DNA of 35,564 nt from a virus. Positions 1 to 35,564 of this stretch are shown here, one piece after another (positions within the stretch are counted from its first letter, which is position 1; the number at the start of each line of letters is the position of its first letter). Both the position numbers and the translations under genes were made by a program. Location: positions 1 to 35,564 of IMG/VR virus record IMGVR_UViG_3300012986_000002, one strand, 5' to 3'. Below the pieces are notes generated by a model that searched no databases, was not told where the DNA came from, and saw nothing but the letters and a program-made list of their open reading frames with translations.

Positions 1-2
1 GT

Positions 3-1268
3 GCAACTGGTGCTGAAGGTTTACAGGGTCAGCCTGGGATTGCCGGCCCGCAAGGTGACAAAGGCGATATTGGCAATCCAGGAATGCAAGGCGTTCCCGG
101 TGAAAAAGGCGATCGAGGCGATCGAGGTCTAGTTGGCGCTACTGGCTCTCAAGGAAATCCAGGCTTAACCGGCCCACAAGGCAGTCCCGGAATAAAAGGC
201 GATCGTGGCGATCGAGGAATTGCTGGCGATATGGGCGCAACTGGCGCAACTGGCCCGATCGGCTTAACCGGCCCCGCGGGTCAAAAAGGCGATCGCGGTG
301 ATCGAGGAATTCCAGGCGAAATGGGTTCGCAAGGTCTTCAAGGCAATCCCGGTACACGTGGCGAACGGGGAGAGCAAGGAATTCAAGGCATACCGGGTGA
401 TATCGGGCCGACTGGTCAAATGGGGCCTGCAGGTGCAACCGGAGCGCAAGGTGCTCAAGGGCCTCAAGGAATTCAAGGGCGACCGGGCTTAATTTGGCGT
501 GGAAATTGGAACCCAACAATCAGCTACGCCATGTTTGATGCGGTTGCCTACAACGGCAGCAGCTACATTGCCAACGCGCCAAGCATAAATTCTGTACCGC
601 CGTCGGCATTCTGGACTTTGGGAGCTAAACAAGGCGATCCAGGTCTTCAAGGACTCCCCGGAGCTAAAGGTGATACTGGAGCGATCGGTCCGACCGGAGC
701 GCAAGGTGCAACCGGAATGCAAGGTGCAACGGGTCCCGCTGGAGCGCAAGGGCCTCAAGGACTGAAAGGTGATACTGGTTCACCAGGTGCAACCGGAGCT
801 ACTGGTTTAACTGGTGCGACTGGTGCGACTGGAGCGCAAGGAAATCCCGGTATCGCTGGACCGATCGGTCCTACCGGCCCTAAAGGCGATACTGGCCCAA
901 CAGGGCCAGCGGGTCCTGCTGGTGCAGGGGGTATTGTCTGGGGCGAATGGCTCAACATTCCTGTGTTAATTGGCAATGGCACTTTAAGAGTTCGCCGATC
1001 TGGAAACTTACTGCACCTTCAAGGAGGAACCCAAGTAACAGCACCATCTGCTACCGGGACACCTAGTATGACTTTAGCCAATGTTCCATCAGGATTTGGT
1101 GTTACACAAAGCAAACCGTTCCCTGTTTATGCGAATCCATCTTCAGGAACTCACATAACTGTAGGTAGTGTCACTTATGCCAATAGCGGAATCATTGTTT
1201 TGAATTTCGCAAAGGATGCCGGAACAATAAGCACGTACTACGCGATCGATCAGCTCTTAGTTGACTAA
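3..1268 (+). CDS. Collagen-like phage fibre/adhesin protein, 5' partial
   Basis: The reading frame is open at the left edge, so the true start lies outside the window. Gly-X-Y triplets run to about base 485, stop for a roughly 45-residue segment, resume from about 630 to 925, and end in a globular C-terminal domain (about 926-1268) of beta character. The interruption starts GLIWRGNW and has W, Y and V-x-Y-N-G-S-S-Y spacing resembling the small carbohydrate-binding modules (CBM5/12-like) found in phage tail fibres. Collagen-like repeats in phage usually form trimeric stalks and the C-terminal domain nucleates trimerisation. Role in host-surface binding is inferred. A cellular collagen-like surface protein is the alternative. 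Confidence 0.8.
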
Positions 1269-1277
1269 TATGCAGTT

Positions 1278-1310
1278 CAATAGCCCTGTTTTGCTAAAAC
1301 GGGGCTATTG
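1278..1310 (+). terminator. 15-bp hairpin after the fibre gene
   Basis: A 15-bp stem (one G-T pair) with a GCT loop begins 10 bases after the stop of the fibre gene. No T run follows, so it may be a partial terminator or an RNA-protecting hairpin. Confidence 0.55.
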
Positions 1311-1347
1311 AAGTGAAACTGTTCTATACTCTACTACCTGAATAAAG

Positions 1348-2199
1348 ATGCTTCTACAATTAGCAAACACTTACAACCCAGCAAAGGAATATCCTACAGG
1401 GTTTTGGTTTAGCAGTCCTAAGCTCAACGGGATTCGGTGTGTTTATCAAAGATTTGGCGAAATAAAGGGATTAAGAAGCCAAACTTTAACTACGCGATTC
1501 GTTGGACTCGATCGCCTTGAGTTGGCTTGTCAAGCCATCTGTGATGCTAATAACTTGTCATTCCTGGATGGTGAGCTGTTCATCCCCGGCAAAACACTTG
1601 ATGAACTTACCGTATTAGTGCGCGATCGAACCAATTATGACCTTGCTGAAAAGTTTGCTGTTCAGTTTAGAGTTTCTGCTGTTGTTGAAACAACAAACCC
1701 TAATCTGACAGGTCATCAAATGATTGCTCTGATGCGACAAAACATACCCGCTCAGGGAATGGTGAGCTTGATACCTCAGAATTTGATTCGCAGTACACCG
1801 CTCGGAGTTCTTGATGAAGCGACTTCAGTAATGAATTCTGGCATTTCAGATGAAATAATTCTGAGAAATCCTGACTCTGTTTATTCTGAAGTGCGTAGCT
1901 TGCGGGGCGCGAACGCGCCATCGGACAATCTGTTAAAAGTGAAAGGAATAACAAGCGGAATCTTTACTGTTGTTGGATTTACTCAAAATCCTGTAGTGAA
2001 TTTCGTCAGTTATATGTCCGTTGAAGGCATGGTGAATGGAGTTAATAAAATTACTCGTGTTTACGGCTTAAACGATGAAGAGGAACAGGATCTCTGGATG
2101 AATAGAGATTCCTATATGGGTAAACAAGTCCAAATCGTTTATATGGGGCTAAGTGCTACAGGGAATTTACGAACCCCTGCTTTGGGTCGATTCGTTTAA
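1348..2199 (+). CDS. ATP-dependent DNA ligase paralogue 1
   Basis: This is a 283-residue protein with the nucleotidyltransferase motif order of small viral ATP-dependent ligases: motif I K25-L-N-G-I-R30, motif III F-L-D74-G-E76, motif IV region D168-E-I-I-L-R-N-P, motif V L-L-K197-V-K199, then a short C-terminal OB-like part. The family seals DNA nicks through an enzyme-AMP intermediate on the motif I lysine. Two positions are weak: the usual KxDG is K-L-N-G, and the EG of motif IV lacks its glycine. An 8-residue insertion (from R183 on) encoded by a 24-bp repeat sits between motifs IV and V; paralogue 2 lacks it. The stop codon overlaps the Shine-Dalgarno sequence of paralogue 2, so the two form an operon. 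Activity is uncertain. Confidence 0.8.
   Translation: MLLQLANTYNPAKEYPTGFWFSSPKLNGIRCVYQRFGEIKGLRSQTLTTRFVGLDRLELACQAICDANNLSFLDGELFIPGKTLDELTVLVRDRTNYDLAEKFAVQFRVSAVVETTNPNLTGHQMIALMRQNIPAQGMVSLIPQNLIRSTPLGVLDEATSVMNSGISDEIILRNPDSVYSEVRSLRGANAPSDNLLKVKGITSGIFTVVGFTQNPVVNFVSYMSVEGMVNGVNKITRVYGLNDEEEQDLWMNRDSYMGKQVQIVYMGLSATGNLRTPALGRFV
1896..1919 (+). repeat. Very small palindromic repeat, 24 bp, in-frame in ligase 1
   Basis: The insert begins TAGCTTGCGGGG and contains the palindrome GGCGCG-AA-CGCGCC. It is flanked by CG on the left and ATCG on the right, so excision leaves CGATCG. The matching place in ligase 2 reads CGATCG with no insert. The 24-bp length keeps the frame and adds eight residues. 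Confidence 0.9.
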
Positions 2200-2212
2200 G
2201 GAGAAAGTTTGA

Positions 2213-3078
2213 ATGATGTTGCCACAATTAGCCAATACTTACAGCCCAACAAAAAACTATGGGGTAACAGAATGGTTTAGCAGTCCTAAACTAGATGGAG
2301 TCCGCTGCTTATATGAAAATATGACCAGTGGATTGAGAAGTCGTAGCTTGCGGGGCGCGTAGCGCCATCGGGCTTGAATCGATATTCAGGAATGACTGAG
2401 ATTGAGGAAATATGCGAAAGTATCCGATCGACTAATAATCTATCTTTTATAGACGGTGAGTTGTACATCCCTGGAACTATTTTTGATGTTATCTCAGGAA
2501 TAGTCCGCAGTAGAAAAACTGTAGAATCTGTAGTAGCAAATAAACAAAAAGTTCAGTTCCGCATCTTTGCGATCGGGTTCAATCAATTCCCGACAGTGGA
2601 GACAGTTCATGAAGTAGATCAGGTCAAGCTAATTTTCCCGGCAATGGGGAAAGTTAGCTACGTCCCTCAGAAATTGATTGAAAATAATCCTTTGGTAATC
2701 CAAACTGAAGCTGAATTAGTCAAAAGTTCTGGACTCTCAGATGAAGGGATAATGCTGCGGAATCCGAACTCTATTTACTCCGGGGTTCGATCGAACAATC
2801 TCCTAAAAGTGAAAAACTTTGTTAAGAACAACTTTACGGTGGTTGGGTTTACCAAAGGTAGTGGCAAATATGCCAAGTCTTTGGGTAATTTACTGATTCG
2901 GGGAATGATTAACAATCAAATTATTAATAGTCGAGTCGGCACAGGATTTACTGACTTGGAGCGATCGACAATATTTGCAAACCAAGCTGATTATTTAGGC
3001 AGAACGCTGGAAGTGGTTTATCTTGGCGTGACCGCTACAGGCTCTCTACGGCATCCAGTGTTTTCGGGATTTGTGTGA
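2213..3078 (+). pseudogene. ATP-dependent DNA ligase paralogue 2, split by a 23-bp repeat
   Basis: The gene starts at ATG 2213, 9 bases after AAGGAG (2198-2203). After 43 codons a 23-bp repeat (2344-2366) brings a TAG at 2360-2362 and shifts the frame; the remainder is open from TTG 2374 to 3078. Removing the 23 bp gives one 280-residue ligase colinear with paralogue 1. The motifs are canonical here: S-S-P-K-L-D-G-V-R, F-I-D-G-E, D-E-G-I-M-L-R-N-P, L-L-K-V-K, and a C-terminal R-H-P-V-F. The better-looking ligase of the pair is therefore the broken one. A fragment starting at 2374 or 2392 would lack the motif I lysine and could not form the adenylate. Confidence 0.85.
2344..2366 (+). repeat. 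Very small palindromic repeat, 23 bp, disrupting ligase 2
   Basis: It starts TAGCTTGCGGGG and ends in the palindrome GGCGC-GTA-GCGCC. It sits between CG (2342-2343) and ATCG (2367-2370); deletion recreates CGATCG and restores the ligase frame. Confidence 0.92.
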
Positions 3079-3091
3079 ACCAAAATAGAGG

Positions 3092-3136
3092 CAGAAAAAA
3101 GCTTGAGTAGTGTACATCTACTCAAGCTTTTTTCTG
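3092..3136. terminator. Bidirectional terminator, 19-bp perfect stem
   Basis: Two perfectly complementary 19-base arms flank a 7-base loop, with an A run on the left arm and a T run on the right. It lies between the converging ligase (+) and HU-like (-) genes and should end transcription from both sides. Confidence 0.92.
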
Positions 3137-3149
3137 TTCGGCTCAAAAA

Positions 3150-3731
3150 CTATTGGACAATTCCTACAAGTTCCGGCACTTTCCCCGCTAATTTCCAGCC
3201 TGTGGTAGGCGAGTAAACCGGGGTGCTAGCGTTAACTCCCCAGCCTGCTAGTTCACTTGTTGGTACTTCAACGAAGGAACTGTCAGGAGCTTTGATTTGC
3301 CAGGTTTGCTCAGGATGACTCAAGGTTTTTTGCGCTAGCAAGTCGGCTGGAATAGGAGGAGGTTGAATGGCTGCAACAGGAGGAACAGGAGGAACAGGAG
3401 GAACAGGAGCGACAGATTGAGCAGTAGATTCAGCAGCAGGTGCAGGCTGTGGTTGGCTTGGATCAGGCTGAACTAAAGTCAAAAAGGATTTGCTGAAAGT
3501 CAACTTAGGTCTGCGAGAAGCTTTAAAAGTGATAGCTTCTCCAGTCCGAGGGTTGCGTCCTTGACGTTCAGGTCGATCGGTAGCTTTTAAAATCCCTAAC
3601 CCTTCCAATGGTAGCTTTTCACCATTGCGGAGAGTGAGTGACATGAAGGCTACTGCTGAATCCCATACCGCGTTAACGGTACTTTCAGCGAATCCAGTTG
3701 AAGCTTTTACGTGGTCAGTTAAGGCAGACAT
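3150..3731 (-). CDS. HU-family DNA-binding protein with Pro-rich linker and C-terminal GYF_2-like domain
   Basis: Residues 1-90 are HU-like: an N-terminal helical part and then the beta-arm signature (R-N-P-R-T-G-E) followed by K-A-S-R-R-P. HU/IHF proteins bend and compact DNA. Residues about 95-130 are a Pro/Ala/Val linker with repeated P-P-V, and about 140-193 form a small domain (W-Q-I-K, S-E-L-A-G-W, G-W-K-L-A) that resembles a GYF_2-type protein-binding fold. At 193 residues it is about twice the size of plain HU. It is downstream of the polymerase-like gene on the same strand, about 46 bases away. DNA binding is well supported by motif; the role of the tail is a guess. Confidence 0.75.
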   Translation of the reverse strand: MSALTDHVKASTGFAESTVNAVWDSAVAFMSLTLRNGEKLPLEGLGILKATDRPERQGRNPRTGEAITFKASRRPKLTFSKSFLTLVQPDPSQPQPAPAAESTAQSVAPVPPVPPVPPVAAIQPPPIPADLLAQKTLSHPEQTWQIKAPDSSFVEVPTSELAGWGVNASTPVYSPTTGWKLAGKVPELVGIVQ

Positions 3732-3777
3732 GACTAATGCTAACTAATGAATATTTTAATTATGCACTAGGAAATGA

Positions 3778-6489
3778 TTAATTGGGTGGTAGACCAAAAT
3801 CTTCCGGCTTATAAAGACCTGCTGGCATTTTATTTTCCAAGTAATCGATCTGTTCTTGACTAAGCGATCGATTATACAGCCGAACTGTTTTCGTAATGAT
3901 TCGCCCAGCTTCGTCCATATATTTGCCGTTGGTGTAACAGCGCATCTCGCGAGTTTCGCCGATCGCAACTTTACTTTGGTACTCTTTCGGTATCCATCCA
4001 AGGGGGAAGTACCCGATATTTCTGGTACTTTCAGGAAAGCTCATATCAACACCAAGTTCCATCCGCGCCTTTGTCTCACCCGCAGCAGGTTTCATCCGTT
4101 GAACAATCCGAACAAGAACATTTTGCCCTTTCCATTCACCTTTACTCCACACATTGGGTTCTTGCTTGTGAACGTTGTATGCGTTGAAATAAGGCAAAGT
4201 ATCAGGATTTTCTTGTAAGTCCATGAGGATTTCGTCCCTGAATAAGTTGAACACCAGCGAGCCGGTGCTAATTTCGGATGCTCCGGTATGAACCGCTCTC
4301 CAGTAAGCAGCAGCCCAACTTTTTTCGCCGAAAGCTCTGCCTTCATCATCCGCAACATGATTTAGCGCAAATTCTTTGAGAGCTTGAAATTTAGCCGATA
4401 CCTCACGAATTTTGGTAGTATCGCCATCATTTTGCTTTTTCCATTCGATCGCAACCTTCATTTCGTCCCCGTATCCTTTGCGCTGTTCAAAAGCAAAATC
4501 TAATTGCCTTCGATCAACCACAACACCCACAAAAAGTGCATTCTCAAAGGAGTTGATGTCGATGTTGGTTTCCAATTGAGCTGGTCGCCAGTAGGTGTTA
4601 ACGACTCTGACCAGCCGGGAAATAGTATCGATCGCATCGTCGGCAACGGCACAGGGTCGAGTTAAATAAACCGCATCCTCTTTAAAATCTTTGAGCCAGG
4701 GAATTTTCCCGCCGTCTCCTAGACCATTGAGATATTCGGTAACAGCTTGCAAACCCTTGTCATTATTGGGATATGCCGATTTCAATGAGTCAACCGCGAT
4801 TTGGAGTTCCTGACTGAGAAAGTCGATGATTGACATCTCGACTGGAGCTGTTTGCATCCCGCCGTCCGGAATCATCAGGACTATTCCTTCAGCTCCCGCA
4901 CCTCGGGCCCGACCCAGAAGTGAGGCAACAATCCCGGTGCTGTCATTCATGCTGTTAACGGCGACTTCTTGGAGAGTTCCAGGCAACGCCATTTTTGGAA
5001 GCTTGTCAACGGATGGAGGTTTGTCAAAGTTGGCGATCGCATCTCTCAGAGCTGGATACTCCTTGGATGCGATGAGCTGAACAAAGTCCCCGTCAAAGTC
5101 TCTGCCCAAATTCAGCATGAGTTTTGTCGAGGCTGCCATCAATCCATAGCCTCTGGCATAAGTGCCTTCATGACGGTTGATCCAGAGCTGACAATCTCCC
5201 CAGTGGCGCATGGGGTTGCAAAATACGATGTACTCGCCGGGAGCCATGCCAGGTGCACAAAATACTTTTTCCCTAAAAGTGGTTACGTTGTTAGCGTCCG
5301 TGGTTTCGTATTTTTGGAAATACTCATCAGGTTGCGACATTAGCGACCAAAAACGAACTCCGGCTGCTTTGGCTAAGTTGAGCCAAACAACGCGAAGCCT
5401 TTCAGCTACCTTCGTAGTGATGTAGGGATGCAGTAACAGCCTGCCTTTTATGTCATATTTAATAATCTCCATTGCTGTGTTGACATATTCAGCTTCTGAC
5501 TGGATATTATCGCCCTGTTCGAGTTCTTGGGCAGCTTCTACTTGATGAATTCGTAACTCAGTAGCCAAGGCTTGAATTGAGTTAGTAGCTGCTACTAATT
5601 TTTCACATTTGGCTCGGAGCCGGCTAATTATGTTGTCTTCTTCAAGCGTCTGAAACTTAAACCACTGAAACAGCATCCAGCCTGCTTTGGCTGTGCGCTT
5701 TTCCGCCTCGAATACTAACCCACACAGTAATTTATCTGTGTAGTTTCCAAGTGCTGGTTTTTTGCCTTTGAGCGAACTCCAAGGGATGACCAAATCATAG
5801 CCCGAGTCATCTAGTTCGGGATTATAAGCGATCGTCCCTTTTGCTACCCATTTTTTAAACGCTGCTATCCGAAACTGAATAGGAATATCAGCATCAATCT
5901 CATCAGGATTAAATTCTACTGTTCCCGCACCGAGTAATTGCATGAATTCTCTCGAAGCTTTTGCGTGACTGTCTCCGCTGTTCCAGTGCCGTTTATTTAC
6001 TGGATCATCTTGCGGGTTGCCGTTACCATCTTTAGCTGTATCATCAACAATCACATAATTGAATTTTCGCCCAATTAAATGCTTGCATCCTGTGTGAAGA
6101 ATACTGCCGTAAATGATTCGTTTCCATTGTTCCTTTGCTAGAGTTCCATAGTAGTCTTTCCCGATCGGAGCTAAATTGAATGTAAACCTGCCATGATTGC
6201 GGGAGTTGCTAGCTAAATCCAGTTGATATCGATCGGTTTTGTTCGCTATAAATGGATTCAGCAGTGCAGAATTTTTAGTGTTTTCTGGAATTTCACCAAT
6301 ACAAAATCTATCTTTTCCAACATCTTTGTGTAACCCGGAAAGCAGAGTATTTCGCAAAGTTACTTTAGGAGTATTTGACCATTGTTTTGCAATGCAGTCC
6401 CATACACCCAAAACAGCAGTCGTTGCTATTTTTGCCAGTGTTTCATCTGCGCCGTACCAGTCGTAGGTCAGTTCATATTCTGTGGGCAT
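3778..6489 (-). CDS. Two-barrel RNA polymerase-like protein (DxDGD), single subunit
   Basis: This 903-residue protein carries the hallmark of RNA polymerases with two double-psi beta-barrels: G-R-D464-F-D466-G-D468-F, where the three aspartates would hold the catalytic Mg2+. Upstream are N425-P-M-R-H-W-G-D432, recalling the R-N-P-x-x-H-x-G-D element of QDE-1/RDR-type enzymes, and K217-G-T with a D-L-V-I-P..K-G stretch that could be the lysine-bearing first barrel. The size is close to that of the single-subunit RNAP YonO of phage SPbeta. I infer a divergent phage-type single-subunit RNA polymerase, DNA- or RNA-templated unknown. It starts 4 bases after the stop of the upstream membrane-protein gene (TAATCAGATG), implying coupling. 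No homology search was possible; motif resemblance is the evidence. Confidence 0.6.
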   Translation of the reverse strand: MPTEYELTYDWYGADETLAKIATTAVLGVWDCIAKQWSNTPKVTLRNTLLSGLHKDVGKDRFCIGEIPENTKNSALLNPFIANKTDRYQLDLASNSRNHGRFTFNLAPIGKDYYGTLAKEQWKRIIYGSILHTGCKHLIGRKFNYVIVDDTAKDGNGNPQDDPVNKRHWNSGDSHAKASREFMQLLGAGTVEFNPDEIDADIPIQFRIAAFKKWVAKGTIAYNPELDDSGYDLVIPWSSLKGKKPALGNYTDKLLCGLVFEAEKRTAKAGWMLFQWFKFQTLEEDNIISRLRAKCEKLVAATNSIQALATELRIHQVEAAQELEQGDNIQSEAEYVNTAMEIIKYDIKGRLLLHPYITTKVAERLRVVWLNLAKAAGVRFWSLMSQPDEYFQKYETTDANNVTTFREKVFCAPGMAPGEYIVFCNPMRHWGDCQLWINRHEGTYARGYGLMAASTKLMLNLGRDFDGDFVQLIASKEYPALRDAIANFDKPPSVDKLPKMALPGTLQEVAVNSMNDSTGIVASLLGRARGAGAEGIVLMIPDGGMQTAPVEMSIIDFLSQELQIAVDSLKSAYPNNDKGLQAVTEYLNGLGDGGKIPWLKDFKEDAVYLTRPCAVADDAIDTISRLVRVVNTYWRPAQLETNIDINSFENALFVGVVVDRRQLDFAFEQRKGYGDEMKVAIEWKKQNDGDTTKIREVSAKFQALKEFALNHVADDEGRAFGEKSWAAAYWRAVHTGASEISTGSLVFNLFRDEILMDLQENPDTLPYFNAYNVHKQEPNVWSKGEWKGQNVLVRIVQRMKPAAGETKARMELGVDMSFPESTRNIGYFPLGWIPKEYQSKVAIGETREMRCYTNGKYMDEAGRIITKTVRLYNRSLSQEQIDYLENKMPAGLYKPEDFGLPPN

Positions 6490-6493
6490 CTGA

Positions 6494-7945
6494 TTAAATG
6501 AAGTCCATAAACTTGAGTCTACCTGTTGCTATTCTAGCAACTTTGTCTGCCCCTAATAATGCTGCAATTTGTTCTTGTCCAGTGACTTGAATAGGATTAT
6601 CAGGATTAGTTAAATTATAACAAACAGCATACTCGTTTTTAGGATCTAACCCGAGTCCTATAATTTGGCTCATACGAAGTCGAGCAGTGTCTCGCATCTC
6701 TTTAGCTGAGGCTTTGAATTGTTCCAATATCTCGATCGTGTTAGTATCGTACATGGAAGCTACTTTCAAATTAAATCGGCTAGGATTATCTGCTAAATCT
6801 CCAAAGATGTAGAGAGTTTTTGCTAGGGCAGTTTTGTTTCGCATGGCTAAAATAATGATGATCGAGACGATTAAAATCGGGCCCGCCATTCCCAACAAAA
6901 ACATCCAGGCAGTAACATTCATATTCGTCGTACCAAAAACAGTCATTAACAAAGCTTCGTTAGCTTTTAAAGCAGAAGCAGCAAAAAATCTTAGTGCTTG
7001 AGCTCCTGAACTGCCAGAAACTTTGAGAACAACCGAAGTTACACAATGAGTAAGAGCTGAAATTAAACTGGCTGGCATTCCAATCAGATTCATACAATTG
7101 GTTAAAAACCAGCTTGCTATGCTGGAAATTATGCCTGCGGTAATCCCTACAGTCGCCAAAGCACCGCTAACAGCTACGATCGGCGCTACCACCGGAACAA
7201 CTATCAAAGCGCTTGCATTGACCGCAACACTTCGGATTGACAAAATTCGATCGTTATAAATTGAATTGATGTCGTAGCTACTGCTAGCTGTGATGACTCT
7301 GGGAGAAGGAATCGGCGCATCACCCATAGCAACCAAACTTCTAGCGACATTGTTGTATTTAGCTCTGGTTCTTCTTCTTTCATTCAATTTCAAACGCTGA
7401 TCCTGTAATTCCCGGTAATATTGATCTCTTAATCTTCTGGCTTCTTCCTGCATCTGAAGCTTTTTTTGATTAATTGATGACCAAGCCGAATCCATAGCGT
7501 AGTCAACTTTTACTCCCATTTTGGACAATTCTGGGAGATTTAAACTGTTGTTGAAAGCATTTATGACATCGCCATAGATACCTTTCTCTGTACTGGTAGA
7601 AGTTAATGCAGCCAAAGTTCTTTCACCAGCACCCGCTAGATTGTCATAAAGTTTGCTGTTGTAAGCTCTGTTTATGCCGTGGGATGTTTCCAGAAATGCT
7701 GTACCACATTGACCTATCAGCATAGGAAATGCTGCTATATTTTGTGACGATTCAAGCCAACTGAGGATAGCTTTCCCCCCTGGATGGCTTAATATTCCTT
7801 GAATTAGGGGTTGTTCCATCAACCATTGTTGTGGAGCATCCATGATTTTTTGGATTTCAGTCACGCCTGTTAGTGATTGAAAGTTTGCCCAGACATCGCC
7901 GATTTGATCGGTGATATCTGGAGATTGGGGTGTTTCTTCTGGCAT
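6494..7945 (-). CDS. Coiled-coil membrane protein of unknown function
   Basis: I chose the ATG at 7945 (M-P-E-E-T-P), giving 483 residues; a TTG at 7987 would add 14. No clear Shine-Dalgarno sequence precedes either. The first 200 residues are soluble-looking and end in a charged coiled coil (Q-M-Q-E-E-A-R-R-L-R). Two to four hydrophobic segments follow in the middle: one long stretch rich in V/A/I/G, one near M-P-A-S-L-I-S-A-L, and one rich in I/L ending before A-M-R-N-K. The last 110 residues are again soluble. I do not recognise the family. It immediately precedes the polymerase-like gene, so the two are likely co-expressed; membrane anchoring of a transcription or packaging complex is only speculation. 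Confidence 0.65.
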   Translation of the reverse strand: MPEETPQSPDITDQIGDVWANFQSLTGVTEIQKIMDAPQQWLMEQPLIQGILSHPGGKAILSWLESSQNIAAFPMLIGQCGTAFLETSHGINRAYNSKLYDNLAGAGERTLAALTSTSTEKGIYGDVINAFNNSLNLPELSKMGVKVDYAMDSAWSSINQKKLQMQEEARRLRDQYYRELQDQRLKLNERRRTRAKYNNVARSLVAMGDAPIPSPRVITASSSYDINSIYNDRILSIRSVAVNASALIVVPVVAPIVAVSGALATVGITAGIISSIASWFLTNCMNLIGMPASLISALTHCVTSVVLKVSGSSGAQALRFFAASALKANEALLMTVFGTTNMNVTAWMFLLGMAGPILIVSIIIILAMRNKTALAKTLYIFGDLADNPSRFNLKVASMYDTNTIEILEQFKASAKEMRDTARLRMSQIIGLGLDPKNEYAVCYNLTNPDNPIQVTGQEQIAALLGADKVARIATGRLKFMDFI

Positions 7946-8015
7946 AGTAATTATGTTGGATACTGAACTAATAATATTATAGTTCAAGTCACATTCATAA
8001 TCTTATATAGGATAA

Positions 8016-8051
8016 TTCCTGACTCTGTAGAAATTAATTCAGAGTCAGGAA
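8016..8051 (-). terminator. 12-bp hairpin after RNase H gene
   Basis: Arms TTCCTGACTCTG and CAGAGTCAGGAA are perfectly complementary across a 12-base loop. It lies just past the 3' end of the RNase H gene and before the membrane-protein gene, so RNase H is probably its own transcript. Confidence 0.65.
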
Positions 8052-8077
8052 GACAGAACTATGCTTCAAAGATTGGA

Positions 8078-8503
8078 TTAATGCGGGTTAATAACTTGTT
8101 CTTTAGCAAGTCGATCGCACTCAGCTAGTTCAGGAGTTGAGTTCCGTGCTAACCACAGCCATGTCACCTCATGAACTTTTGCTAACTTATCAAGTTCTTC
8201 CCACAAATCTTGGTTAGCGTTACGTTTCCAACTTTTAGCCATCGTGTTTACGACGTAGGTTGAATCTGAAAACAGTGTAACTTTGCAAGGTTTCTTGAGA
8301 GCTTTCAAAGCTTCGATCGCTGCTGTTAATTCCATGCGATTGTTAGTATTGGTTGTCTCAGATTTACCACTAATCGCTTTTTTATTTGGCTTACCTGGAA
8401 TTGTAAGTATTGCAGCCCAACCACCGGGCCCGGGATTTCCTGAGCAAGCACCATCACAGTGAATATTAACCACACTTTTTGTTTCAGTTACATTTGCTGT
8501 CAT
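8078..8503 (-). CDS. rnhA: Ribonuclease HI
   Basis: RNase HI cleaves the RNA strand of RNA-DNA hybrids, for example primers in phage replication. The 141-residue protein shows D17 in H-C-D-G-A, E58 in N-R-M-E-L, D80 in F-S-D-S-T and D130 in E-C-D-R-L-A, the four metal-binding acids of the family. The His loop of the E. coli enzyme (near H124) is replaced by A-R-N-S-T-P-E, so that auxiliary histidine is absent here. The start at 8503 is preceded on the coding strand by the GCTTCGC leader motif 32 bases upstream. It diverges from the gene at 8595. Confidence 0.92.
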   Translation of the reverse strand: MTANVTETKSVVNIHCDGACSGNPGPGGWAAILTIPGKPNKKAISGKSETTNTNNRMELTAAIEALKALKKPCKVTLFSDSTYVVNTMAKSWKRNANQDLWEELDKLAKVHEVTWLWLARNSTPELAECDRLAKEQVINPH

Positions 8504-8522
8504 TGATTTTAAAAAAACAACA

Positions 8523-8542
8523 TCAAAATCTCAAAGCGAAGC
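8523..8542 (-). promoter_or_regulatory. GCTTCGC-N10-TGA leader motif before rnhA
   Basis: On the minus strand GCTTCGC (8536-8542) is followed after ten bases by TGA; GCTTCGC ends 32 bases before the ATG. The flanking bases A and T extend the mini-stem. Confidence 0.65.
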
Positions 8543-8594
8543 TACCTGAAACCTGAATCATTGCTATAATATAACAAATAATTGAGAGATTCTT

Positions 8595-9071
8595 ATGTCA
8601 GGAAACACAGATTTATTGAGAGAATGTGCGCGTTTATCGGTAGCTAATTCTGAATTAGCGATCGACAATTCGGAACTGTTAATAGAAAATTTGAGGGTAA
8701 AAGCAGAAAATCTGAGACTAACTCAGCGGTTGGATCAAATGAACAATTTAGCCAGAGCAATGTATAACGATTTTAAGCTCGATCGACCTAATGGAAATTT
8801 GACCGAAAATAATAGAGAATCCTTAGACCTGAAGGGTGGCGGAACTATCTATTTAGTTCAGTATCTCGATCGAAATGGAAAATCGTACATATCTACAGAA
8901 GGTGTAACACCAGAAGGCGATATAGCTCCTAAGCTTTATTATTTCGGCTATGCGGTGTTTTTCATGGTAGAAGAACTGGTGCGACAAGGATTTAGTGGTC
9001 TGCCTGAGAGATTTTTAAAGTTGTTCGTAGCTTGCGGGGCGCGTAGCGCCATCGAAACCCAAAGTTTATGA
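8595..9071 (+). CDS. Unknown protein with coiled-coil N-terminus, C-terminus altered by a repeat
   Basis: The first 50 residues form a Leu/Asn/Glu heptad-like coiled coil; the rest is a small globular region (T-I-Y-L-V-Q-Y-L-D) of no family I know. A 23-bp repeat at 9028-9050 replaces the last 22 residues with V-A-C-G-A-R-S-A-I-E-T-Q-S-L. Removing it restores CGATCG and extends the frame to TAA 9113-9115, giving 165 residues ending V-M-A-Y-L. A TATAAT at 8565-8570 is a plausible -10 box. The altered protein may still fold because only the tail changes. Confidence 0.6.
   Translation: MSGNTDLLRECARLSVANSELAIDNSELLIENLRVKAENLRLTQRLDQMNNLARAMYNDFKLDRPNGNLTENNRESLDLKGGGTIYLVQYLDRNGKSYISTEGVTPEGDIAPKLYYFGYAVFFMVEELVRQGFSGLPERFLKLFVACGARSAIETQSL
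9028..9050 (+). repeat. Very small palindromic repeat, 23 bp
   Basis: Identical to the copy at 2344. Flanked by CG (9026-9027) and ATCG (9051-9054). Its removal extends the host gene in frame to 9115. Confidence 0.9.
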
Positions 9072-9224
9072 ACTATGTAGTCAAAGAATTTGAACGGGTG
9101 ATGGCATATTTATAAGCCCAGCGAAGTTCAGAATCCGTCAAAGAACAGTAAATTATCTCCAAAAACAATTTGCGTTTGTTTCTGTTTTTGATTTTCATTC
9201 TCATGTTCTACAAACTACTTACTT

Positions 9225-9755
9225 ATGAACGATCGTACCATTAAACAACGGTTTGAAAAACACATTATCCGTAAAGATGATTGCTGGATAACAGATTTGC
9301 ATTGTAATCACAGAGGTTATCCACGAATTAAAGTGAATAATAGAGGAATAAATGCTTCTCGTGTAAGTTTTCAGCTATACAACGGAGAAATCCCTGAAGG
9401 AATGCTTGTATGTCATCGTTGCGATAATCCAGGGTGTGTAAATCCTTAACATTTATTCCTCGGCACTCATAAGGACAATATGAGAGATATGATAGAAAAA
9501 GGACGATCACTTAAAGGCTCTAAAACCTCTCAATCTAAACTGACTGAAAAAGAAGTGTTTCAAATCAAAGCCTTGTTATCTGAAACTAATTTAACCCCTA
9601 AAAGAATTGCTAGTTTATTTGATATTTGCACACGAACTATCTCGTATATTCAACATGACGGTATCTGGAAACACGTTAATTATGTTGCTAACCGCAAAAA
9701 TAACAGCAAAAGTAAGAAATCTGTAGGATGGAAACAGTTAAGTTTATTTGACTGA
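9225..9755 (+). pseudogene. HNH endonuclease (HNH_3 type) with an in-frame TAA
   Basis: The gene is colinear with the intact HNH gene at 11439. It has the pattern C-W-I-T-D, R-V-S-F-Q-L-Y-N, L-V-C-H-R-C-D-N-P-G-C-V-N-P, then TAA at 9447-9449 where the paralogue has Glu (N-P-E-H-L-F-L-G-T). The same frame continues through H-L-F-L-G-T-H-K-D-N and a C-terminal helix-turn-helix-like region to 9755. A single G-to-T change (GAA to TAA) would explain it. The nuclease motif is cut before the second histidine, so the truncated product should be inactive unless the stop is read through. Confidence 0.82.
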
Positions 9756-9759
9756 TTTG

Positions 9760-10047
9760 CTAAAGCAGTCCCATAATTTGCAAATGTCGATAAACCACAA
9801 TTTCCTCAATCCCAACTTGACGATCGATTGCCTTCATAGATTGCCCCTCAGCTCTGAGCAATCGAATACGTTCTCTCAGAGCTTCAATTTGATCGGTCGA
9901 TCGAGAAGATGCGACTTGCTTAGGTTGTAAGTTCCATGCCCTGATACTGCGCTGTACCTTAGCTGCTGTCGTGTCGGTGTGTTGAGCTATCTGAGAATAA
10001 GATAGCCCTTGACGGTACAAACGGATTTGTTCTTCTATATTGCTCAT
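9760..10047 (-). CDS. Small protein with two helix-turn-helix-like units
   Basis: This 95-residue protein has two repeats of a DNA-binding-like pattern: L-Y-R-Q-G-L-S-Y-S-Q-I-A and L-L-R-A-E-G-Q-S-M-K-A-I, each followed by a recognition-helix-like segment. It may be a small regulator or the DNA-binding part of a recombinase. It sits between the broken HNH gene and the first methyltransferase fragment, its 3' end 5 bases from the HNH stop. No clear Shine-Dalgarno sequence or leader motif is seen. Confidence 0.6.
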   Translation of the reverse strand: MSNIEEQIRLYRQGLSYSQIAQHTDTTAAKVQRSIRAWNLQPKQVASSRSTDQIEALRERIRLLRAEGQSMKAIDRQVGIEEIVVYRHLQIMGLL

Positions 10048-10063
10048 CTCTTTGACAGAATTA

Positions 10064-10345
10064 TTAATATTGAAGTAGAGAAGCTAGAAATTGGAGACGC
10101 ATCAATGGAACAGTTGCCTGGGGAACACAAATTGATAAGCCTGTTAGATTGATTGCTTCTGCCCTGCCGGGAGTTCTGCGTTCTACTCCTGGGTTGGCTG
10201 GCGGGGAATTGAATCGCCACCACCGCTCATAATGCAATCGAGCCAGGTACTCGGGAACGCCATCAACCACAGACATAGCTCCGGGTTTAGTTTCTGGGTA
10301 GTGGGTAAACGACCTTGCAATTTCAATCTGACTTCTAATGTAAAA
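10064..10345 (-). pseudogene. C5-DNA methyltransferase 3' fragment A
   Basis: Encodes the last ~90 residues of a Dcm-type methyltransferase: I-E-I-A-R-S-F, Y-L-A-R-L-H-Y-E-R-W-W-R, R-R-T-P-G-R-A-E-A, and a motif-X-like end A-T-V-P-L-M-R-L-Q-F-L-A-S-L-L. It matches the C-terminus of the full gene at 11922-12785 but lacks motifs I-VIII, so it cannot methylate. An ATG at 10396 opens this frame but lies before a terminator hairpin and I do not regard it as a real start. Confidence 0.75.
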
Positions 10346-10353
10346 GCTGGTAT

Positions 10354-10385
10354 AAAAAGTAGTAAGAATTAACCTACTACTTTTT
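10354..10385 (-). terminator. Terminator after HNH gene 2
   Basis: Perfect 11-bp arms AAAAAGTAGTA / TACTACTTTTT with a 10-base loop; on the minus strand it ends in a T run just past the stop of the HNH gene at 10397. Confidence 0.75.
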
Positions 10386-10396
10386 ACTTTTTCCAT

Positions 10397-11011
10397 TTAA
10401 TCACAATATTCCCAACGTTTACCGCCCGATCGCCAGCCCTTACGAATTGCTACACTAACAGAGTGATATTCTAATCCCATACTTCTAGCAGCTTCAGAAG
10501 CACTTTGAAATTCTTCTCCTGTGTCTAAGCATCTTACCTTTTTCTGAGTTTTTGAATTTCGATCGTCTTTATGTAACTGCCAATGTTCCTCATTAGTCAT
10601 TACCTCCAAGTTTTCTAAGCTGTTATCGTTTCGATTACGGTTTTTGTGATGGACTATTTCAGTTTTAGGATCGCTTACACCATAATAGGCAAGATAACGA
10701 CCTAGATATTTTTCCATAATCAACGTATGTTGAGCAACGTAATCTTTGTATTGACTTACGTTTTCTATGGTGCGAGGATGCCCCGGACAATACTCGTAAA
10801 TGTATCCACGATGGCTCTTGATAACTTGCGATGGCTTTTGATTATTGAACTTTTGTTCTCTTAAATTGACACCTGCCTTTTGAAGAATTCCGGGGATACT
10901 TTTTCTTGGACAGCCTAAGATTTTTTCAATGCTTGAGTAACTGTGTCCTCCTAAGTATAGTTCAATAATCTTTGAAATATCTAAATTCAATCCTTTTGCT
11001 TTTCTTCCCAT
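10397..11011 (-). CDS. HNH homing-type endonuclease with NUMOD-like C-terminus
   Basis: The 204-residue protein has an N-terminal helix-turn-helix-like part (residues ~10-50), a central HNH core (I-V-H-H-K-N-R-N-R-N-D-N, then N-L-E-V-M-T-N-E-E-H) and a C-terminal NUMOD1-like DNA-binding unit (V-R-C-L-D-T-G-E-E-F-Q-S-A-S-E-A-A). This is the layout of free-standing homing endonucleases, which cut DNA lacking them and spread by repair. It sits between two fragments of the same methyltransferase gene. The leader motif ends 29 bases before its ATG and directly follows the stop of fragment B. A different HNH subtype from the genes at 9225 and 11439. Confidence 0.85.
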   Translation of the reverse strand: MGRKAKGLNLDISKIIELYLGGHSYSSIEKILGCPRKSIPGILQKAGVNLREQKFNNQKPSQVIKSHRGYIYEYCPGHPRTIENVSQYKDYVAQHTLIMEKYLGRYLAYYGVSDPKTEIVHHKNRNRNDNSLENLEVMTNEEHWQLHKDDRNSKTQKKVRCLDTGEEFQSASEAARSMGLEYHSVSVAIRKGWRSGGKRWEYCD

Positions 11012-11027
11012 ATCTAGATTCCAAAAT

Positions 11028-11047
11028 GTGAAATCTTAGAGCGAAGC
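11028..11047 (-). promoter_or_regulatory. GCTTCGC leader motif before HNH gene 2
   Basis: GCTTCGC at 11041-11047 on the minus strand, ending 29 bases before the ATG at 11011. The downstream TGA position reads CAC here, so only the hairpin part is conserved. Confidence 0.5.
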
Positions 11048-11048
11048 A

Positions 11049-11395
11049 TTACATTATTTCATTTGACAACAAAGAAGCTAGAAATTGTAAACGCATCAAA
11101 GGAACAGTAGCTTGAGGAACACAGATTGATAAACCAGCTAGAGTTATTGCTTCAGCACGTCCGCGTGTGTTTCGTGGCAGTCCAACGTTGGCGGGTGGTG
11201 GATTCATTCTCCACCAGTTTTCATAATGCAATCCAGCCAAGTAAGGGGGAATCCGAGCATCCACAGGCAAACTTCTGGATGTAACTTCTGGGTAGCTGGT
11301 AAACGACCTTGCGATTTCAATATTTGCTCTAACCGATGCTGCCCAGCCCTGCCACCCTTTCCGTTGCTGGATGCTAAGGTGGTTGAAAAAACCAA
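11049..11395 (-). pseudogene. C5-DNA methyltransferase 3' fragment B
   Basis: Similarity to the full methyltransferase begins near I-Q-Q-R-K-G-W and continues through I-E-I-A-R-S-F-T-S-Y-P-E, Y-L-A-G-L-H-Y-E-N-W-W-R-M-N-P-P-P and A-T-V-P-L-M-R-L-Q-F-L-A-S-L-L to a stop at 11049. Motifs I-VIII, with the catalytic Cys, are missing. The upstream edge runs into the divergent leader of the HNH gene at 11439. Confidence 0.78.
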
Positions 11396-11402
11396 AAGTT
11401 AT

Positions 11403-11422
11403 GCTTCGCTTTTAGGTTATGA
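11403..11422 (+). promoter_or_regulatory. GCTTCGC-N10-TGA leader motif before HNH gene 1
   Basis: GCTTCGC 11403-11409, TGA 11420-11422; GCTTCGC ends 29 bases before ATG 11439. Confidence 0.65.
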
Positions 11423-11438
11423 TGTCTATTTTTTCATT

Positions 11439-11987
11439 ATGCCTCCTCGTAAAACACCTCTTCAGCAACGAATCGAAAAGCATATTATATCTAAAAATAA
11501 CTGTTGGATAACAGATATTCTTTGTACTCATGATGGTCGTCCTAGAATGTGGGTTGACGGCAAATTGAAGTTTGTTTCCCGGTTGATTTTTGAACTTTAT
11601 AACACGAAAATTCCTGATGGATATTTTGTGTGTCACAATTGTGATAATCCAGCTTGTGTAAATCCCGAACACTTATTTCTCGGTACTTTAAAAGACAATT
11701 CAGCCGATATGGTGAAAAAAGACCGTCAGGCAAAAGGCTCTAAGCATGGATTTTCTAAACTCAACGATGAACAAGTATTGACAATCAAACAGTTGTTGAA
11801 TGAAACTAAGCTAACACAGAAAGCAATTGCTGAATTGTTTAATGTGTCAAGACAGACAATTGTATTGATTGCCCTAAACAGACAGTGGAAACACATTGTT
11901 TATCAACCAAAAACCGACCAATTAAGTTTGTTTGAAGTTGATGATTTGGTTAGACAGCAAAGAAGCGAGGAACTGGACACGCATTAA
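11439..11987 (+). CDS. HNH endonuclease (HNH_3 type)
   Basis: I place the start at ATG 11439 (M-P-P-R-K-T), 29 bases after the leader motif and matching the paralogue at 9225; upstream in-frame sequence is the antisense of fragment B. The 182-residue protein has C-W-I-T-D, F-V-C-H-N-C-D-N-P-A-C-V-N-P-E-H-L-F-L-G-T, then a helix-turn-helix-like tail (Q-K-A-I-A-E-L-F-N-V-S-R-Q-T-I). The paralogue stops right after Q-L-S-L-F-D; here the frame runs on 17 residues antisense to the methyltransferase 3' end, and the two genes overlap by 66 bp. Homing-type function is inferred from family and context. Confidence 0.85.
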   Translation: MPPRKTPLQQRIEKHIISKNNCWITDILCTHDGRPRMWVDGKLKFVSRLIFELYNTKIPDGYFVCHNCDNPACVNPEHLFLGTLKDNSADMVKKDRQAKGSKHGFSKLNDEQVLTIKQLLNETKLTQKAIAELFNVSRQTIVLIALNRQWKHIVYQPKTDQLSLFEVDDLVRQQRSEELDTH

Positions 11988-12785
11988 TGGGACGGTAGCC
12001 TGCAAAGGGACGATCGACAGACCAGCTAGAGTTACTGCTTCTCGTCTTCCAGGCGTTCTACGCTTTAATCCGGGACTGACTGGTGGCGGATTCATTCTCC
12101 ACCAGTGGTCATAATGCAATCCAGCCAGGTAGGAGGGATTGCCATCATCCACAGACAAAGAGCTGGGTTCAGCTTCTGGGTAGCTGATAAACGATTTTGC
12201 GATCGTAATGTACTTTCCAATGTTGTCAGACCAGCAGGTCCACCCTTGCCGTTGCTGGAGCTGTAAGTCGTTACGGTAGGCAACGATAAACACTCTTTGC
12301 CTCTCATGTGGCGCACCGCACTCCGACGCGCTGATAACTTCAACTTCTGTTTCAAATCCTGCCATTTGCAAGGCTCCCAAGATTGTTCGCAAGCCTCTAT
12401 AAATGATGCCTTTTGGGTTTTCAATAATGACAAAATCTGGTTGGGCTTCAAGAATAACTCTGTACATTTCCCACCACAATCCTGATTGAGCGCCTGCCAA
12501 TCCTTCTTTCTTTCCTGCGTTTGATGTGTTTGTGCAAGGAAAACCGCCAATGACGATTGTAGGAAAGCCGAATTCTCTGAATTTGGGTGGATGATATGTG
12601 TTGATATCAGCCCAGATGGGGATATTAGGGAAGTGTGACTGGAGAACTTTTTGATCATAAGGATTTATTTCGACAAATTGAAATGTTTGATATCGTAGTT
12701 TGCTAGATGGTACGTCATTGCTAAAAACTAATTGTGCTGCTAATTCAAATCCTCCAATTCCTGAAAATAAACTAATTGCTTGCAT
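11922..12785 (-). CDS. DNA (cytosine-5) methyltransferase
   Basis: The 287-residue enzyme shows the C5-methyltransferase motifs: I (L-F-S-G-I-G-G-F), IV with catalytic Cys84 (G-G-F-P-C-T-N), VI (I-E-N-P-K-G), VIII (P-H-E-R-Q-R-V-F) and a motif-X-like end (L-Q-A-T-V-P-L-M-R). It transfers methyl from S-adenosylmethionine to cytosine in a specific site; the target is unknown. The recognition domain between VIII and X is short. No restriction partner is next to it, so self-protection is likely. The final residues (I-N-F-K-Q-T) overlap the HNH gene, suggesting the original stop was lost at a junction near 11936. Starts at ATG 12785, divergent from 12867. Confidence 0.88.
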   Translation of the reverse strand: MQAISLFSGIGGFELAAQLVFSNDVPSSKLRYQTFQFVEINPYDQKVLQSHFPNIPIWADINTYHPPKFREFGFPTIVIGGFPCTNTSNAGKKEGLAGAQSGLWWEMYRVILEAQPDFVIIENPKGIIYRGLRTILGALQMAGFETEVEVISASECGAPHERQRVFIVAYRNDLQLQQRQGWTCWSDNIGKYITIAKSFISYPEAEPSSLSVDDGNPSYLAGLHYDHWWRMNPPPVSPGLKRRTPGRREAVTLAGLSIVPLQATVPLMRVQFLASLLSNQIINFKQT

Positions 12786-12866
12786 AGAATCAATTTATTT
12801 ATATAACTTTATTTTAATTGTATCATTTTCACTTCGTGTTTGGGAAGCAGTTTTGAACCAACAACT

Positions 12867-13247
12867 ATGACTAAAATTGTAATGATTTCTGGCAGTCGTT
12901 CAATCAAAGATATCAGTGCTGGATTGCCATCAATCGATCGAATAATGGAGCTAAAGTTTGCGATAATCGTTGGTGATGCGGTAGGCGTAGATAAGCTAGT
13001 TCAAGAATATTTTCGTCGATCGAATTACCTCAACGTTACAGTTTACTTTCCATTGTGGGGCGGAGGTGGGAAGCCGAGAAACACGACGGGGTATGAAACG
13101 GTTGGAGTTGCAGGAAACTATATTGATCGAGATATAGCAATGTGTTCGGTTTGCAATTACGGTTTGGCTCTCTGGGACGGGAGAAGTCATGGAACCAGGG
13201 ATAATATCGATCGAACTGGAAAGAAAACCAAAATAATCAGAATTTGA
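12867..13247 (+). CDS. SLOG/YspA-like Rossmann protein
   Basis: ATG 12867 gives 126 residues. Features of the SLOG (YspA/DprA-like) fold: I-S-G-S-R near the start, I-I-V-G-D-A-V-G-V-D-K-L in the middle, and Y-G-L-A-L-W-D-G-R-S-H-G-T-R-D-N near the end. Members of this superfamily bind nucleotides or nucleotide-derived ligands; the ligand here is unknown. A degenerate leader hairpin, CAC-TTC-GTG (about 12830-12838), lies about 30 bases upstream. Two more SLOG-like genes are at 23443 and 31261. Confidence 0.7.
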   Translation: MTKIVMISGSRSIKDISAGLPSIDRIMELKFAIIVGDAVGVDKLVQEYFRRSNYLNVTVYFPLWGGGGKPRNTTGYETVGVAGNYIDRDIAMCSVCNYGLALWDGRSHGTRDNIDRTGKKTKIIRI

Positions 13248-13274
13248 GGTAGCTGAGGTCTGTGGGTGAGGGTC

Positions 13275-13294
13275 GCTTCGCGATAAGGGAGTGA
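13275..13294 (+). promoter_or_regulatory. GCTTCGC-N10-TGA leader motif
   Basis: GCTTCGC 13275-13281 with flanking C and G pairing, TGA 13292-13294; 35 bases from GCTTCGC to ATG 13317. Confidence 0.65.
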
Positions 13295-13316
13295 CCTCTC
13301 AGCAGTAATTACTACC

Positions 13317-13724
13317 ATGACTATTACCGTAGAAAAGTTTGATTTCGACAAATTCACGACTGATAAAGTTAAGTTTGCGATCGATATTGACCGCGAAGTT
13401 TTCAATGTGTCTGAAGGCACGAACAGTCAGTATATTGACGATCAATTAGGTAACTCTCCGCTTTGGCGAGGCAAGTTTTCTGTTGAGGAGTATCGGCAAC
13501 TGCTGTGGCAACAAATCCAGCAGCATTTACCGAGATATTTTCGCAAAGGACTAAAAGGTTTCTATGAGCCTTACTTAGTTTCTGATTCCAATCAGTTTAG
13601 AGCGATTATGGAATTAGCAGAAGTTTATCGAGATAAAGGTCGGCTAAAGCTGCTTTATATTTCCGATCGCTCCCATGCCGAACTTATCGCCAGATGCGTT
13701 GATTTTTTGGCAAATCAGATATAG
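13317..13724 (+). CDS. Small hypothetical protein, weakly DUF4326-like
   Basis: A 135-residue protein with an L-G-N-S-P-L-W-R stretch, a helical middle and a conserved-looking end, G-R-L-K-L-L-Y-I-S-D-R-S-H-A-E-L-I. The order resembles DUF4326, but the usual Cys residues are absent and I treat this as weak. Its end resembles L-W-Y-I-S-R-Y-D-L-P-T-A of the next gene, so the two may be paralogues. Preceded by the leader motif and followed by a strong hairpin, so it is a single-gene unit. Confidence 0.55.
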   Translation: MTITVEKFDFDKFTTDKVKFAIDIDREVFNVSEGTNSQYIDDQLGNSPLWRGKFSVEEYRQLLWQQIQQHLPRYFRKGLKGFYEPYLVSDSNQFRAIMELAEVYRDKGRLKLLYISDRSHAELIARCVDFLANQI

Positions 13725-13725
13725 C

Positions 13726-13772
13726 AATTACGTTAACCTAGAAACTCAGTATTTCTAGATTAACGTAATTTT
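13726..13772 (+). terminator. Long terminator hairpin
   Basis: Nineteen-base arms, AATTACGTTAA..CTAGAAA and its complement with one mismatch, around a CTCAGTA loop, directly followed by TT. It starts 2 bases after the stop of the 13317 gene. Confidence 0.75.
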
Positions 13773-13834
13773 CGTAAATACTTTGCAATAAGGAAACGAC
13801 CAAGAAAACACTACTTTTAATATTAAGGAGAATT

Positions 13835-14251
13835 ATGTCAGAAATTCACATCAATCCAATGAGCCTTTTTCCTTACGATGTCAACAGACGAGAAGGAACC
13901 TATTTCGATCGAAACGGTAAGCCAGTTGATAAAGACCTTCTCAAAGGTCATTATGCTGTTGCTTATGAAGGTAGGGATATCCGTTTGTCAACTTGGGCAT
14001 GGAAACAGCGTAAGGAATTGACCAATTTAGCAACTTACTTTGATGGTAATGCAGTCGAAGAAAAACGCTTAATTATCTGGGAGCAATTTCAAACTCTCAC
14101 AGTGAACAGACATTTAATTAATTTCTGCGAGCAATTCAGAGAACAACCGATGTATCTCTGGTATATCAGCCGTTACGACTTACCGACAGCTCAGTTCATT
14201 AAACGTTTTTTGGAATGGTATTGGGCAGAATTTCCAATAATCCACCAGTAG
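13835..14251 (+). CDS. Hypothetical protein
   Basis: A 138-residue protein with a good Shine-Dalgarno sequence (AAGGAG 13825-13830) 4 bases before the ATG. Aromatic-rich, with a C-terminal L-W-Y-I-S-R-Y-D-L-P-T-A-Q-F segment resembling the end of the preceding protein. No known family recognised. It has its own hairpin after the stop. A degenerate leader-like stretch (ACTTTGC) lies about 55 bases upstream. Confidence 0.6.
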   Translation: MSEIHINPMSLFPYDVNRREGTYFDRNGKPVDKDLLKGHYAVAYEGRDIRLSTWAWKQRKELTNLATYFDGNAVEEKRLIIWEQFQTLTVNRHLINFCEQFREQPMYLWYISRYDLPTAQFIKRFLEWYWAEFPIIHQ

Positions 14252-14257
14252 AAAACT

Positions 14258-14290
14258 GTTATACTCTAGCTAATTTAGTTAGAGTATAAC
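14258..14290 (+). terminator. Hairpin after the 13835 gene
   Basis: Arms GTTATACTCTA and TAGAGTATAAC, extendable by CTAA/TTAG, lie 6 bases past the stop. No T run. Confidence 0.6.
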
Positions 14291-14294
14291 GCTA

Positions 14295-15029
14295 ATGTTT
14301 GCAACACAATTTTCCGACAAATAAGCTATCAAAGTAACAGACGTAACCCCAGATTATGAAGTAAACTATAAAACTGGGTACATAGGATTTCTCAACAAGG
14401 GAGCTGACGTAACATCTCTCGGCATCGCTTACTTTACGGGTTGGGATATCATCAGCGATATCCATGTGACTCATACCTTGATTGTTGCGGGAGAGGATCA
14501 ATCTATTGAAGCAGACATGGTAAATAACACAGTCAAGGTTTGTACCCTAACCAAATACTTCAATGACCCTAACTGTCAAATCTTCTTCCGCAAACCCATA
14601 CTTTTCAACGATGCGGTAGGTTATGCGATCGCATACAAAGCCAGTTTGGAAGTCGGCAAACAATACGATTTCGGCGCAATCTTAACCCAAGGACTCTCAG
14701 GCAGTTTCCCTGGGCGGATGCTCGATCGGCTGCTGACCGGAAAGTTGGAGGAACTGTTAGGCAACCTGCTTAATCATCCCGATAAATGGATTTGTAGCGA
14801 ACTTGTTGCCTACGCTTTGGATGAGCAGTTATTCTACCGAGATAAAGGCATCCTCAAACGTCCTAACTCTACCATCAGTCCTCAAGAGCTTTTCCAGGAT
14901 ACCGAAATCTTTGCACCCTGGAAAAAATCTGAACCCTCAGAAACAAAAACAGTAACAGAAACAAAAACAGTGACCGTAACAGAAACGGTAACAAAAACAG
15001 ATCCAGAAACAGACTTAATCTGTAAGTAA
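14295..15029 (+). pseudogene. Permuted NlpC/P60 (YiiX-like) papain-fold protein with in-frame TAA
   Basis: From ATG 14295 the frame reads nine codons, hits TAA at 14322-14324, and continues in the same frame to 15029. Sequence after the stop looks coding (G-Y-I-G-F-L-N-K-G-A-D), so this is probably one gene with a nonsense change. A GTG at 14466 could start a shorter 187-residue product. V-T-H-T-L-I-V-A-G and W-I-C-S-E-L-V-A-Y fit the His-then-Cys order of permuted NlpC/P60 hydrolases, which act on peptidoglycan peptides or lipids. The C-terminal tail (E-T-K-T-V-T repeats) is encoded by a low-complexity ACAGAAACAAAA-type repeat. Confidence 0.6.
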
Positions 15030-15055
15030 GAATAGCTGAGGTTAACCGTTCAAAC

Positions 15056-15075
15056 GCTTTGCGGTAAGGACATGA
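15056..15075 (+). promoter_or_regulatory. Leader motif variant GCTTTGC-N10-TGA
   Basis: GCTTTGC 15056-15062 flanked by C and G, TGA 15073-15075. An ATG follows 36 bases later, at 15099. Confidence 0.5.
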
Positions 15076-15098
15076 GTTCTTCCGCAGCGAGTTTTGAC

Positions 15099-15167
15099 AT
15101 GACTTTAGTTACAGTTACCAAGAAACTGGGTCGAAAGCCCCGTCCTTCTAGGACGGCTTTAATTTAG
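15099..15167 (+). pseudogene. Gene start cut by the TnpB element
   Basis: ATG 15099 lies at the usual distance from a leader motif and opens M-T-L-V-T-V-T-K-K-L-G-R, after which the left-end hairpin of the TnpB element begins and the frame stops at 15165-15167. I infer the 5' stub of a gene interrupted by the element; no obvious continuation is seen after its right end. Confidence 0.3.
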
Positions 15168-16463
15168 TAAATTATAAAGAATTGCTAAAAACACAGATTT
15201 GTTAGTAAAAGTTTTAGTAAAAGTGATAGACTATTTCAATGATAGTTTTAGAGTTTAAATTGAAGGGCAAAGCGGAGCAATATCGGAGCATCGACGAGAT
15301 GATCAGAACAGCTCAATTCGTCCGAAACAAGACTCTAAAATATTGGACAGAAAATCAAGGAATTAAGCTAGTTGACCTATACAAACAATGCGCTGTTATG
15401 GCGAAAGAATTTGAATGGGCGGGCAAGCTTAACTCGATGGCACGTCAAGCTTCCGCCGAACGTGCCATTTTTGCTATTCAACGCTTTTTTGCTAATTGCA
15501 AAGCCAAGAAACCCGGAAAAAAGGGATATCCACAGTTCAAGAAGCATACTCGATCTGTTGAGTATAAAACTTCGGGATGGGAACTTTCTGCGGACAAAAG
15601 ATGCTTGACCCTTAAAGATGGTTTTGCTGCGGGGAAGTTCAAGTTAATCGGCAGTCGAGACTTGCATTTCTATGCGCCCGGTGAAATAAAACGAATCAGA
15701 ATCGTGCGTCGTGCCGACGGCTACTACGCCCAATTCTGTATTAATGTGGAGCGGAAAGAGGAGCCTGTTCTCACTGGTAAAGCTATTGGAATAGATGTCG
15801 GGTTAAACCATTTCTATACCGATAGTGATGGTGAAACGGTCGCTAACCCTCGATATCTTCGCAAGAGCGAAAAAGCTTTGAAGAGATTGCAGAAGCGAGT
15901 TTCAAGGGAAGAAGAAAGGTTCTAGTAATCGGAAAAAAGCAGTTAATAAGCTGGGAAGGAAACACCTGAAGGTCACTAGGCAGCGTGAAGACTTCGCCAT
16001 AAAGACGGCGTTGTGCGCGGTAAAATCTAACGATTTTGTAGCCTACGAAGACCTTCAGGTGCGGAACATGGTGAAAAACCACAAGCTAGCCAAATCAATT
16101 AGCGATGCAGCTTGGTCACAATTTTCTCAATGGTTGGAGTATTTTGGGAAAGTGTACGGTAAAACCGTGAGTGCGGTCGCACCTCAACACACATCGCAAG
16201 AGTGTTCAAATTGTGGCAATCTAGTTCAGAAAACGCTGTCAACTCGAACCCATATTTGTGGTTGTGGAACGATTCTCGATCGCGATCATAACGCTGCGCT
16301 GAACATTTTGGCGAAAGGGTTGAAGCAGGCAAAGATCGATTTAAATACGGCGGGGCACGCCGAAATTCACGCTTGCGGACAGACCGATCTCTACTCGCTG
16401 ATGGTGACATCAATGAGCAAATCGACTGGCTGATCCAAGAATCCCCTCGCCTTTAGGCAGGGG
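15134..16463 (+). mobile_element. IS200/IS605-superfamily element with tnpB only (IS1341-like)
   Basis: The left-end hairpin at 15134-15160 (AAAGCC..GTCCT-TCT-AGGAC-GGCTTT) and the right-end hairpin at 16443-16463 (CCCCTcGCC-TTTA-GGCAGGGG) bracket a tnpB gene. Such end hairpins are recognised by the TnpA transposase in this superfamily, but no tnpA is present. The sequence around the right end normally also encodes the guide (omega) RNA of TnpB. Exact outer borders cannot be set without the empty site. Confidence 0.75.
15239..16433 (+). pseudogene. tnpB: TnpB RNA-guided nuclease, frameshifted
   Basis: The first part (15239-15925) contains the RuvC aspartate D186 in G-I-D-V-G-L-N and stops early at TAG 15923-15925. 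Sequence in another frame continues without a break of similarity (K-K-G-S-S-N-R-K-K, K-T-A-L-C-A-V-K) through Y-E-D-L-Q-V-R (RuvC Glu), the zinc knuckle C-S-N-C..C-G-C, and L-D-R-D-H-N-A-A (RuvC Asp) to 16433. A one-base indel in the purine run near 15906-15919 explains the shift. All three catalytic acids survive at sequence level, so decay looks recent. Combined length (~398 residues) is normal for TnpB. Confidence 0.85.
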
Positions 16464-16473
16464 AGTGTCAAAG

Positions 16474-16640
16474 TTAAGTCGATCGTCCCTTCAGTAACCG
16501 TTGCTCAATATTTTGAGTATATTGTCGAGACTGAACAACAAACTGAAGAAAGGCTTCTGTCCTGGGAAATTGATAGTGCTGTCTAGCTTTCAGTTCAAGA
16601 ATCTTAAGCTGTTTATTCAGCTCATGTGATGCTCATGTGA
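16474..16640 (-). other. Possible small protein remnant next to the TnpB right end
   Basis: On the minus strand an open stretch ending at TAA 16474-16476 reads as an amphipathic helical protein (E-L-N-K-Q-L-K-I-L-E, then N-I-E-Q-R-L-L-K-G-R). Its 5' end runs into three tandem copies of an 11-base unit (ATGAGCATCAC), which puts the available ATGs out of frame. It may be a gene broken by repeat expansion or by the TnpB element. The rest of the gap to 16758 holds no gene that I can see. Confidence 0.3.
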
Positions 16641-16757
16641 TGCTCATGTGCAGGTACACATACAGGTAAAGGCTATGTATGTGTGAGAGTTAAAGTGGTA
16701 AATAAAGAGAGATGAAAATACTTCGTTTTGAGGAGACGATGTATTTTCGATCGTCTC

Positions 16758-17123
16758 ATGGAAAACAAGTCATGTTTTAATTGGATTGTCCGCAATAATG
16801 CAGATGCTGATTTCTGGCTCATTAACAAAGGCAGTGAGCAGAAATTAGGAAATCCAGTAAAAGAATTTGAGCCATTCTTAACAGGCATAAAATGCCCAGC
16901 GCTGATTAATTCTGATTATGCCTACTACTTGTGCCTTTATCTACATCAGCAAGGAACATGGGAAAAATTAGCGCTCGGCTCAACAAGATTAAAGTCGTTG
17001 CGAATTGGTGATATCAGAAAGGTGTTTTCTGCAATTGGTAATCAGCACAGAGAACAACATCAAGCCAGATACAAAGCCTTTACACCCTTGAACTCTAAGC
17101 AAACTGTTTCATCAGGAATCTAA
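16758..17123 (+). CDS. Hypothetical protein
   Basis: ATG 16758 (M-E-N-K-S-C-F-N-W) gives 121 residues; a TTG at 16728 would add ten. The start is inside the right arm of a small hairpin (GAGACGAT .. ATCGTCTC), which could hide the ribosome site. The protein has N-N-A-D-A-D-F-W-L-I-N near the start and a basic middle (T-R-L-K-S-L-R-I-G-D-I-R-K); no family recognised. It ends 2 bases before the next gene, so they are co-transcribed. Confidence 0.6.
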   Translation: MENKSCFNWIVRNNADADFWLINKGSEQKLGNPVKEFEPFLTGIKCPALINSDYAYYLCLYLHQQGTWEKLALGSTRLKSLRIGDIRKVFSAIGNQHREQHQARYKAFTPLNSKQTVSSGI

Positions 17124-17125
17124 TC

Positions 17126-17458
17126 ATGGAAAAACTCAACTTTGGCGGGATTGAAGGACAAGTATTAGCCTTATCCCCACACAATAGCTATTTTCTTTTC
17201 AAGCTATCTGAACGCGCCGTTATCCGAGGCATTTACACCTCGGATTTTGTTTGGGATTCAACAACCGATAATTTGAATGGATTTGACCCGAATTTGTTTA
17301 CTTTGTACCTAGGAGTACGATCAACTATTGAAGCAACACTTGTCAAGAATAAAATCCGACTTGCTGGCGGGAAACCGGATGAACAGATTCGTGAACCCAG
17401 ATACCTGTTGCATTCACAGTATGAAATCCGAATAATCGGAGTTTCTCCTCAATCGTAG
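17126..17458 (+). CDS. Hypothetical protein, C-terminus cut by a 21-bp repeat; paralogue of 17655
   Basis: The protein (110 residues) is clearly related to the gene at 17655: M-E-K-L-N-F-G-G-I-E-G-Q-V versus M-E-T-I-N-F-A-G-V-E-G-K-V, and R-S-T-I-E-A-T versus R-S-K-T-E-A-T. Family and function unknown. A 21-bp repeat beginning with TAG at 17456 stops it at P-Q-S. Deleting the repeat restores CGATCG and continues I-V-Q-I-V-K-D-H-L to TAG 17504-17506, which aligns with the end of the paralogue (F-V-A-E-V-I-R-C). It overlaps operon-style with the previous gene. Confidence 0.72.
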   Translation: MEKLNFGGIEGQVLALSPHNSYFLFKLSERAVIRGIYTSDFVWDSTTDNLNGFDPNLFTLYLGVRSTIEATLVKNKIRLAGGKPDEQIREPRYLLHSQYEIRIIGVSPQS

Positions 17459-17476
17459 CTTGCGGGCGCGTAGCGC
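17456..17476 (+). repeat. Very small palindromic repeat, 21 bp variant
   Basis: Begins TAGCTTGCGGG with stem GCGC-GTA-GCGC. Flanked by CG (17454-17455) and ATCG (17477-17480). Its first three bases form the premature stop of the host gene. Confidence 0.9.
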
Positions 17477-17606
17477 ATCGTACAAATTGTCAAAGATCAC
17501 TTATAGCAACAGCATTTTCCTCATCCTGCTTAGCTACAGAAACATCAGAAACACTAGCAATCAAAGAAACAAAATCAAGAAACTGTTTCCAAGGTTGTTA
17601 GTGTTT

Positions 17607-17626
17607 GCTTCGCTATGAAGTGTTGA
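17607..17626 (+). promoter_or_regulatory. GCTTCGC-N10-TGA leader motif
   Basis: GCTTCGC 17607-17613, TGA 17624-17626; 41 bases to ATG 17655. A GAGG ribosome site also precedes the start. Confidence 0.6.
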
Positions 17627-17654
17627 TTTATTTACTTAGTGAGGAATCATAGTC

Positions 17655-18020
17655 ATGGAAACAATCAATTTCGCAGGCGTTGAAGGTAAAGTTATCGAAA
17701 CATCACCGCACGGGAGTTACGTTGTAGTAAAATTGAGCGATCGAATCACAATTGTCGGCACAAGCAATAATCAATTCAATTGGCAAGAAATGCCGGATGC
17801 TGCTTCAGGATTTGAATCTTTCATCACGTACATAGGTATACGATCGAAAACTGAGGCTACTAAATATCTAAACCTGATAGCTACAGTTGGCGGTTACACA
17901 CTCAAGAAAGAAGCTGAACCCAGAAAAGCCAAGCGGATTACAGATTTCCCATTTGAAATTAAAGTACGCGGGTTAAGTCCTGAGTTTGTTGCTGAAGTAA
18001 TTCGTTGCAGGAAAAAGTAG
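17655..18020 (+). CDS. Hypothetical protein, intact paralogue of 17126
   Basis: A 121-residue protein with a compact alpha/beta look: M-E-T-I-N-F-A-G-V-E-G-K-V, V-V-V-K-L-S-D-R-I-T, I-G-I-R-S-K-T-E-A-T, and F-E-I-K-V-R-G-L-S-P near the end. It serves as the uninterrupted reference for the paralogue cut by the repeat at 17456. Function unknown. Confidence 0.68.
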   Translation: METINFAGVEGKVIETSPHGSYVVVKLSDRITIVGTSNNQFNWQEMPDAASGFESFITYIGIRSKTEATKYLNLIATVGGYTLKKEAEPRKAKRITDFPFEIKVRGLSPEFVAEVIRCRKK

Positions 18021-18033
18021 CTAACTACTAAAC

Positions 18034-18068
18034 GTAAGTTTCTCTTCAAATAGTGAGGAGAAACTTAC
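18034..18068 (+). terminator. 11-bp hairpin between two genes
   Basis: Arms GTAAGTTTCTC and GAGAAACTTAC with a 13-base loop, 13 bases after the stop of the 17655 gene; no T run. Confidence 0.55.
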
Positions 18069-18095
18069 ACTATCTAATTGACACAAGGAATTCAA

Positions 18096-18482
18096 ATGAC
18101 TGACAAAATAGTTTACGATGTGGTTCAACGATTTGAAGTTGTTGATGGTGTACCTCAATTGATTTCCACCCAAATTAAAAGCATTGAAGGTGGAACGAGT
18201 TTATTTTGTATAGCAGAGTATTGGATAGGAAAGAATACCAAGTTATTGCCTTTCAATAAACAGCAATACGTTGCTTACAAAAATAAGGGTGATAAAAGAT
18301 ACCAACTGGTGCTAACTCCTCGAATTAGCTTTCTTCAAGTATCATTTCCGTCTTCTCGTTTAAGCGGGAAAGTCCAAGTTTAAACGGAACCAGATGTGTT
18401 ATTTCCTTACGCATTAAGGGTTGCGATCGACAGCAAAGAAAGTCTCATTAAACTCTTAGAAGATATTTTTCCAGGCAAGTAA
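18096..18482 (+). pseudogene. Hypothetical protein with in-frame TAA
   Basis: ATG 18096 follows AAGGAA (18085-18090). The frame gives M-T-D-K-I-V-Y-D and stops at TAA 18381-18383 after K-V-Q-V, but continues in the same frame with T-E-P-D-V-L-F-P-Y-A-L-R-V-A to TAA 18480-18482. The downstream part contains a GCGATCG site and an amphipathic helix like genuine coding sequence. I read this as a 128-codon gene with one nonsense change; a 95-residue truncated product is the alternative. Function unknown. Confidence 0.6.
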
Positions 18483-18497
18483 TAGGAGAACAGAAAC

Positions 18498-18814
18498 ATG
18501 ATGCAATTAGATACACAAATTGAACAGACAACTCTACGCCTACGTGATGCGTTCCGGGTGCTCGCATGGGAGGTGTTTGAAACAAATCCTGAGATTCGTG
18601 AGGATTTACACCAGCGTTACACCAGATTCTACAGTCGCTGGAGAAAGAGCCAAATTCGTAGCTTGCGGGGCGCGTAGCGCCATCGATGGATTTGAGTCAA
18701 CTCAGTGAATTAGCAGCAGAAAGAGGTTTCTCGATCGAACAACTGTTGACTATCAGAGAATGCTATTACTCCATCGCACAACCTTATCCATCAGAAACTT
18801 TTGCTGACGATTAA
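18498..18814 (+). pseudogene. Member of an 'AW-box' small-protein family, split by a 23-bp repeat
   Basis: Starting at ATG 18498 after AGGAG (18484-18488), the gene reads L-R-L-R-D-A-F-R-V-L-A-W-E, a core shared with the genes at 18978 (I-D-A-F-R-I-L-A-W-E) and 20207 (L-R-D-A-V-R-I-M-A-W). The repeat at 18659-18681 puts a TAG at 18675-18677 and shifts the frame. Deleting it restores CGATCG and gives 97 residues with F-S-I-E-Q-L-L-T-I-R-E-C-Y-Y, which matches the ends of the paralogues (L-L-S-I-R-S-K-Y-Y; L-M-Q-I-R-T-E-Y-Y). As it stands it could make only a 59-residue N-terminal piece. Confidence 0.85.
18659..18681 (+). repeat. Very small palindromic repeat, 23 bp
   Basis: Identical to the copies at 2344 and 9028. 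CG at 18657-18658, ATCG at 18682-18685. Excision restores the host frame. Confidence 0.92.
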
Positions 18815-18829
18815 CCGTTGACCTAGATT

Positions 18830-18858
18830 GATGATGGCGAGTTTATCTTTCCATCATC
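18830..18858 (+). terminator. Hairpin after the split AW-box gene
   Basis: Arms GATGATGG and CCATCATC across 13 bases; a related hairpin follows the paralogue at 19382. Confidence 0.5.
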
Positions 18859-18901
18859 CAATTTTCAGAGCTAGCTTACCCAGAAACTTATCTGTGAGGG
18901 C

Positions 18902-18921
18902 GCTTCGCGATAAAAAAGTGA
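18902..18921 (+). promoter_or_regulatory. GCTTCGC-N10-TGA leader motif
   Basis: GCTTCGC 18902-18908 with pairing C/G flanks, TGA 18919-18921; 69 bases to ATG 18978. Confidence 0.55.
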
Positions 18922-18977
18922 GGTAGGTTTTCGGCCTTTTCCAAATTTACTCTACATTACACCAAAGGAATTTCATC

Positions 18978-19367
18978 ATGGCTATTACTTTTCTTTCCAA
19001 AACAGCCAAAAAGCGTAGTTTGTTGATTGACGCATTCAGAATTCTTGCATGGGAAGAATACAAGTCTACCAACAAAGAAGCGCTCAAGAACCTACAATAC
19101 GGCGGTTATGCTGTGTTTGACAAAGAATGGCAAGCTGAAGAAATTCATAACAAAGGTTACGAGGATCTTCTAGCTTTTGCTAAGAGTCTAGAGTTTACTG
19201 AGGCAGAATTGTTGAGCATTCGATCGAAATACTACGCCAAGAAAACCAATACTGCTAGTACGACTGCTCCTGTCAATAACAACGATACATCTAACAGCAA
19301 TATTCCAGAAAATGTTTCTGCCCATGAAACTATTCCTGAAGAATATGATATTGGTGATGCGTTTTAG
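18978..19367 (+). CDS. AW-box small protein (paralogue 2)
   Basis: A 129-residue protein with AAGGAA before the ATG. Core: L-I-D-A-F-R-I-L-A-W-E, an acidic middle, A-E-E-I-H-N-K, and L-L-S-I-R-S-K-Y-Y. A low-complexity Thr/Asn/Ser tail (~95-129) is absent from the paralogues' cores. Function unknown; three copies within 2 kb suggest a dosage or diversification advantage. A matching hairpin follows the gene. Confidence 0.7.
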   Translation: MAITFLSKTAKKRSLLIDAFRILAWEEYKSTNKEALKNLQYGGYAVFDKEWQAEEIHNKGYEDLLAFAKSLEFTEAELLSIRSKYYAKKTNTASTTAPVNNNDTSNSNIPENVSAHETIPEEYDIGDAF

Positions 19368-19381
19368 CCTTAGTTAACACA

Positions 19382-19419
19382 GATTGATGGTGGAAAGTAG
19401 AAACTCTCCATCATCAATC
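19382..19419 (+). terminator. Hairpin after AW-box paralogue 2
   Basis: Thirteen-base arms GATTGATGGTGGA and TCCATCATCAATC (one G-T pair), loop 12 bases. Similar in sequence to the hairpin at 18830. Confidence 0.6.
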
Positions 19420-19498
19420 GGTCGATCGATAATCAATCAGTCGATCGATAGAAAGAGAAGAAATACCAGAAGTTTTTTCGTGAGGGTCGCTTTGCGAT

Positions 19499-19518
19499 AG
19501 GGAGGTGAGTAAGTATTG
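19499..19518 (+). promoter_or_regulatory. Leader motif variant GCTTTGC-N10-TGA
   Basis: GCTTTGC 19499-19505 with C/G flanks, TGA 19516-19518; 32 bases to ATG 19538. Confidence 0.6.
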
Positions 19519-19537
19519 TCAGTAGGAGTTTAGTATC

Positions 19538-20053
19538 ATGGAAAAGATTAAGAAAGTAATCCCAAATCTGTGTGAATTCAAGCAGTATTTGCGGGATTTA
19601 GTTGGCGAAATGGAATATAGCCACAGTAGTTTGACCAAGAAAAGGTTAGAACTTTGGCTATTTAATAAAGTCCATTTAGGCAACGGACAAGTTAGCCCTG
19701 GGTTTTATGACCAAAGGTTGTATGAGCTTTGTCAAAGGCTTTATCCAGGCTGTGACATAGGTTTGTTGACCTATCACGGTAAGGAAAGAGGAGGCAGTTG
19801 TGGTTTGATTGCTCCGCATCGCGATCATGGGTATGGTAGACCGATCGCAGTCTCTCTGAATATTGGCATTGCAGAGTTTGTCGTTGATGGCAAAAGCTGT
19901 GTGTTAAATGACGGCGAAATTGTGAAGTTTAATTGTAAGCAACTCCACTCTGTCCCTCGCATCATGAGTGAGGAAAGATTTAGTTTGGTTTTGTGGCAAT
20001 TAAATCAAGCCAAAGGTTATCGATCGCAAATGGTAGAGCCGATCGAATGGTAA
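19538..20053 (+). CDS. 2-oxoglutarate/Fe(II)-type oxygenase-like protein
   Basis: The 171-residue protein carries a facial-triad pattern: H94-R-D96 (in A-P-H-R-D-H-G), distal H137 (in C-K-Q-L-H-S-V-P) and R147 (E-E-R-F-S-L-V-L), placed on jelly-roll-like strands (S-L-N-I-G-I-A-E-F-V). These enzymes hydroxylate or demethylate substrates using Fe(II), O2 and 2-oxoglutarate. The substrate is unknown; it lacks the R-x-N-x-T-x-R signature seen in the AlkB-like gene at 22770. It has its own leader motif and terminator. Confidence 0.65.
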   Translation: MEKIKKVIPNLCEFKQYLRDLVGEMEYSHSSLTKKRLELWLFNKVHLGNGQVSPGFYDQRLYELCQRLYPGCDIGLLTYHGKERGGSCGLIAPHRDHGYGRPIAVSLNIGIAEFVVDGKSCVLNDGEIVKFNCKQLHSVPRIMSEERFSLVLWQLNQAKGYRSQMVEPIEW

Positions 20054-20102
20054 AATAACAGTTAAATATTTTGGATTTCCTCCAAAGTATTTAACCGTTA
20101 TT
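20054..20102 (+). terminator. 22-bp imperfect terminator hairpin
   Basis: AATAACAGTTAAATA..TTTTGGA pairs with TCCAAAGTATTTAACCGTTATT (one mismatch, one G-T pair) across a 5-base loop immediately after the 19538 gene. Confidence 0.75.
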
Positions 20103-20152
20103 TGGTAGCTTGTCAAAGAAAAAAACAATGGTGAAGTCAAGCATTTTGTAGG

Positions 20153-20172
20153 GCTTCGCCATTAGGGATTGA
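20153..20172 (+). promoter_or_regulatory. GCTTCGC-N10-TGA leader motif
   Basis: GCTTCGC 20153-20159 with pairing G/C flanks, TGA 20170-20172; 47 bases to ATG 20207. Confidence 0.6.
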
Positions 20173-20206
20173 GTTAGATTTTGTGTACTTTACTTAGAGG
20201 TTTATC

Positions 20207-20518
20207 ATGGCTATTCATATCTTGACCAAAGCTGAAAAAGAAGCGTCCAATTTACGTGATGCTGTTCGTATCATGGCTTGGTCACAGTTCAAAGCTGACA
20301 ATGATACCGATCTCAAAGGCTTAGATTTGTACGAAGTTTTCAAGCGCGATTGGGAAGAGTACGAGATTCATAAAATGGAGCTGCCAGCAATACGTGTGTT
20401 TGTCAGTAAGTTGGGATATACAGCAGATGAATTGATGCAAATTCGTACTGAGTATTATGCCAACAAGAAAGAATACACCAACAACAACGGTAACGGTAAT
20501 AGAACTGATGAATTTTAG
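20207..20518 (+). CDS. AW-box small protein (paralogue 3)
   Basis: This 103-residue protein shares N-L-R-D-A-V-R-I-M-A-W, E-Y-E-I-H-K and L-M-Q-I-R-T-E-Y-Y with the copies at 18498 and 18978. A GAGG ribosome site precedes ATG 20207. The Asn-rich tail (N-N-N-G-N-G-N) is again variable. Helical throughout; no known domain recognised. Confidence 0.7.
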   Translation: MAIHILTKAEKEASNLRDAVRIMAWSQFKADNDTDLKGLDLYEVFKRDWEEYEIHKMELPAIRVFVSKLGYTADELMQIRTEYYANKKEYTNNNGNGNRTDEF

Positions 20519-20547
20519 TTCTAGCAGTACCGATCGAAATTAAGAAA

Positions 20548-20580
20548 AAGCCTCACTATCTGTCATGATATTGGGGCTTT
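20548..20580 (+). terminator. Hairpin after AW-box paralogue 3
   Basis: AAAGCC..A pairs with TTGGGGCTTT over a long loop, 30 bases past the stop. Modest stability. Confidence 0.4.
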
Positions 20581-20621
20581 GAAATTAAGATAAAGAGCAA
20601 GTGAAGATTTTTAGTGAGGGC

Positions 20622-20641
20622 GCTTCGCGATAAGAAAGTGA
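20622..20641 (+). promoter_or_regulatory. GCTTCGC-N10-TGA leader motif
   Basis: GCTTCGC 20622-20628 with C/G flanks, TGA 20639-20641; 57 bases to ATG 20686. Confidence 0.6.
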
Positions 20642-20685
20642 GTTGTAAATTTGCAACTCACTATCCCCTTATCTAGGTATCTCTC

Positions 20686-21195
20686 ATGGCTAATTTAGTT
20701 GAAACAATGACTGCGATCGTAATTGCTGGTGAATTGGCAGCAATTGGAATGTTAGCTGGAACTGGATTGATTGGTTACGCAAAAGTCACAGCAGCCCATG
20801 TGCAGTTAGTCCAGACAGCGAAGCAAAGCAGATATGACGCAATTGTAAATTATGGCGAAGTTAGAAGTGTAGCAATTTTCACAGGCGATAAACCAGCAAT
20901 TTCTGAGTGTTTGAGCGGAGTTTGTGGATCTAAAATCCCATTACCCAGTGGAGTTAATATCAAATCAACTTTCCGAGGTACTGATGCGAAAGTTGCAGGC
21001 AAAGCAGGCAGCAATGTAGCAACCTTGATTAGTTGGAGTAGTGAAACCAATAGCGGAATTGGTGGCAGTTATGGCCAGCATGGAACTATTATTTTCAGCC
21101 ACCCCTGGACAAGAAAGAAATTTTGTTTAGTTAGAGGCGGAGCTTATGGCAATCAAGGCGAAGTTGTAATCCGAACTGATAAGGATTGTAAATAG
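20686..21195 (+). CDS. Type IV pilin/pseudopilin-like protein
   Basis: The 169-residue protein starts with M-A-N-L-V-E-T-M-T-A-I-V-I-A and has a hydrophobic N-terminal helix with a glutamate near position 6, like type IV pilins and GspH/FimT pseudopilins, though no clear prepilin cleavage glycine precedes it. The C-terminal half is beta-rich with G-Q-H-G-T-I-I-F near residue 125 and paired cysteines (C-L-S-G-V-C; C-L-V and a final C-K). Minor pilins act in secretion, motility or DNA uptake. Presence on a phage-like element is unusual. Followed by a strong terminator. Confidence 0.55.
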   Translation: MANLVETMTAIVIAGELAAIGMLAGTGLIGYAKVTAAHVQLVQTAKQSRYDAIVNYGEVRSVAIFTGDKPAISECLSGVCGSKIPLPSGVNIKSTFRGTDAKVAGKAGSNVATLISWSSETNSGIGGSYGQHGTIIFSHPWTRKKFCLVRGGAYGNQGEVVIRTDKDCK

Positions 21196-21212
21196 CAATG
21201 TTGAAGTACAAG

Positions 21213-21245
21213 AAAATCTCTAGCACCAGCTAGAGATTTTTTTTT
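21213..21245 (+). terminator. Strong Rho-independent terminator
   Basis: Arms AAAATCTCTAGC and GCTAGAGATTTT around ACCA, followed by a run of T. Confidence 0.92.
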
Positions 21246-21281
21246 AGACCCACATAAAGATTTATCATTACCCAAAAAATC

Positions 21282-22694
21282 ATGAACAAGAAAATTGTCG
21301 GTTTAGCAGCTTTAATTCTGGCTGGTTTCGCTTCCTGTCAATTCATGAAACCAAAATCAATAGAAGAAATTCCCGCAGCTCCAGTCATCAAAGCATTGCC
21401 TCAAGATCCATCACTCCAGGTTTATTTCAATCAATCTCAGACTTCTAGCTATACTGAGCCTTATCGCCAGATTACTCGATCGGGACATGATTTAGAACAG
21501 CTCATGGTCTATTCCATCAACAGCGCTCGTGAAAGTGTCGATGTCGCAGTTCAGGAACTTCGTTTACCTCGAATAGCGCAAGCTCTAGCGCATCGCCATC
21601 GCTCAGGTATCAAAGTTCGGTTGATTATCGAAAATCTCTACAATCGTCCAATTGCTCTTTCTCCCTCACAGGTAGCAGCATTACCCAAGCGAGAGCGCGA
21701 TCGCTATGCCGAACTCGTTCACCTTGCAGATAGCAATAAAGATGGTTCACTCTCAGATGCGGAAATCTCCAGCGGTGATGCTCTGGCGATCGTCCGTGAG
21801 GCAGGAATCCCGATGATTGACGATACTGCTGACGGTAGCAAAGGCAGTGGATTGATGCACCACAAGTTCATTGTCATTGATGGCAAAACCGTTATCGTCA
21901 CTTCAGCCAATTTCACTACCAGCGATATTCACGGCGATTTCAAAAGCGCCGAAAGCCGGGGCAATCCCAATAATCTGCTGAAGCTCCAAAGCCCGGAGGT
22001 GGCAAAAGTTTTCAGTGAAGAATTCGCGCTTATGTGGGGGGATGGCCCCGGCGGGAAATCAGACAGTAAGTTTGGGGTGAAGAAGCCAAGCCGTGCAATC
22101 GCCATAGTTCAAGTCGGCGGTGCGATCGTCGCAGTGCAGTTCTCGCCGGCGACCGCGAAAACTCCCTGGCAGCAGACACCGAACGGATTAATTGATCGGA
22201 CTTTAGCCACCGCATCCAAGTCCGTCAATCTGGCGCTGTTCGTGTTTTCTGCCCAGCAGTTGGCTGATACACTCGAAGCCAAATCTAGAACCGGAGTCGG
22301 TATCAGAGCTTTGGTTGATTCCAGTTTTGTCTATCGGCCGTACAGCGAGGCGATGGATATGATGGGCGCTAGCCTGCTTGAAGGCTGTCAGCTCGAAGTC
22401 GAAAACCGTCCCTGCAGTCAGCCACTGGCGACGGTTGGGATGCCGAAACTTCCTGTAGGCGATCGACTGCACCACAAGTTCGGCGTTGTTGATGGAACCA
22501 AAATCATCACTGGATCTCACAACTGGAGTGAAGCCGCCAACCGGGCAAATGATGAAACGCTGTTGGTTATTGAGAGCTCCACGGTCGGCGCTCACTTTGA
22601 GCAAGAGTTCGATCGGCTCTATCAAGGCGCAATCCTCGGTCTACCCCACCGCATCAAGCAGAAGATGGATTCCCGCAAATCTGAATGCAAGTAG
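21282..22694 (+). CDS. Phospholipase D-family (double HKD) lipoprotein with EF-hand loop
   Basis: Residues 1-19 look like a lipoprotein signal ending L-A-G-F-A-S-C, so the protein is probably exported and lipid-anchored. Two HKD motifs, H193-H-K195..D200 and H397-H-K399..D404, each followed by S-A-N-F / S-H-N-W, mark a PLD-superfamily enzyme; secreted two-HKD members include nucleases and phospholipases. An EF-hand-like calcium loop (D150-S-N-K-D-G-S-L-S-D-A-E161) lies inside the first half. The second half of the gene is more GC-rich than its neighbours, which may mean a separate origin. Flanked by terminators on both sides: a stand-alone cargo gene. Confidence 0.85.
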   Translation: MNKKIVGLAALILAGFASCQFMKPKSIEEIPAAPVIKALPQDPSLQVYFNQSQTSSYTEPYRQITRSGHDLEQLMVYSINSARESVDVAVQELRLPRIAQALAHRHRSGIKVRLIIENLYNRPIALSPSQVAALPKRERDRYAELVHLADSNKDGSLSDAEISSGDALAIVREAGIPMIDDTADGSKGSGLMHHKFIVIDGKTVIVTSANFTTSDIHGDFKSAESRGNPNNLLKLQSPEVAKVFSEEFALMWGDGPGGKSDSKFGVKKPSRAIAIVQVGGAIVAVQFSPATAKTPWQQTPNGLIDRTLATASKSVNLALFVFSAQQLADTLEAKSRTGVGIRALVDSSFVYRPYSEAMDMMGASLLEGCQLEVENRPCSQPLATVGMPKLPVGDRLHHKFGVVDGTKIITGSHNWSEAANRANDETLLVIESSTVGAHFEQEFDRLYQGAILGLPHRIKQKMDSRKSECK

Positions 22695-22699
22695 ATAAG

Positions 22700-22724
22700 T
22701 CTCCAGCCCGCGCTGGAGATTTTT
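22700..22724 (+). terminator. Rho-independent terminator of the PLD gene
   Basis: TCTCCAGC and GCTGGAGA arms, CCGC loop, then TTTTT. Confidence 0.92.
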
Positions 22725-22733
22725 CTATCTACC

Positions 22734-22753
22734 GCTTCGCGTTAATGAGTTGA
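22734..22753 (+). promoter_or_regulatory. GCTTCGC-N10-TGA leader motif
   Basis: GCTTCGC 22734-22740 with C/G flanks, TGA 22751-22753; 29 bases to ATG 22770. No Shine-Dalgarno sequence is visible. Confidence 0.65.
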
Positions 22754-22769
22754 TTTCTAACTAAAAATT

Positions 22770-23375
22770 ATGCTGCACCTCAAAAACTATTTCTCTGTTT
22801 GTGAACAACATAATCTCGTTGAGTTGATCCGAAATGTAGTCAAAGCTAACGGCGGGATAACAATTCCCGTGATGCCATCTGGTCTGAAATTCCACTGTAG
22901 CCAAACCAGTTGCGGAATTGTTGGCTGGCTATCCGATCGAAAAGGCTATCGTTATTCATCCATCAATCCAGTAAATAATCAACCCTTCGCATCAATGCCG
23001 ACAGAGTTGGTAGATATTGCTCAACGTTTAGCCCAATTAGTTGGTGAATTTGATTATCAGCCCGAAACCGGTCTAATCAACTTTTACCCAGCCACCGGGA
23101 AAAGTAAGTTAGGTTTGCATCAAGATAACACCGAGCAGAATTTCAAACCCTGCATCATTTCAATATCTCTCGGTGATGATTGCAGTTTTGTTGTCGGCAG
23201 CAACCGCAGTCGCAAAGATCCACTCGACGGCATCCTATTACGATCGGGCGATGTCCTCATCCTCCACGGTGACAGCCGTTTAGCGTATCACGGAGTCCAA
23301 AGAATTCTACCAAAAACATCAAATTTACTCAAGAATCACGGCAGATTAAACTTGACCATTCGACAAGTTTATTAG
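22770..23375 (+). CDS. alkB: AlkB-like 2OG-Fe(II) dioxygenase
   Basis: AlkB proteins repair alkylated bases by oxidative demethylation. The 201-residue protein has N-F-Y-P, H117-Q-D119, I-S-I-S-L-G, the distal H174 (A-Y-H-G-V) and the diagnostic R192-L-N194-L-T196-I-R198. The length is usual for bacterial and phage AlkB. It has its own leader motif and no clear Shine-Dalgarno sequence. On a phage-like element it could repair single-stranded or damaged genome DNA, or counter a host base modification; the latter is speculation. Confidence 0.9.
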   Translation: MLHLKNYFSVCEQHNLVELIRNVVKANGGITIPVMPSGLKFHCSQTSCGIVGWLSDRKGYRYSSINPVNNQPFASMPTELVDIAQRLAQLVGEFDYQPETGLINFYPATGKSKLGLHQDNTEQNFKPCIISISLGDDCSFVVGSNRSRKDPLDGILLRSGDVLILHGDSRLAYHGVQRILPKTSNLLKNHGRLNLTIRQVY

Positions 23376-23403
23376 CCACATAAATAACACAAAAATAAGT
23401 AAT

Positions 23404-23423
23404 GCTTCGCCATGAGTTGTTGA
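23404..23423 (+). promoter_or_regulatory. GCTTCGC-N10-TGA leader motif
   Basis: GCTTCGC 23404-23410, TGA 23421-23423; 32 bases to ATG 23443. Confidence 0.65.
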
Positions 23424-23442
23424 TTCTTTCAGGTAACAACTC

Positions 23443-24039
23443 ATGGCAGCAAGCAATATTCCAGCGTTACTTCAGCGTGTCGATCGAACTCTGAACCGCG
23501 AAACTCAGTACAATTTTGAGGAAGCATTTGATACGAAAGAGTACAACACAGCAATGATTACTGGGCATCGCTGGTTTGAGTATGACATTAAAGTTGACAA
23601 ACTTATTACAATGGCACTCAATCAAGGTGTGAGTAAATTCTTGTGTGGAATGGCACTCGGCACTGACCAAATTGCAGCAGAGATTTTAGTTCGGCGTAAA
23701 CTGAAATGGACAGCCGTGATTCCTTGCGCCGATCAACATAAGCTATGGAAACCACATCAGCAAAGCCATTACAAGAAATTGCTGGAACAAGCTACAGAAC
23801 AGAAATGCCTTTATCAGACCTATAGCACTGGTGTTATGCACGCTCGGAATCAGTGGATGGTCAACCGATCGGATATTTGCCTAGCAGTTTTCTCCAATGA
23901 TCCTCACGGCGTTGGTGGTGGAACTGCCTCAACTTTCAAAATGGCGCGTGCTCGTAATCTGCTTATCTATCAGTACATCCCTGCTGAATCTCGGTTCGTA
24001 ATCATTGAACCCGCTCATCAACAGTTGACACTTTTCTAG
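23443..24039 (+). CDS. YpsA-like SLOG protein (DUF1273)
   Basis: The 198-residue protein matches the DUF1273/YpsA pattern: M-I-T-G-H-R-W, F-L-C-G-M-A-L-G-T-D-Q-I-A-A-E, V-I-P-C-A-D-Q, M-H-A-R-N-Q-W-M-V and G-V-G-G-G-T-A-S-T. This SLOG branch has a Rossmann-like nucleotide-binding site; its biochemical role is not settled. The first ~35 residues are an extra helical extension. It has a leader motif and a hairpin after the stop. Confidence 0.85.
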   Translation: MAASNIPALLQRVDRTLNRETQYNFEEAFDTKEYNTAMITGHRWFEYDIKVDKLITMALNQGVSKFLCGMALGTDQIAAEILVRRKLKWTAVIPCADQHKLWKPHQQSHYKKLLEQATEQKCLYQTYSTGVMHARNQWMVNRSDICLAVFSNDPHGVGGGTASTFKMARARNLLIYQYIPAESRFVIIEPAHQQLTLF

Positions 24040-24065
24040 CTGTTTCATCTATCAGTCCGCGACCT

Positions 24066-24085
24066 CCCCCCATTAAAAAGGGGGG
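24066..24085 (+). terminator. C6/G6 hairpin
   Basis: CCCCCC and GGGGGG arms around ATTAAAAA, followed by ATTGTTCTTT; likely terminator of the YpsA-like gene. Confidence 0.7.
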
Positions 24086-24139
24086 ATTGTTCTTTCCCGA
24101 ATCTGACCTACACTTACAAACCAAAAACAGAAACTCAAC

Positions 24140-24421
24140 ATGAAGAAAAAAGTAGTTATGGCTCATATTCACAGTCGTATCGCCAAACTTGCCAAGGGTG
24201 CGATCGAACGTGGAGATATTACCAGTTGCGATCGCATCTCTGACGGCTCCTATTTGATCAAGCGAATTGACCAGACTGACCGACCACAGACTACCAAATA
24301 CACTACTGTCGCTGCTGCCAGTCTCCTTCATCTTCTCAATTCTTATGCTCTAGCCAATCCCCCAGAATCAGAAATATCAGAAACAATACCAGAAACAGAA
24401 ACAAATATTGCTTCGCTGTGA
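24140..24421 (+). CDS. Small hypothetical protein
   Basis: A 93-residue basic protein (M-K-K-K-V-V-M-A-H-I-H, then A-I-E-R-G-D-I-T-S-C-D-R-I) with an acidic repeat-like tail (E-I-S-E-T-I-P-E-T-E-T) encoded by CAGAAACA-type low-complexity DNA. No Shine-Dalgarno sequence or leader motif before ATG 24140. The 3' end overlaps the leader motif of the next gene. Function unknown. Confidence 0.5.
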   Translation: MKKKVVMAHIHSRIAKLAKGAIERGDITSCDRISDGSYLIKRIDQTDRPQTTKYTTVAAASLLHLLNSYALANPPESEISETIPETETNIASL

Positions 24422-24429
24422 GGGAGTGA
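24410..24429 (+). promoter_or_regulatory. GCTTCGC-N10-TGA leader motif
   Basis: GCTTCGC 24410-24416 lies inside the end of the upstream gene; TGA 24427-24429; 33 bases to ATG 24450. Confidence 0.6.
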
Positions 24430-24449
24430 TGTTCCGTTTCTGTTTCTGA

Positions 24450-24701
24450 ATGCAACAACACACTTGGTCAGAAGAAGATATCGACTATCTTTCAAAACTT
24501 GAAAAGATAGTCGATGTTGGATCGATCGTACAAACGCTTCAATTTCGCTGCATCTGCGACTGTCAGATGTACGACGATTCTGATGTCAAATTAGCGTTTG
24601 TGCGTTGGTTTAAAGCCAAAGTCGAACACATGAGCAACGATATTTACAACGTCGTTGAAGCTGAAGCTAAGGTTTTCCGAGTTAATTTGCCTTCTCTCTG
24701 A
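24450..24701 (+). CDS. Small hypothetical protein, short paralogue of 24795
   Basis: This 83-residue protein shares a core with the following gene: L-E-K-I-V-D-V-G-S-I-V-Q-T-L-Q, C-Q-M-Y-D-D-S-D-V-K-L-A-F-V-R-W-F versus L-I-N-L-D-E-I-V-D-R-L-Q, C-S-L-F-T-P-D-Q-V-K-F-A-F-L-K-W-I. All-helical, acidic, with several Cys. Function unknown. Confidence 0.62.
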   Translation: MQQHTWSEEDIDYLSKLEKIVDVGSIVQTLQFRCICDCQMYDDSDVKLAFVRWFKAKVEHMSNDIYNVVEAEAKVFRVNLPSL

Positions 24702-24724
24702 ACTTAGAAAAAATGAAAACAAAA

Positions 24725-24760
24725 AGTACCCCTCGTGAAGGCTTCGCCGGGGGGTACTGA
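24725..24760 (+). promoter_or_regulatory. Leader motif nested in an AGTACCCC/GGGGTACT hairpin
   Basis: GCTTCGC 24741-24747 and TGA 24758-24760 fit the shared motif. Here they sit in a larger hairpin with arms 24725-24732 and 24751-24758, with GGC-TTC-GCC as inner stem. 47 bases from GCTTCGC to ATG 24795. Confidence 0.6.
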
Positions 24761-24794
24761 TTCCTACTCTATTACTCTGTCAAAGGTAAAAAAT

Positions 24795-25283
24795 ATGTCC
24801 ATTCCATCTTCCACTACTCTATCACAAACTCTTCAACAATTAGCAATCAATTCTAATCTTGATTGTGAAACTGTTGAGACTCTAATTCCTGAGAAAGCAG
24901 CAGACCGGATGCTTCTAGAAGCGATCGGCAAACTTATCAATCTGGATGAAATCGTCGATCGGCTTCAGGCATTGGATTGTCAGCAGTGCAGTTTGTTTAC
25001 GCCTGACCAAGTTAAGTTTGCCTTCCTCAAATGGATTGAAAATCATCTGGAATCGATCGAACTCCAGCCTGAATGGTTCCTCAACCAGAATTTCAAGCAT
25101 TTCGATCGACATCTGCCGTTTGATGATCTGCAAGAAGCAACAGACTTGAGAGAGTACGATGTTGAAGCTGTTTATCAAGAAATCAGCGATGCTCACGAAG
25201 CTGGATTATTTGATAATTCGACGCTTGAAGATCAGTTTACTGGCACTCCACAGCAAGCAGCAGTAAACGCTCTTAGTTGGTAG
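24795..25283 (+). CDS. Hypothetical protein, long paralogue of 24450
   Basis: I start at ATG 24795 (M-S-I-P-S-S) because the upstream in-frame sequence runs through the leader hairpin; 162 residues. Core as in the 24450 protein, with an extra C-terminal acidic region (D-L-R-E-Y-D-V-E-A-V-Y-Q-E-I). Helical, no recognised domain. A terminator follows. Confidence 0.62.
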   Translation: MSIPSSTTLSQTLQQLAINSNLDCETVETLIPEKAADRMLLEAIGKLINLDEIVDRLQALDCQQCSLFTPDQVKFAFLKWIENHLESIELQPEWFLNQNFKHFDRHLPFDDLQEATDLREYDVEAVYQEISDAHEAGLFDNSTLEDQFTGTPQQAAVNALSW

Positions 25284-25305
25284 CAAACCAGCACAGACAC
25301 ACAGA

Positions 25306-25336
25306 AAAAGCGGTTAGCGTAGGACTAACCGCTTTT
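25306..25336 (+). terminator. Rho-independent terminator
   Basis: Perfect arms AAAAGCGGTTAG and CTAACCGCTTTT, 7-base loop, T-rich 3' arm. Confidence 0.88.
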
Positions 25337-25384
25337 AGTTTAGTTACAGATTCAGTTCAGGTATTTCCACCCCACAATTCTAAC

Positions 25385-25840
25385 ATGAAACATCTCAAAA
25401 GAATTGCTGAAATTCGCAATCAAATTGAAAGATTAAAAGTTGAAGCTGATGCGATCGAACCGGATGCTATTCTCGAAGCTTTGGAGATTATTGAATCTGA
25501 AAAGTCTCGCAAAAACGTTGTCTATAACGACGACAATGCAAAAATCGTCATCCAGCTCAGAACTCGGTACGATGACAAAAACCTTAGTGTCGTTCGGTTA
25601 GATGAAGATATCAGCCGTGAATACGAGAAAGTCTGTCGATCGAACGCAACCGCCATCGAAAACAGCGAATCTTACATCAACGATATCAAAGAAATGCTTG
25701 CAGAAGCAGAAACAAAACATGAAGCGCTTCTCACTTCTGTGTACTTAGAAACGTTACGGAAACAGCGGGCGATCGCAATCAATAAAACTGAGCATAAAGT
25801 TCCAGGTTTAGCGGTTTATGTTCATTACCTAAAGCGTTAA
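25385..25840 (+). CDS. Coiled-coil hypothetical protein
   Basis: ATG 25385 is chosen because the in-frame sequence upstream crosses a terminator; 151 residues. N-terminal heptads (I-A-E-I-R-N-Q-I-E-R-L-K-V-E-A) and a second helical region (Y-I-N-D-I-K-E-M-L-A-E-A-E) suggest a coiled coil. Function unknown. The 5' part of a hairpin that includes the next leader motif lies 6 bases after the stop. Confidence 0.6.
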   Translation: MKHLKRIAEIRNQIERLKVEADAIEPDAILEALEIIESEKSRKNVVYNDDNAKIVIQLRTRYDDKNLSVVRLDEDISREYEKVCRSNATAIENSESYINDIKEMLAEAETKHEALLTSVYLETLRKQRAIAINKTEHKVPGLAVYVHYLKR

Positions 25841-25872
25841 AATAAACCTAAAGCGATACTATTCCTCAAAGT

Positions 25873-25892
25873 GCTTCGCTTTAGGTTGTTGG
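25873..25892 (+). promoter_or_regulatory. Leader motif GCTTCGC-N10-TGG
   Basis: GCTTCGC 25873-25879; TGG replaces TGA at 25890-25892; 32 bases to ATG 25912. CGCTTTAGGTT also pairs with AACCTAAAGCG about 25 bases upstream, so the motif is the right arm of a longer hairpin. Confidence 0.6.
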
Positions 25893-25911
25893 TTCTTTCG
25901 TTAATAGTAAA

Positions 25912-26370
25912 ATGACAACAATCACAATCAATGAATCCAGTTTTCAGGTACAGCCCTTTGTCCGCTACAAAGAAAATCGAGTCAAAGGACACTTTGCTTT
26001 ACAAGGTCAAGAATTTTATTCCCTGAATATGGCGATCGTAAAGATTAATAACCGAACCTTAACGATCGATTCGGTACTTGCTCAGTTATCAGTAAAAGAA
26101 GTATGGGGATTTGTCCTCAACGATTCTGGCGGGATACTGTCAACTTTCATGACTTTACGGTTTAATTTATCATCGATCGAACCTGGCAAAATCTATGAAT
26201 TAGACTTTCTGCCATTTAAGACTGACCTCTCTAAAAGCTTCATGCTAAATGCTTTTCCTCGCAATCCTATGAATGATACCGAAAAGTATGCTTTAGAAGC
26301 TGCTGACGATATCCTCAACTCTGCAATAGATTTTTGTCATGATGAAAGATTGAATAAAATAGTAATTTAA
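25912..26370 (+). CDS. Hypothetical protein
   Basis: A 152-residue protein with a beta-rich first half (M-T-T-I-T-I-N-E-S-S-F-Q-V) and a helical end (A-L-E-A-A-D-D-I-L-N). No Shine-Dalgarno sequence, but a leader motif 32 bases upstream. No family recognised. Confidence 0.58.
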   Translation: MTTITINESSFQVQPFVRYKENRVKGHFALQGQEFYSLNMAIVKINNRTLTIDSVLAQLSVKEVWGFVLNDSGGILSTFMTLRFNLSSIEPGKIYELDFLPFKTDLSKSFMLNAFPRNPMNDTEKYALEAADDILNSAIDFCHDERLNKIVI

Positions 26371-26444
26371 CTGGGCAGTTTGCGATTACCTGAGCGATCG
26401 CAAGCTGCGCTAAAGTTAATAGACATACCCAAAGTGAGCGTAAT

Positions 26445-26464
26445 GCTTCGCTGGATGGGATTGA
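26445..26464 (+). promoter_or_regulatory. GCTTCGC-N10-TGA leader motif
   Basis: GCTTCGC 26445-26451, TGA 26462-26464; 90 bases to ATG 26542 because a low-complexity tract intervenes. Confidence 0.5.
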
Positions 26465-26486
26465 GTTTTTTTAGTAATATAAGCTC

Positions 26487-26540
26487 AAACAGAAACAAAA
26501 ACAGAAACAGAAACAAAACCAAAACTAAACCAGAAACAAT
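26487..26540 (+). repeat. AACAGAAACAAA low-complexity tract
   Basis: Imperfect units of CAGAAACA / AAAACAG fill the space between the leader motif and the start of the next gene. Related tracts occur at about 14937-15013 (coding), 17535-17580 and 24365-24405. Confidence 0.6.
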
Positions 26541-26541
26541 C

Positions 26542-27303
26542 ATGGAAAACCCAATCATCATTGACGGATTCGCTTTTCGCATTCCTACCATTCCTAGTCG
26601 GTATCGCGCCAATTGTTCCAAAGAATTTGGTTGCTTTGTTACCGGAGATACCAAAGGAATGAACAGCAGCAAAGCCGAGAAAGCGGGATTGACTCGTGGT
26701 GAGTTTGTTGAGATGGCAATTTGTGCGATCGCACAGAAAACGCTGACTTTCAAGCCTCACTATGAAAATGAGCAATTCACCGAAATCTGGGGTATCCCAG
26801 TCGCCGGAGGAATGAAGACTCATTTTCATGAAAAATGTTCTGAGTTAAGTACCTTTCTCATTCATCGTCAATCACAGGACAAAATGAAAGGCTTAGTCGA
26901 ATGTTTTGGGCGAGAGGCATTCAATTCTTGGGTTGCTGAAGGTATGCAAGGCGACCACAGCGAATATGCACTCAGAAAAGCATCTGACGCTTATTTCGCG
27001 AACATTTTCCGCTTCGAGATGGTGCAAAGTGAAGGTAATTATGGCCCTTACTACTACTTAGCAATCACTACTCGTCCGATCGCAACTCCTTTTGAAGAAG
27101 CTGCCGTCAAAGCTGCTCGTATGATTTTTGAAGATGACCAAAAAGGTATTGTTCACTGTGTCGATCCTCGACTCATTGAAAACCAGTTAATGTCCTTAGG
27201 TTCTGCTTCTTCATCTTCTACGTTGGCTATTTCACCTGGCAATGGCAGTGAAGTCATTGAAGCTGAACAACAACCTGTAAAGCAGCTTAATAAAGGTAAA
27301 TAA
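26542..27303 (+). CDS. Hypothetical protein
   Basis: ATG 26542 (M-E-N-P-I-I-I-D-G-F) gives 253 residues; upstream in-frame sequence is the low-complexity tract. The protein has G-C-F-V-T-G-D-T-K-G-M, a Glu/Ala-rich helix, F-E-E-A-A-V-K-A-A-R-M-I-F, and a disordered tail. It looks like a well-folded mixed alpha/beta protein with conserved aromatic stretches (Y-G-P-Y-Y-Y-L-A-I), but I do not recognise the family. A hairpin follows at 27349. Confidence 0.62.
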   Translation: MENPIIIDGFAFRIPTIPSRYRANCSKEFGCFVTGDTKGMNSSKAEKAGLTRGEFVEMAICAIAQKTLTFKPHYENEQFTEIWGIPVAGGMKTHFHEKCSELSTFLIHRQSQDKMKGLVECFGREAFNSWVAEGMQGDHSEYALRKASDAYFANIFRFEMVQSEGNYGPYYYLAITTRPIATPFEEAAVKAARMIFEDDQKGIVHCVDPRLIENQLMSLGSASSSSTLAISPGNGSEVIEAEQQPVKQLNKGK

Positions 27304-27348
27304 TCGTCTGCGGGGCGGGGAGTAATCCTCGCTTATTATTCTCAATTC

Positions 27349-27377
27349 GACCGTCTCTCATCCATCTTGAGACGGTC
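27349..27377 (+). terminator. 9-bp hairpin
   Basis: GACCGTCTC and GAGACGGTC with an 11-base loop, about 45 bases past the stop; no T run. Confidence 0.55.
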
Positions 27378-27437
27378 GGGTTGACCTACTCGACACTCGA
27401 TGTACTCGACACCCCGAACGCTATCAAAGGTAGACAC

Positions 27438-27551
27438 ATGAGCAATATTGAATGGACGAACATCACGGTCAACCCCATCCATTTAATAAAACCCGACGGC
27501 AAACATGGCGGACATTGGTGCAGAAAAATTAGTCCTGCTTGTGCAAGATAG
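27438..27551 (+). pseudogene. 5' remnant of a DUF5131 (phage Gp37/Gp68) gene
   Basis: Thirty-seven codons beginning M-S-N-I-E-W-T-N-I-T-V-N-P and ending W-C-R-K-I-S-P-A-C-A-R before TAG 27549-27551. This matches the start of DUF5131 proteins, where W-T..T-W-N-P and a C..C-x-x-C-Y-A cluster are expected; the intact copy is at 28496. The rest of the gene is gone. The following 160 bases (27552-27712) hold a GCTTCGC at 27578-27584 and short TTAAACTATTAAC / GTTAATAGTTT arms (near 27606-27652), but no gene that I can see. Confidence 0.7.
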
Positions 27552-27712
27552 CAAAAGATCAAAGCAGTAACAATAGTGCTTCGCTTCAAAGCTTCGATTT
27601 TCCAGCTTAAACTATTAACAAATAAACTTAAAAATGTTAAAATGTTAATAGTTTGCCCCAGCATTGCTGATAACACTCTGGGGCATGACAAACCTAATGG
27701 AGTAGGTCTGTG

Positions 27713-28441
27713 ATGACAAGTATACCAGATTTGAAGCGTTTACCTGGACGTAAAGGTGAACAAAATAATATGTGGAAGGGAGGCAGGTCAATTGCCTCTA
27801 ACGGATACGTCTTGATTAGAGTAGACCGATCGCATCCATTGTCAGACTCAAGAGGATACGCTTACGAGCATCGCTTAGTCGCATCCGAGAAAATAGGAAG
27901 GTTAATTACATCCTTAGAACACGTTCACCACATAAACGGTGACAAAACGGATAACCGACCCGAAAATTTAGAAGTCTTGACGATTGCAGAACACAGACTT
28001 GCACACAGAAATAGAAACTCACGCAGAAAACTTCCAAATCAAGAAAACAAGTTAATCAAATGTGCTTGTGGATGTGGTGAAACATTTGCAAAATTTGACC
28101 TTTGGGGAAGACAAAGAACTTACATGAACGGTCATAACAGTTCAAAGACTGATTTTGAGCCGATTCTCGACTTTATCGGTGATCGTTTGGTAACTGTCAA
28201 GGAAATATCATCGGCATTAGGATATCCAGTTTCTGCTATCCATAAAATAATGCCCAGTCTTCAAAATCAGCAGAAAATCACCAAAATAAAAGGAGCCAAA
28301 TATTGTCAAACACAATACGCTCATTTTTACATATCTAATCCGTTAATTAATTGTGCTTGCGGATGCGGTGAACAATTCAACAAATTTGATAACAATGGTC
28401 GCACACGCAAATACAGATCGGGACACCATTTCAAAAAATAA
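27713..28441 (+). CDS. HNH endonuclease with two C-A-C-G-C-G-E motifs
   Basis: ATG 27713 (GTG 27710 adjoins it) gives 243 residues. The HNH_3-like core is H-R-L-V-A-S, H-V-H-H-I-N-G-D-K-T-D-N-R-P-E-N-L and E-H-R-L-A-H. After it come two near-identical units, C-A-C-G-C-G-E..F.KFD..GR.R.Y..GH (about residues 119-142 and 215-240), which look like small zinc-binding motifs and may bind DNA. It lies between a 5' remnant and an intact copy of DUF5131, the pattern expected of a homing endonuclease. Confidence 0.85.
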   Translation: MTSIPDLKRLPGRKGEQNNMWKGGRSIASNGYVLIRVDRSHPLSDSRGYAYEHRLVASEKIGRLITSLEHVHHINGDKTDNRPENLEVLTIAEHRLAHRNRNSRRKLPNQENKLIKCACGCGETFAKFDLWGRQRTYMNGHNSSKTDFEPILDFIGDRLVTVKEISSALGYPVSAIHKIMPSLQNQQKITKIKGAKYCQTQYAHFYISNPLINCACGCGEQFNKFDNNGRTRKYRSGHHFKK

Positions 28442-28495
28442 AACCACGCAACGGAGTTTACTAACTTCGTTGCATTAATTTTGGAGAAAAATCGT

Positions 28496-29452
28496 ATGGC
28501 TACTTCAATTTCTTGGACTAACGAAACGTGGAACCCCTTAGTGGGATGCTCAAAAATAAGTGCTGGATGCAGTCGATGTTATGCTGCTGACGCTGCTAAA
28601 TCTGCACAGTTGCAGCAGTTTCCTCAATATCAAAAAGTCAGCGACTGGGACGGTACGATCGAATTTGTCGAAAACCAATTACTTAAACCGCTGTCATGGC
28701 GATCGCCAAAAAAGGTGTTTGTCTGTTCGATGTCTGACATCTTTCACGCAAATGTCAAAGATGAATGGTTGGACAAGATTTTTGCAGTAATGGCGATCGC
28801 ATCACATCACACATTTCAAATACTCACTAAACGCCCGGAGCAAATGCGGGAGTATTTTCAAAACAATCCCTGGGAAAGAATCTATCAATTAATTGACAGT
28901 GACTCTAAAACATTCCCTACTCAAAAATACCCTAACTTAGGGATTCTTTTGGATAGCTTGGAGAAAATGGTCAGTACCAGCTTTTTGCCTAATATCTGGG
29001 TAGGCACTACGGTCGAAAACCAAAAAACTGCTAACGATCGAATTCCTCATCTGCTAGAAACGCCAGCAGCAATCCATTTTCTAAGCTGTGAGCCTTTACT
29101 AGAATGCGTCAGCCTTCACCACACTTTCACGAACTCAGATGGTGAGCAGTCTACTTGGCTAGACTCGATCGATCAAGTAATTATTGGTGGTGAATCCGGG
29201 CCCGGTGCGCGTGGCTGTAACCTTGATTGGATTCGATTCATGGTCAATCAATGTCAAAGAGCTAAAGAGGTGGCGGTATTCGTCAAACAACTTGGCTCTA
29301 ATCCCATTCAGACTGCCTGCTATATCGACGGAGTTGTAGCCACTTACCAAAAACTGAAGCTCAAAGATAAGAAAGGTGGAACGATCGATGAATTTCCCCA
29401 AGATTTAAGAATTCGTCAGTTTCCTGCACTAGCTCCTTCCCTCTCTTCCTAA
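28496..29452 (+). CDS. DUF5131 / phage Gp37-Gp68 family protein
   Basis: ATG 28496 follows GGAG; 318 residues. It begins I-S-W-T-N-E-T-W-N-P-L-V-G-C..S-A-G-C-S-R-C-Y-A-A, the Cys cluster typical of this phage family, then F-V-C-S-M-S-D-I-F-H, I-L-T-K-R-P-E, W-V-G-T-T-V-E-N and I-I-G-G-E-S-G-P-G-A-R. The Cys pattern has been likened to iron-sulphur or radical-SAM-type proteins, but the activity is not established to my knowledge. Common on phages and plasmids. A terminator follows. Confidence 0.88.
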   Translation: MATSISWTNETWNPLVGCSKISAGCSRCYAADAAKSAQLQQFPQYQKVSDWDGTIEFVENQLLKPLSWRSPKKVFVCSMSDIFHANVKDEWLDKIFAVMAIASHHTFQILTKRPEQMREYFQNNPWERIYQLIDSDSKTFPTQKYPNLGILLDSLEKMVSTSFLPNIWVGTTVENQKTANDRIPHLLETPAAIHFLSCEPLLECVSLHHTFTNSDGEQSTWLDSIDQVIIGGESGPGARGCNLDWIRFMVNQCQRAKEVAVFVKQLGSNPIQTACYIDGVVATYQKLKLKDKKGGTIDEFPQDLRIRQFPALAPSLSS

Positions 29453-29463
29453 TGCTCGGCTGT

Positions 29464-29489
29464 CCGCTGCGGTGTCCTATCCGCAGCGG
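29464..29489 (+). terminator. GC-rich 9-bp hairpin
   Basis: CCGCTGCGG and CCGCAGCGG around an 8-base loop just after the DUF5131 stop. Confidence 0.65.
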
Positions 29490-29546
29490 TTCACTGCTGT
29501 CTAACTGTCTAACTGTCGTGCAATCTACTCAACAATCTAGAAAAAT

Positions 29547-30029
29547 ATGGTACTGACTAAAATTGGTGGAGTAAAAATTGCTGCCAAACTTGGAATTTCT
29601 GTTGAGCAATATCAGCAAAACGTTAAGTCTGGTTTGAAACGGTTTTTCTCTTGTCAAACATGGTTAAAAATCAACTTATTTAATCAGAATACAAATGCCC
29701 GTGACGGCAAAGACAACCGTTGCAGAAGCTGTCGCAAAGCCTTCGATGCGCTACGCGCCCGCAAGCTACGACAAAGGTATGATCCAGTTCAGAACGGCAT
29801 AAGTAAACCCCCACGCTTTCCCCCTAAACCCGGCAGAGATGGTGACAAAAACCAAGCCCGGAACCGTGTAAATTACGCAGTCACACGTAACAAATTACCA
29901 CGCGACGGAGTTTATTCGGAGTTTTCTAACGATAAATACAACAAGATTGGCCCAATTTTAGCGAATATGTGGTCGAGCGAACAAGTAACAGAAGTAAGGA
30001 AAATGGATTATTACAGTCGCGGTAAATAG
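29547..30029 (+). CDS. Chimeric protein: zinc-binding N-terminus plus YYSRG-family tail, with 7-residue repeat insertion
   Basis: Residues ~30-70 hold S-C-Q-T-W and C-R-S-C, a probable CxC/CxxC metal site. The C-terminal ~35 residues (Y-N-K-I-G-P-I-L-A-N-M-W-S-S-E-Q-V-T-E, then D-Y-Y-S-R-G-K) are shared with the next genes, so this appears to be a recombined fusion. A minus-orientation 21-bp repeat (29748-29768) adds seven residues in frame after F-D; without it the sequence would read F-D-R-Q-R-Y. The overall function is unknown; the middle (R-N-R-V-N-Y-A-V-T-R-N-K-L-P) resembles part of an HNH module. Confidence 0.6.
   Translation: MVLTKIGGVKIAAKLGISVEQYQQNVKSGLKRFFSCQTWLKINLFNQNTNARDGKDNRCRSCRKAFDALRARKLRQRYDPVQNGISKPPRFPPKPGRDGDKNQARNRVNYAVTRNKLPRDGVYSEFSNDKYNKIGPILANMWSSEQVTEVRKMDYYSRGK
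29748..29768 (-). repeat. Very small palindromic repeat, 21 bp, in frame
   Basis: Reverse complement of the 21-bp copy at 17456, flanked by CGAT (29744-29747) and CG (29769-29770). It keeps the host frame open. Confidence 0.9.
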
Positions 30030-30030
30030 T

Positions 30031-30050
30031 GCTTCGCTATAAAGTGTTGC
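30031..30050 (+). promoter_or_regulatory. Leader motif GCTTCGC-N10-TGC
   Basis: GCTTCGC 30031-30037 starts 1 base after the previous stop codon. TG is at the expected place; 69 bases to ATG 30107 with a hairpin between. Confidence 0.5.
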
Positions 30051-30085
30051 CCTTTGGCTACGTGATTTTGAGCGTAGCCGAAGGG
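30050..30085 (+). promoter_or_regulatory. 13-bp leader hairpin before 30107
   Basis: CCCTTTGGCTACG and CGTAGCCGAAGGG (one G-T pair) with a 10-base loop, followed by GGAGA and the ATG. It could attenuate transcription or insulate the ribosome site. Confidence 0.55.
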
Positions 30086-30106
30086 TGTAAATTTTGGAGA
30101 GTTAAA

Positions 30107-30463
30107 ATGGCCATTCGCATTCCTCATAAAAATGAAAAGTTCCCTGAGCCTCAGCCTGAACCTTCTTCTGATTCTACAGATGACTGTGGACTAGAATCAA
30201 TGTTTACCAGGTTAGCAGCTAAACTTCGCTGGGAAAAGCAAAATATTTACCCGGAGTTAGGTGAATTATCTGCCTACTTTGACAATACGTGTTATATCTT
30301 TTTAACACTGAGGTGCGATGAATATGTCGGAGAAGGCTACGGATTTTACTCAGACAAATCTACCGATAAATACGAGAAGATTGGCGCAATTTTAGCTAAG
30401 ATGTGGCCGATCGAGGAAGTAACCGAAGCAAGAAAAATGGATTACTACAGTCGCGGTAAATAA
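30107..30463 (+). CDS. YYSRG-family small protein, copy 2
   Basis: ATG 30107 has GGAGA at 30096-30100; 118 residues. After a Pro/Glu-rich N-terminus, the core L-A-A-K-L-R-W-E-K-Q-N-I-Y-P-E-L and C-terminal Y-E-K-I-G-A-I-L-A-K-M-W-P-I-E-E-V-T and D-Y-Y-S-R-G-K are shared with 29547 and 30503, and partly with 30896. The family looks like a tandem array evolving by duplication; function unknown. Confidence 0.65.
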   Translation: MAIRIPHKNEKFPEPQPEPSSDSTDDCGLESMFTRLAAKLRWEKQNIYPELGELSAYFDNTCYIFLTLRCDEYVGEGYGFYSDKSTDKYEKIGAILAKMWPIEEVTEARKMDYYSRGK

Positions 30464-30464
30464 T

Positions 30465-30484
30465 GCTTCGCTGAAGGGTTCTGA
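30465..30484 (+). promoter_or_regulatory. GCTTCGC-N10-TGA leader motif
   Basis: GCTTCGC 30465-30471, one base after the previous stop codon; TGA 30482-30484; 31 bases to ATG 30503. Confidence 0.65.
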
Positions 30485-30502
30485 GTATTTCGGAGAACTA
30501 AT

Positions 30503-30865
30503 ATGTCACTGCCATTTCTCAAGAAAATTGACAATTACTCAGACTCAGAACCTTCCTCTTATTCTTTCATACATCCATCAGCTATCCCCTACGATCGACC
30601 AGGACTCAGATTAATTAACCGACTACGTTGGGATAGACAGAATATTGCACCTGAGCTAGACACACTGTTTCGTTATTACCGTAACACCTGTTGTCTTATA
30701 AAAAAGACTCAGGGCTTTGAAGCTGCTAAGTCTCCCGAAACTTACGATGAAATAGGTCAATTGTTAGCCAAGATGTGGTCGATGGCGCCTTCGCGCCCCG
30801 CAAGCTACGAACAATTAACAAAAGTGAAGCGACTGAATTATTACAGTCGTGGTGCTTCGCTGTAG
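30503..30865 (+). CDS. YYSRG-family small protein, copy 3, with 8-residue repeat insertion
   Basis: The 120-residue protein has L-I-N-R-L-R-W-D-R-Q-N-I-A-P-E-L and Y-D-E-I-G-Q-L-L-A-K-M-W. A minus-orientation 24-bp repeat (30784-30807) inserts eight residues (around M-A-P-S-R-P-A-S-Y) where copy 2 reads W-P-I-E-E-V-T. Removing it gives W-S-I-E-Q-L-T, matching copy 2. The end reads S-R-G-A-S-L because the GCTTCGC of the next leader motif has become coding and the stop lies inside that motif. Function unknown. Confidence 0.68.
   Translation: MSLPFLKKIDNYSDSEPSSYSFIHPSAIPYDRPGLRLINRLRWDRQNIAPELDTLFRYYRNTCCLIKKTQGFEAAKSPETYDEIGQLLAKMWSMAPSRPASYEQLTKVKRLNYYSRGASL
30784..30807 (-). repeat. Very small palindromic repeat, 24 bp, in frame
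   Basis: Minus-orientation copy; on its own strand the stem is GGCGC-GAAG-GCGCC. Flanked by CGAT (30780-30783) and CG (30808-30809). Paralogues lack it. Confidence 0.9.
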
Positions 30866-30873
30866 AGTGGCAG
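30854..30873 (+). promoter_or_regulatory. GCTTCGC leader motif overlapping the upstream gene end
   Basis: GCTTCGC 30854-30860 is read as coding (A-S-L) by the upstream gene. CAG stands in the TGA position; 35 bases to ATG 30896. Confidence 0.5.
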
Positions 30874-30895
30874 CCTTTTAGTTAACCGTTGACGA

Positions 30896-31147
30896 ATGAA
30901 CACTCAGATTTTAGAACTTTTGGGACAAAACAGCCAGCAACAGTATGAAAAAATGACAGCGAAACTTTTGTTTGAAACGGAATATATTGAGCCATATTTA
31001 GGCTCAATATTATTCCCTTATTACAGCCACTACTGCATTATCTCGGTACTCGGTATCAACTACTCTCACTATCAGTTTGGAATTTTGGACAGCGGTTACC
31101 ACTCTGATCGATACGATCGAATTGCCATGCTTCTCAAAAGAATTTAA
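30896..31147 (+). CDS. YYSRG-family small protein, short copy 4
   Basis: The 83-residue protein has M-T-A-K-L-L-F-E-T-E-Y-I-E-P-Y-L-G corresponding to the L-R-W-E-K-Q-N-I-Y-P-E-L core of copy 2, and ends at R-Y-D-R-I-A-M-L-L-K-R-I, lacking the M-W and Y-Y-S-R-G tail. It may be a truncated member. The leader motif lies 35 bases upstream. Confidence 0.58.
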   Translation: MNTQILELLGQNSQQQYEKMTAKLLFETEYIEPYLGSILFPYYSHYCIISVLGINYSHYQFGILDSGYHSDRYDRIAMLLKRI

Positions 31148-31183
31148 CAAATTCCCAGAAATTTCCACAAATTGTCAGAAAAA

Positions 31184-31214
31184 TTGACTGTTACATTGCG
31201 CTTGTAACAGTCAA
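31184..31214 (+). terminator. Perfect 12-bp hairpin
   Basis: TTGACTGTTACA and TGTAACAGTCAA around TTGCGCT, 37 bases after the stop of the 30896 gene. Confidence 0.65.
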
Positions 31215-31260
31215 TTAGCTAGCTGTAAACACCAAATCCTTTCAATTGGACCCTAAATAT

Positions 31261-31626
31261 ATGCAAGTATTTCTCACTGGAACCGAAAGACTTGAGAAAA
31301 TGAACGCGGAAATGTGGACGCGAGTTCACAATATCACAAACCTAAATGCTACCATCTTAATCGGGAACTATCGCGGTTTTGATCTACTAGCTTTAGCATT
31401 CCTAAATATTCTGGAATATCCCAACGTTAAAGTTTATGAAACTGGAAGCGGTCTGAGTTTTGGCTATCCAATCATTAATGTAGGTCGATATCCAGCACAA
31501 GATATTGCCATGAGTCAATCTGCTGATTATATGTTGGCAGTTTATGACGGTCTAAGTTATGGAGTTAAAGCCAACTTAAGACGGATGCCAGCGGAGAAAA
31601 CTCGAATCATTTACGTTAACATTTGA
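31261..31626 (+). CDS. SLOG-like Rossmann protein (degenerate)
   Basis: ATG 31261 (M-Q-V-F-L-T-G) gives 121 residues; a TTG at 31246 would add five. The layout parallels the SLOG gene at 12867: an early G-T-E-R turn, I-L-I-G-N-Y-R-G-F-D-L-L, Q-D-I-A-M-S-Q-S-A-D-Y and L-A-V-Y-D-G-L-S-Y-G-V. Key glycines differ (I-G-N-Y-R-G instead of V-G-D-A-V-G), so ligand binding may have changed. It ends 9 bases before the next gene. Confidence 0.6.
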   Translation: MQVFLTGTERLEKMNAEMWTRVHNITNLNATILIGNYRGFDLLALAFLNILEYPNVKVYETGSGLSFGYPIINVGRYPAQDIAMSQSADYMLAVYDGLSYGVKANLRRMPAEKTRIIYVNI

Positions 31627-31635
31627 ACCAAAATC

Positions 31636-32627
31636 ATGAAGCTAAAATCAATAATTTTCGACGAAAACAATCCTAACCGCAATCGAAGCCTCAAAATTAT
31701 TGAGGCAGTTGATAAAGCTTTAATCAGAAAAATCCGAGACGAACGCACTTACAAAATGCCCCCAAACTACATCAATTGGCATACTTTGAGCGGAATTGTC
31801 TCGGTAGCTCTGTCAAGTTGCAGCGCTGAATATGCCAAAGTCGATGTTTCTGCATTCATCCATAGCTACCGTACAGCTCTTTGGTTTATCAAAGATGCTC
31901 CTCTTTATTGCTTAACTGAGCAATTGATAGAATCATTTGATCAAACCGATGCTCTTTATAAACCTGGCATCCTTAGAGCTTGGCAACCATCATTACCTAC
32001 TTTTATTTTAGCAATTCCTAAAGGATTTATCTACACACCGGACGGCGGTGAAGTGGATTATCTCACAATCTCTTGTAGCGATTGTGAACATATCCTGAGT
32101 GGAATTCCGGTAATTGGCAGAACATTCAAATTAAACCGTTTTCGCTAGAACACGATCGATATTTCCAGATTTGCACCCTAGATTCATTAGAAACTGTTTG
32201 GACTTCAGGAACTGCGGTTAAAAGTGACGGTACTTTGATTTACGATGAACGTGAAAACCTTGGCAGACATATTATCTCAACTGAAGATAAAGCGTTTCTT
32301 CAACCCATCAGAAATTTGGCAATCAATGTACTGTTGACTTTGGAATTCTCACCGTCCTTATTGACGACTGTGATTGACTCTGAAATCACAACTAAAAGCA
32401 AGGAATTTCAGGTAATCGCTCGGAGTTTTTCTAATGCCAGATATCCCCGTTGGCTGGGTAAAAACTATAAAAAATCCTCGGTAGTATCCGCAGAAAAAGG
32501 AACTCATTCGTCTCCGTATAGCCACTGGAGACAAGGACATTAGAGTGTGTTATAATGAGGGGAGGGTAAGCGCTGGAGAGATAGTAAACGGCTTTGGATT
32601 CAACCTGCTTTAGTCAACTTTCAATAG
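31636..32627 (+). pseudogene. Hypothetical phage-type protein with several frameshifts
   Basis: ATG 31636 reads to TAG 32146-32148. The -1 frame is already open and continues (K-P-F-S-L-E-H-D-R-Y-F-Q, then R-W-L-G-K-N-Y, P-Y-S-H-W-R-Q-G-H) to TAG 32541-32543. After another pair of shifts it finishes G-E-G-K-R-W-R-D-S-K-R-L-W-I-Q-P-A-L-V-N to TAG 32625-32627. The combined product resembles a phage/plasmid family I know only by its tail (H-W-R-R-G-H..G.G+..K..WI.P.LVN). At the first junction CGT-TTT-CGC could allow a -1 slip, but the second break argues for decay. Confidence 0.65.
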
Positions 32628-32683
32628 CTATTAATTAAGCCTTAAAACTAAATCACAATAAATAAAATACTTTTAAGGCTACC

Positions 32684-33193
32684 ATGATTACAGCAGGATA
32701 TGTCTATAACTGTTTTTCTAAATTTGTATTTGATGGCGATACTCTATCCCTAGATTTCCGAGGGGAAGAAATAAGAGCAAGATTGCGATGGATAGATTCA
32801 CCTGAATCTCAAAAACCCGGACAAAATAGTACCAATCCTGGAATACTTAAACACTGGGAATGGGCGCAAAAAGCAAAAATTTCCTTGATGAATTATGTAG
32901 CAGGAAAATCAATAATCACGGTTCCGATCGAGAAAGATAAGTTCGATCGCTGGGTATGTGATTGTTACTTTGACAAAATTTCGGTAGCAACCAACATACA
33001 AATCCTGCTTTGCAAAAGTGGAATGGCGGTTACTTATCTCCCATTTAATCGCTTTGCCTACAACACCCGAGAATTATCTGTACTCAGAGGTGTAATCACT
33101 GAAACTGCCAGTGCTAATCGTAAAAAACTAGGGCTGTGGTCAGAGCCTGACCTCATTCTGCCCTACGAGTTCAAAAAGTTAAACCTCTCCTAA
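32684..33193 (+). CDS. Staphylococcal nuclease-like (SNase) protein, one catalytic Arg replaced
   Basis: The 169-residue protein has V-F-D-G-D19-T, R33-L-R-W-I-D38-S-P-E41 and a late N-R-K-K-L-G-L-W-S, the SNase pattern (Ca2+-dependent phosphodiesterase). The family D-R/K-Y-G-R segment, whose Arg is catalytic (R87 in S. aureus nuclease), here reads D-R-W-V-C92, so activity may be reduced or the fold used only for binding. It lies 6 bases before the wall-enzyme gene, so the two are likely one operon. Confidence 0.75.
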   Translation: MITAGYVYNCFSKFVFDGDTLSLDFRGEEIRARLRWIDSPESQKPGQNSTNPGILKHWEWAQKAKISLMNYVAGKSIITVPIEKDKFDRWVCDCYFDKISVATNIQILLCKSGMAVTYLPFNRFAYNTRELSVLRGVITETASANRKKLGLWSEPDLILPYEFKKLNLS

Positions 33194-33199
33194 AAAATA

Positions 33200-33808
33200 A
33201 TGAAATTAGTCGAAAAAATAGTCAAGTATATGGAAGCCAATGACTATGAATTGGCTACCGGAGCGGGAGAAAAAAACATAATTTATGTTGAAGGGATGGA
33301 CCCGGATGGAACCCTTAACGCCGACACTCCCAACCATTTCAACGATGCGCGACTGCTTTTAGGATTTCACAAAGGAATCCCAACGATCGAAGCTGCCTGG
33401 GAGGCGACAACTGAACCGGGCTACTACTACACCGACAACCCCATGAACCCTAAAGGAGCCGCCAGAATTGCCTTTGGGCAGTATTGGGCATGGCAAGTCG
33501 GACTTCATGGTTACTCTCACCCCCACGAAGCTCTTATCCAAGTCGGGCCGGTTAGAGTGCACCGCGATTGGAATCGCGACATGATGCGAACCGGGGATGC
33601 GATCGATGAGGGTTACTTTGGCATCAACCAACATCATGGGTACGGCCACCCTAAGAATGACATTCACACCGCCGGAGCTGGATGTTTGGTAGGTCACGAT
33701 CCTGACCAACACTTTGATTTCATGGATCGCGTCAAATCTGACCTACGGTATATTGCTGACCCAGATTTTGTATTTCCAACAACTATCATTCCGGGCAACA
33801 AACTCTAA
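33200..33808 (+). CDS. Candidate cell-wall hydrolase (endolysin-like)
   Basis: The 202-residue protein contains E-A-T-T-E-P-G-Y-Y, K-G-A-A-R-I-A-F-G-Q-Y, V-H101-R-D-W-N, G-I-N-Q-H-H-G-Y-G and T-A-G-A-G-C162-L-V-G. This order is typical of a conserved phage/bacterial family with a His..G-C pattern similar to YkuD-type wall enzymes; I infer a peptidoglycan-active enzyme. Its position just before two small membrane proteins supports a lysis role. No signal peptide is seen, as expected of a holin-dependent endolysin. Direct family assignment needs a profile search. Confidence 0.6.
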   Translation: MKLVEKIVKYMEANDYELATGAGEKNIIYVEGMDPDGTLNADTPNHFNDARLLLGFHKGIPTIEAAWEATTEPGYYYTDNPMNPKGAARIAFGQYWAWQVGLHGYSHPHEALIQVGPVRVHRDWNRDMMRTGDAIDEGYFGINQHHGYGHPKNDIHTAGAGCLVGHDPDQHFDFMDRVKSDLRYIADPDFVFPTTIIPGNKL

Positions 33809-33819
33809 TCTATGGAAAA

Positions 33820-34149
33820 ATGAAACAAGAGACGCTTGATTATATTGCTGGCTCGATCGGTATTGTTGCTATCATCTCTACCTATATTTTCTGGTTAGCG
33901 TCTAGACAAATTAAGGATAGTTTAGTTCATCAAATTGAGAAGTTTACTCATGATTTGACCAAAAAGCAAGAGAGCGATCAAATTATTGCCGGGTACAAAA
34001 TGCGACGCTGGCAAGATATAAATAAACTTCGATTTATCACTTTGGAATGCCGACTAGAAGCCATTGAACACAAGTTAGAAATGGCTGCTTGCAATATCAT
34101 TCAATCGATCGAAGAGCAGCTTGACGAAGATACAGACTCACGCTTTTAA
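33820..34149 (+). CDS. Small membrane protein with coiled coil, candidate holin or spanin
   Basis: The 109-residue protein has one N-terminal membrane segment (residues ~7-27: I-A-G-S-I-G-I-V-A-I-I-S-T) and then a charged helical domain (H-Q-I-E-K-F-T-H-D-L-T-K-K-Q). It follows the wall-enzyme gene by 11 bases. Size and position suit a holin or an accessory lysis protein; sequence alone cannot decide. Confidence 0.6.
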   Translation: MKQETLDYIAGSIGIVAIISTYIFWLASRQIKDSLVHQIEKFTHDLTKKQESDQIIAGYKMRRWQDINKLRFITLECRLEAIEHKLEMAACNIIQSIEEQLDEDTDSRF

Positions 34150-34164
34150 ACTCAATCAAAAACG

Positions 34165-34413
34165 ATGAAATTAAGATTTAGAAAGCCAACCGTTGCTCAG
34201 CTAGACGTTATTTCCAGTATTTTAGGAGCGGTTGCTGGCATTGCTGAATTACTTGTCGCTTGCAAATATATTAGTAACGAAGAAGGTCAACTCGTGGCTG
34301 GAATGGCATTAATCGCGTGGGGATTTTTCTGTAACAAACCGCCTCGTAAAATTAAACGCACTTTCGAGTCTAACCTACATCCTGAATTGCTACTAAATGA
34401 GTTGAGAGATTAA
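34165..34413 (+). CDS. Small two-helix membrane protein, candidate holin
   Basis: The 82-residue protein has two hydrophobic segments (I-S-S-I-L-G-A-V-A-G-I-A and G-Q-L-V-A-G-M-A-L-I-A-W), a basic N-terminus and a polar tail, the profile of small class II holins. It is 15 bases downstream of the previous gene and ends the operon before a strong bidirectional terminator. Confidence 0.6.
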   Translation: MKLRFRKPTVAQLDVISSILGAVAGIAELLVACKYISNEEGQLVAGMALIAWGFFCNKPPRKIKRTFESNLHPELLLNELRD

Positions 34414-34467
34414 CAACAGTATTAGCAGTCCCACCCCAATACCTAATAGAAAAAAGAACAAATCCAT

Positions 34468-34515
34468 AAATCTCATAGTAAAATCACAACTTAAAATGAT
34501 TTTACTATGAGATTT
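34468..34515. terminator. Bidirectional terminator, 19-bp perfect stem
   Basis: Arms AAATCTCATAGTAAAATCA and its exact complement with a 10-base loop, between converging genes at 34413 and 34532. Confidence 0.9.
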
Positions 34516-34531
34516 ATTATTTGGTTATAAA

Positions 34532-34783
34532 TTATGGATTATTGATTTTATCCGATATAACCTTTGTTGTTGCTACGGCTCCGCCAACCAAACCTATGAT
34601 TAGTCCAGCAGTAAAAGTGTGTGCGGGATTTGCTGAATTTTTGCGTTTCAATTCTTCACTTGCCTGATGCGCGTCCTCTTTTAAATCTTGCATTACATTG
34701 GGGACAACTTCAGCAGTTACTAACAAAGCTGTTGTCAATGTTCCCGCCAAAAATACTGATTCGCCTGGTGTTGGTTTACGCAT
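34532..34783 (-). CDS. Small membrane protein
   Basis: The 83-residue protein has two predicted membrane segments, one at ~11-25 (F-L-A-G-T-L-T-T-A-L-L-V) and one at ~56-74 (T-A-G-L-I-I-G-L-V-G-G), joined by a charged helix (L-K-E-D-A-H-Q-A-S-E-E-L-K-R-K). Function unknown. GGAG lies 7 bases upstream of the ATG on the minus strand (AGGAGACAAA). Confidence 0.6.
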   Translation of the reverse strand: MRKPTPGESVFLAGTLTTALLVTAEVVPNVMQDLKEDAHQASEELKRKNSANPAHTFTAGLIIGLVGGAVATTKVISDKINNP

Positions 34784-34837
34784 TTTGTCTCCTAGTTTTG
34801 ATTGATGTACTACGATCGAATTAACTATCGATTGAAT

Positions 34838-35564
34838 TTACCTCTTTTCCAAGTAATCCTTGTATCTAGCAATCAGTGAAGGTGTACCATATTTCATTAC
34901 GACGTATTGAAAGCATTTTTTACCTACATCTGAATAACTTCGAGGCTTCCTTCTCCCCTGGGTGAAACCCAAACCGATTTGTATGAGTTTACTTGGACTT
35001 TTATATTTATCAGATAATTCCAAAATGCGCTCACAAACTCCTGTTTCTGACTCGTTTGGGAGTAATCTTGCGAAATCTTCCGCATCCCAGATAACTGGAT
35101 AATGCTCTCTGGGTAAGGGTTCTGGAGTTATCTCTGCTTTGATAAGGTTATCCGACCTCGATAATTCTTCACCTTCTTTATTTCCTGAATTATCTGGTAA
35201 ATTATCCGAGCTTTGGTTTGCTTGTCTTCGGTGTAATTCTCTCGCTCGATCTAGTTCTTCTGGTGTCGATTCGGCTAACCAATAATCCCACGATACTGAC
35301 TGATTTAATGCCCGATTCAGTTTGTCTATGTCCGATTCTACTCCAGGTTCCGTCTCAGATTCTACTTCAGTTTCTGTCTTTTGCAAGCTAAGGTTTTCCT
35401 CATGTTTCTGGTAAACTTCTGAATTACTAATAACTTGATTATCAGACTCTAAACTAAAGCCATTAAATAACTCATAGACCCATTCAGGGCGTATCCAGTA
35501 CGGCAAAATAGAAATAGGTAAATCTTTGATGCACTCTCCCTCTTCATCTTTGATGCCCGAAATA
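34838..35564 (-). CDS. Hypothetical protein, 5' partial
   Basis: The frame is open to the right edge; a TTG at 35506 is inside it but upstream codons (G-I-K-D-E-E-G-E-C) continue, so the true start is outside the window. Visible parts: S-I-L-P-Y-W-I-R-P-E-W-V-Y-E-L-F, a Glu/Ser/Thr-rich region (E-T-E-V-E-S-E-T-E-P), and a basic C-terminal helical domain ending V-M-K-Y-G-T-P-S-L-I-A-R-Y. Possibly a DNA-binding or replication accessory protein, but I do not recognise it. Confidence 0.6.
   Translation of the reverse strand, partial: ISGIKDEEGECIKDLPISILPYWIRPEWVYELFNGFSLESDNQVISNSEVYQKHEENLSLQKTETEVESETEPGVESDIDKLNRALNQSVSWDYWLAESTPEELDRARELHRRQANQSSDNLPDNSGNKEGEELSRSDNLIKAEITPEPLPREHYPVIWDAEDFARLLPNESETGVCERILELSDKYKSPSKLIQIGLGFTQGRRKPRSYSDVGKKCFQYVVMKYGTPSLIARYKDYLEKR

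Follow-up and report, generated by a model that had tools for sequence, protein, structure and literature searches.

We describe here an RNA polymerase-like protein encoded in a 35,564-nt stretch of DNA that was analysed as a whole (the window), with its fold match, its conserved residues, the gene cassette to which it belongs and a DNA motif of regular spacing, strand, loop rule, flanking covariation and linkage to the polymerase gene. We consider it evenly balanced whether these motifs are hairpin promoters read by this polymerase with an HU-family protein as architectural helper. The larger reading, in which the element would carry a private plasmid transcription system composed of the polymerase, GNA/GNNA mini-hairpin promoters and a dedicated HU-GYF factor, independent of that of phage N4 but built around an old RNAP-HU module shared with YonO phages, falls somewhat short of an even chance.

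In the mechanism that we envisage, the host polymerase would make an operon encoding a membrane protein, the polymerase and the HU-GYF protein, and the element's enzyme, acting as a DNA-dependent RNA polymerase, would then transcribe the element's own small-gene array from repeated promoters. Each promoter would be a template-strand mini-hairpin, GC-G(N)NA-GC, extruded by negative supercoiling, with a TGATGTTTTT box near the start site ~10 nt beyond the hairpin and the ATG ~31 nt after it. HU proteins bind cruciform DNA, and the HU-GYF protein would bend the extruded DNA or keep it in place, and would also serve as a tether for the polymerase. Recognition of the motif, extrusion of the hairpin and the roles of the HU and membrane proteins are steps that we infer. 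How single-chain two-barrel polymerases find their promoters is an open question, and the available text of the YonO study (PMC5467207) states that the YonO promoter sequence and the need for extra factors remain to be determined. The element offers a candidate structured site and an HU-type partner, and because one genome supplies both candidates the question could be tested with few plasmids. If the proposal is correct, unrelated polymerases acquired hairpin promoters on at least two occasions, and the orthogonal transcription system of these elements would be usable as a cyanobacterial tool.

The polymerase gene and its catalytic elements are placed as follows.

3778 to 6489, minus strand: two-barrel single-chain RNA polymerase-like protein of 903 residues, assigned from the reading frame, conservation, predicted model and fold matches
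5086 to 5100, minus strand: codons of D464-F-D466-G-D468, the presumed Mg-binding triad, conserved in 19 to 20 of 20 alignment rows
5194 to 5217, minus strand: codons of N425 to D432 (NPMRHWGD)
5839 to 5841, minus strand: codon of K217 in the KGT segment, kept in all 19 rows covering K217

The 903-residue reading frame is genuine and runs along the minus strand, the plus strand of the same interval being full of stops. The elements on which the sequence-only reading had based its assignment, GRDFDGDF, NPMRHWGD and KGT, are all present with the order and numbering that it gave, and its remark that the length is near that of YonO holds, since YonO has 839 residues. Conservation was assessed in an alignment (A3) of the window protein with 19 of the 20 polymerase loci found on GTDB contigs, omitting L026 as a near copy of L023. 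D464 and D466 are kept in all 20 rows and D468 in 19, the sole exception being the truncated copy in L029, which reads DTDGG. The KGT segment is kept in 19 of the 19 rows that cover it. This conservation across 20 rows excludes a chance occurrence of the motif, and the protein has the DxDxD triad of single-chain two-barrel RNA polymerases. K217, K241 and K244 are also conserved and are candidates for the basic residues of the partner barrel; K217 is presumably the active-site one.

Bridges by sequence to known families are nearly absent. The only family match is to an unnamed phage family (phrog_34895, E 1.7e-60), direct scans of the 903-residue protein against Pfam and NCBIfam gave no match, and phmmer and profile searches of PDB sequences gave nothing relevant. 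The only sequence-level bridge found to known families is a Pseudanabaena plasmid relative, 30% identical to the window protein, which matches the Pfam RdRP family PF05183 (E 7e-5) around the catalytic motif, slightly below the curated cut-off. The best PF05183 bridge, from locus L005, reaches 22.1 bits against a cut-off of 23.8, and the window protein itself has no match. A PF05183 search of the window record likewise gave no match, but neither did its control.

An AlphaFold model of the polymerase was built on alignment A3 (pLDDT 77, pTM 0.67). Foldseek gives 21 matches to it in the PDB at E ≤ 0.001, and every one belongs to the single-chain two-barrel RNA polymerases, namely QDE-1, RDR2, P23-45 gp64/P74-26 gp62, gp96 and the phi14:2 RNAP. 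The top matches, QDE-1 and RDR2, extend over nearly the whole chain at 12–14% identity. In VIA-align the best superposition by Z is with gp64 (Z 18.5, 512 residues, 4.4 Å), followed by maize RDR2 (Z 18.1), QDE-1 (Z 13.9) and phi14:2 (Z 9.4), and the superpositions span most of residues 4–762. The best named matches in a viral structure library include a phage 'RNA dependent RNA polymerase' and the P23-45 protein A7XX94, which has the length of gp64. From the model we regard a two-barrel fold as practically certain; the two individual barrels would follow from the whole-chain matches, and the protein would be expected to synthesize RNA. The proposal of the sequence-only reading, a divergent single-subunit two-barrel RNA polymerase-like protein, is supported by the model and its matches, including that to QDE-1 at Foldseek E ≤ 0.001, a comparison which that reading had suggested. 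The predicted fold and the catalytic motif place the protein in a known kind, the single-chain two-barrel RNA polymerases, and the near absence of sequence bridges indicates that it forms a sequence family of its own.

The match to silencing enzymes raises the idea that the protein takes transcripts as its templates, as an RNA-dependent RNA polymerase. The best sequence bridge is indeed to Pfam RdRP, and QDE-1 and RDR2, both eukaryotic enzymes with RNA-directed roles, head the Foldseek matches. On the other side, QDE-1 itself has solved DNA-template complexes, as given in PDB entry titles, there is an equally strong structural match to phage gp64, which according to the available text of PMC10770324 extends RNA on DNA scaffolds, and the loci opened have no annotated dicer or argonaute neighbor. 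We therefore judge RNA-directed function to be highly improbable and take the polymerase to be probably DNA-dependent. The same source describes gp64 as a non-virion RNAP, likewise single-chain and two-barrel, with a clamp; it differs from the window protein in being phage-borne and in length (616 versus 903 residues), and the PDB sequence searches gave no sequence match between the two. YonO of Bacillus phage SPbeta, as described in the accessible part of Forrest 2017 (PMC5467207), is also single-chain, ~840–900 residues long, equipped with a three-aspartate motif and encoded by a mobile element. The label 'YonO-type' therefore stands for the architecture. It does not stand for the sequence, as the profile comparison with five YonO-like phage sequences is not significant (hhalign probability 0.3, with shallow profiles), and the window polymerase differs further in its membrane-protein partner and in its host phylum.

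The family is not rare in cyanobacterial elements, contrary to the initial impression: tblastn gave 40 plasmid records with polymerase matches, all cyanobacterial by name and all with the protein annotated as hypothetical, and 26 of 386 sampled cyanobacterial genomes contain near or distant matches, 13 of which we counted as strong or close to complete (E < 1e-100). The available text of PMC5467207 already mentions that cyanobacterial genomes encode YonO-like proteins. A tblastn search of phages with the polymerase gave no match, two scans of viral contigs gave no polymerase relatives, and of 40 window proteins scanned against PHROGs none fell into a family with a capsid, portal, terminase or tail description, the record being linear and possibly a partial contig. 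The plasmids of close relatives are annotated with ParA/ParB, CyRepA1, VapE-type and integrase genes, and one close relative lies at 4.1 Mb of a large contig in genome G080 that is probably a chromosome. Residence on cyanobacterial plasmids and integrated elements is the best explanation of this distribution, and the window, though classed as viral, looks like a fragment of a plasmid-like element.

The polymerase gene is embedded in a cassette.

6494 to 7987, minus strand: membrane-type protein (phrog_34545), encoded immediately before the polymerase gene with a 4-nt gap
3150 to 3731, minus strand: HU-family DNA-binding protein (PF00216, E 6.7e-17) with a Pro-rich linker and a GYF_2-like C-terminal domain
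8078 to 8503, minus strand: RNase H (PF00075, E 8e-29), with a hairpin site before the gene

In 19 of 24 loci the polymerase is preceded, within 2.5 kb, by a homologue of the membrane protein, which is in pieces in L001 and L021. The membrane protein's model is helical and of moderate confidence (pLDDT 64), with no fold match in the PDB at E ≤ 0.001. The HU gene starts ~46 nt downstream of the window polymerase, and an HU-like gene is found downstream within 2.5 kb in 16 of 24 loci. GYF_2 is recognized in 7 of 12 members of the HU family; the window copy carries no GYF_2 match at E 0.1. An HU gene just downstream is shared with YonO: in all six YonO-type phages examined (phi3T, SPBc2, Perkons, PMBT24, BUCT082 and TR-TP2, the HU gene of the last being named by structural annotation) it follows the polymerase shortly, with one or two ORFs intervening in three of the six. 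As phi3T and SPBc2 are close relatives, these represent about five cases of the pairing rather than six, and the trait is one observed here rather than part of a published definition. The BUCT082 polymerase is without the DxDGD string. In the titles, abstract openings and passages covered we recognized no description of an RNAP-HU pair or of the hairpin motif, and found no paper pairing 'YonN' with 'YonO'; the cyanobacterial family itself is perhaps described in Iyer 2003 or Ruprich-Robert 2010.

The position of RNase H just upstream of the cassette, together with two ligase-like ORFs near the window polymerase, could indicate that the enzyme makes primers for plasmid replication and that the motif belongs elsewhere. 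This is very unlikely in our view, given that RNase H is found in only one of the other loci compared and ligase in nine, that the conserved partners are the membrane and HU genes, and that the hairpin sites precede many gene starts instead of marking a single origin.

These sites, the candidate promoters of our preferred reading, and the genes presumed to be their targets are the following.

12840 to 34413, plus strand: long cluster of small genes, the presumed targets, opposite to the polymerase operon
8536 to 8542, minus strand: hairpin site GCTTCGC followed by TTTGAGATTTTGATGTTGTT, just before RNase H (PWM score 13.8)
11041 to 11047, minus strand: hairpin site just before the HNH endonuclease gene at 10397–11011, below the PWM cut-off
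11403 to 11409, plus strand: hairpin site; an in-frame ATG of the HNH-like ORF at 11226–11987 follows after 29 nt
13275 to 13281, plus strand: hairpin site
17607 to 17613, plus strand: hairpin site
18902 to 18908, plus strand: hairpin site
20153 to 20159, plus strand: hairpin site
20622 to 20628, plus strand: hairpin site
22734 to 22740, plus strand: hairpin site
23404 to 23410, plus strand: hairpin site
24410 to 24416, plus strand: hairpin site
24741 to 24747, plus strand: hairpin site
25873 to 25879, plus strand: hairpin site
26445 to 26451, plus strand: hairpin site
27578 to 27584, plus strand: less typical hairpin site, with the next start 125 nt away
30031 to 30037, plus strand: hairpin site
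30465 to 30471, plus strand: hairpin site
30854 to 30860, plus strand: hairpin site
15056 to 15062, plus strand: variant site GCTTTGC, template loop not GNA
19489 to 19495, plus strand: variant site GCTTTGC, template loop not GNA

The motif was first seen in the window as an intergenic repeat, GCTTCGC followed by about TTGATTTT. In general form it is GC-TN(N)C-GC, ~31 nt before the ATG of the element's small genes, and hence GC-G(N)NA-GC on the template strand. Many of the small window genes have homologues in relative loci, where the cluster is usually opposite to the polymerase operon. The window contains 16 motifs on the plus strand, which is that of the small genes, and 4 on the minus strand, two of which precede minus-strand genes (RNase H and HNH). 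In other loci, 8-mers derived de novo from the regions before the small genes give related sequences: GCTATCGC in L002, L011 and L018, GCTACCGC in L015, L023, L026 and L028, CTACCGCT in L017, GCTGTCGC in L024 and GCTTCGCT in the relative L016. The strand bias is marked, with counts of 16 to 0 in L002, 15 to 0 in L011, 13 to 0 in L018, 10 to 0 in both L015 and L016, and 9 to 2 in L024. GCTATCGC differs by a single base from the dispersed host repeat HIP1 (GCGATCGC), and the motif might thus be a host repeat of this kind spread by chance. HIP1 is, however, palindromic, whereas the motif is strand-specific, as in L002, L011 and L016, and restricted to the element, so that the likelihood of this origin is close to nil.

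A count that leaves the loop free (GCN3-4GC), made before 368 ATG starts on the strand that carries the small genes in 14 loci, peaks at 30–32 nt before the ATG, with 53 matches in these three positions and 0–4 at most others. Such a near-fixed distance to the ATG fits an mRNA leader element too. The loops at 25–37 nt before the ATG are TATC, TACC, TTC, TAAC or TGTC in 77 of 94 cases. The bases flanking the hairpin covary: among 87 sites remaining after removal of near-duplicates, the first flanking pair is Watson-Crick in 36, of four types, compared with 17.4 in shuffles (0 of 10000 reach 36), and the second in 37 against 25.0 expected (15 of 10000 shuffles). The third and fourth pairs show no covariation in this set. 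Slid controls are themselves mildly elevated (170, 80 and 110 of 3000 shuffles for pairs 2-1, 2-3 and 3-2), so only the first flanking pair is strong. T-T occupies the flanking position in 29 of the 87 sites. Downstream of the hairpin T10, G11 and T13–T18 are conserved, and the profile of the sites shows nothing like a sigma70 -10 box. A TTGATG box was considered as a sigma70 -35 element and rejected, as its -10 would coincide with the start codon. DNA and RNA folding of the mini-hairpins differs little between the strands, because the folding programs appear not to model special loops.

In the available text of PMC4686876 a 'GNA or GNNA loop' closed by two or more G-C pairs, the form that the template strand has here, defines hyperstable mini-hairpin DNA, GCGAAGC having a Tm of 78 °C. 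According to the accessible part of PMC4496689, the N4 virion RNAP promoter is a small-looped hairpin in the template strand that contains a sheared G:A pair and lies shortly before the start. Supercoils made by gyrase extrude this hairpin, and EcoSSB holds it in the role of architectural factor. At the level of sequence the window motif likewise places a small hairpin, its loop of the G:A type, in the template strand ahead of genes. The N4 stems are longer, the architectural candidate here would be HU instead of EcoSSB, and the N4 enzyme is T7-like rather than two-barrel, so the likeness would be convergent. In the SPbeta late genes, which are transcribed by YonO, the motif was not found, there being 2 isolated GC hairpins before 31 genes.

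The polymerase could be real and the motif nevertheless an mRNA leader or processing element, a translation signal or 5' hairpin in transcripts made by the host enzyme. A spacing nearly fixed at ~31 nt would be unusual for promoters with a free leader length, and an SD-like string precedes the ATG in 36 of 101 sites. We nonetheless find this explanation unlikely. In the template DNA the invariant loop ends produce GNA or GNNA, which form a special kind of DNA hairpin, whereas on the RNA side they give UNNC loops, for which we know of no stable class; the site profile has no sigma70 -10 box; and few repeated sites lie outside elements that carry the polymerase. The motif is carried by 96 of 244 small genes with an upstream gap, leaving ~60% without it, which counts against the promoter reading.

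A related alternative is that the motif is the operator of a repressor or other DNA-binding protein encoded by the element, and not a polymerase promoter. Linkage to the element cannot separate the polymerase from other element genes, but the variation in the loop, together with the covariation of the flanking pair, suggests a structure rather than a fixed sequence read in duplex form, and no sigma70-like box accompanies the sites, which makes an operator quite unlikely. Under the promoter reading, the lack of a site directly before the membrane-polymerase-HU operon, apart from the RNase H site in the window and in L024, is as expected if the host polymerase makes this operon.

Across genomes, the repeated hairpin sites appear to occur almost only beside the polymerase gene. 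As many of the loci are related, the counts cannot be treated as independent, and some of the genomes scanned had also served to derive the pattern. In its form GCTATCGCN(9-11)TGNTGTTT the motif is present in 22 of 386 cyanobacterial genomes, and all five genomes with at least three matches are among the 13 polymerase-positive ones, which has a probability of 1.8e-8 by chance, some positives having supplied the pattern. Every one of the 26 matches in these five genomes shares its contig with the polymerase gene or part of it; the remaining 17 genomes contain 18 matches, several recurring in apparent coding sequences. In keeping with the linkage, no PWM site was found in L001, a plasmid of Synechocystis sp. 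B12 where the polymerase is frameshifted and the membrane protein split. Against it, the polymerase-bearing L021, L022, L025, L027 and L029 have no PWM site either, and L013 and L031 have no clear positional excess of the motif; part of this absence may come from short flanks or diverged motifs. With a free-loop pattern, 22 polymerase-positive genomes gave 71 matches, 55 of them no more than 90 kb from the gene or part of it and 16 elsewhere, compared with 40 for the reversed pattern over the same genomes. Five of the 16 distant sites are on one contig (C133 of G013) in which no polymerase match was found. In the genome of one relative, the element contig of 61 kb carries 6 of the 22 matches, and these six share a strand.

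In all six phages with YonO-type polymerases that we examined (L085-L090), an HU-family gene lies a short distance downstream of the polymerase gene, with one or two additional ORFs separating the two genes in three of the six.

Additional, remote lineages of DxDGD proteins are present in cyanobacteria (loci L006, L007, L008 and L055-L081). These proteins are ~1,100-1,300 or ~2,200 residues in size, and their genes are both plasmid-borne and chromosomal. No annotated HU neighbor was seen at the three of these loci examined with their flanks.

The window carries the following features:

3-1268 (+), collagen-repeat protein, extending past the contig end
1348-2199 (+), ligase-like ORF, first of a tandem pair, matching ATP-dependent DNA ligase phrog_114
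2374-3078 (+), ligase-like ORF, second of the pair, also matching phrog_114
within 9225-12785, several HNH-type endonuclease ORFs
11922-12785, DNA methyltransferase
15239-16433 (+), transposase match (phrog_506), divided between two ORFs

The tandem ligase-like ORFs have homologues in 8-9 relatives. A stretch of the methyltransferase is common to minus-strand ORFs within 9225-12785, which suggests an insertion or duplication. The split transposase is probably a decayed gene.

Five hairpin sites lie in a 3.5-kb stretch of a cyanobacterial genome (G013:C133:485641-489125), on a contig with no polymerase match, and this cluster is read as a stray or decayed element. On the small-gene strand of the polymerase-bearing locus L013, AGCGAAGC and ATAGCGAA are enriched upstream of genes; both are the usual hairpin motif reversed, and thus both motif orientations may be present in this locus.

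Follow-up and report, generated by a model that had tools for sequence, protein, structure and literature searches.

Bacillus subtilis prophage SPbeta encodes YonO, a single-chain two-barrel DNA-dependent RNA polymerase responsible for transcribing a late operon; its authors reported that its promoter sequence had not been determined, and that cyanobacterial genomes encode YonO-like proteins (PMC5467207). The gp64 and gp96 proteins of Thermus phage P23-45 and their relatives are likewise two-barrel RNA polymerases, with a DFDGD motif and promoter motifs of their own, which mapping of transcription start sites found to be AT-rich or GC-rich; the word "hairpin" is absent from the paper (PMC10770324). 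The promoters of the T7-like vRNAP of phage N4 are recognised as a hairpin in the template-strand DNA, with a stem of 5-7 bp, a triloop centred at -11 with a 5' G and a 3' A at its edges, a closing C:G pair and a fixed start downstream (PMC4496689).

Like YonO, the 903-residue polymerase described here is a predicted single-chain two-barrel enzyme encoded on a mobile element; unlike the prophage gene, it is plasmid-borne and has about 20 candidate promoters beside it. It shares the DFDGD motif with the P23-45 enzymes, and gp64-type polymerases are among its best structural matches (Z ∼16), but P23-45 is a virion-forming phage. Its best whole-chain structural match is to the QDE-1/RDR silencing polymerases of fungi and plants, which, in contrast to it, are eukaryotic and act in RNA silencing, at about 12% identity. 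We know of no promoters for these silencing polymerases and, to our knowledge, promoter sequences are known for hardly any single-chain two-barrel RNA polymerase. As judged from the sequence, the candidate promoters would resemble those of N4 in their template-strand G and A loop edges and mostly C:G closing pair, placed upstream of a predicted start; unlike in N4, stems have 2 bp, loops 3 or 4 nucleotides and the loop centre lies near -15, and the two-barrel fold of the polymerase is unrelated to that of the T7-like N4 enzyme.

The window, a stretch of 35,564 nucleotides filed as a virus, is a member of a cyanobacterial plasmid family. Its minus-strand ORF at 3778-6489 is, by fold and catalytic motif, a predicted single-chain two-barrel (double-psi β-barrel) RNA polymerase of 903 residues, the proposed user of the promoters, with DFDGD at residues 464-468. 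Across 19 homologues, D464, D466, G467 and D468 are invariant (DxDGD), as is the wider pattern PMRHWGD..DxDGD..AVDSxK, and a decayed copy (G249) carries DSNGD in place of DxDGD. We take the motifs NP..H.GD, D.DGD and AVD..K to be RDR-like; the fold itself was tested with an AF2 model (pLDDT 73.9, pTM 0.67; a model built without an alignment, at pLDDT 33.8, was useless), which matched QDE-1 (E 6e-14, the best whole-chain match), RDR2, the crAss vRNAP (6vr4, E 6e-8) and the P23-45-type polymerases 8f72 and 8f5m (Z ∼16). The Pfam RdRP family PF05183 was matched by one of the 19 family members, at E 2.4e-4, and a search of viral contigs found no relatives of the polymerase. The gene lies outside the span covered by the original prediction and was not seen in making it.

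Directly upstream of the polymerase, on the same strand, is a gene for a 497-residue partner protein (6494-7987), a possible co-factor with two hydrophobic segments, which shows 20-43% identity among relatives, is conserved together with the polymerase and the array, and had no match by tblastn in phages. An HU-like DNA-binding protein, kept in many relatives, is encoded downstream of the polymerase (3150-3731, minus strand), and an RNase H gene (8078-8503, minus strand), the first after a minus-strand element, is co-directional with the polymerase operon.

The element itself, proposed in the original prediction as GCTTCGC or GCTTTGC followed at a fixed distance by TG, is strongly enriched in the window. 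GCTTYGC occurs 31 times against 10.7 expected, a number reached in none of 100 shuffles, and GCTTYGC-N10-TG 18 times against 0.69 expected, with a shuffle maximum of 3. One of the 18, at 33007, lies within the thermonuclease gene and is probably due to chance, and therefore 17 of the 18 are good matches; the full trinucleotide TGA, claimed to be frequent, is found in 15 of the 18. Orientation towards start codons was also borne out: by an automatic ORF rule, 13 of 31 GCTTYGC sites are followed by an ATG ORF start 22-50 nt further along their own strand, against 0 of 31 for the reverse-complement pattern and a mean of 7.5% for permuted 7-mers. The exact spacing from GCTTCGC to TG likewise stood, but TG is one form of a more general pyrimidine-purine (YR) step: CA takes its place at 11041 (minus strand), 30854 and 12831, and CG at 16720.

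Both strands are used, and the coordinates originally given are correct. On the minus strand, GCTTCGC-N10-TG at 8524-8542 (GCTTCGC at 8536-8542) precedes RNase H, and the variant GCTTCGC-N10-CA at 11029-11047 (GCTTCGC at 11041-11047) an HNH gene (10397-11011). The sites that follow are on the plus strand. They precede a further HNH gene starting near 11439 (element 11403-11421), a SLOG-like gene with its ATG near 12867 (variant ACTTCGT-N10-CA, 12831-12849), gene 13317-13724 (13275-13293) and a gene with its ATG near 16758 (variant ACTTCGT-N10-CG, 16720-16738); for GCTTTGC-N10-TG at 15056-15074 the downstream gene is uncertain, with TnpB-like ORFs from 15239. Elements follow before genes 17655-18020 (17607-17625), 18978-19367 (18902-18920), 19538-20053 (GCTTTGC element, 19489-19507), 20207-20518 (20153-20171) and 20686-21195 (20622-20640), among which the first, third and fourth genes belong to conserved families, the third without a Pfam match. 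The element at 22734-22752, with a terminator-like hairpin just upstream, precedes a 2OG-Fe(II) oxygenase (AlkB-like, 22770-23375), and that at 23404-23422 a YpsA/SLOG gene (23443-24039). Others stand before gene 24450-24701 (24410-24428, overlapping the end of the preceding gene), a gene starting near 24795 (24741-24759), gene 25912-26370 (25873-25891) and, with a longer leader, a conserved gene starting near 26542 that has a relative in phage PaV-LD (26445-26463). The last three are at 30031-30049, directly past the stop of gene 29547-30029; at 30465-30483, directly past the stop of the preceding gene and before gene 30503-30865; and at 30854-30872 (variant GCTTCGC-N10-CA), before gene 30896-31147. 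Weak DrmC-like PLD matches and DUF5131 (PDC-M30B) were all that PADLOC yielded, with no convincing defence system.

A literal search for GCTTCGC-N10-TG failed in the related plasmids, most of which lack GCTTCGC altogether, but they carry their own version of the element in the same place, visible once the letters of stem and loop may vary. Its geometry is a 2-bp stem around a loop T-N-C or T-N-N-C, then exactly 10 nt, a YR step, a T-rich stretch and, some 20 nt further, an ATG (tetraloop example GCTATCGC; triloop example GCTTCGC). The same geometry in other letters is found in loci of Synechocystis, Anabaena, Nostoc, Planktothrix, Phormidium, Cyanobacterium, Geminocystis, Spirulina and Lyngbya, and Cyanobacterium aponinum PCC 10605, Anabaena sp. 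WA102 and Synechocystis sp. B12 are cultured carriers. N10 is the spacing peak in most loci; of 218 sites, 91% have a YR step at offset 10, as do 36 of 56 non-TG sites, although the plasmids bearing the element are related and these counts are not independent. For the T..C tetraloop, both stem pairs are formed in 98 of 161 sites at N10 versus 35 of 338 at spacings 8, 9, 11 and 12, and a T..C loop is present in 94 of 113 GC-NNNN-GC-N10-TG sites before ATGs; loops of 2, 5 or 6 nt showed no excess. The covarying hairpin originally described thus holds between plasmids, for a 2-bp stem (GC/GC, AC/GT, CC/GG, GT/AC), but not within the window, where the stem is nearly invariant as GC..GC. The extended outer stem drawn at that time has no consistent pairing past two pairs; the third pair is often T-T. 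The closing pair is mostly C-G and in a minority T-A, at the level of sequence.

The element often follows a terminator: 41 of 147 elements have a T5 run in the 46 nt before them, versus 4 of 147 inside genes. TATAAT-like host -10 boxes upstream of elements are at or below the shuffled level, and the 10-nt spacer shows no TATAAT consensus. In this wider set a strict Shine-Dalgarno sequence precedes the ATG in 41 of 147 elements, in agreement with the few clear ones first noticed. Among 293 genomes, each contig with clustered elements also has the polymerase, and no clusters were found away from it. In the polymerase tree, the close triloop users, the window and G273, form a pair with 100/100 support, and users of the TGTC loop a clade, also at 100/100. 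Elements were not detected at two polymerase loci, one with an intact DxDGD and no small-gene array (L027) and one with an array (L031), nor with the distant homologues L013 and L014. In viral contigs the pattern occurs only singly, one match per stretch and at chance level, and therefore the element is not a general phage feature.

Among the readings first offered (promoter, operator or 5' UTR element), a promoter is favoured because of the exact N10 distance to the YR step, the position past terminators and before ATGs, the lack of a host -10 and the co-occurrence with the polymerase. We consider it likely that the motif is an array of promoters used by the plasmid-encoded polymerase of the divergent operon, and infer that the enzyme at 3778-6489 reads them, with the YR step as the start site. 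Each promoter would consist of the mini-hairpin sequence, a 2-bp stem with a T-N-C or T-N-N-C loop on the coding strand, and of a YR initiator separated from the stem by exactly 10 nt. Transcription would start at its purine, 12 nt after the stem, run into the T-rich initially transcribed region and reach the ATG some 20 nt on. The polymerase, possibly together with the 497-residue partner, would thereby transcribe small accessory genes (SLOG, AlkB-like, HNH, RNase H and many of no known function), most of them as their own transcription units, independent of host sigma factors. That a plasmid activator or sigma-like factor binds the element and recruits the host RNA polymerase is unlikely: the 497-residue protein, co-conserved with polymerase and array, would be a candidate for such a role, but no conserved host -10 lies upstream and a dedicated polymerase, encoded adjacently, always accompanies the clusters. 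Still less probable is a 5'-UTR RNA hairpin that controls how mRNAs originating at other promoters are translated or how stable they are; it would fit the nearby ATG and the many genes without a strong Shine-Dalgarno sequence, but not the YR initiator signature that follows the hairpin or the terminators immediately upstream, and a 2-bp RNA stem is worth 0 to -0.7 kcal/mol, with no Rfam match at gathering score in the window. Cyanobacterial intergenic DNA commonly contains short inverted repeats, and dispersed mobile mini-palindromes (REP, STRR or HIP1-like) standing before genes by chance had been named as the alternative. We reject them, leaving them almost no probability, because clusters occur only with the polymerase, the element is oriented by strand and start codon rather than equally frequent on both strands and away from starts, and its letters vary by lineage while geometry and spacing stay fixed.

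The template strand of the promoter reads GC-GNA-GC or GC-GNNA-GC, and GNA/GNNA DNA mini-hairpins are a published class of extraordinary stability. We infer that such a mini-hairpin, folded from the template strand, is what is recognised. That the plasmid family has a complete private system for transcription, whose QDE-1-like polymerase would read this hairpin convergently with the N4 hairpin promoter and its unrelated enzyme, seems to us possible at somewhat less than even odds. Generic DNA parameters give -0.8 kcal/mol for the tetraloop hairpins and 0 for the triloop, and neither back nor exclude the hairpin because they fail to recover the stability published for GNA mini-hairpins; the GT/AC and AC/GT stems that some plasmids use are expected to be weaker still. 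Rather less probable is a variant of the promoter explanation, its probability lying inside that of the latter, in which the polymerase reads ordinary double-stranded DNA, as at T7-type or jumbo-phage promoters, and the hairpin is never extruded. A stem of just 2 bp, weak in generic parameters and containing A-T pairs in some plasmids, would suit such a reader, but both pairs covary, which it would not need unless it were a dimer, and loops of 3 and 4 nt alike keep the T..C edges that correspond to the G..A edges of GNA/GNNA mini-hairpins. The recogniser could also be the 497-residue partner or another plasmid factor. In the hairpin reading, the accessory array could be switched on upon entry of the DNA into a new cell, or while it is supercoiled or single-stranded.

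No other family of bacterial plasmids is known to us that has an RNA polymerase and a regulon of its own. Because this apparent polymerase-promoter pair comes with a simple geometry, a predicted start and dozens of naturally occurring variants, its specificity is directly testable. It would also offer a clean case in which to study how hairpin promoters evolved for two polymerase folds that are unrelated, might supply orthogonal parts for gene expression in cyanobacteria, and would open a way to about 20 accessory gene families of no known function.

The repeated GCTTCGC or GCTTTGC motif followed after ten bases by TG, as in the original prediction, is borne out in the window at counts far above chance: GCTTYGC occurs 31 times where 10.7 would be expected, and GCTTYGC-N10-TG 18 times where 0.69 would be, with one of the 18 (at 33007) intragenic. 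Alignment of 17 window sites shows strong conservation of GCTTCGC and of spacer positions 3 (T), 4 and 5 (A or G) and 6 and 7 (G), followed after the spacer by a conserved TGA and a T-rich stretch. When strand and start codons are considered, the sites precede same-strand starts, whereas the reverse-complement pattern has no such placement in the window. Several elements (24410, 30031, 30465 and 30854) directly adjoin the gene before them or overlap its end, so that a separate host promoter would have no room between the genes. Downstream lie genes for RNase H, HNH, SLOG/YpsA and AlkB-like 2OG oxygenase proteins and many families without assigned function, several of the element-preceded families being conserved across plasmids; a role of this array in anti-defence or establishment is a guess.

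The literal window motif is absent from the relatives, in whose upstream regions, when read out, each plasmid has its own element form: GCTATCGC in Anabaena, Spirulina and others, GCTGTCGC in Anabaena azotica and Nostoc, GCTACCGC and GCTAACGC in Planktothrix and Cylindrospermum, GTTTTCAC and ACTTTCGT in Cyanobacterium aponinum, ACTATCGT and CCTATCGG in Synechocystis B12, and CCTACCGG in Phormidium; the same form as in the window, GCTTCGC, is found in an Oscillatoriales MAG (polymerase locus L022) and in genome G273. All listed forms fit stem(2)-T-N(N)-C-stem(2), and no elements are visible at polymerase loci L027, L031, L013 and L014. When a generic pattern was counted, with a T..C loop closed by a C-G pair and one further complementary pair, the preferred distance to TG was 10 in most loci (for example 15 sites in L007, 14 in L030, 12 in L017 and 9 in L006), most other spacings having 0-7; the frequency of TGTTG lifts spacing 13 in some loci. 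Relatedness of the sequences inflates these and the other counts, and ORF starts were assigned mechanically. Among tetraloop sites, pairing not being demanded, both stem pairs form in 98/161 at spacing 10, compared with 12/126, 10/62, 7/89 and 6/61 at spacings 8, 9, 11 and 12. T..C loop edges occur in 94 of the 113 GC-NNNN-GC-N10-TG sites before ATGs and in 16 of 30 GC-NNN-GC sites, all 16 TTC; loops of 2, 5 or 6 nt are not overrepresented before ATGs. T..C tetraloops are also found with stems AC/GT, CC/GG and GT/AC, but not with CG/CG, GG/CC, CA/TG and TC/GA.

Such an element could act in the 5' UTR or as a promoter, both of which had been proposed. Initiation usually follows the rule of a pyrimidine at -1 and a purine at +1. 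When the dominant hairpins of each locus before ATG ORFs were taken without requiring TG, a YR dinucleotide stood at offset 10 in 91% of 218 sites (TG 162, TA 16, CG 12, CA 8) and at offsets 8, 9, 11 and 12 in 3-14%; YR also holds for 36 of the 56 sites that lack TG (expectation 3/15, binomial P ~7e-13, a value that is indicative as the sites are related). The commonest distance from stem to ATG is 31, which gives a leader of ~20 nt. A T5 run is found in the 46 nt upstream of 41/147 elements, against 4/147 inside genes, and host -10-like boxes upstream are at or below the shuffled level. These features together lead us to prefer a promoter over a 5'-UTR element.

Read on the template strand, the element is GC-GNA-GC or GC-GNNA-GC, and that of the window exactly GCGAAGC. 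Hirao and colleagues described mini-hairpin DNAs that combine a loop GNA or GNNA with two or more G-C pairs. One of them, GCGAAGC, melts at 78 C (PMC4686876); their two loop lengths are the two found here. The phage N4 vRNAP needs a template-strand hairpin with a loop-closing C:G pair and 5'G and 3'A loop bases, extruded under negative supercoiling (PMC4496689). From these matches we infer, as a specific and testable proposal, that the promoter would be recognised as a folded mini-hairpin on the template strand. The short stems and the occurrence of A-T-containing ones call for caution here; standard folding parameters do not capture the mini-hairpin stability effect.

The candidate polymerase is the product of the 903-aa ORF at 3778-6489 (-). 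Nineteen homologues share invariant P-M-R-H-W-G-D, D-x-D-G-D and A-V-D-S-x-K motifs, in the order expected of RDR/QDE-1-like enzymes, and one family member matches Pfam RdRP (2.4e-4). The AF2 model (pLDDT 73.9, pTM 0.67) matches QDE-1 (E 6e-14), the Pol IV-associated RDR2 (E 1e-11), the crAss-like phage vRNAP 6vr4 (E 6e-8) and the phage gp62/gp64 and gp96 RNAPs, with VIA-align Z of 16.4 (8f72), 16.1 (maize RDR2) and 15.8 (8f5m); the predicted fold is well supported, and catalytic activity is putative. The 497-aa partner encoded directly upstream (6494-7987, -) has two strongly hydrophobic segments (248-291 and 356-385) and may function at the membrane or in DNA entry.

The polymerase occurs in 29 of 293 genomes from one order. 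In the same genomes, the tetraloop pattern GCTNYCGC-N10-TGNNGTTT formed clusters (at least two matches within ~60 kb of a contig, counted by hand among the matches listed) on G001:C12, G290:C2, G290:C1, G244:C66, G129:C2, G004:C310, G065:C88, G073:C2, G091:C39, G157:C1, G277:C6, G006:C222, G159:C98, G186:C52 and G222:C390 (genome:contig); among the matches listed, all of these contigs also have a polymerase match, that of G290:C1 being a fragment. Triloop clusters are limited to G002:C103 and G273:C42, both polymerase contigs; in G079, one sequence with the triloop pattern is present as five identical copies over four contigs and looks like a dispersed repeat. In viral contigs, the element pattern gave single matches and no clusters. 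In the polymerase tree, the triloop users window and G273 pair (100/100), with L022 placed nearby without resolution, and the three TGTC-loop users form a clade (100/100); in a smaller tree, window and L022 are sisters (91/95). The full-length polymerase of G249 (L061, G249:C2:265000-284900, ORF 12368-15034), with DSNGD replacing DxDGD and with MRHWGN, is apparently a dead copy, and its locus is without partner, array and elements. The related locus L027 retains an intact polymerase motif and the partner, but has neither array nor elements.

Although filed as viral in IMG/VR, the window is probably a plasmid fragment or phage-plasmid, since its conserved genes have their counterparts on cyanobacterial plasmids and none of the window proteins searched was recognised as the product of a structural phage gene. 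Relatives of the polymerase were found in 35 plasmid records, in nine of them over 80% or more of the query at a single site; a genome scan added 20 further loci. Annotated related plasmids carry Par, Rep and integrase genes and a small-gene array beside the polymerase homologue, with no capsid, terminase or tail genes annotated in the regions viewed. The sole phage link by similarity is the gene at 26542-27303, whose relative at the genome end of Planktothrix phage PaV-LD (94494-95117) is 56% identical and which also occurs in many polymerase plasmids; this suggests exchange between plasmids and phage. At 16438-16472, just after a split TnpB-like gene (15239-16433), 35 bp recur without mismatch at a site in Nodularia phages kac65/kac68; they probably form the end of an IS605-type element common to both. 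A stretch encoding the C-terminal portion of a cytosine-methyltransferase-like protein is present in three diverged copies (71-75% identity; 10079-10338, 11073-11332, 11961-12220) separated by HNH genes, an arrangement that resembles homing or gene conversion at a methylase. A GC-rich repeat unrelated to the promoter element, CGTAGCTTGCGGGGCGCGTAGCGCCATCG, has four copies (2338-2370, 9022-9054, 18653-18685 and 1890-1922), and two tandem DNA-ligase-like genes lie at 1348-3078, the second having a non-ATG start after a GC-rich repeat.
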